Below, in pieces: positions 1 to 60,000 of a DNA stretch of 60,000 nt (positions within the stretch are counted from its first letter, which is position 1; every line of letters starts with the position of its first letter). The notes below the pieces were generated by a model, which was given only the letters and a program-made list of their open reading frames with translations, was not told the origin of the DNA and searched no databases. Location: NCBI RefSeq assembly GCF_026151205.1, contig NC_087076.1:684001-744000 (forward strand), in the 5' to 3' direction. The translations under genes were made by a program, and so were the position numbers. The DNA is from Bolinopsis microptera (lineage: Eukaryota; Ctenophora; Tentaculata; Lobata; Bolinopsidae).

Positions 1-955
1 GGGCACTGTGTTAGGCCCACTGCTATTTATTTTGTATATCAACGACCTGTTCCAAGTTGTAAAGGATTGCAAGGTAAAAGTGTTCGCTGATGATTCCAAG
101 CTCCACAAAAACATCAGCTCCCCGTCCGACTGCAAATGTCTCCAGGAAGATCTCTATGCAGTAGTGCGATGGGCAGTAGCAAACAACATGGAGCTAAACG
201 AAAGTAAGTTCCAACTTCTCCAGCATGGTAAGAACCCTGAGCTAAAGAAACCCTACATTCTACCATCTGGTGCATCGATATCTTCTGATGATGTCGTGAA
301 AGATCTCGGTGTGTATGTTGACAGTGATCTCTCCTGGCGTCATCACATCACAAGAAAGTCCTCTGAGGCAGCGAGCAAAGCTGGATGGGTACTGAGAACT
401 TTCTCTACCAGAAACAAAGACACGATGATGATGCTCTTCAAGACATACGTCCGCTCTATTAAGCTATTACCGAGTATTGTTGTGCTCTCTGGTCACCTCA
501 CCTGCAGTGTGACATAATCATGATTGAGTCGATCCAACGCCTCATTCACTGCGAAAATAGCAGGGATACAAGCATCTTAGCTACTGGGAGCGCTTGAAGC
601 AACTTGATCTCTACTCCCTACAGCGCCGCCGCGAGAGGTACATGATCATCCTTGTCTGGAAAATTTACTACGGTGAGATTCCCAACAGTGTAAACATTAC
701 TTTCCAACACTCTCAAAGAAGAGGAGTTACATGTCTCGTCCTCTTGGCGGATCAAAATACAAAAGCATCAACACCATGAAGTTCCATTCTTTCCCTTCAG
801 TGGCCTCTGCTTTGTATAACGTTGTGCCTCACGACATCAAGTCTATCCCAACCTTGCCAAAATTCAAGGCAGCACTTGATCGCTTTCTCCATACCGTCCC
901 CGACACCCCTCCTACCCCTGGATATACAGGGGCTAATGGCAATTCAATCTTGGAA
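1..955 (+). pseudogene. decayed non-LTR retrotransposon (LINE), C-terminal half of reverse transcriptase
   Basis: Three frames together read as the end of a LINE reverse transcriptase. The first (8-517) carries LGPLLFILYINDL and the catalytic VFADD box, followed by the thumb-like stretch LGVYVDSDLSWRHHI. Near 460 the frame shifts, and homology continues through 594-720 (LYSLQRRRERYMIILVWKIY) and 731-950 (ALYNVVPHDIKSIP, then a GNSILEW ending typical of jockey/CR1-like LINE tails). At least two frameshifts make it non-functional. The 5' end lies outside the window. The C-rich tract begins about 110 bp after the coding end, so it may sit in or next to the element's 3' UTR. The RT assignment is secure from motifs; the clade is not. 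Confidence 0.85.
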
Positions 956-1065
956 TGGGCTGTGAGCAAGACATGATAACGGAGACACCGGTGGTGGAGA
1001 CGCAAGATGTCTTGGCCCTGGGCGTGCTAGCCCGAAACGAACCCAAGGTACCCAAGGTAGGTATC

Positions 1066-2158
1066 CCCCCTCCTCCCCTCCCTCTCTCCCCCTCCCCCCT
1101 CCCTCCGGCCCCTCCCCTCCCCTTCCCACTCCCTCCCCCCTCCCCCTCCCCCCTCCCTCCTCCCCCCCCTCCTCCCCCCTCCACTCCCTCTTTCCCCACC
1201 CCTCTTCCATCCTCCCTCCCCCCACCCCTCTTCCCTACTCCCCCCTCACCCCCCCTCCCTCCCACCTCCCCTCTTCTCCCCTCCCTCTACCCCCTCCGCT
1301 CTCCCTCACCCCTCCCCCACTCCCCCCTCTCTCCCTCACCGCTCTCTCCCCTCCTCCTCCACCCCACCCCTCCCTACCACCTCCTCCCTCCCTCCTCCCC
1401 CTCTCCCCTCCCCCTCCCCTCCCTCCCATCTCCCCACTCCCCCCCTCCCCTCCCCCTCCCCTCCCCCTTCCCCTCTCCCCACACCCTCCTCCTTCCCTCC
1501 CTCCTCCCTCTTCCCCTCCCCCCCACTTACCCTCCCCCTCCCTCTCTCTCCCCTCCCCTCTCCCCCTATCCCACTCTCCCTCATCCCCTCCTCTCTTCCT
1601 CCCTCCCCTCATCCCCTTCCCATCTCCCCCCCGCTCCCTCGCCCTTCCCCAATCCCCTCCCCCTCTCCCCCCCCCTCCCCCTCCCTCCTCTCCCCTCTCC
1701 CCCCCACCTCCCTCCCTCTCCCCTCTCCCATCGCCCTCACGCTCCCCTCCTCCTCACCCCCTCCCCCTCCCCCCCCCTCCCCCCCCCTCCCCCCTCCCCC
1801 CCCCCTTCCTCCCTCTCCCCCCCCCCCTCCCCTTTCCCCCCCCCCCTCCCCCCTCCCCCCCTCCCCCTCCCCTCCCCCTCCCCCTCCCCCTCCCCCCCCC
1901 TCCCCCCCCTTCCCCCCTCCCCCCCCCCCTCTCCCCCCCTCCCTCCCCTCCCCCTCTCCCCCCCTCCCTCCCTCCCCTCCCTCCCCCTTCCCTCTCCCCC
2001 CTTCCCCCCCTCCCCTCCCCCCCCCTCTCCCCCTTCCCTACCCCCTCCCCCTCCCTCTCCCTCTCCCTCTCCCTCTCCCCTCCCTCCCTTCTCCCCTCCT
2101 CTCCCCTCTCTCCCTCTCTCCTCCTCCTCCCTCTCCCTCCCTCTCCCTCTCCCTCTCC
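1066..2158. repeat. C-rich polypyrimidine tract (CCCTCC-like), about 1.1 kb
   Basis: The plus strand is almost purely C and T, built from irregular CCCTCC, CTCCC and CCCCT units with long C runs. The tract ends abruptly at the sequence CTCCGTGTTGAAAACACG. Long open frames across it, proline-rich on plus and glycine-rich on minus, result from the absence of A and G and are not genes. Such mirror-like purine/pyrimidine sequence can form triplex or G-quadruplex structures and is prone to assembly error. Confidence 0.95.
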
Positions 2159-2815
2159 GTGTTGAAAACACGTGCCACTTTGTGCGGCTAATAGATACAA
2201 TACCTTATTAGCTACTCATGAGTTTTAGTACTAAACATTATTATTGTATGATTTTCTAGTTATTAAACAATAAACATTGCTAAACTTTCTTCACACTCAC
2301 TTTAATTAAATCACCCCGACCACCTACCGGACACACTGTTCTCACATTTCCTCTGTTACTGTTAGTTACTACTCTGTTACTGCTATAGTACTGTTCTTGA
2401 AGAGTACCCCCCAATTCCGTGTTCTGTTACTAATGAAAAGAGGTGTCCACTTGGATCAGAGAGTTAAAAGATACATTGTAACTGTCGCTATGTGTTCTTG
2501 TGTGGTGCAGTAACAGATTACTGGGAATATAGTGTTCCTAATTATCTTATTAAATGTAAAATCACGTGGTATGACGTGGTATCACGTGGTTATGTGTGTT
2601 ATAAACCTGCTCTTGTGCACAATAAAGTTCGTGATAAAACCCAGATTTACCGTGGACCCAGATTTACCGTGGCTTTTGCCTTTCCCCCCAAACTCCGCAG
2701 TAAATCTTATAATACGGAAGGAAGCTCATAATTTTAAAGTTGAATCTAGCTTCATTACAAAAATCTATTTTACATCAAATTTTTGTTGTAAAATACCAAG
2801 CCAAAAAACACACGT
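2159..2815. other. AT-rich single-copy stretch, no gene seen
   Basis: Short open frames overlap here but show no domain, no splice context and no second copy in the window. The sequence ends where the segmental duplication begins, at a run of T and C near 2816. Confidence 0.6.
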
Positions 2816-3082
2816 GTTTTCTCTCTTTTTACTTGAAATGCATGTTGAACACTACGTCACATGTACACTATCAAGTGTGGGAGAACACGTTGCAGCTTGT
2901 AACTTGTTGTGCTACTTGTCGCTAATAAGAAGTACAAGATATCTAAATGTGTACTAGGTTGTGTATAATAATGTGAGACTACAACCAATCTGCAGGTGGT
3001 AGCTGGTTTCCCTCTCCCTCTCCCCTCCCCTGGTCCTTTCTAACAATTCCACCTAACTTATTGTAAAGTTTTAAAATTTCAT

Positions 3083-3785
3083 TTTTTCCTTTTCACCCTT
3101 TTGAAAAAAGGCAATAGTGAAAGGTTACGAATGGAGGTTTTTGCAGAAAAACGTGGATTTTGGAGAACGAGATAGGTGGGTTTAAATATGTCGTGTGTTC
3201 GTTCGTTACCATGCAACGAAAAAGTTGGGCGCGCGCGAGGATTGCTTGCGGAGATGTGATGTATAGATAGCCTGTGATCTATGAATGCGCGGCGCGACTG
3301 TGTATATGATGCATGTAATGTATAATATTACTATTAGGTAATACACCCAATTTGTACGTGGCACGCGTAGTGTATTGATGTGTACACGAGTATATATAAT
3401 TGATTCACGATGTCAATCCTTCGCAGCTCGGTGAGGCACAGTGGTGCATCTCGCCGATCTACCGAAGGTAGAGAAGCGTTGGTTGCGAGAAGCGTTGGTT
3501 GCGAGAAGCATTATTTGATGCGCGCGCGACCCAGTAGTGCATCGCGCTACAAATATATAATAGTTTACCTTTGCTGATAATTTCTTGAATTACAGATACA
3601 AGTTAAGTTCTACGGCAATTGAACTGAATTTCAAGTGTTTCCCGTATTTGATGCATAATTGATCAATATTATTATCATGAAGATTGAAGTGAGCTGATTG
3701 GAGCTTATAGTTATACTTAAATTTATAGTAAATGTGAAATGGAAATCTAGCGTCCGCCAAAACGAAACAACGGGCGCAATTCTTG
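3083..3785. other. about 700 bp present only in unit 1; contains a foldback-type repeat copy
   Basis: Unit 2 runs straight from the sequence matching 3083 to that matching 3785 (around 24436), so this is an insertion in unit 1 or a deletion in unit 2. The inner part 3405-3552 is a copy of the dispersed GC-rich repeat also seen at 5041-5152, 5744-5862 and 25636-25760 (shared words ATGTCAAT, CGCAGCTCGG, GCATCTCGCCGAT, GCATCGCGCTACAA). No coding potential recognised. Confidence 0.6.
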
Positions 3786-4639
3786 TTTTAATGTTTAATA
3801 ACCTGGAATCTTCAATCTTAACTTTTAAATTTTCTTATCGTAAATCGTTGATTTTATCAAGTGACACTAATTGTGTAACTCCTTGTTTGGGCATCACGTG
3901 ACACTAGTTGAAGCGGTTTAGCACACCTGATTAGTGTGGATCTACTTGTAGAGCTAGTGGTATCACAGTAATCGGGGGTATACATTGTGTGTCACGTGAT
4001 ACTGTGCTCTAAACACATAAAACAAACAGTGTGTTACTATGTTTACACTGTTACTCTCAGTTATCAGCGTTACACTGTTACGCTGATAACTGGTATTACG
4101 TAAGATAATTTGATAATTATCGGTAATTAGTAATTAATTTGATTCACTTGGAAGAAACTGACATCAACACGGTCTCCCTCCCCATCACGACTTACCAAAG
4201 GTCGTAACTTGAACTAAAAAACAGAAAAACCACGATGTACCGCGGGGTTTGGGGTAATAAGGAAATGGCTGCGGTAAATTTAACTGTAATCCCTAAAAGA
4301 ACATACCGGAAAGTTTCAGTCTGAATAATTGGGCACCATTTCCGTATAAAGCAGTAGTCTTAGTTCACTGACTACAGTGAAGAAGATGAGACGGGTGAGG
4401 AGGTTAATCGCAGTCACGTGTTTAAAATGGATAACTAGCCTTTACTGTTAATCAAAGTTTAAACTGTTACAAAATATGTAAAAACGGATACGAAACTAAT
4501 ATGTACACCAAATTTAATACGGTCTGTATTGCGCGATGAAATATATTGTGTTAATGTTTGCGCTCGCTACAATTTCTTCACGAGCGCGACGCGCGCAATC
4601 CGTCTTATCTGCACAGTGCTGCTCTTATCTGTGCTCCCG

Positions 4640-5152
4640 GCCCACTATTAATCGCTCGATCGAGCGTGCTAATATAAAGCGTGCTAATATATAATCACTC
4701 TACAGTCGATCCTCGAGATTTTCTAACGATCCATGACTCAAAGTGCCTAAGGCATAAAAAAATTCAAGGACAAGGGTCAGCAATCAACGAGTTTTTTTGT
4801 ATATGGTAGCTGTAGCTTGCGAGCGAACTATTATATATTTGACACAATCTGCAACCGACCACCCCTTTCGATTGCGCAGCGGCCGGTCGGCCGCAAAAGG
4901 GGTTGCCTTTTGCGCGATGCACTACTGCGCCGCGCATCTTCTCTCAACCACTTCAGTAGATCGGCGAGATGCGAAGGATTGACATCGTAAATCAAACGCT
5001 TCGCGTGCAAGAAAGGTATGCAACGTGTAGCAAGTACTATTAATTGACGATGTCAATTCATCGCAGCTCGGCGAGGTACAGTAGCGCATCTCGCCGATAT
5101 AGCGTTGCGAGAAGCATAATTGAGTGCGCGGCACAGTAACGCATCGCGCTAC
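4640..5152. repeat. composite foldback repeat (MITE/SINE-like)
   Basis: From about 4692 the sequence ATCACTCTACAGTCGATC equals the terminal repeat of the MITE at 48771-49130. It is followed by a ~65 bp block (4729-4791) with relatives at 25318-25380 and 55848-55908. The part 4910-4990 is an inverted copy of 5041-5150, so the segment can fold back on itself. The unit-2 counterpart is 25230-25765. No RNA polymerase III boxes are convincing, so 'SINE' is only a possibility; a non-autonomous DNA element fits the inverted repeats better. Confidence 0.6.
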
Positions 5153-5214
5153 AACAAGTACTATATATTAGAGGTCATGATCTGCAGAGTTGTGATACAA
5201 CAGTCAATTGAATG

Positions 5215-5288
5215 TCATGACCTCTTATAGAGTGTTGTTTCACAACACTTGCAAGTGTTGTGAAACAACACTCTATAAGAGGTCATGA
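5215..5288. repeat. 74-bp perfect palindrome
   Basis: The sequence reads identically on both strands about a centre between 5251 and 5252 (central ACTTGCAAGT). It begins T-CATGACCTCTTATAG and ends with the complement. It consists of two units of the local 40-bp minisatellite meeting head to head, so it marks an inversion inside the array. Confidence 0.95.
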
Positions 5289-5334
5289 TCTGAAGTGTTG
5301 TGATGCAACACTCAATTAAAGGTCGTGATACAAC

Positions 5335-5673
5335 CGCTCCTACTAAATCGCTCGCCCAAATTTTAAGAAAATTCTTGTGAAAAGGCCTTTTGGGTATGAA
5401 ATTGATCTGGATCGGTGTATTTTTGGAAAATGCTTCCCTGGAGAGTTATGGGCAAAAAACCGTTTTGGTCACGTGACAGGCTAGTAAAACATGAATTCGA
5501 TTGTTTAGGGCTCGGGTTAGGGTTAGGGTTGTGGTAAGGGTTATGGGTAGCTTCGGGGTTATGGTTAGGGTTAGGGTTGGGATTAGGGTTTATGTAAAAC
5601 CGTTTTGTACGGCTGCAAAACCATAAAAACTAAAGTCACGTGAAATTTTTGGGCGAGCGAATTAGTAAGAGCC
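5335..5673. mobile_element. MITE with telomere-like TTAGGG core, copy 1
   Basis: Ends are inverted repeats of about 25 bp (outer GCTC-C/T-TACTAA, inner TCGCTCGCCCAAA). The element splits the 40-bp array and is flanked on both sides by TGATACAAC, a likely 9-bp target-site duplication (5326-5334 and 5674-5682); the host array contains the same word, so this is not certain. The interior 5515-5592 is a degenerate run of TTAGGG and variants. Flanking the run are conserved words TTTTTGCCCATAACTCTCCA and CACGTGAC on the other strand. There is no ORF, so the element is non-autonomous. Relatives at 22186-22576 and 49199-49599. Confidence 0.8.
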
Positions 5674-6689
5674 TGATACAACACTCAATTAAAGGTCATG
5701 ACATCAAGTTTTGTGAAACAACACTGTATTAGCTAGGTCTTAATTAACGATGTCAATTCATCGCAGCTGATCGGCGCGGCACAGTAGCGCATCTCGCCGA
5801 TCTAGCGTTGCGAGAAGCATAATTGAGTGCGCGGCGAGGCACAGTAACGCATCGCGCTACAACAAGTACTATATATTAGAGGTCATGATCTGAAGAGTTG
5901 TGAGACAACACTCAATTAGAGGTCATGATCTGAAAAGTTGTGATACAACACTCTATTAGAGGTCATGATCTGAAGAGTTGTGATACAACACTCAATTAAA
6001 GGTCATGACATCAAGTTTTGTGAAACAACACTCTATTAGAGGTCATGATCTGAAGTGTTGTGATACAACACTCTATTAGAGGTCATGATCTGAAGTGTTG
6101 TGATACAACACTCTATTAGAGGTCATGATCTGAAGAGTTGTGATACAACACTCTATTAGAGGTCATGATCTGAAGTGTTGTGATACAACACTCAATTAAA
6201 GGTCATGACATCAAGTTTTGTGAAACAACACTCTATTAGAGGTCATGATCTGAAGAGTTGTGATACAACACTCAATTGAAGGTCATGACATCAAGTTTTG
6301 TGAAACAACACTCTATTAGAGGTCATGATCTGAAAAGTTGTGATACAACACTCTATTAGAGGTCATGATCTGAAGAGTTGTGATACAACACTCAATTAAA
6401 GGTCATGACATCAAGTGTTGTGATACAACACTCTATAAGAGGTCATGATCTGAAGTGTTGTGATACAACACTCAATTAAAGGTCATGACATCAAGTTTTG
6501 TGATACAACACTCTATTAGAGGTCATGTCCATGATCTGAAGAGTTGTGATACAACCTCTAACAGTCAGAACTTTTCAGACCTCGATCTCTAATGCACTGT
6601 TTTGATATTTCTGCTCCTTAAAGTTTTATCTTAAAGGATAATTGAATCGTTGGTCAAACCGACTTCTCTTTAATAAAGCATCCAAACTC

Positions 6690-7018
6690 AGTTCCGTAGT
6701 AAAGCGTAGAACCACGAGTCTGAGTGCTAGCTCTATTATGACTGTCTCCTGACGATCTCCTCCCGGCTGGACACTTGACACCGCCCCATTGGACCCTGGG
6801 GCCCACGTGTTCCCTCTCCACTGCCCTATTCGTAGAGAGGGTGCGAGAAACTTATTTAGCGTGTAACTCTAGATGCATTTATAAGGCGCAGAGGAAGGCA
6901 TATAGCTCATATAGTGCGGACTATTATGGTATCAAGTAACACCCTCAAGCCAGATTGACAGACTTTCTCACTGTTTTTGAAGCTGAGTTAGGAGCTAGTT
7001 CTATTTTGTGATTGTGTC
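6690..7018 (+). promoter_or_regulatory. promoter and 5' UTR of bHLH A1
   Basis: A block of about 330 bp is almost unchanged upstream of all four bHLH genes while the surrounding sequence differs. It has an inverted CCAAT (ATTGG, 6788-6792), a palindromic E-box CACGTG (6804-6809) and a TATA-like TTTATAAG (6878-6885) about 135 bp before the ATG, which would put transcription start near 6910. The E-box could allow autoregulation by the bHLH product; this is inference. Confidence 0.7.
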
Positions 7019-10006
7019 ATGGTTATGGAACATTTTGTTACACCTTTTCTAGGCATACCCTTTCCAATGCAAGCTTCTTCCGAGGTTAGTTTATCGGTTG
7101 TAAATAATAAACATGATAATATGCAGTTTTAATTATTATATTGTCATAAATGATTCATTTCGTTATCGCACACAGATCAATTATAGCTGAATTAAGCTAA
7201 GTTCGATAAAATGTTTTGTTAATAATACGTAATTTTACCTGAAACATGTGCATTAAGTCTAATGGCCCAAACAACATTAACTAATAACAACTTATATTGC
7301 AGCTCCAAACTCCTTCCCACGGCTCAAACAAAGTGTCCTCCTCCAAGAACAGTGACAGTCGCAAGAACTGCAGAAAGAGGAGAAAGTTGAGCGGGATAAA
7401 AAGGATCTCAGCTACAACCCGGGAGAGGAGCAGAATAGAACACCTCAACTGCGCTTTTATCACGGTAAGTTAGTACTCCGTTCAGCTCGTCACGGTAAGT
7501 TAGTGTTCAGCTCGTCACGGTAAGTTAGTACTCCGTTCAGCTCGTCACGGTAAGTTAGTACTCCGTTCAGCTCGTCACGGTAAGTTAGTACTCCGTTCAG
7601 CTCGTCACGGTAAGTTAGTACTCCGATCAGCTCGTCACGGTAAGTTAGTACTCCGTTCAGCTCGTCACGGTAAGTTAGTACTCCGTTCAGCTCGTCACGG
7701 TAAGTTAGTACTCCGTTCAGCTCGTCACGGTAAGTTAGTACTCCGTTCAGCTCGTCACGGTAAGTAAGTTCTCCGTTCAGCTCGTCACGGTAAGTTAGTA
7801 CTCCGTTCAGCTCGTCACGGTAAGTTAGTACTCCGTTCAGCTCGTCACGGTAAGTTAGTACTCCGTTCAGCTCGTCACGGTAAGTTAGTACTCCGTTCAG
7901 CTCGTCACGGTAAGTAAGTTCTCCGTTCAGCTCGTCACGGTAAGTTAGTACTCCGTTCAGCTCGTCACGGTAAGTTAGTACTCCGTTCAGCTCGTCACAG
8001 TAAGTTAGTACTCGTCATTTTGCGATAACGATTTTATCAATATTGATCTATAAGCTGTAGATGTCTCGCTTTATATATAGTTAAAGATAGATGGCTATAA
8101 TAATAAAACTAATAAATTGTACCAAGATTTTCCTGGTTCTAACTAAGTTCTGATAGGAGGCCGAACAAATGAAGTTTGATGAGATTAGCTGGCTAGAAAT
8201 AAATGTAGATTGTAGATATGTCCACATTGACAGACAGACAACAATTACAGCTGCGGAGTCGTATCCCCACTCAGCCCTCTGATGTGAAGTTAACAAAGGT
8301 TGAGACCCTGCGGCTAGCTATGAGCTACATGATGCACCTGGAGAAGCTTCTGGGGGATATTTCAGAGCAAGAGGGTACAGGCAGCTCCGAGGTCTCATCC
8401 ACTTCGGAGATCAAGACATCGCGGGTTTGTGGTTTTATATTAGTTCACTCTAATTACTTATAAAGTATTAGCTAGAGGTATCAACTAAACGTAACTGGTG
8501 CTGATAGTAATGACTGAAAGCAGTGTGAGGAATGAGTGGCCCTGAATGAGTGCTAACAACTACTCACCTCAGGAGGACGGAGTGGCGTGTCCCCGGGTAG
8601 TTAGAGTCTACCCCTCCTACCCTGTCCACTCAGAACACTCGTGACACGTGGTGTGACGTCATGACACGTGGTGTGACGTCATGACACGTGGTGCTAACAA
8701 CTACTCACCTCAGGAGGACGGAGTGGCGTGTCCCCGGGTAGTTAGAGTCTACCCCTCCTACCCTGTCCACTCAGAACACTCGTGACACGTGGTGTGACGT
8801 CATGACACGTGGTGTGACGTCATGACACGTGGTGCTAACAACTACTCACCTCAGGAGGACGGAGTGGCGTGTCCCCGGGTAGTTAGAGTCTACCCCTCCT
8901 ACCCTGTCCACTCAGAACACTCGTGACACGTGGTGTGACGTCATGACACGTGGTGTGACGTCATGACACGTGGTGCTAACAACTATTCACCTCAGGAGGA
9001 CGGAGTGGCGTGTCCCCGGGTAGTTAGAGTCTACCCCTCCTACCCTGTCCACTCAGAACACTCGTGACACGTGGTGTGACGTCATGACACGTGGTGTGAC
9101 GTCATGACACGTGGTGCTAACAACTACTCACCTCAGGAGGACGGAGTGGCGTGTCCCCGGGTAGTTAGAGTCTACCCCTCCTACCCTGTCCACTCAGAAC
9201 ACTCATGACACGTGGTGTGACGTCATGACACGTGGTGTGACGTCATGACACGTGGTGCTAACAACTACTCACCTCAGGAGGACGGAGTGGCGTGTCCCCG
9301 GGTAGTTAGAGTCTACCCCTCCTACCCTGTCCACTCAGAACACTCGTGACACGTGGTGTGACGTCATGACACGTGGTGTGACGTCATGACACGTGGTGCT
9401 AACAACTACTCACCTCAGGAGGACGGAGTGGCGTGTCCCCGGGTAGTTAGAGTCTACCCCTCCTACCCTGTCCACTCAGAACACTCGTGACACGTGGTGT
9501 GACGTCATGACACGTGGTGTGACGTCATGACACGTGGTGCTAACAACTACTCACCTCAGGAGGACGGAGTGGCGTGTCCCCGGGTAGTTAGAGTCTACCC
9601 CTCCTACCCTGTCCACTCAGAACACTCGTGACACGTGGTGTGACGTCATGACACGTGGTGTGACGTCATGACACGTGGTGCTAACAACTACTCACCTCAG
9701 GAGGACGGAGTGGCGTGTCCCCGGGTAGTTAGAGTCTACCCCTCCTACCCTGTCCACTCAGAACACTCGTGACACGTGGTGTGACGTCATGACACGTGGT
9801 GTGACGTCATGACACGTGGTGCTAATAACTACTCACCCCAGGAGGACGGAGTGGCGTGTCCCCGGGTAGTTAGAGTCTACCCCTCCTACCCTGTCCACTC
9901 AGAACACTCGGAGTACGGGTCCTGGAACCCTCAGTACGGACTCCCTGTCCGACCTATCCCTACCATGGACTCTCATTTCATCCTCAAAAAGGGAGACAAG
10001 AACTAA
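7019..10006 (+). CDS. bHLH transcription factor gene A1 (paraxis/HAND-like class), 4 exons, 188 aa
   Basis: Coding exons are 7019-7084, 7303-7464, 8251-8424 and 9842-10006; all introns are phase 0 with GT-AG ends. The product has a 22-residue leader ([20 protein letters not shown]), a Ser/Lys-rich stretch, a basic region (CRKRRKLSG, then [12 protein letters not shown] with the DNA-contacting Glu of RERxR), helix 1, loop TQPSDVKL and helix 2 ([20 protein letters not shown]). The C-terminus is short and ends KKGDKN. The helix and loop pattern is closest to paraxis/scleraxis/HAND proteins, which dimerise and bind E-boxes in the nucleus; no exact orthologue is claimed. The exon 2-3 junction cuts helix 1 (FIT|LRSRIP). 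Introns 2 and 3 contain reiterated splice sites (separate entries). Exon calls agree across four copies. Confidence 0.85.
7461..8015 (+). repeat. 30-bp minisatellite reiterating the exon-2 splice donor (A1)
   Basis: The exon-2 end CACG|GTAAGT is the first unit of an array of about 19 units, each reading CACGGTAAGTTAGTACTCCG then TTCAGCTCGT. Every unit carries a near-consensus 5' splice site. The unit length is a multiple of 3, so a downstream donor would keep frame, but each unit adds GTA AGT TAG, a stop inside helix 1. A few units are variant (GTAAGTAAGT; the last is CACAGTAAG). Confidence 0.95.
8552..9841 (+). repeat. ~141-bp repeat reiterating the exon-4 acceptor plus E-box/CRE cassette (A1), 10 copies including the true one
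   Basis: Each unit has branch point GTGCTAAC, acceptor ACTCACCTCAG, the first 69 nt of exon 4 ([18 protein letters not shown], then HSEHS), then a TGA stop at the point where the genuine copy continues into [10 protein letters not shown]. The rest of the unit is a cassette of three CACGTG and two TGACGTCA palindromes in 20-bp sub-repeats. The first decoy exon starts at 8573, only 148 nt after exon 3. The last acceptor (AG at 9840-9841) opens the complete exon. Confidence 0.95.
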
Positions 10007-10448
10007 TCCGCTTCACAGCTAATATTTTAGATGTTTTGCTGGTTTAAATCAATTATTAATACAATATATTTATTTATCAAATAGACTTACATAATTTACT
10101 TGATTTTCATTTCATTATATTATTGTAGTAAATTACCTTACATTTTAAGATTCATCCTCGGTTTAAAAAAAATTTCCTCTGAAGCTCTTAGGAAACATAA
10201 CAGAAGGGAATTATTAGTTCTAATACTTCCTTAGATCCTTCAGTTTATGGGTGTTTCATGTTTATAACGATCATTTATTTGAACGTTTATAATTTTATAA
10301 TGGCGTAACGTCGCAGGATTAAGTTTAATGTTATATTTAATTTTATTAAATCGTACGCTATTTACATTGTCCGTTAATTGATCGTTTTACTTTTATAAAT
10401 TCCATCCCAGTACCAAAATTAATGACTCACGTTCTCTCCTTCTTAAGG
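10007..10448. other. 3' flank of bHLH A1, probably 3' UTR
   Basis: AT-rich sequence shared with 29809-30270 in unit 2. No canonical AATAAA stands out close to the stop, so the poly(A) site is not placed. Confidence 0.5.
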
Positions 10449-11290
10449 TACCGTTCATATATTGTCCCACAATGCAGATCCATCTTCATATATTGTCCCA
10501 CAATGCAGATCCATCTTCTTATATTGTCCCACAATGCAGATCCCTCTTCTTATATTGTCCCACAATGCAGAACCCTCTTCTTATATTGTCCCACAATGCA
10601 GATCCATCTTCTTATATTGTCCCACAATGCAGATCCATCTTCTTATATTGTCCCACAATGCAGAACCATCTTCTTATATTGTCCCACAATGCAGAATGCA
10701 GATCCATATTCTTATATTGTCCCACAATGCAGATCCAACTTCTTATATTGCCCCACAATGCAGATCCATCTTCTTATATTGTCCCACAATGCAGATCCAT
10801 CTTCTTATATTGTTCCACAATGCAGATCCATCTTCTTATATTGTCCCACAATGCACATCCCTCTTCTTATATTGTCCCACAATGCAGATCCATCTTCTTA
10901 TATTGTCCCATAATGCAGAACCATCTTCTTATATTGTCCCACAATGCAGATCCCTCTTCTTATATTGTCCCACAATGCAGATCCATCTTCTTATATTGTC
11001 CCACAATGCAGATCCCTCTTCTTATATTGTCCCACAATGCATATCCATCTTCTTTTATTGTCCCACAATGCAGATCCCTCTTCATATATTGTCCCAAAAT
11101 GCAGATCCATCTTCTTATATTGTCCCACAATGCAGATACATCTTCTTATATTGTCCCACAATGCAGATCCCTCTTCATATATTGTCCCACAATGCATATC
11201 CATCTTCATATATTGTCCCACAATGCAGATCCCTCTTCATATATTGTCCCACAATGCAGATCCCTCTTCTTATATTGTCCCACCATCCCT
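10449..11290. repeat. 31-bp satellite downstream of bHLH A1, about 27 units
   Basis: Units read TATTGTCCCACAATGCAGAT then CCATCTTCTTA, with variation at CATA/CTTA and GCAGAT/GCATAT. Each contains the inverted repeat ATTGT-CCC-ACAAT. Because 31 is one more than a multiple of 3, all three plus frames stay open for long distances; the resulting repetitive proteins are not considered genes. The unit-2 counterpart is 30272-31100. Confidence 0.95.
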
Positions 11291-11785
11291 CTTCAGCACA
11301 GTCTAGACTGCAATATTGTTATTGTGAAGAAATGAAACTAATGCAAACATTTCCAAACCCCCTGTACCTTACAAGCAAATAGAACTTAATAATTAAGGTC
11401 TATAGATTTTGCTACTATAACTTCTTGACGAAGTTATCTTACTATATATAAAGCGAGACGATAGTTTTCCGTGCCATTTTACTGACACATGACTTGCGAA
11501 GATAAGATGAAGTATTGACTGAAAATTTAATCACTGAGTTACCTTTTCTGTAGTAAATTGTGTAGGGTTAACTTCATTGTTAGTGGTATTTAGATATATT
11601 AAGGTGCTAGATGTGATATAATTGTCAATAGTCAGACTGAGACTCTGTATTTAAGAGATTTTGCCGATGTTCTCACTGGTTTCTTCCCGCAAAAGTTCGG
11701 CAAAACTTTTGTAGGAACTGACCAAACTGGAACCAGTCCAGCTTTAACGCGAACTTAATTGAAATTGTTTGTCCTTTCCAAACCC
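11291..11785. other. spacer between A1 satellite and B1 promoter, no gene
   Basis: It contains ACTATATATAAAGCGAGACG and GTGCCATTTTACTGACAC (11446-11493), the terminal motif of the larger element at 56295 and 58985. It also holds the unoccupied target of the LINE found in unit 2 (TAGATGTGATA near 11607). Sequence after about 11490 is shared with 31554-31687 and 35213 onward. Confidence 0.6.
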
Positions 11786-12114
11786 AGTTCTGTAGTAAAG
11801 CGTAGAACCACGAGTCTGAGTGCTAGCTCTATTATGACTGTCTCCTGACGATCTCCTCCCGGCTGGACACTTGACACCGCCCCATTGGACCCTGGGGCCC
11901 ACGTGTCCCCTCTCCACTGCCCTATTCGTAGAGAGGGTGCGAGAAACTTATTTAGCGTGTAACTCTAGATGCATTTATAAGGCGCAGAGGAAGGCATATA
12001 GCTCATATAGTGCGGACTATTATGGTATCAAGTAACACCCTCAAGCCAGATTGACAGACTTTCTCACTGTTTTTGAAGCTGAGTTAGGAGCTAGTTCTAT
12101 TTTGTGATTGTGTC
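11786..12114 (+). promoter_or_regulatory. promoter and 5' UTR of bHLH B1
   Basis: Same conserved block as at A1: inverted CCAAT, CACGTG at 11900-11905 and TTTATAAG at 11974-11981, about 135 bp before the ATG. It is nearly unchanged although A and B genes differ in their introns and 3' flanks. Confidence 0.7.
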
Positions 12115-15100
12115 ATGGTTATGGAACATTTTGTTACACCTTTTGTTGGCATACCCTTTCCAATGCAAGCTTCTTCCGAGGTTAGTTTATCGGTTGTAAA
12201 TTATAAACATAATATGCAGTTTTAATACTTATATTGTCATACATAATTAATTTCGTTTTATCACACACAGATCAATTATATGTATATTCTTAATTCCCCC
12301 TTGCAGTGCCCCTCCCACCCCCCTCCCCCCCCCCCCCCCCATTTGCGGCCTAAACTACAATAACTTCCACTCCATACTCCCCCTCCTAAACTACAATAAC
12401 TACCACTCCAGACTTCCTCCCCGCCCCCTCAAACTACAATAACTTCCACTCCAGACTTCCTCCCCCTCCTCCTAAACTACAATAACTACCACTCCAGACT
12501 TTCTCCCCCCCCCCCCCTTCCCTAAACTACAATAACTTCCACTCCAGACTTCCTCCTCCCCCCTCAAACTACAATAACTTCCACTCCAGACTTTCTCCCC
12601 CTCCTAAACTACAATAACTTCCACTCCAGACTCCCCCCCCTCCTAAACTACAATAACTTCCACTCCAGACTTCCTCCCCCAACCCCCTTCCTAAATTACA
12701 ATAACTACCACTCCAGACTTCCTCCCCCCCTCAAACTACAATAACTTCCACTCCAGACTTCCTCCCCCTCCTCCTAAACTACAATAACTACCCCTCCAGA
12801 CTTTCTCCCCCCCCCCCTTCCCTAAACTACAATAACTTCCACTCCAGACTTCCTCCTCCCCCCCTCAAACTACAATAACTACCACTCCAGACTTCCTCCC
12901 CCCCCCTCAAACTACAATAACTTCCACTCCAGACTTCCTCCCCCTCCTCCTAAACTACAATAACTACCACTCCAGACTTTCTCCACCCCTTCCCTAAACT
13001 ACAATAACTTCCACTCCAGACTTCCTCCTCCCCCCCCCCTCAAACTACAATAACTACCACTCCAGACTTTGTCCCCCCCCCTTCCCTAAACTACAATAAC
13101 TTCCACTCCAGACTTCCTCCTCCCCCCCTCAAACTACAATAACTTCCACTCCAGACTTCTTCTCCCCATGGCTCAAGCAAGGTGTCCTCCTCTTCTAAGC
13201 ACAGCAGTCGGAAAAATTGCAGAAAGAGGAGAAAGTTGAGCGGAATGAAGAGAATCGCTGCTACCACGCGAGAGAGGAGCAGAATTGAACACCTCAACCT
13301 AGCGTTCATCACGGTAACCTAGCAACATCACGTGTTACCTAGCGTTCATCACGGTAACCTAGCAACATCACGTGTTACCTAGCGTTCATCACGTGTTACC
13401 TAGCGTTCATCACGGTAACCTAGCAACATCACGTGTTACCTAGCAACATCACGTGTAACCTAGCAACATCACGTGTAACCTAGCAACATCACGTGTAACC
13501 TAGCAACATCACGTGTTACCTAGCGTTCATCACGGTAACCTAGCAACATCACGTGTAACCTAGCAACATCACGTGTTACCTAGCGTTTATCACGGTAACC
13601 TAGCCCTTTATTCAGGCTGGGTTGAAATCAAAAGGAGTTTAGATATTAGACTTCTACTTTAAACTTCTAGTTGGGCCAATATTATAGCTCGTGAAATTAT
13701 GGTTAAAGATTGGGCCAATATCTCGTGAACGATCGTTTAGTTGTTCTCGAGTAATAAGACGCACAATGCCTTATACAAATTATTATTTGTTTCCAATTAT
13801 CAAATAAAGGAATTATCCTTCAAGGTTTGCACTTAAAGGGTGAGTAAAGTCAAATTTAACAGCTGTTTTATATACCTTATCGGCCCTAATTTGGCTGGCG
13901 CTAATTTGTTCGACCTTCAACTGGACCTTCAAAAAAACGTTTGCAGTATTATGGATTAGTCAGCTTATTTGTAATTACTTGCCGTATCCGTATAAATACA
14001 AATTTTAAATAGCTAAAATTTGTAAAGTCAAAACTTTTCCGGTCCAAATTTGGCTGGCCAAGAAGTCCAAAGTAGCTGAATTTCGCCAAATGAGTGCCGA
14101 TTAGATTATCTGTGAATATGTCCACATTGACAGACAACAATTACAGTTGCGGAGTCGTATCCCCACACAGCCCTCTGATGTCAAGTTGACAAAGGTTGAG
14201 ACCCTGCGGCTAGCTATGAGCTACATAAGTCATCTGGAGAAACTGGTGGGGGAAATTTCAGAGCAAGAGAAAGGGAGTATTGGGAGTTCAGAAGTTTCAT
14301 CTACTTCAGAGATCAAGACCTCACGGGTTGGTAATTTCAACATTGGAGATTTACCCTAGAGATTAGCCCTGGAGACTAACCCTAGAGATTAACCCTGGAA
14401 ATTAACTCTGTAGATTAACCCTGGAGATTTTCCATAAATATTAGGGAAGGCCTCACGGGTTAGTGATTTCAACACTGGAGATTTTCCCTGAAGATTAACC
14501 CTGGAGATTAACCCTGGAGACTATCCCTGGAGATTAACCCTGAAGATTAACCCTGGAGATTAACCCTGGAGATTAGCCCTGGAGATTAACCCGGGAGATT
14601 AACCCTGGAGAATAACCCTGGAGATTAACCCTGGAGACTAACCCTGGATATTAACCCTGGAGACTAACTCTGAGACTAACTCTGAGACTAACCCTGGAGA
14701 TTTTCCCTGAAGATTAACCCTGAAGATTAACCCTGGAGACTAACCCTGGAGATCAACCCTGGAGATTAGCCCTGGAGATTAACCCTGGAGATTAACCCTG
14801 GAGATTAACCCTGAGACTAACCCTGGAGACTAACCCTGGAGATTAAACCTGGAGATTAACCCTGGAGACTAACCCTGGAGACTAACCCTGGAGATTAACC
14901 CTGGAGATTAACCCTGGAGATTAACCCTGAGACTAACCCTGAGACTAACCCTGGAGACTAACCCTGGAGACTAACCCTGGAGATTAAACCTGGAGATTAA
15001 CCCTGGAGACTAACCCTGGAGACTAACCCTGGAGATTAGCCCTGGAGACTAACCCTGGAGATTAACCCTGGAGATTAACCCTGGAGATTAACCCTGAGAC

Positions 15101-17703
15101 TAACCCTGGAGATTAACCCTGGAGATTAGCCCTGGAGACTAACCCTGGAGATTAACCCTGGAGATTAACCCTGGAGATTAACCCTGGAGACTAACCCTGA
15201 GACTAACCCTGGAGATTAACCCTGGAGATTAACCCTGGAGACTAAACCTGGAGATTAACCCTGGAGACTAACCCTGGAGATTAGCCCTGGAGACTAACCC
15301 TGGAGACTAACCCTGGAGATTAACCCTGGAGATTAACCCTGGAGATTAACCCTGGAGATTAACCCTGGAGATTAACCCTGAGACTAACCCTGGAGATTAA
15401 TCCCGGAGATTAACCCTGCAGATTAGCCCTGGAGACTAACCCTGGAGATTAACCCTGGAGATTAACCCTGGAGACTAACCCTGGAGATCAACCCTGGAGA
15501 TTAACCCTGGAGATTAACCCTGGAGACTAACCCTGGAGACTAACCCTGGAGATTAACCCTGAGACTAACCCTGGAGATTAACCCTGGAGATTAACCCTGG
15601 AGATTAGCCCTGGAGACTAACCCTGGAGACTAACCCTGGAGATTAACCCTGGAGATTAACCCTGGAGATTAAGCAATGGATTATATCACCTCTACTTGAC
15701 TAACTGTTAATGAGCATTTTAACTGATAAATTATTGCTGGAAACATACATTAGAAAATTTAAACGTAACTGGTGCTGATAGTGATGACTGAAAGCAGTGT
15801 GAGGAATGAGTGGCCCTGAATGAGTGCTAATAACTACTCACCCCAGGAGGACGGAGTGGCGTGTCCTCGGGTAGTTAGAGTCTACCCCTCCTACCCTGTC
15901 CACTCAGAACACTCGTGACACGTGGTGTGACGTCATGACACGTGGTGTGACGTCATGACACGTGGTGCTAACAACTACTCACCTCAGGAGGACGGAGTGG
16001 CGTGTCCCCGGGTAGTTAGAGTCTACCCCTCCTACCCTGTCCACTCAGAACACTCGTGACACGTGGTGTGACGTCATGACACGTGGTGTGACGTCATGAC
16101 ACGTGGTGCTAACAACTACTCACCTCAGGAGGACGGAGTGGCGTGTCCCCGGGTAGTTAGAGTCTACCCCTCCTACCCTGTCCACTCAGAACACTCGTGA
16201 CACGTGGTGTGACGTCATGACACGTGGTGTGACGTCATGACACGTGGTGCTAACAACTACTCACCTCAGGAGGCCGGAGTGGCGTGTCCCCGGGTAGTTA
16301 GAGTCTACCCCTCCTACCCTGTCCACTCAGAACACTCGTGACACGTGGTGTGACGTCATGACACGTGGTGTGACGTCATGACACGTGGTGCTAACAACTA
16401 CTCACCTCAGGAGGACGGAGTGGCGTGTCCCCGGGTAGTTAGAGTCTACCCCTCCTACCCTGTCCACTCAGAACACTCGTGACACGTGGTGTGACGTCAT
16501 GACACGTGGTGTGACGTCATGACACGTGGTGCTAACAACTACTCACCTCAGGAGGACGGAGTGGCGTGTCCCCGGGTAGTTAGAGTCTACCCCTCCTACC
16601 CTGTCCACTCAGAACACTCGTGACACGTGGTGTGACGTCATGACACGTGGTGTGACGTCATGACACGTGGTGCTAACAACTACTCACCTCAGGAGGCCGG
16701 AGTGGCGTGTCCCCGGGTAGTTAGAGTCTACCCCTCCTACCCTGTCCACTCAGAACACTCGTGACACGTGGTGTGACGTCATGACACGTGGTGTGACGTC
16801 ATGACACGTGGTGCTAACAACTACTCACCTCAGGAGGACGGAGTGGCGTGTCCCCGGGTAGTTAGAGTCTACCCCTCCTACCCTGTCCACTCAGAACACT
16901 CGTGACACGTGGTGTGACGTCATGACACGTGGTGTGACGTCATGACACGTGGTGCTAACAACTACTCACCCCAGGAGGACGGAGTGGCGTGTCCCCGGGT
17001 AGTTAGAGTCTACCCCTCCTACCCTGTCCACTCAGAACACTCGTGACACGTGGTGTGACGTCATGACACGTGGTGTGACGTCATGACACGTGGTGCTAAC
17101 AACTACTCACCTCAGGAGGACGGAGTGGCGTGTCCCCGGGTAGTTAGAGTCTACCCCTCCTACCCTGTCCACTCAGAACACTCGTGACACGTGGTGTGAC
17201 GTCATGACACGTGGTGTGACGTCATGACACGTGGTGCTAACAACTATTCACCTCAGGAGGACGGAGTGGCGTGTCCCCGGGTAGTTAGAGTCTACCCCTC
17301 CTACCCTGTCCACTCAGAACACTCGTGACACGTGGTGTGACGTCATGACACGTGGTGTGACGTCATGACACGTGGTGCTAACAACTACTCACCTCAGGAG
17401 GACGGAGTGGCGTGTCCCCGGGTAGTTAGAGTCTACCCCTCCTACCCTGTCCACTCAGAACACTCGTGACACGTGGTGTGACGTCATGACACGTGGTGTG
17501 ACGTCATGACACGTGGTGCTAACAACTACTCACCTCAGGAGGACGGAGTGGCGTGTCCCCGGGTAGTTAGAGTCTACCCCTCCTACCCTGTCCACTCAGA
17601 ACACTCGGAGTACGGTTCCTGGAACCCTCAGTACGGACTCCCTGTCCGACCTATCCCTACCATGGACTCTCATTTCATCCTCAAAAAGGGAGACAAGAAC
17701 TAA
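12115..17703 (+). CDS. bHLH transcription factor gene B1, 4 exons, 189 aa
   Basis: Coding exons are 12115-12180, 13155-13313, 14147-14326 and 17539-17703, all phase 0. Exons 1 and 4 encode almost the same residues as in A1 (exon 1 has Val for Leu). Exon 2 differs before the basic region ([20 protein letters not shown] versus LQTPSHGSNK...), and helix 1 has LNLAFIT for LNCAFIT. Exon 3 has [20 protein letters not shown]. The bHLH core ([26 protein letters not shown]) is kept, so E-box binding as a dimer is expected from the family. Intron 1 (974 nt), intron 2 (833 nt) and intron 3 (3212 nt) are mostly tandem repeats that copy the gene's own splice junctions. Confidence 0.85.
12345..13154 (+). 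repeat. ~35-45 bp repeat reiterating the exon-2 acceptor (B1), about 19 units
   Basis: Units read CTAAACTACAATAACTTCC then ACTCCAG|ACTTCCTCC plus a variable C/T run. The last unit's ACTCCAG (AG at 13153-13154) is the inferred acceptor of exon 2, and the exon starts ACTTCTTCTCCCC, itself resembling the unit. Each unit therefore offers a pyrimidine tract, a branch-like CTAAAC and an AG. Confidence 0.9.
13301..13605 (+). repeat. ~20-bp repeat reiterating the exon-2 donor (B1), about 15 units
   Basis: Two alternating unit types start at the exon end: AGCGTTCATCACG|GTAACCT, a copy of the real donor, and AGCAACATCACGTGTTACCT or TAACCT, in which the donor dinucleotide is replaced by an E-box CACGTG. 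Using a downstream donor would add GTA ACC TAG, a stop. The repeat is unrelated in sequence to the 30-bp donor array of the A genes. Confidence 0.9.
14337..15672. repeat. 12-13 bp minisatellite in intron 3 of B1
   Basis: About 100 units of GGAGATTAACCCT or GGAGACTAACCCT with minor variants begin 10 bp after the exon-3 donor. Near 14450 a second copy of the exon-3 end and donor (CCTCACGGGTTAGTGATTTC) lies inside the array, so this junction was copied once as well. Many units contain CTAAC, the branch-point consensus. Confidence 0.9.
15825..17538 (+). repeat. ~141-bp acceptor/E-box/CRE repeat (B1), 13 copies including the true one
   Basis: Same unit as in A1: branch point, CTCACCTCAG acceptor, 69 nt of exon 4, TGA, then three CACGTG and two TGACGTCA sites. 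The first decoy exon begins at 15847. Two units have GGCCGG for GGACGG. The final acceptor at 17537-17538 leads into the full exon. Confidence 0.95.
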
Positions 17704-18394
17704 TCCGCTTGACAGCTAATATTTGAGATGAATTTAACGGGTGTAATCATTCATTTATTCGTTATCCATTCTGATGAATTTTTTTGAATTGATTTTTAAA
17801 AATCCATTTTTATTGTTCAAATTCACTTAAATTAACTATTTAACTTGAAAGTTTAAGCATTAGGTGATGGAGTTTTAAGTTCGTTTTAAATATTTGCGAT
17901 GGTAAACCAGTGTGATGAATTATTTCTAAACGTGTTTTTATTTAGGGGTAATTTTTAGTTGTTTTAGCGAAAAATTGTATGATTGAGCTTAAAATTGATC
18001 CGAGTTAGTTATCGAATCTCTAAAATCCCAATTTTGGTAGACTTGCCACATCTGATTGTTAATTTCTTAGTGTACACCTCTCTAATCCGTCGCTCTTTGT
18101 CTACATTAAAGTGATTCAAGCTCAACAGGTAGAGGGTGCATGGTGCTCTCTGATTATTCATCTCCCTCTCTCCCCTCTCTCCCCTCTCTCCTGTACACCA
18201 GTACACTGCTCTTTTGTACACTAGACCTTTAACGGCCCTTAATTGTTGGAACTTAGCTCTCTCCCGCAGCTTATAACACTGAGATAGCGTTAGAAAGAGA
18301 GCAAGGTCTAACACTGCAGCCCATTAGGATCAGGGCTAATCCTCGCTTAGTTTTTATTGTAGACGTTTAGGGGCTCCTGCCTTGCCGTGCCCTG
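17704..18394. other. 3' flank of bHLH B1; a duplicated minus-strand frame, probably not a gene
   Basis: AT-rich sequence matching 42401-43097 of unit 2. On the minus strand 18009-18314 is open for 101 codons and also open at 42709-43014, but the two copies differ mostly at amino-acid-changing sites and no domain is visible, so it is treated as non-coding. Confidence 0.5.
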
Positions 18395-20412
18395 CCTGGT
18401 ACACAGTTCTAGTACACAGTTCTAGTACACAGTTCTAGTACACAGTTCTAGTACACAGTTCTAGTACACAGTTCTAGTTCACAGTTCTAGTACACAGTTC
18501 TAGTACACAGTTCTAGTACACAGTTCTAGTACACAGTTCTAGTACACAGTATTAGTACACAGTTCTAGTACACAGTTCTAGTGCACAGTTCTAGTGCACA
18601 GTTCTAGTACACAGTTCTAGTACACAGTTCTAGTACACAGTTCTAGTGCACAGTTCTAGTACACAGTTCTAGTACACAGTTCTAGTACACAGTTATAGTA
18701 CACAGTTCTAGTACACAGTTCTAGTGCACAGTTCTAGTACACAGTTCTAGTACACAGTTCTAGTACACAGTTCTAGTACACAGTTCTAGTACACAGTTCT
18801 AGTGCACAGTTCTAGTACACAGTTCTAGTACACAGTTCTAGTACACAGTTCTAGTACACAGTTCTGGTACACAGTTCTAGTACACAGTTCTAGTACACAG
18901 TTCTGGTACACAGTTCTAGTACACAGTTCTAGTACACAGTTCTGGTACACAGTTCTAGTACACAGTTCTAGTACACAGTTCTAGTACACAGTTCTAGTAC
19001 ACAGTTCTAGTACACAGTTCTAGTGCACAGTTCTAGTACACAGTTCTAGTACACAGTTCTAGTACACAGTTCTAGTACCCAGTTCTTGTACACAGTCCTA
19101 GTACACAGTTCTAGTACACAGTTCTAGTACACAGTTCTAGTACACAGTTCTAGTACACAGTTCTAGAACACAGTTCTAGTACACAGTTCTAGTACACAGT
19201 TCTAGTACACAGTTCTAGTACACAGTTCTAGTACACAGTTCTAGTACACAGTTCTAGTACACAGTTCTAGTACACAGTTCTAGTACACAGTTCTAGTACA
19301 CAGTTCTAGTACACAGTTCTAGTATAAATAGTTCTAGTACACAGTTCTAGTACACAGTTCTAGTACACAGTTCTTGTGCACAGTTCTAGAACACAGTTAT
19401 AGTACACAGTTCTAGTACACAGTTCTAGTGCACAGTTCTAGTACACAGTTCTAGTGCACAGTTCTAGTACACAGTTCTAGTACACAGTTCTAGTACACAG
19501 TTCTAGTGCACAGTTCTAGTACACAGTTCTAGTACACAGTTCTAGTACACAGTTCTAGTACACAGTTCTGGTACACAGTTCTAGTACACAGTTCTAGTAC
19601 ACAGTTCTGGTACACAGTTCTAGTACACAGTTCTAGTGCACAGTTCTAGTACACAGTTCTAGTACACAGTTCTAGTACACAGTTCTAGTGCACAGTTCTA
19701 GTACACAGTTCTAGTACACAGTTCTAGTGCACAGTTCTAGTACACAGTTCTAGTACACAGTTCTAGTACACAGTTCTAGTACCCAGTTCTTGTACACAGT
19801 CCTAGTACACAGTTCTAGTACACAGTTCTAGTACACAGTTCTAGTACACAGTCCTAGTACACAGTTCTAGTACACAGTTCTAGTACACAGTTCTAGTACA
19901 CAGTTATAGTACACAGTTCTAGTACACAGTTCTAGTACACAGTTCTAGTACACAGTTCTAGTACACAGTTCTAGTACACAGTTCTAGTACACAGTTATAG
20001 TACACAGTTCTAGTACACAGTTCTAGTACACAGTTCTAGTGCACAGTTCTAGTACACAGTTCTAGTACACAGTTCTAGTACACAGTTCTAGTACACAGTT
20101 CTAGTACACAGTTCTAGTACACAGTTCTAGTACACAGTTCTAGTACACAGTTCTAGTACACAGTTCTAGTACACAGTTCTAGTACACAGTTCTAGAACAC
20201 AGTTCTAGTACACAGTTCTAGAACACAGTTCTAGTACACAGTTCTAGTACACAGTTCTAGTACACAGTTCTAGTACACAGTTCTAGTACACAGTTCTAGT
20301 ACACAGTTCTAGTACACAGTTCTAGTACACAGTTCTAGTACACAGTTCTAGTACACAGTTCTAGTACACAGTTCTAGTATAATACAGCTCTAGTATAAAT
20401 AGTTCTAGTATT
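18395..20412. repeat. 13-bp satellite downstream of bHLH B1, about 150 units
   Basis: Nearly perfect head-to-tail TAGTACACAGTTC units with scattered variants (GTGCAC, TTCTGG, TTATAG, GAACAC). Larger blocks recur inside, suggesting unequal exchange. The unit-2 array (43098-43810) has only about 54 units. Confidence 0.95.
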
Positions 20413-21523
20413 CTTTTATTGGTACAATTAAAGCTGCAATGTGATCGTTAACTTTAATTTGCAGGGGGTTTTGAAATTCAGATTGTTCAGATATTTTCGT
20501 TCTGATAAAATGTTGACTGAATATGAAGTTTGAAGATTTCAGAATGTTTAAAGCTATCAGATGTCAGTAAACTCTATTGAGCCGCTAATCAGATCAGCCA
20601 GACATGAAGAGGACATGTGAGTGTATTTATATTTTTAGTGACCTCATTAATTGGTGACCTCATTAATCGGTCATTCAATAAAAATCCAGTCAAAACAGTG
20701 AAATTTGGGTCACGGAAAGCTGAAATCTGAAAATGTCCCACCGGTAGGAAAATTCCATAATTTTCCTTTCCCGAGAAAATCTTACCGTCTGGCGGGCATG
20801 CTAGAGGTGCTTTTTTACAACAAGTTTGAGCTTGCGCGCGACATTATGATTATTAGTTATAGTACACTGATTGTACAATTCAGCCAATCAGAGGACAGGA
20901 ATCATATCCGCAAAAGTAAAGTTGCGAAATTTCATTCGGCCCAAAATAAAACTTTTTGGGATAACTTAAAATCTACATTGTCTCAAATTATTTTACGGGG
21001 GAAAAATTATTTTTAAGAGGGCGAGGCGAAAATTTTGTTAAAAATCGGAAGTCTATCTTTTTTACTTTCGCCAGTATTTTCTCCGAATATTCAGCTTCCA
21101 GTACCTCGATGGTGTCTTGTGTCACTCACACTGACCTCACTGATTACTGGTGAAACAGGAGCCAATATTGACCATTGTTAATGATCTGGCCCGGCGCGCG
21201 CTACTTCTGACTTCGTAGCTCGTGCATTTCGAGAAGAAAGCGGCGCGCGCTACTTCGAAGAAATTTAGACGAGTAACATCCGTCAAGAGCCAATAAAGGA
21301 AGAAGTACTGGGGACACCATACAACGCGATTGGAAAGAAAGAGAGGATATATCTATCTTTCGGACACGACGGGGACTACTCTGCAGTCTCAATGAGAAGG
21401 TTCATCGAGAGATATAAAGTGATCAAAGAGCTGAACATGCGGGCACGATTAAGAAGGTAGGACTCCCCATCCTACAGGGCTGGGAAGCTTTTATATCTTT
21501 AGCCTTCGAAAATAGCTTTAATA
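20413..21523. other. unit-1 spacer, no clear gene
   Basis: 20413-21000 is shared with 43813-44460 in unit 2, including short plus frames beginning MGHGKLK that show no domain and diverge at their ends. After about 21000 the two units are unrelated. Confidence 0.5.
21269..21460 (+). pseudogene. possible coding relic, unidentified
   Basis: An open stretch after an in-frame TAG reads with protein-like composition (KKERIYLSFGHDGDYSAVSM, then RRFIERYKVIKELN) and ends with TAG. There is no ATG near its start and no family is recognised. It could be the last piece of a transposon or host exon. Low confidence. Confidence 0.25.
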
Positions 21524-21839
21524 GGTAGTGCGCCATCGACAGTGTGAGTGAGCCGCGCGTGCCGACTGTAGGATGATTTTTTAGCGCTAATTTCGGACAG
21601 CACAATTTTCTTCAAACAAATAAATATTGAGTATTCTTCCCGACCTCTAATTGCAACAAAATTGGTAAGCTTACTCATAGACTTACAAGGAAAGTGTCCG
21701 AAAAATTTAAATACAAAGCATATCCAACCATCAGACATTATGTTAGTGTTAGTGTTACAGCTAAAAGCAGCGTATTTTGCCCCATTTTGATCACTTATAG
21801 TTATACACTATATCAACTCCGATATCCACCAAATTTTTC

Positions 21840-21886
21840 GGACACCTGTGAAAGCCCTATTGCCAATAGGGCTTTCACAGGTGTCC
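21840..21886. repeat. perfect 23-bp hairpin
   Basis: Left arm GGACACCTGTGAAAGCCC-TATTG and right arm CAATA-GGGCTTTCACAGGTGTCC are exact complements separated by one base. There is no T-run after it and no bacterial context, so it is not called a terminator. Confidence 0.9.
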
Positions 21887-22185
21887 AATAGTATTGGAAG
21901 GTCGTCGCCAATTTTCAGAATGATCTCATTCAAGGAACCGAAGATATATCCGGATAATACGACAAAAATCAACGAATTTGGTTAAATTACGCGACTTTTA
22001 CAGCTAATTTTGCTCCAAAAGCCGAGCACCATCAAATATGGCACCTAGGCGAAACTCACTGATCTTTCCAAGAAGGTATGACAAATTTGGTATTGTGAAA
22101 ATTCTCACAGTCTCTAGAAAACAGTGGTACAAAAATTTTTTAAATCCGAGCAAGTTTATTTTGATCGTGCACCCCCTACTTTTAG

Positions 22186-22576
22186 TTTTACTGAATCGCT
22201 CGCCCAAAAATTTCACGTGACTTTGATTTTATAGTTTTGCAGCCGTACAAAACGGTTTTACATATAAACCCTAATCTGTAATCCCATGAACCCTAACCCT
22301 AACCATAACCCCGAAGCTATCCATAACCCTTACCACTTACCACAACCCTAACCCTAACCCGAGCCCTAAACAATCGAATTAATGTTTTATTAACCTGTCA
22401 CGTGACCAAAATGGTTTTTTGCCCATAACTCTCCAGGAAAGCATTTCAACCCTACGTGATGGGGGTGCAATTCGGAATCAGCGTCCAAAAATACACCAAT
22501 TTAGATCAACTTTATACCCAAAGGGCCTTTTAACAAGAATTTTCTTAAAATTTGGGCGAGCGATTTAGTGGGAGCG
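22186..22576. mobile_element. MITE with telomere-like core, copy 2
   Basis: Inverse orientation relative to copy 1: TTACTGAATCGCTCGCCC at the left, GGGCGAGCGATTTAGTGG at the right, with CCCTAA-type repeats (22265-22370) between. It shares CACGTGACCAAAATGG and TTTTTGCCCATAACTCTCCA with the other copies. No ORF. Confidence 0.8.
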
Positions 22577-22661
22577 ACAAATGTACCATGTAATTCTATT
22601 CACTATTTTACTGGCAGAAATTAGCGCTAAAAAACCATCTTACAGTCAGTATACGCGGCTC

Positions 22662-22706
22662 ATTTTCGATGACGCACTGCCATCTAGGCAGTGCGTCATC
22701 GAAAAT
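22662..22706. repeat. 20-bp perfect hairpin made of two transposon ends
   Basis: ATTTTCGATGACGCACTGCC and its exact complement are separated by ATCTA. The arms equal the terminal repeat of the element at 21524-22681, so two element ends lie head to head. The hairpin is missing at the corresponding site in unit 2 (49684). Confidence 0.9.
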
Positions 22707-23575
22707 GACTAGTCCATATGCAGGACTAGTCCATATGCAGTATTACTGGTGTTCGAATCCCAGTTGGACAAAGATCTCAAACCTGAAGGGCAGCCGTCAC
22801 TTACCAAACCATGGTGTGAATGTTACTGGTACATGGTCAATGGTAGTGGCTCTCATTAGAGCTGCGAAAATAACACGTGTGCATATGCCTGGGGTTGCTG
22901 CAGGGAAATCTGTACTGAAAGGACCGTGGCCGCACCGCAAAAGAAAGGAGATCGGCCCCTCAGTCCTAATTTACTATCTGATTTAGCCTTATTTTATTAT
23001 TAAATCTAGATTGATGATTCTTTGAAACAAATTGTCTGGTTGCTTTTTGTTTGACTCAGTGATAACGATGTTATGAAACAGGGTAAAGAGGATATTAAGT
23101 TACTACATACAAAGTATTCATACTCTGAAGTCTGAAACTATGCTTATTCAATGCGTACTATCGTGTTATATGTGACTAGACTACAAATTTAAATTCAAAT
23201 CTTAGCAGTTCCGAAGATCAAATATAAGAGGGTGAAATTATAGTTGTAGGAAGTTAGAACTTTAAGAATTTATTCGAACTGTCAGCGCATTAAAAACTAT
23301 TCAGCTACTAAATAACTATGTAATATCATGCAACGTGTCGCAAACACGAGATAAAAGATAAATAATTTATCAAAGTGTCATTGGTTGAGACATCAACAGT
23401 TAGGATCGAACTATAATATTTACAACTAAATTATCCAACATTACCGAGCTTGCTATTTTATGGCTCGCTTCTCTCTGGGACATGGAAGTTAAACGAATAG
23501 CATGGAGGGAATTAGGAATGGTGCAGCTGATATGTTCAAAATTGTCATTTTATCGAGTGTTAGTTTTTTACTAAC
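22707..23575. other. unit-1 tail, non-coding, shared with 49700-50562
   Basis: A duplicated word GACTAGTCCATATGCAG opens it. Both copies contain GTGTTCGAATCCCAGTTGG, which resembles a tRNA B-box, but no A-box or cloverleaf is visible, so a tRNA-derived SINE is only a possibility. An open frame (22669-22986) is conserved in both units without a recognisable domain. Confidence 0.4.
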
Positions 23576-24135
23576 TTAAAAACGAGCTTCCTTGATTTCC
23601 CTGTTTAAACGTTCCTGTTTAAAAGTTTCTGTTGACATGACGCATGTTCTACAAACTTTACTGTTGTGCATGTTATGTCTGTCGGGATGTTTGTGGTCTT
23701 GTTTGATAAAGATCAACTGCGCTGATGCAATCTTGAAACAAATCCTCTCCAGCTTCTCCAAAAAAATCTTCAGAGCTAGTGAGGGGGCTGCAGCGTTTTG
23801 TCTGTTCATCCCACCTCCAATGTCTCCCACCTCACGTCGAGATTCTAACTGCTGTCTTACTATGATGAGGTAAGTGAGAGTAACTATGACCAGAAGTAGG
23901 GACACTGTGATAAGATAGGAGAGTTTATAGATGAGGTAGGATTGTTGTTCTTTAAAGACGTTGTGAACACACAGACGGGTGTTTCCATAATACCCTATAT
24001 CTATGACATCGAATATGTTGTCTTTACTGGTGATGATGTTGAGGTCTCTGACTGTTGTGTACAGATCAGTTTTGTTAGAGTAATATGTCTCATGTAGGTG
24101 GTTTAACCAAGTCATGTTTACATAGCTAGAGCTAA
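23576..24135 (-). pseudogene. truncated copy of the LDLa-GPCR gene
   Basis: The minus strand encodes the extracellular loop 2 to loop 3 part of the receptor found intact at 51745-53853 (SSSYVNMTWLNHLHETYYSN, then TM5 and GGGMNRQNAAAPSLALKI). About 190 bp encoding TM6-TM7 and the C-terminus is deleted between the positions equivalent to 51790 and 51975. The frame then runs into receptor 3'-flanking sequence. The N-terminal half is absent because the segmental duplication ends at 24135. The result lacks three to four membrane helices and cannot be a working receptor. Confidence 0.85.
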
Positions 24136-24187
24136 GAATAACTTCCACTCCAGACTTCCTCCCCAAACCCCCCCCCCCCCTAAATTT
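24136..24187. repeat. junction of the segmental duplication: stray bHLH-B intron-1 repeat unit
   Basis: Between unit 1 (GPCR sequence ending ...GAGCTAA) and unit 2 lies one unit of the minisatellite from intron 1 of the B genes: AATAACTTCCACTCCAGACT, then TCCTCCCCAAAC and a C run, closest to the variant at 36058-36095. It has no reason to be in the GPCR and probably records the recombination event. Confidence 0.8.
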
Positions 24188-25229
24188 TTCTCTCTTTTTA
24201 CTTGAAATGCATGTTGAACACTACGTCACATGTACACTATCAAGTGTGGGAGAACACGTTGCAGCTTGTAACTTGTTGTGCTACTTGTCGCTAATAAGAA
24301 GTACAAGATATCTAAATGTGTACTAGGTTGTGTATAATAATGTGAGACTACAACCAATCTGCAGGTGGTAGCTGGTTATGTGGAGTCCTTTCTAACAATT
24401 CCACCTAACTTATTATAAAGTTTTAAAATTTCATGTTTTTAATGTCTAATAACCTGGAATCTTCAATCTTAACTTTTAAATTTTCTTATCGTAAATCGTT
24501 GATTTTATCAAGTGACACTAATTGTGTAACTCCTTATGTGTGCATCACGTGACACTAGTTGAAGCGGTTTAGCACACCTGATTAGTGTGGATCTACTTGA
24601 TTAGTAATTGGGGGTATACATTGTGTGTCACGTGATGTGAATACTGTGCTCTAAACACATAAAACAAACAGTGTAGTGCTATGTTTACACTGTTACTCTC
24701 AGTTATCAGCGTTACACTGTTACGCTGATAACTGGTATTACGTAAGATAATTTGATAATTATCGGTAATTACTAATTAATCTGATTCACTTGGAAGAAAC
24801 TGACATCAACACGGTCTCCCTCCCCATCACGACTTACCAGAAGTCGTAACTTAAACTAAAAAACAGAAAAACCATGATGTACCGCGGAGTTTGGGGTAAT
24901 AAGGAAATGGCTGCGGTAAATTTAACTGTAATCCCTAAAAGAACATACCGGAAAGTTTCAGTCTGAATAATTGGGCGCCTCACCGTATGAAGCACGTGTT
25001 TAAAATGGATAACTAGCCTTTACTGTTAATCAAAGTTTAAACTGTTACAAAATATGTTAAAACGGATACGAAACTAATATGTACACCAAATTTAATACGG
25101 TCTGTATTGCGCGATGAAATATATTGTGTTAATGTTTGCGCTCGCTACAATTTCGATCACGAGCGCGACGCGCGCAATCCGTCTTATCTGCATAGTGCTG
25201 CTCTTATTGCTTATCTGTGTTCCCGGCCC

Positions 25230-25765
25230 ACTATATTTAATCGCTCGATCGAGCGTGCTAATATAAAGCGTGCTAATATATAATCACTCTACAGTCGATC
25301 CTTGAGATTTTCTCACGATCCATGACTCAAAGTGCCTAAGGCATACAAAATTCAAAGACAAGGGTCAGCAATCAACGAGATTTTTTGTGTATGGTAGCTG
25401 TAGCTTGCGAGCGAACTATTATATATTTGACACAATCTGCAACCGACCACCCCTTTCGATTGCGCGGCGGCCGGTCGGCCGCAAAAGGGGTTGCCTTTTG
25501 CGCGATGCACTACTGCGCCGCGCATCTTCTCTCAACCACTTTTGTAGATCGGCGAGATGCGAAGGATTGACATCGTAAATCAAACACTTCGCGTGCAAGA
25601 AAGGTATACAACGTGTGTCGTGTAGCAAGTACTATTAATTGACGATGTCAATTCATCGCAGCTCGGCGAGGTACAGTAGCGCATTTCGCCAATCTTCATC
25701 TAGCGTTGCGAGAAGCATAATTGAGTGCGCGGCGCGGCACAGTAATGCATCGCGCTACAACACTC
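25230..25765. repeat. composite foldback repeat, unit-2 copy
   Basis: Equivalent of 4640-5152: MITE terminal word ATCACTCTACAGTCGATC, the ~65-bp block at 25318-25380, then the inverted GC-rich arms around 25500-25580 and 25636-25760. Short open frames on both strands result from the GC-rich arms. Confidence 0.6.
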
Positions 25766-25793
25766 TATCTATTAGAAGTCATGATCTGAAGTG

Positions 25794-25880
25794 TTACTGG
25801 GCCGCGCTCAGCCTGTCATTCCGCCGAATCTCTATTCGGCTATATGTTAATGAACATGATAGCCTGAGGTCCCCAGGTAA
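25794..25880. mobile_element. 87-bp hAT-like MITE
   Basis: It begins TTACTGGGCCGCGCTCAGCC and ends GAGGTCCCCAGGTAA, so its ends are short imperfect inverted repeats (TTACTGGG/TTACCTGGG). Flanks are CTGAAGTG and CTGAAGAG, an 8-bp target-site duplication with one mismatch. It interrupts the 40-bp array and is absent from unit 1. Relatives: 54747-54838, 55737-55807, 59632-59696 and a degenerate piece near 47970-48020. Confidence 0.75.
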
Positions 25881-26465
25881 CTGAAGAGTTGTGATACAAC
25901 ACTCTATAAGAGGTCATGATCTGAAGTGTTGTGATACAACATTCTATAAGAGGTCATGATCTGAAGTGTTGTGATACAACACTCAATTGAAGGTCATGAC
26001 ATCAAGTGTTGTGATACAACACTCTATTAGAGGTCATGATCTGAAGTGTTGTGATACAACACTCTATTAGAGGTCATGATCTGAAGAGTTGTGATACAAC
26101 ACTCTATTAGAGGTCATGATCTGAAGTGTTGTGATACAACACTCTATTAGAGGTCATGATCTGAAGAGTTGTGATACAACACTCAATTAAAGGTCATGAC
26201 ATCAAGTGTTGTGATACAACACTCTATTAGAGGTCATGATCTGAAGTGTTGTGATACAACACTCAATTAAAGGTCATGACATCAAGTGTTGTGATACAAC
26301 ACTCTATTAGAGGTCATGATCTGAAGTGTTGTGATACAACACTCTATTAGAGGTCATGATCTGAAGAGTTGTGATACAACACTCTATTAGAGGTCATGAT
26401 CTGAAGTGTTGTGATACAACACTCTATTAGAGGTCATGATCTGAAGAGTTGTGATACAACCTCTA
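25881..26465. repeat. 40-bp minisatellite upstream of bHLH A2
   Basis: Same AGGTCATGATCTGAAG plus GTGTTGT-GAT-ACAACAC unit as upstream of A1, about 14 units, without the inversion and MITE seen in unit 1. Confidence 0.9.
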
Positions 26466-26594
26466 ACAGTGTTTTGGTAAGAACTTTTCAGACCTCGATC
26501 TCTAATGCACTGTTTTGATATTTCTGCTCCTTAAAGTTGTATCCTAAAGGATAATTGAATAGTTGGTAAAACCGACTTCTCTTAAATAAAGCAT

Positions 26595-26931
26595 CCAAAC
26601 CAAGTTCTGTAGTAAAGCGTAGAACCACGAGTCTGAGTGCTAGCTCTATTATGACTGTCTCCTGACGATCTCCTCCCGGCTGGACACTTGACACCGCCCC
26701 ATTGGACCCTGGGGCCCACGTGTTCCCTCTCCACTGCCCTATTCGTAGAGAGGGTGCGAGAAACTTATTTAGCGTGTAACTCTAGATGCATTTATAAGGC
26801 GCAGAGGAAGGCATATAGCTCATATAGTGCGGACTATTATGATATCAAGTAACACCCTCAAGCCAGATTGACAGACTTTCTCACTGTTTTTGAAGCTGAG
26901 TTAGGAGCTAGTTCTGTTTTGAGATTGTGTC
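26595..26931 (+). promoter_or_regulatory. promoter and 5' UTR of bHLH A2
   Basis: Conserved block with inverted CCAAT (ATTGG, 26701), CACGTG at 26717-26722 and TTTATAAG at 26791-26798, about 135 bp before the ATG. Confidence 0.7.
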
Positions 26932-29808
26932 ATGGTTATGGAACATTTTGTTACACCTTTTCTTGGCATACCCTTTCCAATGCAAGCTTCTTCCGAGGTT
27001 AGTTTATCGGTTGTAAATAATAAACATAATATAGTTTTAATTATTATATTGTCATAAATAATTAATTTCGTTATCGCACACAGATAAATTATAGCTGAAT
27101 TAAGCTAATTTCGATCAAATGTTTTGTTAATAATACGTAATTCTACCTGAAACATGTGCATTAAGTCTAACGGCCCAAACAACATTAACTAATAACCTAT
27201 ATTCCAGCTCCAGACTCCTTCCCACGGCTCAAACAAAGTGTCCTCCTCCAAGAACAGTGACAGTCGCAAGAACTGCAGAAAGAGGAGAAAGTTGAGCGGG
27301 ATAAAAAGGATCTCAGCTACAACCCGGGAGAGGAGCAGAATAGAACACCTCAACTGCGCTTTTATCACGGTAAGTTATTACTCCGTTCAGCTCGTCACGG
27401 TAAGTTAGTACTCCGTTCAGCTCGTCACGGTAAGTTAGTACTCCGTTCAGCTCGTCACGGTAAGTTAGTACTCCGTTCAGCTCGTCACGGTAAGTCAGTA
27501 CTCCGTTCAGCTCGTCACGGTAAGTTATTACTCCGTTCAGCTCGTCACGGTAAGTTAGTACTCCGTTCAGCTCGTCACGGTATGTTAGTACTCCGTTCAG
27601 CTCGTCACGGTAAGTTAGTACTCTGTTCAGCTCGTCACGGTAAGTTAGTACTCCGTTGAGCTCGTCACGGTAAGTTAGTACTCCGTTCAGCTCGTCACGG
27701 TAAGTTAGTACTCCGTTCAGCTCGTCACGGTAAGTTAGTACTCCGTTCAGCTCGTCACGGTAAGTTAGTACTCCGTTGAGCTCGTCACGGTAAGTTAGTA
27801 CTCCGTTCAGCTCGTCACGGTAAGTTAGTACTCCGTTCAGCTCGTCACGGTAAGTTATTACTCCGTTCAGCTCGTCACGGTAAGTTAGTACTCCGTTCAG
27901 CTCGTCACGGTAAGTTAGTACTCCGTTCAGCTCGTCACGGTAAGTTAGTACTCCGTTCAGCTCGTCACGGTAAGTTAGTACTCCGTTCAGCTCGTCACGG
28001 TAAGTTAGTACTCCGTTCAGCTCGTCACGGTAAGTTAGTACTCCGTTCAGCTCGTCACGGTAAGTTAGTACTCCGTTCAGCTCGTCACGGTAAGTTAGTA
28101 CTCCGTTCAGCTCGTCACGGTAAGTTAGTACTCCGTTCAGCTCGTCACGGTAAGTTAGTACTCCGTTCAGCTCGTCACGGTAAGTTAGTACTCCGTTCAG
28201 CTCGTCACGGTAAGTTAGTACTCCGTTCAGCTCGTCACAGTAAGTTAGTACTCCGTTCAGCTCGTCACGGTAAGTTAGTACTCCGTTCAGATCGTCACGG
28301 TAAGTTAGTTTTCGTCAATTTGCGATAACGATTTTATCAATATTGATCTATAATCTGTAGATGTCTCGCTTTATATATAGTTAAAGATAGATGGCTATAA
28401 TAATAAAACTAATAAATTGTACCAACATTTTCCTGGTTCTAACTAAGTTCTGACCAGTAACCAAGATATAACTGAACAGTGGCGTAACGTTACGCCACCG
28501 TAACTGAGCAGTGGCGTAACGTTACTGTAAATAGGAGGCCGAACAAATGAGGTCTGATAAGATTAGCTGGTTAGAAATAAATGTAGATTGTAGATATGTA
28601 CACACAGACAGACAACAATTACAGTTGCGGAGTCGTATCCCCACACAGCCCTCTGATGTGAAGTTAACAAAGGTTGAGACCCTGCGGCTAGCTATGAGCT
28701 ACATGATGCACCTGGAGAAGCTTCTGGGGGATATTTCAGAGCAAGAGGGTACAGGCAGCTCCGAGGTCTCATCCACTTCGGAGATCAAGACTTCACGGGT
28801 TTGTGATTTTACATTAGTTCACTCTAATTACTTATAAAGTATTAGCTAGAGGTATCAACTAAACGTAACTGGTGCTGATAGTGATGACTGATTCAGTCAC
28901 TGAAAGCAGTGTGAGGAATGAGTGGCCCTGAATGAGTGCTAACAACTATTCACCTCAGGAGGACGGAGTGGCGTGTCCCCGGGTAGTTAGAGTCTACCCC
29001 TCCTACCCTGTACACTCAGAACACTCGTGACACGTGGTGTGACGTCATGACACGTGGTGTGACGTCATGACACGTGGTGCTAACAACTACTCACCTCAGG
29101 AGGACGGAGTGGCGTGTCCCCGGGTAGTTAGAGTCTACCCCTCCTACCCTGTACACTCAGAACACTCGTGACACGTGGTGTGACGTCATGACACGTGGTG
29201 TGACGTCATGACACGTGGTGCTAACAACTACTCACCTCAGGAGGACGGAGTGGCGTGTCCCCGGGTAGTTAGAGTCTACCCCTCCTACCCTGTCCACTCA
29301 GAACACTCGTGACACGTGGTGTGACGTCATGACACGTGGTGCTAACAACTACTCACCTCAGGAGGACGGAGTGGCGTGTCCCCGGGTAGTTAGAGTCTAC
29401 CCCTCCTACCCTGTCCACTCAGAACACTCGTGACACGTGGTGTGACGTCATGACACGTGGTGTGACGTCATGACACGTGGTGCTAACAACTACTCACCTC
29501 AGGAGGACGGAGTGGCGTGTCCCCGGGTAGTTAGAGTCTACCCCTCCTACCCTGTCCACTCAGAACACTCGGGACACGTGGTGTGACGTCATGACACGTG
29601 TTGTGACGTCATGACACGTGGTGCTAACAACTACTTACCTCAGGAGGACGGAGTGGCGTGTCCCCGGGTAGTTAGAGTCTACCCCTCCTACCCTGTCCAC
29701 TCAGAACACTCGGAGTACGGTTCCTGGAACCCTCAGTACGGACTCCCTGTCCGACCTATCCCTACCATGGACTCTCATTTCATCCTCAAAAAGGGAGACA
29801 AGAACTAA
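26932..29808 (+). CDS. bHLH transcription factor gene A2, 4 exons, 188 aa
   Basis: Coding exons are 26932-26997, 27208-27369, 28625-28798 and 29644-29808, phase 0. The protein is almost identical to A1: Leu at the same exon-1 position, LQTPSHGSNKVSSSKNSDSR in exon 2, SYMMHLEKLLGDISEQEGTG in exon 3 and the same exon 4. The basic region and both helices are intact. Compared with A1, intron 2 is longer (1255 nt, from extra donor repeats and a hAT remnant) and intron 3 shorter (845 nt, only five decoy acceptors). A1 and A2 are recent duplicates by position and sequence. Confidence 0.85.
27365..28318 (+). repeat. 30-bp minisatellite reiterating the exon-2 splice donor (A2), about 32 units
   Basis: Same unit as in A1 (CACGGTAAGTTAGTACTCCG then TTCAGCTCGT), expanded to about 32 donors starting from the genuine one at 27370. 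Variants include GTAAGTTATT, GTAAGTCAGT, one GTATGT and one CACAGTAAG. Every unit keeps the TAG stop two codons after the donor except where the T is changed (GTAAGTTATT). Confidence 0.95.
28452..28532. mobile_element. hAT-terminus remnants in intron 2 of A2
   Basis: Unit 1 lacks this sequence (8150-8155). It contains CAGTGGCGTAAC joined head to head with GTTACGCCACCG (28477-28500), a palindrome of the same terminal repeat as the hAT-type MITE at 57739-58061, and a second copy CAGTGGCGTAACGTTACTG at 28509-28527. TAACTGAA and TAACTGAG flank the first, compatible with an 8-bp duplication. Confidence 0.65.
28937..29643 (+). repeat. acceptor/E-box/CRE repeat (A2), 6 copies including the true one
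   Basis: Same design as in A1. One unit (around 29290-29340) is the 121-bp form with one CRE. The unit before the real exon ends TCGGGACACG rather than TCGTGACACG, moving the stop a few codons downstream. The first decoy exon starts at 28959, 160 nt after exon 3. The true acceptor reads TACTTACCTCAG. Confidence 0.95.
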
Positions 29809-30271
29809 TCCGCTTCACAGCTAATATTTTAGATGTTTTGCTGGTTTAAATCAATTATTAATACAATATATTTATTTATCAAATAGACTTACATATTTAC
29901 TTGATTTTCATTTCATTATATTATTGTAGTAAATTACCTTACATTTTAAGATTCATCCTCGGTTTAAAAAAAGTTCCTCTGAAGCTATTAGGAAACATAG
30001 CAGAGGGAACTATTAGTTCTAATACTTCCTTAGATCCTTCAGTTTATGGGTGTTTCATGTTCATAACTTCATAACGACCATTTATTTGAAGGTTTATATT
30101 TATAACCTCCTGACGGACAATGGCATAACGTGGCAGGATTAAGTTTAATGTTATATTTAATTTTATTAAATCGTACGCTATTTACATTGTCCGTTAATTG
30201 ATCGTTTTACTTTTATAAATTCCATCCCAGTACCAAAATTAATGACTCACGTTCTCTCCTTCTTAAGGGAC

Positions 30272-31100
30272 CGGTAATACATTGTCCCACAATGCAGATC
30301 CATCTTCATATATTGTCCCACAATGCAGATCCATCTTCATATATTGTCCCACAATGCAGATCCATCTTCATATATTGTCCCACAATGCAGATCCATCTTC
30401 TTATATTGTCCCACAATGCAGATCCATCTTCTTATATTGTCCCACAATGCAGATCCATCTTCTTATATTGTCCCACAATACAGATCCATCTTCATATATT
30501 GTCCCACAATGCAGATCCATCTTCATATATTGTCCCACAATGCAGATCCATCTTCTTATATTGTCCCACAATGCAGATCCATCTTCTTATATTGTCCCAC
30601 AATGCAGATCCATCTTCTTATATTGTCCCACAATGCAGATCCATCTTCTTATATTGTCCCACAATGCAGATCCATCTTCATATATTGTCCCACAATGCAG
30701 ATCCCTCTTCATATATTGTCCAACAATGCATATCCATCTTCATATATTGTCCCACAATGCATATCCATCTTCATATATTGTCCCACAATGCAGATCCCTC
30801 TTCATATATTGTCCCACAATGCATATCCATCTTCATATATTGTCCCACAATGCATATCCATTTCATATATTGTCCCACAATGCAGATCCCTCTTCATATA
30901 TTGTCCCACAATGCATATCCATCTTCATATATTGTCCCACAATGCAGATCCCTCTTCTTATATTGTCCAACAATGCAGATCCATCTTCAAATATTGTCCC
31001 ACAATGCAGATCCATCTTCATATATTGTCCCACAATGCATATCCATCTTCTTATATTATCCCACAATGCATATCCATATTCTTATATTGTCCCACAATCC
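30272..31100. repeat. 31-bp satellite downstream of bHLH A2, about 27 units
   Basis: Same TATTGTCCCACAATGCAGAT unit as at 10449-11290, with more CATA and GCATAT variants. Frames through it are artefacts of the repeat. Confidence 0.95.
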
Positions 31101-31169
31101 CTCTTCAGCACAGTCTAGACTCTCCATAATCCATTTTTTGAACGTACTAGTTGTTTAGCAAGCACATCC

Positions 31170-31307
31170 TTATTTCCAATCTTCCTCCAGTTTGACGTCC
31201 TCAAGCTCAACTGATACTGTTTTACACTGTTTGAGCATTTCTCTGACAAAAGACTGTTCATCCTCCTCCACCGTTGGAAAATTGTATCGTTTCGAAGCAG
31301 TCAGCAT
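31170..31307 (-). CDS. possible small ORF or terminal exon, 45 aa, unidentified
   Basis: The minus strand reads MLTASKRYNFPTVEEDEQSF, then a charged, helix-prone stretch (REMLKQCK, ELEDVKLEEDWK) and TAA. The composition looks coding and unlike the neighbouring repeats. It is absent from the equivalent spot in unit 1. It may be the last exon of an unrelated gene or a transposon piece. No family recognised. Confidence 0.25.
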   Translation of the reverse strand: MLTASKRYNFPTVEEDEQSFVREMLKQCKTVSVELEDVKLEEDWK

Positions 31308-31687
31308 TTCAAAAATTACGATCTATATTGTACTTCGTCCACAAAACAAGATCCTAAATATATACCTTAACTTGTAAAATAGATAGAACAGGAGTCAAAG
31401 CCCAAATTTTAAAGTATTTGGAATATTCTTATTGATTCTAGTTATGCCTTTTTTGAGTTCGCTCCTTGAGTTCTCTGTCTTGATGATATTTGGAACATTC
31501 TACTTACTGGGGTCCCCATCCATGTAACAAGTTTCTAAAGGAACTGTGCCCTGAAACATGACTTGCGAAGATAAGATGAAGTATCGAACGAAAATTTAAT
31601 CACTGAGTCTCCTTTTCTGTAGTAAATTGTGTAGGGTTACCTTCATTGTTAGTGGTATTTAGATATATTAAGGTGCTAGATGTGATA

Positions 31688-34269
31688 AGGACTTTGGTTT
31701 TGGTCGTTTCATGGGTAAACATGGTATGGGTTTGCGCAACGATATGGGAGAAAACTTGTTAGACTTGTTATCAGAATTTGACCTCTTTGCCTCCAACACT
31801 GGTTTTTATCATCCTGCTCGACATACGACCACCTACACTGGCTGGAGGAAGGACTGGAGTGCCGGGCGAAATAGTAAAAAGACGATCCCGGTCTATTCTC
31901 AGATCGATTTCATCCTGTGTCGAAGTAGGTCGAAGCCAATGCTACAAGATTCTAGATCTTATGCAGGCACATTGACATACTCTGATCACAGATTTGTTGT
32001 CACTAGAGTAGACTTTAAGGACATCTGTCTTTGCTATAAACGCCACTCCAAGTCATCCTTAAAGTTCAACACCTCTGAACTCACCTCGAACCCCACCATT
32101 CAGGTGAAATATCGTCAATCCTTAGATGATAACTTAAGTAACACTGTTTCTGCTCTGGATCCAAATTCAGACTTGAATGGCTTACTTGAGTCCATAAAGG
32201 ATGCTGCAAAATCGTCAATTGGTGTCATCAGACACAGGAAACGTAATCGCAGCGACGATGATGAGGTGAAAAACTTATCTAGCCAGCGTTACTTGTTGAG
32301 ACAGCAGCTTAATGATAACCAGTCTTTAGACAGAACCTCACTTAGATCATCTATTAACTGCCTCACCAATCAGATCAAGCAGAGACTTTCTTACATACGA
32401 TCAGCTGCTGCTGATGCTATCTGTAATACCATCAGTTCAACAACAGATAGTAAGAAAATGTTTGAAGCTGTTCGAACCCTGAACTTACCTAAAAGTAAAG
32501 CCCCTTCTAGTATTGGTGTTCATGATGAGCAAGGGTGCAATATTGCAACAGACACTGGTAAAGCTGCCGTAGTTGCTAAGTACCTTGAGCAACAACTTAC
32601 TCGTGATGAAGCACCTTTAGAACCTTTTGTAGGACCTCCTCGCCCACTAGTTAAGCCATTCACTAGTGAAGAAATCGGATCAGCTGCTAGAAGTCTCAAA
32701 AATGGTCGAGCTAACGGCCCAGATGGGATTCCTAATGAGCTTCTCAAGTATTCTACTGGATCAGTACACAGACGTTTTGCAGACATTATCAATAGAAGCT
32801 TCGAGACCAATTCCTACCTTGACCCCATTGGACAGGCAAAGATTACCCCCTTACAGAAGCCAAATAAGCCCATTGGTCCAGTGAAGAATCTACGACCCCT
32901 CACTCTCTCAAATGCTGTTAGAAAGATTCTTTCAATGGCAACCTTGAAGAGAATTGAGAATAAAGTCAATGCCTTCACTGGTCCATGGCAATGTGCTTAC
33001 AAGCAGGGTAGATCATGTGCTGACATTGTATGGTGCCAGCGTGTGATGTTATCAGTTGTCCAGAGGAAGAGGTGGGAATACCATCGTATGGGGATCGACA
33101 TGTCTAGTGCCTTTGACACTATACGACGATCTACCATCCTCGATCTTCTTGTTGAGTGTGGCTGTGATGATGACGAAGTCCGTTTGGTAAGACTTTTGCT
33201 TTCCAACACCAAGCTCAAAGTCAACATCAACGGTACACTGTCTGCTGAATTCCAGAGTTTTCTCGGTGCATTCCAAGGTGACTGTCTGTCTGGATGCTTG
33301 TTCACACTTGTCTTAGCGGGTGCTTTGCGTGACCTCCGTAACAGGCTTGAAACTGCAACGAATAGGCCTAACCCACCTATCACCGATATTGGTCTTCCAC
33401 TTGACAGTGAGTATGCTGATGATATCGACTTCAATGATGAAGATGAAGACAATTTGAGGGAGCTGTTGCCTATTGCAACAGAAGTCCTTAAAGATTGGAA
33501 TCTCTTCGTTAACGAAGACAAAACTGATTTCACTCATGTGTACTTAGCTGAAAAGGGAGCTAAAGACGATCAGGGTAAGCCAATTGCAGGGAACGAGCTC
33601 TGGAGAAAGAGTATCACGCTTGGCTCCATGCTTTGTAGCAAGGAGGACATCTCTAGAAGGATATGTCTGGGATATGCCGCGTTTAACAAATACAAGAAAG
33701 CTTGGAACCATAAGATCCCTCTGAGCAAGAGGCTTCTGTTGTATGAGGCTCTGGTAGTATCCGTTTTAATGTACAATTCATCTTGCTGGGCTGCCCCTAA
33801 ATCAGTATTGGAAAAACTAGATATTGCTCACAGACGTCATCTGCGATCAATTTTGAATTACAAATACCCTCACATCATCTCCAACAAGAACTTGTATAAA
33901 CGCTGCAATAGCGAACCATTGTCAGCTAAAGTGGCTCGTAGTCGGTGGAGGATGCTCGGACATGTACTGCGTGGGCCTACAGATGGCCCAGCCTATTCGT
34001 CGCTTGTTTTTGCTGTCAACACCTTACAGCTTCAAGGGCGGCGTGGAAGACCGCAGTCAAACCTTTTCTCACTGATTCTACACGACCTTAGTGTCCGAAA
34101 ATTATCGTTAAATAATTTATGTGATTTGAACTATTTAACGTTAATTGCTCAGAATAGAGTTAAATGGAGAAGTATGCAGATTGCATGACTTTTGTTTGAG
34201 AAAGATTAGGGGACAGAAATGTTTACTTTGTTTACTATCTGTTTCTTAGAGCTTTTGTTTATATATATA
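31688..34269 (+). mobile_element. 5'-truncated non-LTR retrotransposon with intact 825-codon ORF
   Basis: The ORF 31711-34188 is uninterrupted. Residues 1-100 are the second half of an AP-endonuclease-like domain (NDMGENLLDLL, IDFILCR, YSDHRFVV). The reverse transcriptase follows (GRANGPDGIPNELLKYS, DMSSAFDTI, AFQGDCLSGCLF) with the catalytic SEYADDIDF around residues 566-574. The C-terminal region has RRHLRSILNY and a WRMLGHVLR-type segment. Insertion is exact: TAGATGTGATA occurs at 31677-31687 and again at 34270-34280, and unit 1 holds a single copy near 11607-11617, the empty site. The 3' end is a short (TA)n tail. The start of the endonuclease and any ORF1 are missing, so it is probably dead on arrival. 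Clade not determined. Confidence 0.9.
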
Positions 34270-34283
34270 TAGATGTGATATAA

Positions 34284-35213
34284 TTATAAACCCCTCCGGG
34301 ATAGAATAAGATTCTGATAATCCCGGCTCCCGCTAAATAGATTCTGATAATCCCGGCTCCCGCTGTTAGTTTTTTCCCGCTGAATAAATAACCCCGGCAC
34401 AGCTTTTATAATCCCGCCCCGCTAATTTGGCTCAACAAGATTTGTTTTGTTTTGACATTCCATGAGAATTTCAACCGCGTACTGTCACGTGTTTTGATGA
34501 CGTGTATCACGTGACTAACTACTACGACGCGCATTGGTAAAAAATGTCACGTGACCTATGGCTTAACGTAAGAACTATAAATACACTCGATCTACGTATC
34601 GGTCTAATTGCAGGCGCTGGCAAAACTCCAGCACACTGCTTACATTACTTAAACTCTTACATTAATTGGACCAGTTCCAAAACTTGTCTCGACGGTTACA
34701 TTTGATTTTGTCCGGTTCGGTTAATTTTGTCGTGTTTGATATAAGCCATGTATCATAGTCGTCTACTTTGATAAACTTCATGACACGATATCATTATTAG
34801 CTTTTATCGCTTGCCAGGCTTAACTCGACGCCCCTTATCGATATTCATATTCATTCAACGTTCTGACTGAGGAATAATGTTTAGATATAACGCCAATTTC
34901 AAAAGTCATAGTACCTTAGTTGTATTTATTTGGTAGTCCCCAATTCCATTTCATATTTTCCATAATGATCTCATATAGCTATATTTAAGAGTAAAATGTC
35001 AAATTTGTTGGTCCTAGCACTAACCCGGAGGGGTTTATAACACATAACACCGGCACGCTTAAGTTATATTAAAATAACCCCTCGTGCTAAAGCACGTCGG
35101 GGTTATTTTCATAATAATCCCTCGTGCTTCGCACTCGAAATTATTATAAACTTTTCCCGCGCGTCGCGGGAAAAATTGAAATATAATCCCTGCGCATGCC
35201 GGGGTTATGTGTG
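34284..35213. mobile_element. compound foldback elements
   Basis: TTATAAACCCCTCCGGG (34284-34300) and its exact complement (35024-35040) bound a ~757-bp element. A second set of inverted ends, CACATAACACCGG after 35040 and CCGGGGTTATGTGTG before 35213, bounds a shorter piece packed with hairpins: AATAACCCCTCGTGCT with AGCACGTCGGGGTTATT, another of the AATAATCCCTCGTGC type, and CTTTTCCCGCG/CGCGGGAAAA. Unit 1 has none of it: its sequence runs on from ATAATT to GTCAATAG. No transposase frame is seen. Confidence 0.7.
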
Positions 35214-35376
35214 TTGTCAATAGTCAGACTGAGACTCTGTATTTAAGAGATTTTGCCGATGTTCTCACTGGTTTCTTCCCGCAAAAGTTCGGCAAAACTT
35301 TTGTAGGAACTGACCAAACTGGAACCAGTCCAGCTTTAACGCGAACTTAATTGAAATTGTTTGTCCTTTCCAAACC

Positions 35377-35705
35377 CAGTTCCGTAGTAAAGCGTAGAAC
35401 CACGAGTCTGAGTGCTAGCTCTATTATGACTGTCTCCTGACGATCTCCTCCCGGCTGGACACTTGACACCGCCCCATTGGACCCTGGAGCCCACGTGTTC
35501 CCTCTCCACTGCCCTATTCGTAGAGAGGGTGCGAGAAACTTATTTAGCGTGTAACTCTAGATGCATTTATAAGGCGCAGAGGAAGGCATATAGCTCATAT
35601 AGAGCGGACTATTATGATATCAAGTAACACCCTCAAGCCAGATTGACAGACTTTCTCACTATTTTTGAGCTGAGTTAGGAGCTAGTTCTATTTTGTGATT
35701 GTGTC
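35377..35705 (+). promoter_or_regulatory. promoter and 5' UTR of bHLH B2
   Basis: Conserved block with inverted CCAAT, CACGTG at 35492-35497 and TTTATAAG at 35566-35573, about 135 bp before the ATG. GGAGCC replaces GGGGCC next to the E-box. Confidence 0.7.
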
Positions 35706-38700
35706 ATGGTTATGGAACATTTTGTTACACCTTTTCTTGGCATACCCTTTCCAATGCAAGCTTCTTCCGAGGTTAGTTTATCGGTTGTAAATTATAAACA
35801 TAATATAGTTTTAATTATTATATTGTCATAAATAATTAATTTCGTTTTATCACACACAGATCAATTATATGTATATTCTTAATTCCCCCTTGCAGTGCCC
35901 CTCCCCCCCCCCCCCCATTTGCGGCCTAAACTACGATAACTTCCACTCCATACTCCCCCTCCTAAACTACAATAACTAACACTCCAGACTTCCTCCCCGC
36001 CCCCTCAAACTACAATAACTTCCACTCCAGACTCCCCCCCTCCTAAACTACAATAACTTCCACTCCAGACTTCCTCCCCAAACCCCCCCCCCCCCCTAAA
36101 CTACAATAACTACCACTCCAGACTTCCTCCCCCCCCCCCTCAAACTACGATAACTTCCACTCCAGACTTCCTCCCCCTCCTCCTAAACTACAATAACTAC
36201 CACTCCAGACTTTCTCCCCCCCCCCTTCCCTAAACTACAATAACTTCCACTCCAGACTTCCTCCTCCCCCCCCTCAAACTACAATAACTTCCACTCCAGA
36301 CTTTCTCCCCCCTCCTAAACTACAATAACTTCCACTCCAGACTCCCCCCCTCCTAAACTACAATAACTTCCACTCCAGACTTCCTCCCCAAACCCCCCCC
36401 CCTAAACTACAATAACTACCACTCCAGACTTCCCCCCCCCCCCCCCCCCTCAAACTACGATAACTTCCACTCCAGACTTCCTCCCCCTCCTCCTAAACTA
36501 CAATAACTACCACTCCAGACTTTCTCCCCCCCCCCCCCCTCAAACTACAATAACTACCACTCCAGACTTCCTCCCCCCCCTCAAACTACAATAACTTCCA
36601 CTCCAGACTTCCTCCCCCTCCTCCTAAACTACAATAACTACCACTCCAGACTTTCTCCACCCCTTCCCTAAACTACAATAACTTCCACTCCAGACTTCCT
36701 CCTCCCCCCCCCTCAAACTACAATAACTACCACTCCAGACTTTGTCCCCCCCCCTTCCCTAAACTACAATAACTTCCACTCCAGACTTCCTCCTCCCCCC
36801 CCCCCCCCTCAAACTACAATAACTTCCACTCCAGACTTCTTCTCCCCATGGCTCAAGCAAGGTGTCCTCCTCTTCTAAGCACAGCAGTCGGAAAAATTGC
36901 AGAAAGAGGAGAAAGTTAAGCGGAATGAAGAGAATCGCTGCTACCACGCGAGAGAGGAGCAGAATTGAACACCTCAACCTAGCGTTCATCACGGTAACCT
37001 AGCAACATCACGTGTTACCTAGCGTTTATCACGGTAACCTAGCAACATCACGTGTAACCTAGCAACATCACGTGTAACCTAGCGTTCATCACGGTAACCT
37101 AACAACATCACGTGTAACCTAGCAACATATCACGTGTTACCTAGCGTTCATCACGGTAAACTAGCCCTTCATTCAGGTTTAGATATTAGACTTCTACTTT
37201 AGACTTCTAGTTGGGCCTTAGTATTATAGCTCGTGAAATTATGGTTAAAGATTGGGCCAATATCTCGTGAACGATCGTTTAGTTGTTCTCGAGTGATAAG
37301 AGGCACAATGCCTTGTAAAAATTATTATTTGTTTCCAATTATCAAATAAAGGAAGTTATCCTTCAAGGTTTGCACTTAAAGGGTGAGTAAAGTAAAATTT
37401 AACAGCTGTTTTTATATACCTTATCGGCCTTAATTTGGCTGGCGCTAATTTGTTCGACCTTCAACCGGACCTTCAAAAAAACTTTTGCAGTATTATGGAT
37501 TAGTCAGCTTATTTGTAATTACTTGCTGTATCCGTATAAATACAAATTTTAAATAGCTGAAATTTGTAAAGTCAAAACATTTCCGGCTCAAATTTGGCTG
37601 GCCAAGAAGTCCAAAGTAGCTGAATTTCGCCAAATGAGTGCCGATTAGATTATCTGTGAATATGTCCACATCGACAGACAACAATTACAGTTGCGGAGTC
37701 GTATCCCCACACAGCCCTCTGATGTCAAGTTGACAAAGGTTGAGACCCTGCGGCTAGCTATGAGCTACATAAGTCATCTGGAGAAACTGGTGGGGGAAAT
37801 TTCAGAGCAAGAGAAAGGGAGTATTGGGAGTTCAGAAGTTTCATCTACTTCAGAGATGAAGACCTCACGGGTTGGTGATTTCAACATTGGAGATTTACCC
37901 TAGAGATTAGCCCTGGAGACTAACCCTAGAGATTAACCCTGGAAATTAACTCTGTAGATTAACCCTGGAAATTTTCCATAAATATTAGGGAAGACCTCAC
38001 GGGTTAATGATTTCAACACTGGAGATTTTCCCTGAAGATTAACCCTGGATATTAACCCTGGAGATTAACCCTGGAGACTAACCCTGGAGATTAACCCTGG
38101 ACACTAACCCTGGAGATTAACCCGGGAGATTAACCCTGGAGATTAACCCTGGAGATTAACCCTGGAGACTAACCCTGGATATTAACCCTGGAGACTAACC
38201 CTGAGACTAACCCTGGAGATTTTCCCTGAAAATTAACCCTGGAGATTAACCCTGGAGACTAACCCTGGAGATTAACCCTGGAGATTAGCCCTGGAGATTA
38301 ACCCTGGAGATTAACCCTGGAGATTAACCCTGAGACTAACCCTGGAGATTAACCCTGGAGATTAGCCCTGGAGATTAACCCTGGAGATTAACCCTGGAGA
38401 CTAACCCTGAGACTAACCCTGGTGATTGATCCTGGAGATTAACCCTGGAGACTAACCCTGGAGATTAACCCTGGAGATTAGCCCTGGAGATTAACCCTGG
38501 AGATTAACCCTGGAGATTAACCCTGGAGATTAACCCTGGAGATTAACCCTGGAGACTAACCCTGAGACTAACCCTGGAGATTAACCCTGGTGATTAACCC
38601 TGGAGATTAACCCTGGAGAAGACTAACCCTGGAGATTAACCCTGGAGATTAACCCTGGAGACTAACCCTGGAGACTAACCCTGGAGATTAACCCTGGAGA

Positions 38701-41700
38701 TTAACCCTGGAGATTAGCCCTGGAGACTAACCCTGGAGACTAACCCTGGAGATTAACCCTGGAGATTAACCCTGGAGATTAGCCCTGGAGATTAACCTTG
38801 GAGATTAGCCCTGGAGACTCACCCTGGAGACTAACCCTGGAGATTTACCCTGGAGATTAACCCTGGAGACTAACCCTGGAGACTAACCCTGGAGATTAAC
38901 CCTGGAGATTAACCCTGGAGACTAACCCTGGAGATTAACCCTGGAGATTAACCCTGGAGACTTACCCTGGAGATTAACCCTAGAGATTAGCCCTGGAGAT
39001 TAACCTTGGAGATTAGCCCTGGAGACTCACCCTGGAGACTAACCCTGGAGATTAGCCCTGGAGACTAACCCTGGAGACTAACCCTGGAGATTAACCCTGG
39101 AGATTAACCCTGGAGATTAGCCCTGGAGATTAACCTTGGAGATTAGCCCTGGAGACTCACCCTGGAGACTAACCCTGGAGATTTACCCTGGAGATTAACC
39201 CTGGAGACTAACCCTGGAGACTAACCCTGGAGATTAACCCTGGAGATTAACCCTGGAGACTAACCCTGGAGATTAACCCTGGAGATTAACCCTGGAGACT
39301 TACCCTGGAGATTAACCCTAGAGATTAACCCTGGAGATTAGCCCTGGAGACTAACCCTGGAGACTAACCCTGGAGATTAACCCTGAGACTGACCCTGGAG
39401 ATTAACCCTGGAGATTAACCCTGAGACTAACCCTGGAGATTAACCCTGGAGACTAACCCTGGAGATTAACCCTGGAGATTAACCCTGAGACTAACCCTAG
39501 AGATTAACCCTGGAGATTAACCCTGAAGATTAACCCTGGAGATTAACCCTGGAGATTAACCCTGGAGATTAACCCTGGAGACTAACCCTGGAGATTGACC
39601 CTGAAGATAAACCCTGGAGACTAACCCTGGAGATTAACCCTAGAGATTAACCCTGGAGATTAGCCCTGGAGACTAACCCTGGAGACTAACCCTGGAGTTT
39701 AACCCTGAGACTGACCCTGAAGATTAACCCTGGAGACTAACCCTGGAGATTAGCCCTGGAGACTAACCCTGGAGACTAACCCTGGAGATTAACCCTGGAG
39801 ATTAATCCTGGAGATTAACTCTGGAGATTAACCCTGGAGATTAAGCAATGGATTATATCACCTCTACTTGATTAACTGTCAATGAGCATTTTAACTGATA
39901 AATTATTGCTTGAAACATACATTAGAAAATTTAAACGTAACTGGTGCTGATAGTGATGACTGAAAGCAGTGTGAGGAATGAGTGGCCCTGAATGAGTGCT
40001 AACAACTACTCACCTCAGGAGGACGGAGTGGCGTGTCCCCGGGTAGTTAGAGTCTACCCCTCCTACCCTGTCCACTCAGAACACTCGTGACACGTGGTGT
40101 GACGTCATGACACGTGGTGTGACGTCATGACACGTGGTGCTAACAACTACTCACCTCAGGAGGACGGAGTGGCGTGTCCCCGGGTAGTTAGAGTCTACCC
40201 CTCCTACCCTGTACACTCAGAACACTCGTGACACGTGGTGTGACGTCATGACACGTGGTGTGACGTCATGACACGTGGTGTGACGTCATGACACGTGGTG
40301 CTAACAACTACTCACCTCAGGAGGACGGAGTGGCGTGTCCCCGGGTAGTTAGAGTCTACCCCTCCTACCCTGTCCACTCAGAACACTCGTGACACGTGGT
40401 GTGACGTCATGACACGTGGTGCTAACAACTACTCACCTCAGGAGGACGGAGTGGCGTGTCCCCGGGTAGTTAGAGTCTACCCCTCCTACCCTGTCCACTC
40501 AGAACACTCGTGACACGTGGTGTGACGTCATGACACGTGGTGCTAACAACTACTCACCTCAGGAGGACGGAGTGGCGTGTCCCCGGGTAGTTATAGTCTA
40601 CCCCTCCTACCCTGTCCACTCAGAACACTCGTGACACGTGGTGTGACGTCATGACACGTGGTGCTAACAACTACTCACCTCAGGAGGACGGAGTGGCGTG
40701 TCCCCGGGTAGTTAGAGTCTACCCCTCCTACCCTGTCCACTCAGAACACTCGTGACACGTGGTGTGACGTCATGACACGTGGTGCTAACAACTACTCACC
40801 TCAGGAGGACGGAGTGGCGTGTCCCCGGGTAGTTAGAGTCTACCCCTCCTACCCTGTCCACTCAGAACACTCGGGACACGTGGTGTGACGTCATGACACG
40901 TGGTGCTAACAACTACTCACCTCAGGAGGACGGAGTGGCGTGTCCCCGGGTAGTTAGAGTCTACCCCTCCTACCCTGTCCACTCAGAACACTCGTGACAC
41001 GTGGTGTGACGTCATGACACGTGGTGTGACGTCATGACACGTGGTGCTAACAACTACTCACCTCAGGAGGACGGAGTGGCGTGTCCCCGGGTAGTTAGAG
41101 TCTACCCCTCCTACCCTGTCCACTCAGAACACTCGTGACACGTGGTGTGACGTCATGACACGTGGTGCTAACAACTACTCACCTCAGGAGGACGGAGTGG
41201 CGTGTCCCCGGGTAGTTAGAGTCTACCCCTCCTACCCTGTCCACTCAGAACACTCGGGACACGTGGTGTGACGTCATGACACGTGGTGTGACGTCATGAC
41301 ACGTGGTGCTAACAACTACTCACCTCAGGAGGACGGAGTGGCGTGTCCCCGGGTAGTTAGAGTCTACCCCTCCTACCCTGTCCACTCAGAACACTCGTGA
41401 CACGTGGTGTGACGTCATGACACGTGGTGTGACGTCATGACACGTGGTGCTAACAACTACTCACCCCAGGAGGACGGAGTGGCGTGTCCCCGGGTAGTTA
41501 GAGTCTACCCCTCCTACCCTGTCCACTCAGAACACTCGTGACACGTGGTGTGACGTCATGACACGTGGTGCTAACAACTACTCACCCCAGGAGGACGGAG
41601 TGGCGTGTCCCCGGGTAGTTAGAGTCTACCCCTCCTACCCTGTCCACTCAGAACACTCGTGACACGTGGTGTGACGTCATGACACGTGGTGCTAACAACT

Positions 41701-42400
41701 ACTCACCTCAGGAGGACGGAGTGGCGTGTCCCCGGGTAGTTAGAGTCTACCCCTCCTACCCTGTCCACTCAGAACACTCGTGACACGTGGTGTGACGTCA
41801 TGACACGTGGTGTGACGTCATGACACGTGGTGCTAACAACTACTCACCTCAGGAGGACGGAGTGGCGTGTCCCCGGGTAGTTAGAGTCTACCCCTCCTAC
41901 CCTGTCCACTCAGAACACTCGTGACACGTGGTGTGACGTCATGACACGTGGTGCTAACAACTACTCACCTCAGGAGGACGGAGTGGCGTGTCCCCGGGTA
42001 GTTAGAGTCTACCCCTCCTACCCTGTCCACTCAGAACACTCGTGACACGTGGTGTGACGTCATGACACGTGGTGCTAACAACTACTCACCTCAGGAGGAC
42101 GGAGTGGCGTGTCCCCGGGTAGTTATAGTCTACCCCTCCTACCCTGTCCACTCAGAACACTCGGGACACGTGGTGTGACGTCATGACACGTGGTGTGACG
42201 TCATGACACGTGGTGCTAACAACTACTCACCTCAGGAGGACGGAGTGGCGTGTCCCCGGGTAGTTAGAGTCTACCCCTCCTACCCTGTCCACTCAGAACA
42301 CTCGGAGTACGGTTCCTGGAACCCTCAGTACGGACTCCCTGTCCGACCTATCCCTACCATGGACTCTCATTTCATCCTCAAAAAGGGAGACAAGAACTAA
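35706..42400 (+). CDS. bHLH transcription factor gene B2, 4 exons, 189 aa
   Basis: Coding exons are 35706-35771, 36835-36993, 37691-37870 and 42236-42400, phase 0. The product matches B1 closely ([47 protein letters not shown]). Visible differences are Leu versus Val in exon 1 and EMKTSR versus EIKTSR at the end of exon 3. All bHLH core residues are present. Introns are 1063, 697 and 4365 nt and almost wholly tandem repeats. Intron 3 is the longest of the four, with 17 decoy acceptors and about 150 units of the 13-bp repeat. Expression status cannot be read from sequence. Confidence 0.85.
35925..36834 (+). repeat. exon-2 acceptor repeat (B2), about 21 units
   Basis: Same unit as in B1, each with AATAACTTCCACTCCAG or AATAACTACCACTCCAG followed by ACTT and a C/T run. 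Some units have ACTACGATAAC. The variant with TCCTCCCCAAACCC (36067-36095) matches the stray unit at the segmental duplication junction. Confidence 0.9.
36981..37165 (+). repeat. exon-2 donor repeat (B2), about 9 units
   Basis: Alternating ATCACG|GTAACCT and ATCACGTGTAACCT units of about 20 bp, shorter than in B1. The genuine donor is at 36994. Confidence 0.9.
37881..39845. repeat. 12-13 bp minisatellite in intron 3 of B2, about 150 units
   Basis: GGAGATTAACCCT/GGAGACTAACCCT units with higher-order blocks (for example a ~230-bp block at 38760-38990 that recurs at 39110-39330). A copied exon-3 donor with CCTCACGGGTTAATGATTTC lies near 37996. Confidence 0.9.
39989..42235 (+). repeat. acceptor/E-box/CRE repeat (B2), 18 copies including the true one
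   Basis: A mixture of 141-bp units (two CREs) and 121-bp units (one CRE), plus one unit near 40230-40300 with three CREs. Each has CTAAC, CTCACCTCAG or CTCACCCCAG, 69 nt of exon 4 and a stop. Three decoys use TCGGGACACG. The first decoy exon starts at 40019; the real one at 42236. Confidence 0.95.
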
Positions 42401-43097
42401 TCCGCTTGACAGCTAATATTTTAGATGAATTAAACGGGTGTAATCATTCATTTATTCGTTATCCATTCTGATGAATTTTATTTTTGAATTGATTTTTAAA
42501 AATCCATTTTTGTTGTTCAAAATTCACTTAAATTAACTATTTTATTTGAAAGCTTAAGCATTAGGTGATGGAGTTTTAAGTTTGTTTTAAATATTTGCGA
42601 TGGCAAACCAATGTGATGAATTATTTCTAAATGTATTTTATTTAGGGGTAATTTTTAGTTGTTTTAGCGAAAAATTGTATGATTGAGCTTAAAATTGATC
42701 CGATTTAGTTATCGAATTTCTAAAATTCCAATTTTGGTAGACTTACCACATCCCATTGTTAATTTCTTAGTGTAGACCTCTCTAATACGTCGCGCTTTGT
42801 CTACATTAAAGTGATTCAAGCTCACCAGGTAGAGGATCCATGGTGCTCTCTGATTATTCATCTCCCTCTCTCCCCTCTCTCCCCTCTCTCCTGTACACCA
42901 GTACACTGCTCTTTTGTACACTAGACTTTTAACGGCCCTTAATTGTTGGAACTTAGCTCTCTCCCGTAGCTTATAACACTGAGATAGCGTTAGAAAGAGA
43001 GCAAGGTCTAACACTGCAGCCCATTAGGATCAGGGCTAATCCTCGCTTAGTTTTTATTGTAGACGTTTAGGGGCTCCTGCCTTGCCGTGCCCTGCCT
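42401..43097. other. 3' flank of bHLH B2, non-coding
   Basis: Close match to 17704-18394. A minus frame of 101 codons (42709-43014) is shared but shows no constraint. Confidence 0.5.
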
Positions 43098-43810
43098 AGT
43101 ACACAGTTCTAGTACACAGTTCTAGTACACAGTTCTAGTACACAGTTCTAGTACACAGTTCTAGTACACAGTTCTAGTACACAGTTCTAGTACACAGTTC
43201 TAGTACACAGTTCTAGTGCACAGTTCTAGTACACAGTTCTAGTACACAGTTCTAGTACACAGTTCTAGTACACAGTTCTAGTACACAGTTCTAGTACACA
43301 GTTCTAGTACACAGTTCTAGTACACAGTTCTAGTACACAGTTCTAGTACACAGTTCTAGTACACAGTTCTAGTACACAGTTCTAGTGCACAGTTCTAGTG
43401 CACAGTTCTAGTAGTAGTACACAGTTCTAGTACACAGTTCTAGTACACAGTTCTAGTACACAGTTTTAGTACACAGTTCCAGTACACAGTTCTAGTACAC
43501 AGTTCTAGTACACAGTTCTAGTACACAGTTTTAGTACACAGTTCCAGTACACAGTTCTAGTACACAGTTCTAGTACACAGTTCTAGTACACAGTTCTAGT
43601 ACACAGTTCTAGTACACAGTTCTAGTACACAGTTCTAGTACACAGTTCTAGTACACAGTTCTAGTACACAGTTCTAGTACACAGTTCTAGTACACAGTTC
43701 TAGTACACAGTTCTAGTGCACAGTTCTAGTACACAGTTCTAGTACACAGTTCTAGTACACAGTTCTAGTACACAGTTCTAGTACACAGTTCTAGTACAAA
43801 GTTTTAGTAC
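43098..43810. repeat. 13-bp satellite downstream of bHLH B2, about 54 units
   Basis: TAGTACACAGTTC units as in unit 1 but about one third as many; an internal TTTTAGTACACAGTTCC block is duplicated (43460-43550). Confidence 0.95.
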
Positions 43811-44639
43811 AGCTCTAGTAATAATAGTTCTAGTATTCTTTTATTGGTACAATTAAAGCTGCAATGTGATCGTTAACTTTAATTTGCAGGGGGTTTTGAA
43901 ATTCAGATTGTTCAGATATTTTCGTTCTGATAAGATGTTGACTGAATATGAAGTTTGAAGATTTCAGAATGTTTAAAGCTATCAGATGTCAGTAAACTCT
44001 ATTGAGCCGCTAATCAGATCAGCCAGACATGAAGAGGACATGTGAGTGAATTTATATTTTTAGTGACCTCATTAATTGGTGACCTCATTAATCGGTCATT
44101 CATTAAAAATCCAGTCAAAACAGTGAAATTTGGGTCACGGAAAGCTGAAATATGAAAATGTCCCACCGGTAGGAAATTTCCATAATTTTCCTTTCCCGAG
44201 AAAATCTTACCGGCTGGCGGGCTTGCTAGAGGTGCTTTTTTACAACAAGTTTGAGCTTGCGCGCGACATTATGATTATTAGTACACTGATTGTACGCTTG
44301 ACGCATTCCAATGTGCAAGCTGCACGTGACACAATTCAGCCAATCAGAGGACAGGAATCATATCCGCAAAAATAAAGTTGCGAACTTTCATTCGGCCCAA
44401 AATAAAACTTTTTGGGATAACATTGTCTCAATGCTCAAATTATTTTACGGGGGAAAAGTTTTTTTTTTCGCCAGCTCTCCAATATCCACCTTGAAGCTGC
44501 ATTTTCTATCCTCGAACTACACAATATAATCTAAAGCATGTTTTAGTGTAGACTTTTTGTTACAACAAGACTGTATCCTATACTTATAGTAACAACTATA
44601 AACACTAATGTCTGCTAACAATTTTTCTTCTAGTCCTAA

Positions 44640-45995
44640 TGTGAGCCTGAACTGAACATGCGTGCAAACAGAGTTTTAAATACTGTACAGACATGGGTTA
44701 AAAACAACGGTCTTAAACTTAATGTAGGAAAAACTAAATACATGATATTCACTAACAGATTACCAGAGGATATAAATATTAGTATAGAAGGACAGCGACT
44801 AGTGAAAAGTGAACATGAACGATTTTTAGGTGTCATTATTGACTCAAAACTTAGCTGGAGCCAGCACATTAAACAGTTAAAGACTAAAATATCCAGAAAT
44901 GCAGGCGTAATGATGAAACTTAAAAGTTCCATTCCGAATAAAGCTCAAAAAATGCTATACAATAGTTTAATTCAATCTCACCTGTATTACTGCGCTACTG
45001 TTTGGGGTACTAAATCTTTAAATTCCATTCAGTCTTTATTCTCTGCTCAAAAGAAAGCTATTCGCGCCACTGATTCAGAATATCATAACTATTTTTACGA
45101 CAAAGAAAAACGTAAACTACCATCTCACACAAAATCCATCTTCAACAAAATAGGAATTTTAGCTCTTCCTAATCTCATTGCTAAAAGCTGTCTAACTTTG
45201 ATGCACAAGGTTTATATGGTAGTAGCACCATCGAGTATCTGTAGTATATTTGAAAAATCACCGCTTAGACAAACGGAAAGGAGAAATCCAAAGTATTTTG
45301 AAATTAAGTTCAACAGATTACGGATCACCGATTATAGCATCTCTAACGTAGGACCACGATTATATAACAACACGATAAACGAAATAAATAAAATCCTTCC
45401 CTTCAACGTACCTAAGTTACAAGATAAGTTTATTAATTCATACAAGGACAACATTGTACGTTACTTACAGGACAAACAAAAACTTGACCTAGAAAACCTT
45501 TCGTGGACGGACAAGAACTTTGTCCTTTACAACTTTTAAACAAAATATTAGCAAAATATAACAGCTGTAAGAATCCTAAACGTTAGTGCAGTCAAATAAA
45601 TGAACTGCGATAATGCATTTGACAGTCAGTCACTGCAATTTATTCTGCAACTTATTTTTCAATTTTCACTGCCACACTTAGGCTTATCTTGCCTACACAT
45701 TTTTTTAAAACGAAATTCCTTGCGCACCGCGTACTAAAATTACTTGGATTTCTACCGCTTTGATAAATGACTACAAGAAGATGGGGAGTTAATATTGTTG
45801 ATTTATATAATATAGATTATTTATTCTTTAGTGTAGATTAACTTTATTTTTATATATTTTACCAAGTGTGAAGGATCAACCATACGTTATTGATATTTTT
45901 GAAATATTTAACGATAAATTGATATAATAATAAATGATTGTAATATTTTTATTGAGGCACATGCCACCCCATCGCGGGTTTACTACTACTACTAC
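44640..45995 (+). mobile_element. 5'-truncated LINE fragment (RT C-terminal part)
   Basis: The ORF 44658-45539 (293 codons) starts after the catalytic part of a reverse transcriptase: TWVKNNGLKLNVGKTKYMIF, then RFLGVIIDSKLSWSQHIKQL, thumb-like helices and a C-terminal domain (NVGPRLYNNTINEINKILPF). This is the usual order in CR1/jockey/L2-like LINEs. The frame is intact to the stop. A 3' UTR follows and ends at a (TAC)n tail near 45980-46001. The YADD box and endonuclease are missing through 5' truncation. Confidence 0.8.
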
Positions 45996-46001
45996 TACTA
46001 C

Positions 46002-46332
46002 TAAGCCTTGTCTCTAAAAACTTAACTGAACTAGCGTTTCGGTGTGCGCAAAAGCTTCCAGGCACGCGCATTCCTTGCCCCGTTAGTTACCTATTCTTCC
46101 AAAACCAAACTAGCAGTCAAGGACAAAAAGTCATACACCAAATGGGCATTATATTTTATAAATTGTTTTACATCTTTTTATTTTGTAAAATGTGCCAAAA
46201 ATTAAATTTCTTGTTTCATTAAAAATTAAAAAAACTATTCAGTATTCAGTATTCAGCCTATTTAATTAATCAGGTAAGGTTATGTAAACTGTAAAGTGTA
46301 AAGCTCCAACGTCAAACTCCGTTACTCCATGT
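46002..46332. other. AT-rich spacer, nothing recognised
   Basis: No open frame, repeat or motif stands out between the LINE tail and the foldback element. Confidence 0.4.
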
Positions 46333-46336
46333 TTAA

Positions 46337-47738
46337 GGGGAGATACACCAAAAACGTTTTTGCTCCGAACATCGATTTTATTTTATATTATGGTTAAATA
46401 GACAAAAAGAATAAAATTGCACACCTTCAAAATTTTCTAAAAATATTCCCTCATCGAGAAAAAAAATATTTTTCTTTTTCGAAAATTTTTAAAATTTGGA
46501 GAAGTCTGTCACTGTAATACCGATAGTTCGGCCATTTTAAAAGTTTTTTAGCTGATTTTTTTACTGAACATTACTTACACTCCGTACAAGACAACCCTTT
46601 AAAAAATTATATAATTGAACAATAAATGACCAAGTTACAGACCGAACAAGGTGAAAAAAGAAAAATTGGGATTTTTGCCTACCACCAAGGTTGTACATTT
46701 TACCACTCGCCCAGGTCATCAGATATCGCTTCAAAAATTCTTGTGAGTGTAGCTGATGATCATATCAAACTTTTTGGAACAGAATTTCTCTCAGTTTTGA
46801 GTTTTAAGGTATGTAATGTGGCCTTAAACGACTTAGTAAAATTCATTGTAAAAATGGGCCAAACATGGCAGAATTAAGGCTTAAAATGACTATAACTAAA
46901 AAAGTGTCAGTTTTTTTGAAATAATTTTTACAGAATCGTAATCAGCTTGAGAAGACGAATCTTTTAATACCAAATAGGTGATTTTAGAAGACAAATTGTC
47001 TTAAATAATTTTCCAGCTCGAACACAAGGGTCCCCCCTTGTATAAATTTTGTACAAATTGTACACATTCTTTACAAATTTTGTGTCTTTAACTATTATCA
47101 ATTTGGTACTAAAAGATTTGTCTTACCAAGCTGATTACGATCATGTAAAAATTATTTCAAAAAAAATGACACTTTTTTAGTTATAGTCATTTTAAGCCTT
47201 AAATCTGCCATGTCTGGCCCTTTTTTACGATGAATTTTACTAAGTCGTTTAGGCCACATTTCATACCTTAAAACTCAAAACTGAGAGAAATTCTGTTCCA
47301 AAAAGTTTGATATGATCATCAGCTACACTCACAAGAATTTTTGAAGCGATATCTGATGACCTGGGCGAGTGGTAAAATGTACAACCTTGGTGGTAGGCAA
47401 AAATCCTAATTTTTCTTTTTTCACCTTGTTCGGTCTGTAACTTGGTCATTTATTGTTCAATTATATAATTTTTTAAAGGGTTGTCTTGTACGGAGTGTAA
47501 GTAATGTTCAGTAAAAAAATCAGCTAAAAAACTTTTAAAATGGCCGAACTATCGGTATTACAGTGACAGACTTCTCCAAATTTTAAAAATTTTCGAAAAA
47601 GAAAAATATTTTTTTTCTCGATGAGGGAATATTTTTAGAAAATTTTGAAGGTGTGCAATTTTATTCTTTTTGTCTATTTAACCATAATATAAAATAAAAT
47701 CGATGTTCGGAGCAAAAACGTTTTTGGTGTATCTCCCC
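46337..47738. mobile_element. 1.4-kb foldback element with ~640-bp inverted arms, TTAA flanks
   Basis: Arms at about 46337-46977 and 47101-47738 are near-identical inverted copies with few mismatches; the spacer is about 120 bp. The termini are GGGGAGATACACCAAAAACG and its complement, directly flanked by TTAA at 46333-46336 and 47739-47742. TTAA is the target of piggyBac elements, but the termini are not the usual CCC type, so the assignment is tentative. The same short frame (MTKLQTEQGEKRK...) appears in both arms and is probably incidental. Transcripts would form very long double-stranded RNA. Confidence 0.85.
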
Positions 47739-47742
47739 TTAA

Positions 47743-48770
47743 TTAAATTAGTTTAACTTTAAGTAACCAATGCCAGATCACAAATATGAGTTCTGTGTCA
47801 GTTTTGACTTCTATAAACATATTTCAGTTTGTACTTGAAGGTTTTTTTAAAAATGTTTCATTCTAACGGAGTAACGGAGAAATATTGGAAAAATCCCAGT
47901 ACCGGTCCCGGTACCGGCCGGATTGACTATGAATATGACTCTGATCCCGTACCGACCGGCTTTTCATTTTCATTTTCAATACAGGCTAAGCGCCGCTCAG
48001 TAAAATAGCTGAGGTCCCCAGGGTGTCCTCCACGAAAGTTATATCGTAAGTTATATCGTGTACTCTAAGATCGATCGTAACTTTACGATCGCGCCTAAAA
48101 AGTGTCCACGAAACATTTTGTAATCTGAGATCATGTAAATCAATTTAATTAGCCTCCGGAATCTTGTCCACGAAACTCAGTTCAAGGTTGATCGTAGAGC
48201 AAATTGTTTTATCACGTGACGCGGTACATTGACCAATAGGAGATTCGCAACACAAGTTAATTCACGCAGTCGGAACGCGCAGCTCTTGTATAACGCCATT
48301 TTAATCATAAATTGAACTCGTTTTGCGTTGTGTTAATAGAATTGATGGCGGTCTTTATTTCTTGTTCTTACTTTATTTCAAGTGTATCTAATGTAATTCT
48401 ATCAAGTTTATTGATGTGTTATAAAATGTAATTTAAATCGTTTTAAATCATTCATCAAGAGCTAGAGACAAAAATAAACAAGTATCTTACAACAATATAA
48501 AATAATATGATAAATTCCATGCGTACCATGTAACTTAACTGTAATATTAAAGATTATATATACCATAATAGGCCAGGTAAAATATATTATGCAAATAACA
48601 GGTGCACGATAAAATTGAACTTGCTCGGACATTCAAAATTTATGTACCATTGTTTTGTTGAGAATGCAAGATTATTCGCTATATAGTACGATTACCGATT
48701 GGAAATGCTCCAACGTTTTTCTCAAAGTTTCCTTTTAAGTGTCTGAAGGTTCGGTAAAGGATGATGATTA
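47743..48770. other. non-coding spacer with small repeats
   Basis: It contains a degenerate piece of the TTACCTGGGG MITE family (about 47970-48020) and a twofold motif GTTATATCGTAAGTTATATC followed by CGATCGTAACTTTACGATCG (48040-48090). No gene seen. Confidence 0.4.
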
Positions 48771-49130
48771 ATCACTCTACACTCGACTGTCACGTGAATT
48801 TTTCAACCCGTTCTCTAGCTGGTTCTAAACGACTTTTCGAAACCCTAACCGTCTAATCTGATCCCAACCCTAACCCTAACCCAATCCTTAACAAAAACAT
48901 ATGATGGAACCCTAACCCTAACGAGAAATTAGACTAACTTCCTTATACGGTCATATCACGTGATCGAGACAGTTTTTCGCCAATATCTCGTCAGGGAAGC
49001 ATTTTAACCCTATGTCATGGGGGGGGGGGGGGGTGATTCGGAATCAGCGTCCGAAAATACATCCATTGAAGTTGATTACAACCGTCGGGGGCCCTTTTAG
49101 AACAATCTCGAAGATCGACTGTAGAGTGAT
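48771..49130. mobile_element. diverged MITE with telomere-like core and different termini
   Basis: Ends are ATCACTCTACACTCGACT and AGATCGACTGTAGAGTGAT. The interior (48840-48925) has CCCTAA-type repeats, a CACGTGA word and a stretch resembling the other telomere-core MITEs (CAGGGAAGCATTTTAACCC, TCGGAATCAGCGTCC), plus a run of about 15 G near 49019-49033. A lone terminal copy lies at 4692 and 25272. Confidence 0.7.
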
Positions 49131-49198
49131 TTAGCACGCTCGTTCGGTAAACATTTTGTGAAATGAGTAACGCATCACGCTACAAAATATGTAGGCTC

Positions 49199-49599
49199 TT
49201 AGTCTTACTAAATCGCTCGCCCAAAAATTTCACGTGACTTTGATTTTATAGTTTTGCAGCCGTACAAAACGGTTTTACATATAAACCCTAATCTGTAATC
49301 CCATGAACCCTAACCCTAACCATAACCCCGAAGCTATCCATAACCCTTACCACAACCCTAACCCTAACCCTAACCCGAGCCCTAAACAATCGAATTAATG
49401 TTTTATTAGCCTGTCACGTGACCAAAATGGTTTTTTGCCCATAACTCTCCAGGAAAGCATTTTAACCCAACGTGAATCCGTGATGGGGGTGCAATTCGGA
49501 ATCAGCGTCCAAAAATACACCAATTTAGATCAACTTCATACCAAAGGGCATTTTAACAAGAATTTTCTTAAAATTTGGGCGAGCGATTTAGTGGGAGCG
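49199..49599. mobile_element. MITE with telomere-like core, copy 3 (unit 2)
   Basis: Near-duplicate of 22186-22576: TTACTAAATCGCTCGCCC at the left, GGGCGAGCGATTTAGTGG at the right and a CCCTAA-type core (49285-49385). It adjoins the diverged relative at 48771-49130. Confidence 0.8.
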
Positions 49600-50562
49600 A
49601 CAAATGTACCACGTAATTCTATTCACTATTTTACTGGCAGAAATTAGCGCTAAAAACCATCTTACAGTCAGTATACGCGGCTCATTTTCGATGACGCACT
49701 GCCACTGCCTAGGCCATATGCAGTATTACTGGTGTTCGAATCCCAGTTGGACAAAGATCTCAAACCTGAAGGGCAGCCGTCACTTACCAAACCATGGTGT
49801 GAATGTTACTGGTACATGGTCAATGGTAGTGGCTATCATTAGAGATGCGAAAATAACACGTGTGCATATGTCTGGGGTTGCTGCAGGGAAATCTGTACTG
49901 AAAGGACCGTGGCCGCACCGCAAAAGAAAGGAGATCGGCCCCTCAGTCCTAATTTGCTAGGTTCGCCATATAGTTATTTACTATCTGATTTAGCTTTATT
50001 TTATTATTAAATCTAGATTGATGATTCTTTGAAACAAATTGTCTGGTTGCTTTTTGTTTGACTCAGTGATAACGATGTTGTGAAACAGGTTAAAGAGGAT
50101 ATTAAGTTACTACATACAAAGTATTCATACTCTGAAGTCTGAAACTGTGCTTATTCAATGCGTACTATCGTGTTATATGCGACTAGACTACAAATTTAAA
50201 TTCAAATCTTAGCAGTTCCGAAGATCAAATATAAGAGGGTGAAATTATAGAATTTATTCGAACTGTCAGCGCATTAAAACTATTCAGCTACTAAATAACT
50301 ATGTAATATCATACAACGTGTCGCAAACACGAGATAAAAGATAAATAATTTATCAAAGTGTCATTGGTTGAGACATCATCAGTTAGGATCGAACATTCGA
50401 ACGATAATATTTACAATTAAATTATCCGACATTACCGAGCTTGCTATTTTATGGCTCGCTTCTCTCTGGGACATGGAAGTTAAACGAATAGCATGGAGGG
50501 AATTAGGAATGGTGCAGCTGATATGTTCAACATTGTCATTTCATCGAGTGTTAGTTTTTTAC
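49600..50562. other. unit-2 tail, non-coding
   Basis: Matches 22577-23571 of unit 1, but lacks the transposon-end hairpin. Contains the B-box-like GTGTTCGAATCCCAGTTGG and a shared frame without a recognised domain. Confidence 0.4.
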
Positions 50563-51608
50563 TAACTTTTTTTTTATTTTTATTTTTATTTGAAAATTCA
50601 ATTAATTATTATATATATAAATCAAGCGTTACATTTCAGCCACGCAAAATTACAATGACATATTTTGATATACTAATTGATAAATGGAACTGCAATATAA
50701 GTTGCTTAATGTTTGGCCGGATGACAACTAACTAAAAGAGAAAAATAAACTTGATTACATAATAATTAATTCGGCTGAACCAACACATAGCAAGAGCCAC
50801 ATTAACGTTGGGGCCGTCTACCAAATTTGAATGACATACAATAACAAAAAATCAAACATATCATAAATAATTATATATGGATTTTGTTCATTACAATTCC
50901 GTCACAACTGATAGAAGAAAAAAGAAAGGACAAGCGGATAGGAAATTGGACGGCAGAATTGTAACCAACAAAAACACATTTAAGCTAGTCTGGCCAGACT
51001 GTATCGGCAGGCCAGAGGTACTTGATCAGATTGGCCTTAAAAGTAGAAATCCGCTCTGACTGCCGGATACATACTGGTAGACTATTCCATTTCAGCATAG
51101 ATCTATGAAAGAAGCTATTTCGGAAGGCATCCGAGCAGGGCACAGTGGTACTCATGTAAGTTGAAGTATCCGACCTATCAATTATTTGAGCATTGTGCCT
51201 AGTGTATCGGGTGCCCTCTGGACGGCATAGGACTATATAAGTAGGAAGCGAAACTGGGATTATGCTATTCACTATTTTATAGAAGGTCATAAGATCGTTA
51301 TAAATAAACTTCTGCATGACAGGGAGAATATTTAGCTTCTTTTGCTCTGTAGCAAGTTTATCGTCATTATAACTGGAGTAGGGTTCGCCATTGATCCATT
51401 TAATAGCCCTCTTTTGGATAGCAACAAACTGTTGAAGATGAATTGCAGATTGAGGGGACCATATGACAGAACAATGTTCAAATATAGACCTAATTAACGC
51501 TAAATAGAACGATCTTTTCTGCCTTTTATCAGTAGTGAAATGACATGTTCTCTTAAGTAGTCCAAGTCTGGAGTTAGCTTTGGAAACAAGCGCTTTACAT
51601 ATATAACG
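50563..51608 (-). mobile_element. LINE fragment inserted next to the GPCR gene
   Basis: Read on minus, 51608-50985 encodes the end of a LINE polyprotein: SRLGLLKRTCHFTTDKRQKR, RSIFEHCSVIWSPQ, a helical stretch, then FRNSFFHRSMLKWNSLPVCI. The A-rich 3' end is the T-run at 50563-50590. Unit 1 lacks it: the sequence before 50562 continues directly into the GPCR 3' flank (23571-23585). The insertion therefore came after the segmental duplication, or was lost from unit 1. Only the C-terminal part is present, so it is inactive. Confidence 0.8.
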
Positions 51609-51744
51609 AACTTCCTTGATTACCCTGTTTAAACGTTCCTGTTTAAAAGTTCATGCTGTCTTGACAGCTTGACGCATGTTCCACAAACTTTACTTTTGTG
51701 CATGTTATGTTTGTCGGGATGTTTGTGGTCTTGTTTGATAAAGA

Positions 51745-54010
51745 TCAACTGCGCAATCTTGAAACAAATCCTCTCCAGCTTCTCCAGAAACAAGAGTTTA
51801 TATTCTTGTAAAGTTCACTGTAGAAAATAGGGTTCAGAATGCTGTTGATGGGTAGAACCACCAGAGCTAGCACTTCAAACAGTACGGGAGGGGGACTATC
51901 ACTAACTAGTTGGAAGTACACAGCAGCCCCGATAAAAGATAACCAACTTGCTAGTTGTGTTCCTATCATCAGGGAAATCTTCAGAGCTAGTGAGGGGGCT
52001 GCAGCGTTTTGTCTGTTCATCCCACCTCCAATGTCTCCCACCTCACGTCGAGATTCTAACTGCTGTCTTACTATGATGAGGTAAGTGAGAGTAACTATGA
52101 CCAGAAGTAGGGACACTGTGATAAGGTAGGAGAGTTTATAGATGAGGTAGGATAGTTGTTCTTTAAAGACGTTGTGAACACACAGACGGGTGTTTCCATA
52201 ATACCCTATATCTATGACATCGAATATGTTGTCTTTACTGGTAATGATGTTGAGGTCTCTGACTGTTGTGTACAGATCAGTTTTGTTAGAGTAATATGTC
52301 TCATGTAGGTGGTTTAACCAAGTCATGTTTACATAGCTAGAGCTAATGAAAGGATTATCTAGAAAGTTTTTAAAGAACACGTCTGTGCGGAAGATGTTTT
52401 GTATGGCAACCAAAGGAAGGATGGGAATCAATGCGTTGATCACATTTATGGCAATAAGTATTGCAGATGTTATGAATATTGTTTTAAGTTTGGTTTGATG
52501 ATATACTCTGACACAATTAATACACCTGACTACACTCATAAGGGCTATTGCACTGAGGGACCCATGTGAAGCTATTGAGAATGTCAGTCCAAGTACCAGG
52601 CAGAAGGTGCTTGATCTCCAACTTTCATCTTGAAGACAGTAGTCACCATTTGCACGAAGAACCAGAGCTGCAACCACAACACCACAGTTATACAGACCCA
52701 TACTACCATCAAAGAAAAGAACCTGGAGACACAACAATCTGTCAACTTTGCCGGCTGATGTGGAGGGGGTGTTGTTGTAGCATCTGATCACCCCTCTCAA
52801 GTTCAGTGCTATCGATGAGACTCCTGCAAAAGCTGTGAAAGCAAGCAGAAAGTAAGAACTGAGGAGTAGGTTGGCTGAACCGTCTGAGTTACAGGGGTCA
52901 CATTCGTCACGTCCGTTGGAGCAGTGTTTGATATTATCACAAGTTTTATCAGGAGTCACCCACTCTGTACTCTCAGAGGTATTGAGGGAGCAATAGAAAC
53001 GACCTGGACATTCTGCCTCATCCGCACTGTTAGAACAATCTAATTCTCCGTCACACAGTTTAGATAAGGGGCAGGTTTCATAGCTTTCGGGGGCACAACT
53101 GAAATGAGCCTGTGCAAACATACCCATATATACTAACACAATTCTTTCGCAAAACTTATCCCATTTGCCATCAGCAAAGTCAGGAGTGTCAGAGCAATTT
53201 GTTTTACAGTATAAGCTAGTAATATTTCCATGGTTATTATCAATGAGCGCGTGTATGATAGTATAGTTGAGGCATTGGTTGATAGGGTTTTCATTATCCA
53301 AAATTGCAGAGCAGTCAACATACTCAATATTACGAAAGGTGCATGAATAATTTAACTGTGAAATTGCGTCTTTTTTTTCACAATATTCTCTTTGTGACAA
53401 GCAAATACTAGAGGAGTTTAGGATAGGACATTGTATTTCCACGAAACCCTCACATAAACACTCATCAGCGCCATCAAGACAATCATTCTTACCATCACAC
53501 AACTGTGGAAAGGTGACACATCCAGTGCGTTTTGGACAGAAGAAGACATCTATACTGCTGTTAGTACAGCCACATTCGTCTGTCAGGCAATCAGAAATCG
53601 TGTCGCAGTATTGGTTGTCATTGATCTTGCAGAACCAGGGTATTTCAGAGATTGATGCTACCCATGAAGGAGCAATTTGTTTTTTAAGCACAAGATCCAC
53701 AGCGCTAACTGGAATTTGACACACACCTTTCGTTTTATTTGCCATTATGAATAATATTGATAACATTGAGTGAATGAAAGGAGTTTTCATAATATTTGTT
53801 ACGCAATACATCTGTGCGAGCTTCTTGGCAGGTGTATCTTTTACCTGTAACAATCTGTTTCATTTCATCTAAGTTGACGATATTGGGAACAGTTATTGGG
53901 TAAGCCATGGAGGGTTTGTCAGGAGAAGGTTTGGTAGGAGGGGGAGGGATACCAGGGTTGATGAGACAAAATAAGATGAATGTAATCAGAGGTATTAATA
54001 GTCTGAACAT
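51745..54010 (-). CDS. LDL-receptor class A domain GPCR (rhodopsin-type, GRL101/relaxin-receptor-like), probable frameshift near N-terminus
   Basis: The main frame 53853-51745 (702 codons) has LDLa modules around residues 106-134 (FPQLCDGKNDCLDGADEC), 261-283 (LCDGELDCSNSADEAEC) and 288-319. Seven membrane helices follow at about 328-354, 372-398, 415-443, 455-484, 567-596, 624-650 and 656-680; TM7 has the NPIFY form of NPxxY. TM3 ends VRCI, not DRY. The family binds peptides or proteins outside the cell and signals through G proteins; the ligand is unknown. No signal peptide begins this frame, but an overlapping frame from 54010 starts MFRLLIPLITFILFCLI and continues to about 53738, one base out of register. 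I infer a true start at 54010 with a one-base frameshift (mutation or sequencing error). No intron is needed otherwise. Confidence 0.85.
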
Positions 54011-54201
54011 CTCCTCATCTGTCTATTGAATAATTATAGGTGTTAACAAATAAAAAATAGCTGTTGAAATTTAAATTTAAGTTTAGATCTTATCAAATAA
54101 ATGGAAGAAAATTGCAAAATAAATTGATACTATCCGACAAATATGTATAAACTGGGGTAAACTATTACTATTAGTATTTATAGCTACTTCGATATGGTCT
54201 T

Positions 54202-54711
54202 AGGGCCGTAATTCCCGGGGGGATTGGGGGATCGTCCCCCAAGATTTTTGGCCACTAACTTAAATTTTCTTTGTAGTTTATTACAAATAATAACTTATAA
54301 ATTACAATTAACTTTAAGATCATTGCATTGGGAAAAACTGCTAGCTGCACAGATCTCTGATGTCTTATCTGCAAGGTGCCGCCGAGAATGCGCGGTTGTT
54401 GCAACTAGCACGTGCCGCCGAGAATGCGCGGCTGCTGCAACTAGCACGTGCGGCCCCGTGTCGTATTACACTCATTGTATAATGTATATGGTCCCCCATG
54501 GAGATACAGTCTAACCATAATCAACGGTGTTCAATAATTCCACGGGTATCTACTACCTAAAAGTGCTTCTATACCTAAGTGCAAGATAATTTCTAATTGC
54601 TAAAAGTTCATAGTTTTACTTTTAACTCACAAAGCCAAAATTTTTCCGGGGGCTTCGACCCCTGGACTCAATTGCCAATTCGCTCGGCCATGATTTCGGA
54701 ATTACGGCCCT
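54202..54711. mobile_element. ~510-bp element with inverted ends AGGGCCGTAATTCC
   Basis: The 14-bp termini at 54202-54215 and 54698-54711 are exact complements and resemble hAT-type ends. No clear 8-bp duplication is left and no transposase is encoded. Inside, 54376-54450 is a twofold repeat of about 36 bp (GCCGCCGAGAATGCGCGG, then TTGCAACTAGCACGT). Confidence 0.65.
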
Positions 54712-54746
54712 GTGGCCTGTAAGTGTATGGCATATTGAGTCTCGAG

Positions 54747-54838
54747 TTACCTGGGGACCTCAGGCTATTATATTTATGTTCATATAAATCATAGAATAGA
54801 GATTAGGCGGAATGACAGGCTGAGCGCCGCCCATGTAA
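54747..54838. mobile_element. 92-bp hAT-like MITE
   Basis: Starts TTACCTGGGGACCTCAGG and ends GAGCGCCGCCCATGTAA; same family as 55737-55807. No target duplication can be seen here. Confidence 0.7.
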
Positions 54839-55736
54839 AAGACAAAAGTAATATCATCATCCGACAGATCGTATTGGATATCAGTTACAATGGGTTACGA
54901 TGAGGAGATCCTGGAAGGAAAGATCAGGAAAGTGGAGGATACTGCTGATCGTTGTAAGAACAAGGAAAGCTGGAAGCTTGTCAACGATATTTCAGGGAGG
55001 ACAAATCCCAGCTGTGGACTCGTAGAAGGGGGCAGCTCAACAGAACGCCTCGAGAACTGGAGCACTCCTCTGGGTTACTTGGACAACCACCCACAGTCCC
55101 CGACAGTAGTATTCCGATCAGGAATATACACCCTCCACTGAATATAGAGGATGGCCCGTTCACCATTGAGGAACTACGTCTAGCCAAAAAGCAGATAGTA
55201 GAATTGGTAAGGCTTATGGTGATGATGGTATCTCACCTGAAGTGATGAAGAGGGTGGACATCGATGACGTCATCCTGAAGTTCTGCAACGATGCACTATG
55301 TGATGGTCTCATTCCCGATCAATGGAAGCTCGAGTAATACTAATATTGTTCCTGTGCCAAACAAAGGGGACCTCGCACTAAGACAGACAACTACAGAGGA
55401 ATATCTCTGACATCGATAGTCAGTAAAACTCTGAACAAAATGTTGCTGAACAGGATGAAGCCAAGTCTTGAGGAAGTTTTAAGGGACAACCAGAATGGCT
55501 TTAGACCTGGGCGCTCTACAACATCGCACATTCTTGCTCTACGAAGAATTATGGAGGGTGCTAAAGCCAAAAACCTAAAAGCCACCATGTAATGGTTTTC
55601 ATTGATTTTAAAATGGCGTTCGATAGTGTGCATATAGGTTTGCTCATGAAGACATTGAAAGCAGATGGCATACCAAAAGCCATAGTGCGGCTAATTGAGA
55701 GTATATACACGGGCACAAAGGCTATAAAAGTAGTTA

Positions 55737-55807
55737 TTACCTGGGGACCCCAGGCTATTATGTTCATAAAGATTTGGCGGAATGACAGGCTGAGCGCGGC
55801 CCAGTAA
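55737..55807. mobile_element. 71-bp hAT-like MITE with exact 8-bp target duplication
   Basis: TTACCTGGGGACCCCAGGCT to GCGCGGCCCAGTAA, flanked by AGTAGTTA at 55729-55736 and 55808-55815. Removing it and one flank restores the RT reading frame across GTKA...TADGITEIF, which confirms the boundaries. Confidence 0.9.
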
Positions 55808-55840
55808 AGTAGTTACAGCTGATGGTATAACAGAGATTTT

Positions 55841-56990
55841 TTCCCGATCCATGACTCAATTAGTGCCGAAGGCACAAAAGAGTCAAGGACAAGGGTTAGC
55901 GAACGAGGTTTTTTTTGTATATGCAGTAGCTTTGCGACCGTGCGTGGTTGCGACCGTACGTACATGCCCTCGCGCACTGTTATTGCCCACGTGACTACCT
56001 GCGCAAAGTTATTTTGCGCAATAATCTGAATTAAATAATTGTTGGCGCGCGGCGCTGAACTGACCAAGTACATTGTTAATTTCACCATGTACATATCCCA
56101 CTAGGCACTAATTGATAGCATACTATTATTATTTTAAGTAATCACTATTACTATTTTGCACAGATCCGTGTCGGGTGTCTGGTTGCATAAACAATAAGCA
56201 TATGGTTACATAAAAATATACACGATTTTCAAATTCAATGACAATTATATTAACTTGCAGGCTAGGTGGCGCTCGGCCTGTCACTCCGCCATATCTGCAT
56301 TTTACTATATATAAAGCGAGACGATATATATGGATGGATCCGTGCCATTTTACTGACACCACGGCATCAACTTTAACACGACTTTCCGCAAAAACCGTAA
56401 AAGATATACAACTGAAACTTTTTTGACTGGGTCAAATGCCTTTTTTTTATTAAATACTTTTCAAATTTTACAGAGTACAGCAATAGATGAATATAAAATA
56501 GAATCGTTCAAAATATCGCCCCCATCTGTAAAATATGATTGGGCACCCAAACACGGTAAACACATAGTGAACTATGTCCGCAGTAACTTGGACCCATTGG
56601 CCTTCAAATCAGCACGAAAAATAAAATATTGGCCAAGGAATAAGAATTTTAGTACCCAAAATTTGGACCCCCAAGTGGTGTCAAAAACGCAAATTAAATA
56701 GATACTAATTATTTTAGTCTCTTGAGTCTTGACACCACTTTAGGGTTATAGGATTACACAGGATTACACAGGATTAAAATTAAATTATAGATCCATTATC
56801 ATGGACCGTCATAATTGTACAGAGATTAATGAAAACATTCATCTTTCCTTGAAGTCAGGGCCAGGGTTATCCTTAAATCTTAATTATGACTAATTCGCGA
56901 GGTTATAAGACGGGTTCCTGCTAGTGCTTATAAACAGTAAAAACTGGGGTCCCCAGGTTGTACTTGTATGGAATATGATAAAATATGCCA
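55841..56990. mobile_element. composite insertion in the RT, including left arm of a long inverted repeat
   Basis: It opens with the ~65-bp block GATCCATGACTCAATTAGTG (relative of 4729 and 25318) and a GC-rich segment whose GCGACCGTGCGTGG part recurs at 57307. From about 56295 (ACTATATATAAAGCGAGACG) to 56930 it is the inverted counterpart of 58620-58985: shared words TTTCCGCAAAAACCGTAAAA, ATTTGGACCCCCAAGTGGTG and GGGTTCCTGCTAGT. The terminal TATATAAAGCGAGAC motif is reminiscent of Helitron ends, an impression that needs comparison. Confidence 0.55.
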
Positions 56991-57738
56991 TCACGGATTG
57001 GGAAATTGAGCGGCCATCCACAAAAAAAAGCGGCCCCGCATTTCTTGTTGATATCCTGGCTGGAGTACTGCAAGGAGACACTCTGGCCCCGTACAGTACT
57101 TGTTCAATATCGTTATTGACTATATTATGACAGTGACTATAGACGATGATGACTCGTACTCTAGGTTCACTCTCAGGCCTGCACGGAGTAGAAGGATTGG
57201 TGCCGAGAAGATTGCAGACATCAAGTTTGCAGATGATGTTGCCCTTATTATCACTAATACCATTATCACTGATACCATTTTTTTTGTATATGCAGTAGCT
57301 TTGCGACCGTGCGTGGCTGCGACCGTACGTACGTGCCAATATTGTTATTGAAGGGGCAAAACTACTCCTGGACAGGCTTGAGAAAGCAGCACTGAGTGTG
57401 GGGCTAGCCAAGAACGACACTAAAACTAAGTTCATGACTCTGAACATGACAGAGGAGGCGAGTAGTCTTGAAAGCTGTTCTGGAAACCAGCTGGAAAAGG
57501 TGACAGACTTTGTATACCTTGGAGCATGGATAGCAACAACAGAGAGGGACCTGCGGGTCAGAAAAGCTAAGGCTTGGTCAGCCTGCCACATTCCACAAGC
57601 TTAAGAAGATGTGGAAGTCTAACCTTAGAAGAGGACTAAAGATCCGTCTATTTGTTGTTACTGTGGAGTCAATACGTCTATATGGTTCTGAAACGTGGAC
57701 GTTAACAGACCAATTGAAGAAACGCATTGATGGCTGCT

Positions 57739-58061
57739 CAGTGGCGTAACTTTGCCTGTTGGCCCCCCGCTCAGTGACAAAAAGCGCCCCCCTAAAATTT
57801 TTTGTGTCCCTAAAAATAAAAAATAAAAAAAAAAAAGGTCGGGTACTTTTTTTTCGCCCCCTAAGGCTTTTTGCGCCCCCTGAAGCAAAAAAGGGTACCC
57901 CAAATATTTTTTTCGCGTCGACTGAACGCTAAATTGGACAGGGAAATACACAAACAAGGCGTATTTTCAGTGAAAGGGCCTAAAATTCAGGAAAATTGCG
58001 CCCCCCTTATACGGCGCCCCCCCGCACAGCGGGGTCTGCGGGGCCCTAAGTTACGCCACTG
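57739..58061. mobile_element. 323-bp hAT-type MITE with exact 8-bp target duplication
   Basis: Terminal repeats CAGTGGCGTAACTTTG and CTAAGTTACGCCACTG; TGGCTGCT flanks at 57731-57738 and 58062-58069. Excising it rejoins the RT frame (RIDGC then YTRMLRMALN). The interior is C-rich (GGCCCCCCGC, GCGCCCCCC) with A runs and no transposase. CAGTGGCGTAAC also occurs as remnants in intron 2 of bHLH A2. Confidence 0.9.
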
Positions 58062-58490
58062 TGGCTGCTACACTAGAATGCTAAGGATGGCACTAAATGT
58101 GGACTGGAAACAGCGCAAAACCAACAAAGAAGTCTATGACAACCTACCGAGAGCAACCATGAAGATCCAAAAGCGCAGGATGCAACTATAAGCAGGCCAT
58201 ATCCACCGGCACTCAGAACTAGTCGCAAACCGCTCGCTACTTTGTGAACCAAATCTGGAGAAATGGGCGGACTTATGGCGGATAGAGTTTGCAGCGCATC
58301 AATCAATACTCGGACGCTGAAGCCGCATTGTACTTGTATCACCCGTTAAAAGCCGCATTAAGTCAGTCAAGAGAAGTGCGATGATCACGTGACTAAAGAA
58401 CTTTTAACGTGCTTTGTTTGTAGAAAATTCTTCTATAAGTTTCTAAATAATCTTTTATAATATAAGTTGAGATTTTTGAATGGATTTTAT

Positions 58491-58606
58491 GTGGACTTAA
58501 TACTAATACTATTAGTATTAAGTCCACTTATAAAATCCACTTAAAATGATGAATTATGAAACTATTAGTAATAGTTTCATAATTCATCATTTTAAGTGGA
58601 TTTTAT
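58491..58606. repeat. two adjacent perfect hairpins (18-bp and 38-bp stems)
   Basis: 58491-58508 pairs exactly with 58510-58527 (GTGGACTTAATACTAATA and complement). 58530-58567 pairs exactly with 58569-58606 (ATAAAATCCACTTAAAATGA..., closed by one base). Words such as GGATTTTAT and AAGTGGA are shared between the two, so they arose from common sequence. Confidence 0.95.
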
Positions 58607-58619
58607 AGGTTGGCGCGCG

Positions 58620-58985
58620 TTATATGAACTAGCAGGAACCCGTATGCGTATAACCCTAAAACGGTGTCAAGACTCAAGAGACTAAAATAATTATTACCTA
58701 TTTAATTCGCGTTTTTGACACCACTTGGGGGTCCAAATTTTGGGCTCTAGAACTCCTTTTCCTTGGCTAATTTTTATTTTTTCATGCTGATTTGAAGGCC
58801 AATAAAGCATTTGACCCAGTCAAAAAAGTTTCAGTTGTATATCTTTTACGGTTTTTGCGGAAAGTCGCGTTAAAGTTGATGCAGTGGAGACAGTAAAATG
58901 GCACGGATCCATATACATATATATATAGGAGTACAGCAACGAAATATATATATATATATCGTCTCGCTTTATATATAGTAAGATA
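58620..58985. mobile_element. right arm of the long inverted repeat around the broken RT
   Basis: Inverted, diverged copy of 56295-56930: begins near ACTAGCAGGAACCCGT, passes CACCACTTGGGGGTCCAAAT and TTTTACGGTTTTTGCGGAAA, and ends CGTCTCGCTTTATATATAGT. A (TA)n run near 58910-58960 differs from the left arm. It either closes one large element holding 56930-58620 or is an independent copy in reverse orientation. Confidence 0.6.
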
Positions 58986-59631
58986 TCTCCACCCTTCTAC
59001 CAAAACACAAAAGCACATTTAATTTGATACATATGAAATATGTCTATAACTTGCTCGATTCTGCATTAAGTTGACGTAAACTGACCAATTTTGAACGGGA
59101 AATTGTTTAAAATTATTTTCGAGGCATATTGACAAAACTAAAATTTAAAAGCTACTCACGCTATTGTGCTTTTTCACGGAGAAATTAGACAGAAGCGTTT
59201 TTAGCGTTAACAAAATAGTAATACTGAAAACTCGTGGCTCCTTATGCCATATTGGTATAAATATAACTTATAATTATATTGCATAAGTAAAGGATCAGCC
59301 GTCAAAGAAAAATCCATACATTTTACAGTATGGAGATAGATGATTTGATATATTCCTCGAATGAGTGGTAATAATATTAGTAACTCAAACCAGAAAGAAT
59401 TATCTCAATCAGACACTCAGTGACTGCAGAGCTATAAAGGCCAAAGTATGTACACTGACTTTTAGCCCATCTGTAATTAAAAATTAGAAACTGTAAGATT
59501 GCTATTGGACACGCACTTCAATATTTCCTCCATCAAGAGAGTGTCTCCCTCGTTTAGCTGAAACCACCGTCCACGTCGAAAACAGAACTTGAAAAGAAAG
59601 GCTTCTGGTTGAGTTTTGAGATTACCTGGGG
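58986..59631. other. AT-rich stretch, nothing recognised
   Basis: No open frame of interest, repeat or motif found. Confidence 0.4.
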
Positions 59632-59696
59632 ACCCCAGGCTATAATGTTCATAAAGAGAGATTCGGCGGAATCACTGGCTGAACGCCGCCCAGTAA
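59632..59696. mobile_element. 65-bp hAT-like MITE
   Basis: TTACCTGGGGACCCCAGGCT to GCCGCCCAGTAA, flanked by TTTTGAGA and TCTTGAGA, an 8-bp duplication with one mismatch. Confidence 0.8.
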
Positions 59697-59699
59697 TCT

Positions 59700-59968
59700 T
59701 GAGAATGAGATCAACCGACGAAGTACCAATGATGCACTCGGACTAGGGCGTATTATTCGTTCCACCTCAAATCTTTGAGTTTGGTAAGAAGTGCTCAAGT
59801 AGAACGGACTCGACGATCATTCCTTTGGGGGACTCCTAAGATTAGGAACGCAAATCATATGGACAATGGACATGGTGGACGCGGAGCATTGGGTAATCGA
59901 CGGTACCTTCAAATTCTTACCTTATTTCTTCTGCACCAGATTGGCTGCCATTGTTGCAACATAAACAA
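59700..59968 (+). pseudogene. possible MULE-type transposase relic
   Basis: A plus frame near 59860-59968 reads MDMVDAEHWVIDGTFKFLPY then FFCTRLAAIVAT before TAA. W-x-x-DGTFK followed by an aromatic/Phe-rich stretch is the start of the catalytic core in Mutator-like (MULE) transposases. Upstream the frame is broken and holds the 65-bp MITE. The rest would lie beyond the window. Moderate to low confidence from one motif. Confidence 0.4.
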
Positions 59969-60000
59969 TAAAGATCGAGTATTTGATTTTGTTCGGTATT

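Follow-up and report, generated by a model that had tools for sequence, protein, structure and literature searches.

The DNA analyzed here, a 60,000-nucleotide stretch of the Bolinopsis microptera genome (the window), contains four bHLH genes in which splice junctions have been multiplied into tandem arrays. In the donor and acceptor arrays of these genes, the repeat unit spans the predicted exon-intron boundary, with borders placed from the sequence (Table 1). These junction arrays are real and striking, yet of a known kind, the “mirage.” The explanation that probably fits best is that they are mirage-type minisatellites, products of ordinary turnover in a repeat-rich genome that would be tolerated since splicing can still proceed through the outermost sites.

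Gene models and junction arrays of the bHLH cluster

The predicted products of the four genes, A to D, are 188 to 189 amino acids long. The joined protein of gene A, the only product of the four that was scanned, contains a complete HLH domain (PF00010 positions 1 to 53 of 53, E = 2.4e-14), and four single exons of these genes matched PF00010 only over positions 22 to 53. The A and B proteins are under purifying selection (dN/dS, 0.063/0.39 for A-B). Values were 0/0.056 for A-C and 0.0046/0.0076 for B-D, the latter pair having too few changes for a verdict. The exon borders were accepted because of the complete domain in the joined A protein and the dN/dS values.

Table 1. Positions of the bHLH genes and their tandem arrays within the window (slash, exon border)
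Feature	Position	Strand	Description
bHLH gene A	7019..10006	+	exons 7019-7084, 7303-7464, 8251-8424, 9842-10006; full-length model
bHLH gene B	12115..17703	+	exons 12115-12180, 13155-13313, 14147-14326, 17539-17703
bHLH gene C	26932..29808	+	exons 26932-26997, 27208-27369, 28625-28798, 29644-29808
bHLH gene D	35706..42400	+	exons 35706-35771, 36835-36993, 37691-37870, 42236-42400
A exon-2 donor array	7460..8013	+	30-bp unit (5 exonic + 25 intronic nt); 19x TCAC[AG]/GTAAGT
C exon-2 donor array	27365..28309	+	30-bp unit; 31x TCAC[AG]/GTAAGT
B exon-2 donor array	13298..13604	+	20-bp unit CCTAGCGTTCATCACG/GTAA, 16 exonic nt; 5x ATCACG/GTAA; 10 CACGTG in other units
D exon-2 donor array	36978..37165	+	20-bp unit, 16 exonic nt; 4x ATCACG/GTAA; 5 CACGTG in other units
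B exon-2 acceptor array	12352..13167	+	unit about 43 bp; 18x CTCCAG/ACT
D exon-2 acceptor array	35925..36847	+	unit about 43 bp; 20x CTCCAG/ACT
A exon-4 acceptor array	8550..9910	+	141-bp unit: CTAAC (branch-like), acceptor, 69 coding nt; 10 acceptors
B exon-4 acceptor array	15824..17607	+	unit with CTAAC (branch-like), acceptor, 69 coding nt; 13 acceptors
C exon-4 acceptor array	28936..29713	+	121/141-bp units with CTAAC and 69 coding nt; 6 acceptors
D exon-4 acceptor array	39996..42306	+	121/141/161-bp units with CTAAC and 69 coding nt; 18 acceptors
B intron-3 array	14344..15672	+	13-bp unit without junction; single extra exon-3 donor copy at 14453
D intron-3 array	37888..39844	+	13-bp unit without junction; single extra exon-3 donor copy at 37997

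A first-pass annotation had proposed tandem amplification of splice junctions in all four genes, and units of the donor and acceptor arrays do carry a copy of the junction. Each element it listed was recovered: the exon-2 donor in A and B (present also in C and D), the exon-2 acceptor in B (also in D), the exon-4 acceptor with a branch-like sequence and 69 coding nt in all four, and a single additional copy of the exon-3 donor in B (also in D). Its description of minisatellites that begin or end exactly at exon borders needed correction, as the arrays straddle the borders and no border lies within the 13-bp arrays in intron 3 of B and D.

Genes C and D derive from A and B via a duplication of about 20 kb. 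Therefore, only about four junction arrays are independent, and the four genes cannot be treated as four independent cases. Copy numbers vary between these paralogues or unmerged haplotypes, which are not known alleles, with 19 donors in A versus 31 in C and 10, 13, 6, and 18 exon-4 acceptors in A to D. When the units were assigned random positions in collapsed versions of genes A and B, with the 141-bp array entered once, the post hoc probability of finding four of five arrays over a border was about 0.002. Such a value favors targeted amplification, in which a process linked to splicing, transcription, or intron growth would make tandem copies preferentially at exon borders; we consider this unlikely in light of the sample of other introns described below. 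Tandem repeats made up 48 and 63% of two stretches of the bHLH cluster but only 0 to 2.1% of three neighboring stretches (2200 to 5800, 21100 to 25800, and 44500 to 60000; an array at 1064 to 2158 lies outside these), so some local factor favors arrays in the cluster.

Predicted effects of the inner splice sites

Nearly every extra splice site would result in a truncated protein. Almost exclusively, it is the outermost sites that preserve the reading frame. One exon-2 donor does so in each of A, B, and D (out of 19, 5, and 4 donors, respectively), as do 2 of the 31 in C, and by translation all inner exon-2 donors of A, B, and D, and all but one of those in C, lead to shortened products. At exon 4, the last acceptor in each of the four genes reads through 54 codons, while the other 43 stop after 23 or 27. 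Any acceptor other than the last is thus predicted to cause a last-exon truncation that removes a 31-amino-acid tail. This C-terminal tail, encoded 3′ of the exon-4 array, is open in all four genes, and its coding sequence in A differs at 1 of 96 nt from that of each of B, C, and D.

These predictions raise the question of an isoform rheostat, in which inner and outer sites would compete and array copy number would set the ratio of full-length to truncated protein (23 exon-4 codons, or an exon-2 stop inside helix 1). The tail-removing truncation predicted in all four genes is what such a device would use, and GTAAGT is kept in 47 of the 48 full 30-bp units. An AG is likewise present in 47 exon-4 units, although AG was itself part of the search pattern. 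However, positions of the splice motif were not significantly less variable than the rest of the 48 full 30-bp units (2 of 432 versus 13 of 1,008 cells; Fisher P = 0.26, a comparison with little power), so selection keeping the extra sites is not visible at that power. Recent turnover can account for the homogeneity of the units, and the tail has stayed open in every gene copy. From the sequence, a rheostat seems improbable.

The units could also serve as regulatory arrays. Their putative binding sites, CACGTG and TGACGTCA, would then work as enhancers within introns, and any overlap with junctions would be incidental. Both motifs are numerous in the exon-4 arrays of A, B, C, and D (27, 36, 14, and 42 copies of CACGTG; 18, 24, 9, and 25 of TGACGTCA), and CACGTG recurs in the donor arrays of B and D. 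Such counts, however, follow from repeating a few units. Neither motif occurs in the 30-bp consensus of A and C or, by inspection, in the units examined from other junction arrays. A regulatory role is very unlikely.

Border arrays elsewhere in the genome

Elsewhere in this genome, GNL2-, LMF-, UBE2W-, FIG4-, and Rab-like genes also carry junction arrays. In the GNL2-like gene, arrays flank one exon on both sides and comprise at least about 100 copies. The design is therefore not peculiar to the bHLH family. Separately, searches of this genome returned 18 innexin matches, in keeping with a ctenophore, and, in a look for Hox genes, 19 matches to one Antp-type homeodomain, with identities of 30 to 55%; the lack of a match in such a search would not prove a gene absent.

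In a comparison biased by how the loci were chosen, 7 of 12 arrays picked via a splice motif were read as reaching over an exon border, versus 1 of 8 picked via unrelated motifs. Border overlap has clear homology support at three loci (L006, L014, and L017). A fourth (L015) also has homology support, with two AGs a few nucleotides apart at the border and an array-exon overlap that varies with the AG chosen and is at most 5 nt, perhaps nil. Border calls at the other three of the seven (L009, L013, and L018), as at L019, used open frames and splice motifs only; their border exons had no match in a Pfam search, those of L013 and L018 had none in a PDB search, and the exons next to these in L013, L018, and L019 gave matches below curated cutoffs.

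Several other arrays were judged to miss a border. At L007, a 14-bp array lies directly against an acceptor on the opposite strand, those of L008, L010, and L011 begin about 12 to 51 nt within an intron (exon ends judged by eye), and L012 was placed in the same group. The L016 array resembles an acceptor array, with its coding exon not confirmed. None of six loci picked via unrelated motifs (L020 to L025) had a clear border array; the array of L020 begins 4 nt 3′ of a likely donor, and the relation of array to border in L024 is ambiguous.

Genome-wide motif counts at first appear to favor splice-site targeting. Tandem matches to GGTAAGT numbered 4,685 versus 42 for the reversed control, those to AAGGTAAG 1,469 versus 6, and those to the full donor consensus CAGGTAAGT 431 versus 0. 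Raw counts were not accepted as proof of enrichment, since long arrays dominate them and control motifs span 0 to 1,914 matches. Arrays are also formed by unrelated motifs, two with 1,284 and 1,914 matches and two others with 103 and 100. Among the matches listed, 9 arrays were the source for CAGGTAAGT (part of the 431) and 4 for the control AGTGACATG (nearly all of the 103), and all 42 matches to TGAATGG came from 9 arrays. In addition, true splice motifs are expected to be commoner than their reverse in any genome, and the counts are not normalized for this.

A sample chosen without regard to repeats comprised 38 introns of Ras-family genes. Loci L026 to L049, mostly single-exon Ras-family genes, were left out of the sample, and the count excludes arrays that touch a border or lie close to it without spanning it (L054, L070, L072, and L075 on its donor side). 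Border-spanning repeats occurred in 4 of the 38 introns versus 1.1 to 2.1 expected under random placement (P = 0.02 to 0.13), so splice-site targeting is not established. At a TRF score of at least 100, there were 2 versus 0.5 to 1.5 expected (P = 0.09 to 0.45), and an intact junction was repeated many times in just one of the four cases (L064).

Probable mirage-type minisatellites and known systems

Under the mirage interpretation, ordinary duplication, slippage, and unequal exchange would have expanded segments that chanced to include an exon border, and the abundance of minisatellites in this genome would mean that introns are often hit. A donor array would do no harm provided that splicing uses its first donor, on the exon side, and for an acceptor array the same would hold with its last acceptor, likewise on the exon side; the intervening sequence then remains intronic. 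The arrays would then be near neutral, with the outermost sites presumably those that splice. Support comes from the frame-preserving outermost sites, the intact tail, the A-B and A-C dN/dS values, the absence of visible selection on the extra sites in the low-power comparison, and the recurrence of the structure in unrelated genes. It also comes from the Ras-family introns, where border-spanning repeats were within a few-fold of random placement. Counted against it were the four of five independent arrays on a border in A and B, the excess of donor motifs over reversed controls, and the local repeat excess. A bolder combination, in which borders preferentially seed tandem amplification genome-wide, introns grow by reiterated edges, and exon-4 acceptor copy number sets how much of the bHLH protein lacks its tail, is quite unlikely.

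With such arrays present in several genes unrelated to one another, it becomes possible to test at scale how the spliceosome chooses among dozens of near-identical sites, each array being a natural experiment in the selection of a first donor or a last acceptor. Intron growth or gain through tandem duplication of intron edges becomes testable at the same scale.

A 1995 study (Nucleic Acids Res 23:1854) reportedly described an interferon-induced transcript in which a minisatellite provides multiple splice donors; the gene is said to be human 6-16/IFI6. The likeness lies in a minisatellite as the source of many donor sites, which are candidate donors here; in the ctenophore genes, acceptors are reiterated as well. 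Intron gain via tandem genomic duplication (e.g., PMC4974935) shares intragenic tandem duplication tied to splicing, but existing intron edges are multiplied here without a new intron being demonstrated. Human genes in segmental duplications contain variable internal tandem repeats, some at exon-intron boundaries and altering gene structure (PMC2812944, as far as its accessible text goes). Those minisatellites also lie within recent paralogues, but that text centers on exon length and novel introns, whereas here the border itself is multiplied many times.

A literature search, mostly outside subscription papers and partly limited to portions of articles, found no ctenophore precedent for junction arrays. 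The closest match, which overturns the earlier statement that no described family has this design, comes from a different animal phylum. In the accessible portions of PMC3087553, amphioxus mirages are minisatellite-like repeats over the exon-intron boundary of Adh3 and the globins BflGb6 and BflGb9. They lie at either the 5′ or the 3′ border, AG/GT signals are present in many of their units, and copy number differs between haplotypes. A few amphioxus genes are named there, with the suggestion that mirages may be more widespread among cephalochordates. In the ctenophore, as in those accounts, repeat units span the boundary and carry GT or AG. The ctenophore arrays differ in scale: against 3 to 6 units in the amphioxus globin example, the bHLH genes have up to 31 copies and the GNL2-like gene has at least about 100. 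They also differ in affecting several borders of a single gene and, within one genome, several genes that are unrelated.

Related bHLH genes and their splice-junction arrays

Genes A to D, four related bHLH genes on the + strand, have a four-exon plan in common. Single exons of these genes matched PF00010 at positions 22-53 only; the joined gene A product matched the complete domain (1-53 of 53, E 2.4e-14), and its exon 2/3 join completed HLH helix 1 exactly (..AFIT/LRSRIP..). The A and C proteins were identical (dS 0.056) and A and B diverged with dN 0.063 and dS 0.39; by the dN/dS of these two comparisons, purifying selection appears to act on both the A and the B protein. B and D differed little (dN 0.0046, dS 0.0076). 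The best candidates in the genome included no fifth gene of the family; after the four, the strongest match had an E value of 0.03.

The segment that holds A and B (~3.8-21.0 kb) recurs with C and D at 24.4-44.5 kb, whether as a true duplication or as a haplotype left unmerged. Listed matches of at least 400 bp paired A with B at 96.6% identity near exon 1 and at 99.2% across the exon-4 block, and included none from the region between; high identity at both ends with no listed match between them suggests gene conversion between A and B. Elsewhere in the genome, a search for innexins gave 18 matches, including genes doubled with equal scores (G000, C1:4254005 and 4378223; C7:6754013 and 6935049), perhaps recent duplicates or unmerged haplotypes. 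One Antp-type homeodomain query gave 19 matches of 30-55% identity, none a close Hox match. Together, the innexin and homeodomain results point to a probable ctenophore.

The first-pass annotation described repeat units carrying copies of splice junctions in all four bHLH genes, and this observation was confirmed (see table). B and D also each have one additional copy of the exon-3 donor, and no junction lies in the 13-bp array that both carry in intron 3. CACGTG occurs in the remaining units of the 20-bp donor array (10 in B, 5 in D). The exon-4 units, which span 8550-9910 in A, 15824-17607 in B, 28936-29713 in C and 39996-42306 in D, are rich in perfect palindromes (CACGTG 27/36/14/42 and TGACGTCA 18/24/9/25 in A to D), a possible factor-binding array.

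Features of the window, and border repeats in the Ras-family sample (L numbers denote loci elsewhere in the genome)
Feature	Position	Unit	Copies or match	Remarks
Window	G000:C5:684001-744000			Assembly 264.65 Mb, 232 contigs
Exon-2 donor, A and C		30 bp	19 and 31 donors	TCACG/GTAAGT
Exon-2 donor, B and D		Other unit, 20 bp (16 nt of exon + 4 nt of intron)	5 and 4 donors	Same donor
Exon-2 acceptor, B and D		~43 bp	18 and 20	CTCCAG/ACT
Exon-4 acceptor, A to D		121/141/161 bp	10, 13, 6 and 18 acceptors	With CTAAC motif and 69 coding nt
Array, inverted repeat around GTTGTGATACAAC	5874-6527, 25881-26465	40 bp		Upstream of A and C
Further arrays	10454-11283, 30277-31098; 18399-20379, 43096-43811	31 bp and 13 bp		Downstream of genes
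C-rich array	1064-2158	CCCCTC-like	1.1 kb	Close to window start
Short degenerate arrays	5505-5590, 22289-22369, 49306-49385	TTAGGG/AACCCT-like
LDLa + 7tm_1 frame	51745-53859		Just under curated cut-offs	- strand
Shorter frame similar to 51745-53859	23576-24220			At end of the segment's first copy, by eye
Reverse transcriptase frame	31672-34188		RVT_1, E 1.6e-20	Inside C/D copy
Reverse transcriptase frame	44640-45539		Weak, below cut-off
Rab-like donor	L064	11 bp	18
Donor	L069	34 bp	2, up to end of fetched piece	Second junction mutated
Duplicated exon end	L051			Second copy without donor
Acceptor	L075		2.7, imperfect

Junction arrays in other genes

A whole-genome scan for three motif copies spaced 15-45 bp, both strands summed, gave 4685 matches for GGTAAGT versus 42 for its reverse, 1469 versus 6 for AAGGTAAG, 431 versus 0 for CAGGTAAGT (listed matches from 9 different arrays), and 1252 versus 316 for TTTCAGG. 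Two unrelated motifs with the composition of GGTAAGT gave 1284 and 1914 matches. For two with that of CAGGTAAGT the counts were 103 and 100, the listed matches of the first coming from 4 arrays. Because long arrays dominate these counts, which are uncorrected for the overall frequency of each motif, the comparison demonstrates that the genome has many donor arrays and is no proof of targeting. A short TTTCAGGCGCGCGACG repeat, perhaps the ends of a dispersed mobile element, occurs in both orientations (C1:639713, 639831 and 656313; C2:1728824, 1748610 and others).

The flanks of 20 arrays were fetched; splice motifs had picked out 12 of these arrays (L006-L015, L017 and L018), and unrelated motifs the other 8 (L016 and L019-L025). 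By our reading, an exon border was overlapped in 7/12 of the former versus 1/8 of the latter (L019, on frame only). Clear homology underlies the calls at L006, L014 and L017, and only an open frame plus a splice motif those at L009, L013 and L018; at L015 homology is present, but the overlap is at most 5 nt and depends on which AG is used. Two more border-straddling arrays lay in the fetched loci (41 bp in L006, 65 bp in L007). Among the cases with homology, a GNL2/NOG2-like exon, aligning from its acceptor side to the donor codon with a 731-amino-acid PDB chain of nucleolar GTP-binding protein 2 (E 2e-14), lies between an acceptor array with a 41-bp unit and a donor array with a 38-bp unit (at least ~100 copies). 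An LMF-like gene has a 65-bp donor array of 30 copies (LMF1_C, E 4.3e-29), and acceptor arrays occur in UBE2W-like (45 bp; E 3.5e-23) and FIG4-like (26 bp; E 1.2e-13) genes. Given these four genes, the design is not peculiar to the bHLH family. Two exons of L015 match adjacent parts of PF00383, the second also matching guanine deaminase; a 287-bp tandem duplication (2.0 copies, L015:2313-2882) lies over this second exon and adjoins the acceptor array.

A Ras-family sample not chosen by repeats comprised 26 regions, 38 introns and 64,246 bp, drawn from listed hits with at least two neighboring exon matches (a subset of such genes); borders were placed by eye on the basis of match ends. Repeats lay over a border in 4 of the 38 introns, L064 alone having an intact junction in many copies. 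With the 32 arrays that were found placed at random, 2.1 would be expected (P 0.13), or 1.1 without long units (P 0.02); a stricter score cut left 2 observed versus 1.5 or 0.5 expected (P 0.45 and 0.09). By this comparison, border repeats are not rare in this genome and are at most in mild excess. For the bHLH genes, in which 4/5 arrays lie over a border, an equivalent test gave P 0.002, but these genes were picked for the pattern. Other genes do contain such arrays; the suggested targeting of splice sites is not established by this survey (4 versus 1.1-2.1).

Predicted products and comparison with known minisatellites

A full product was predicted from 1/19 donors in A, 1/5 in B, 1/4 in D and 2/31 in C, whose second donor is in frame because TAT replaces TAG in the first unit. 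Four of the 47 exon-4 acceptors, the last in each gene, read into the C-terminal tail, which is intact in A to D (A differs from each other gene at one of 96 nt); the remaining 43 run into a stop after 23 codons, or after 27 in four of the units. Across the 30-bp units, splice positions varied at 2/432 and others at 13/1008 (P 0.26, not significant), and no selection on the extra splice sites is visible in this variation, although the near identity of the units leaves the test little power.

A literature search for junction arrays in ctenophores found no report among the items listed. For the ctenophore Hormiphora californensis, PMC8527503 gives 13% of the genome as marked repeats by Tandem Repeats Finder, along with high heterozygosity; this fits a repeat-rich background. 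A 1995 title in the reference list of PMC2572611 names an interferon-induced transcript in which a minisatellite supplies multiple splice donors. The most economical reading is turnover of the type seen in mirages, amphioxus minisatellites lying over exon-intron boundaries of Adh3 and globin genes (PMC3087553), with the outermost splice sites presumably those in use.
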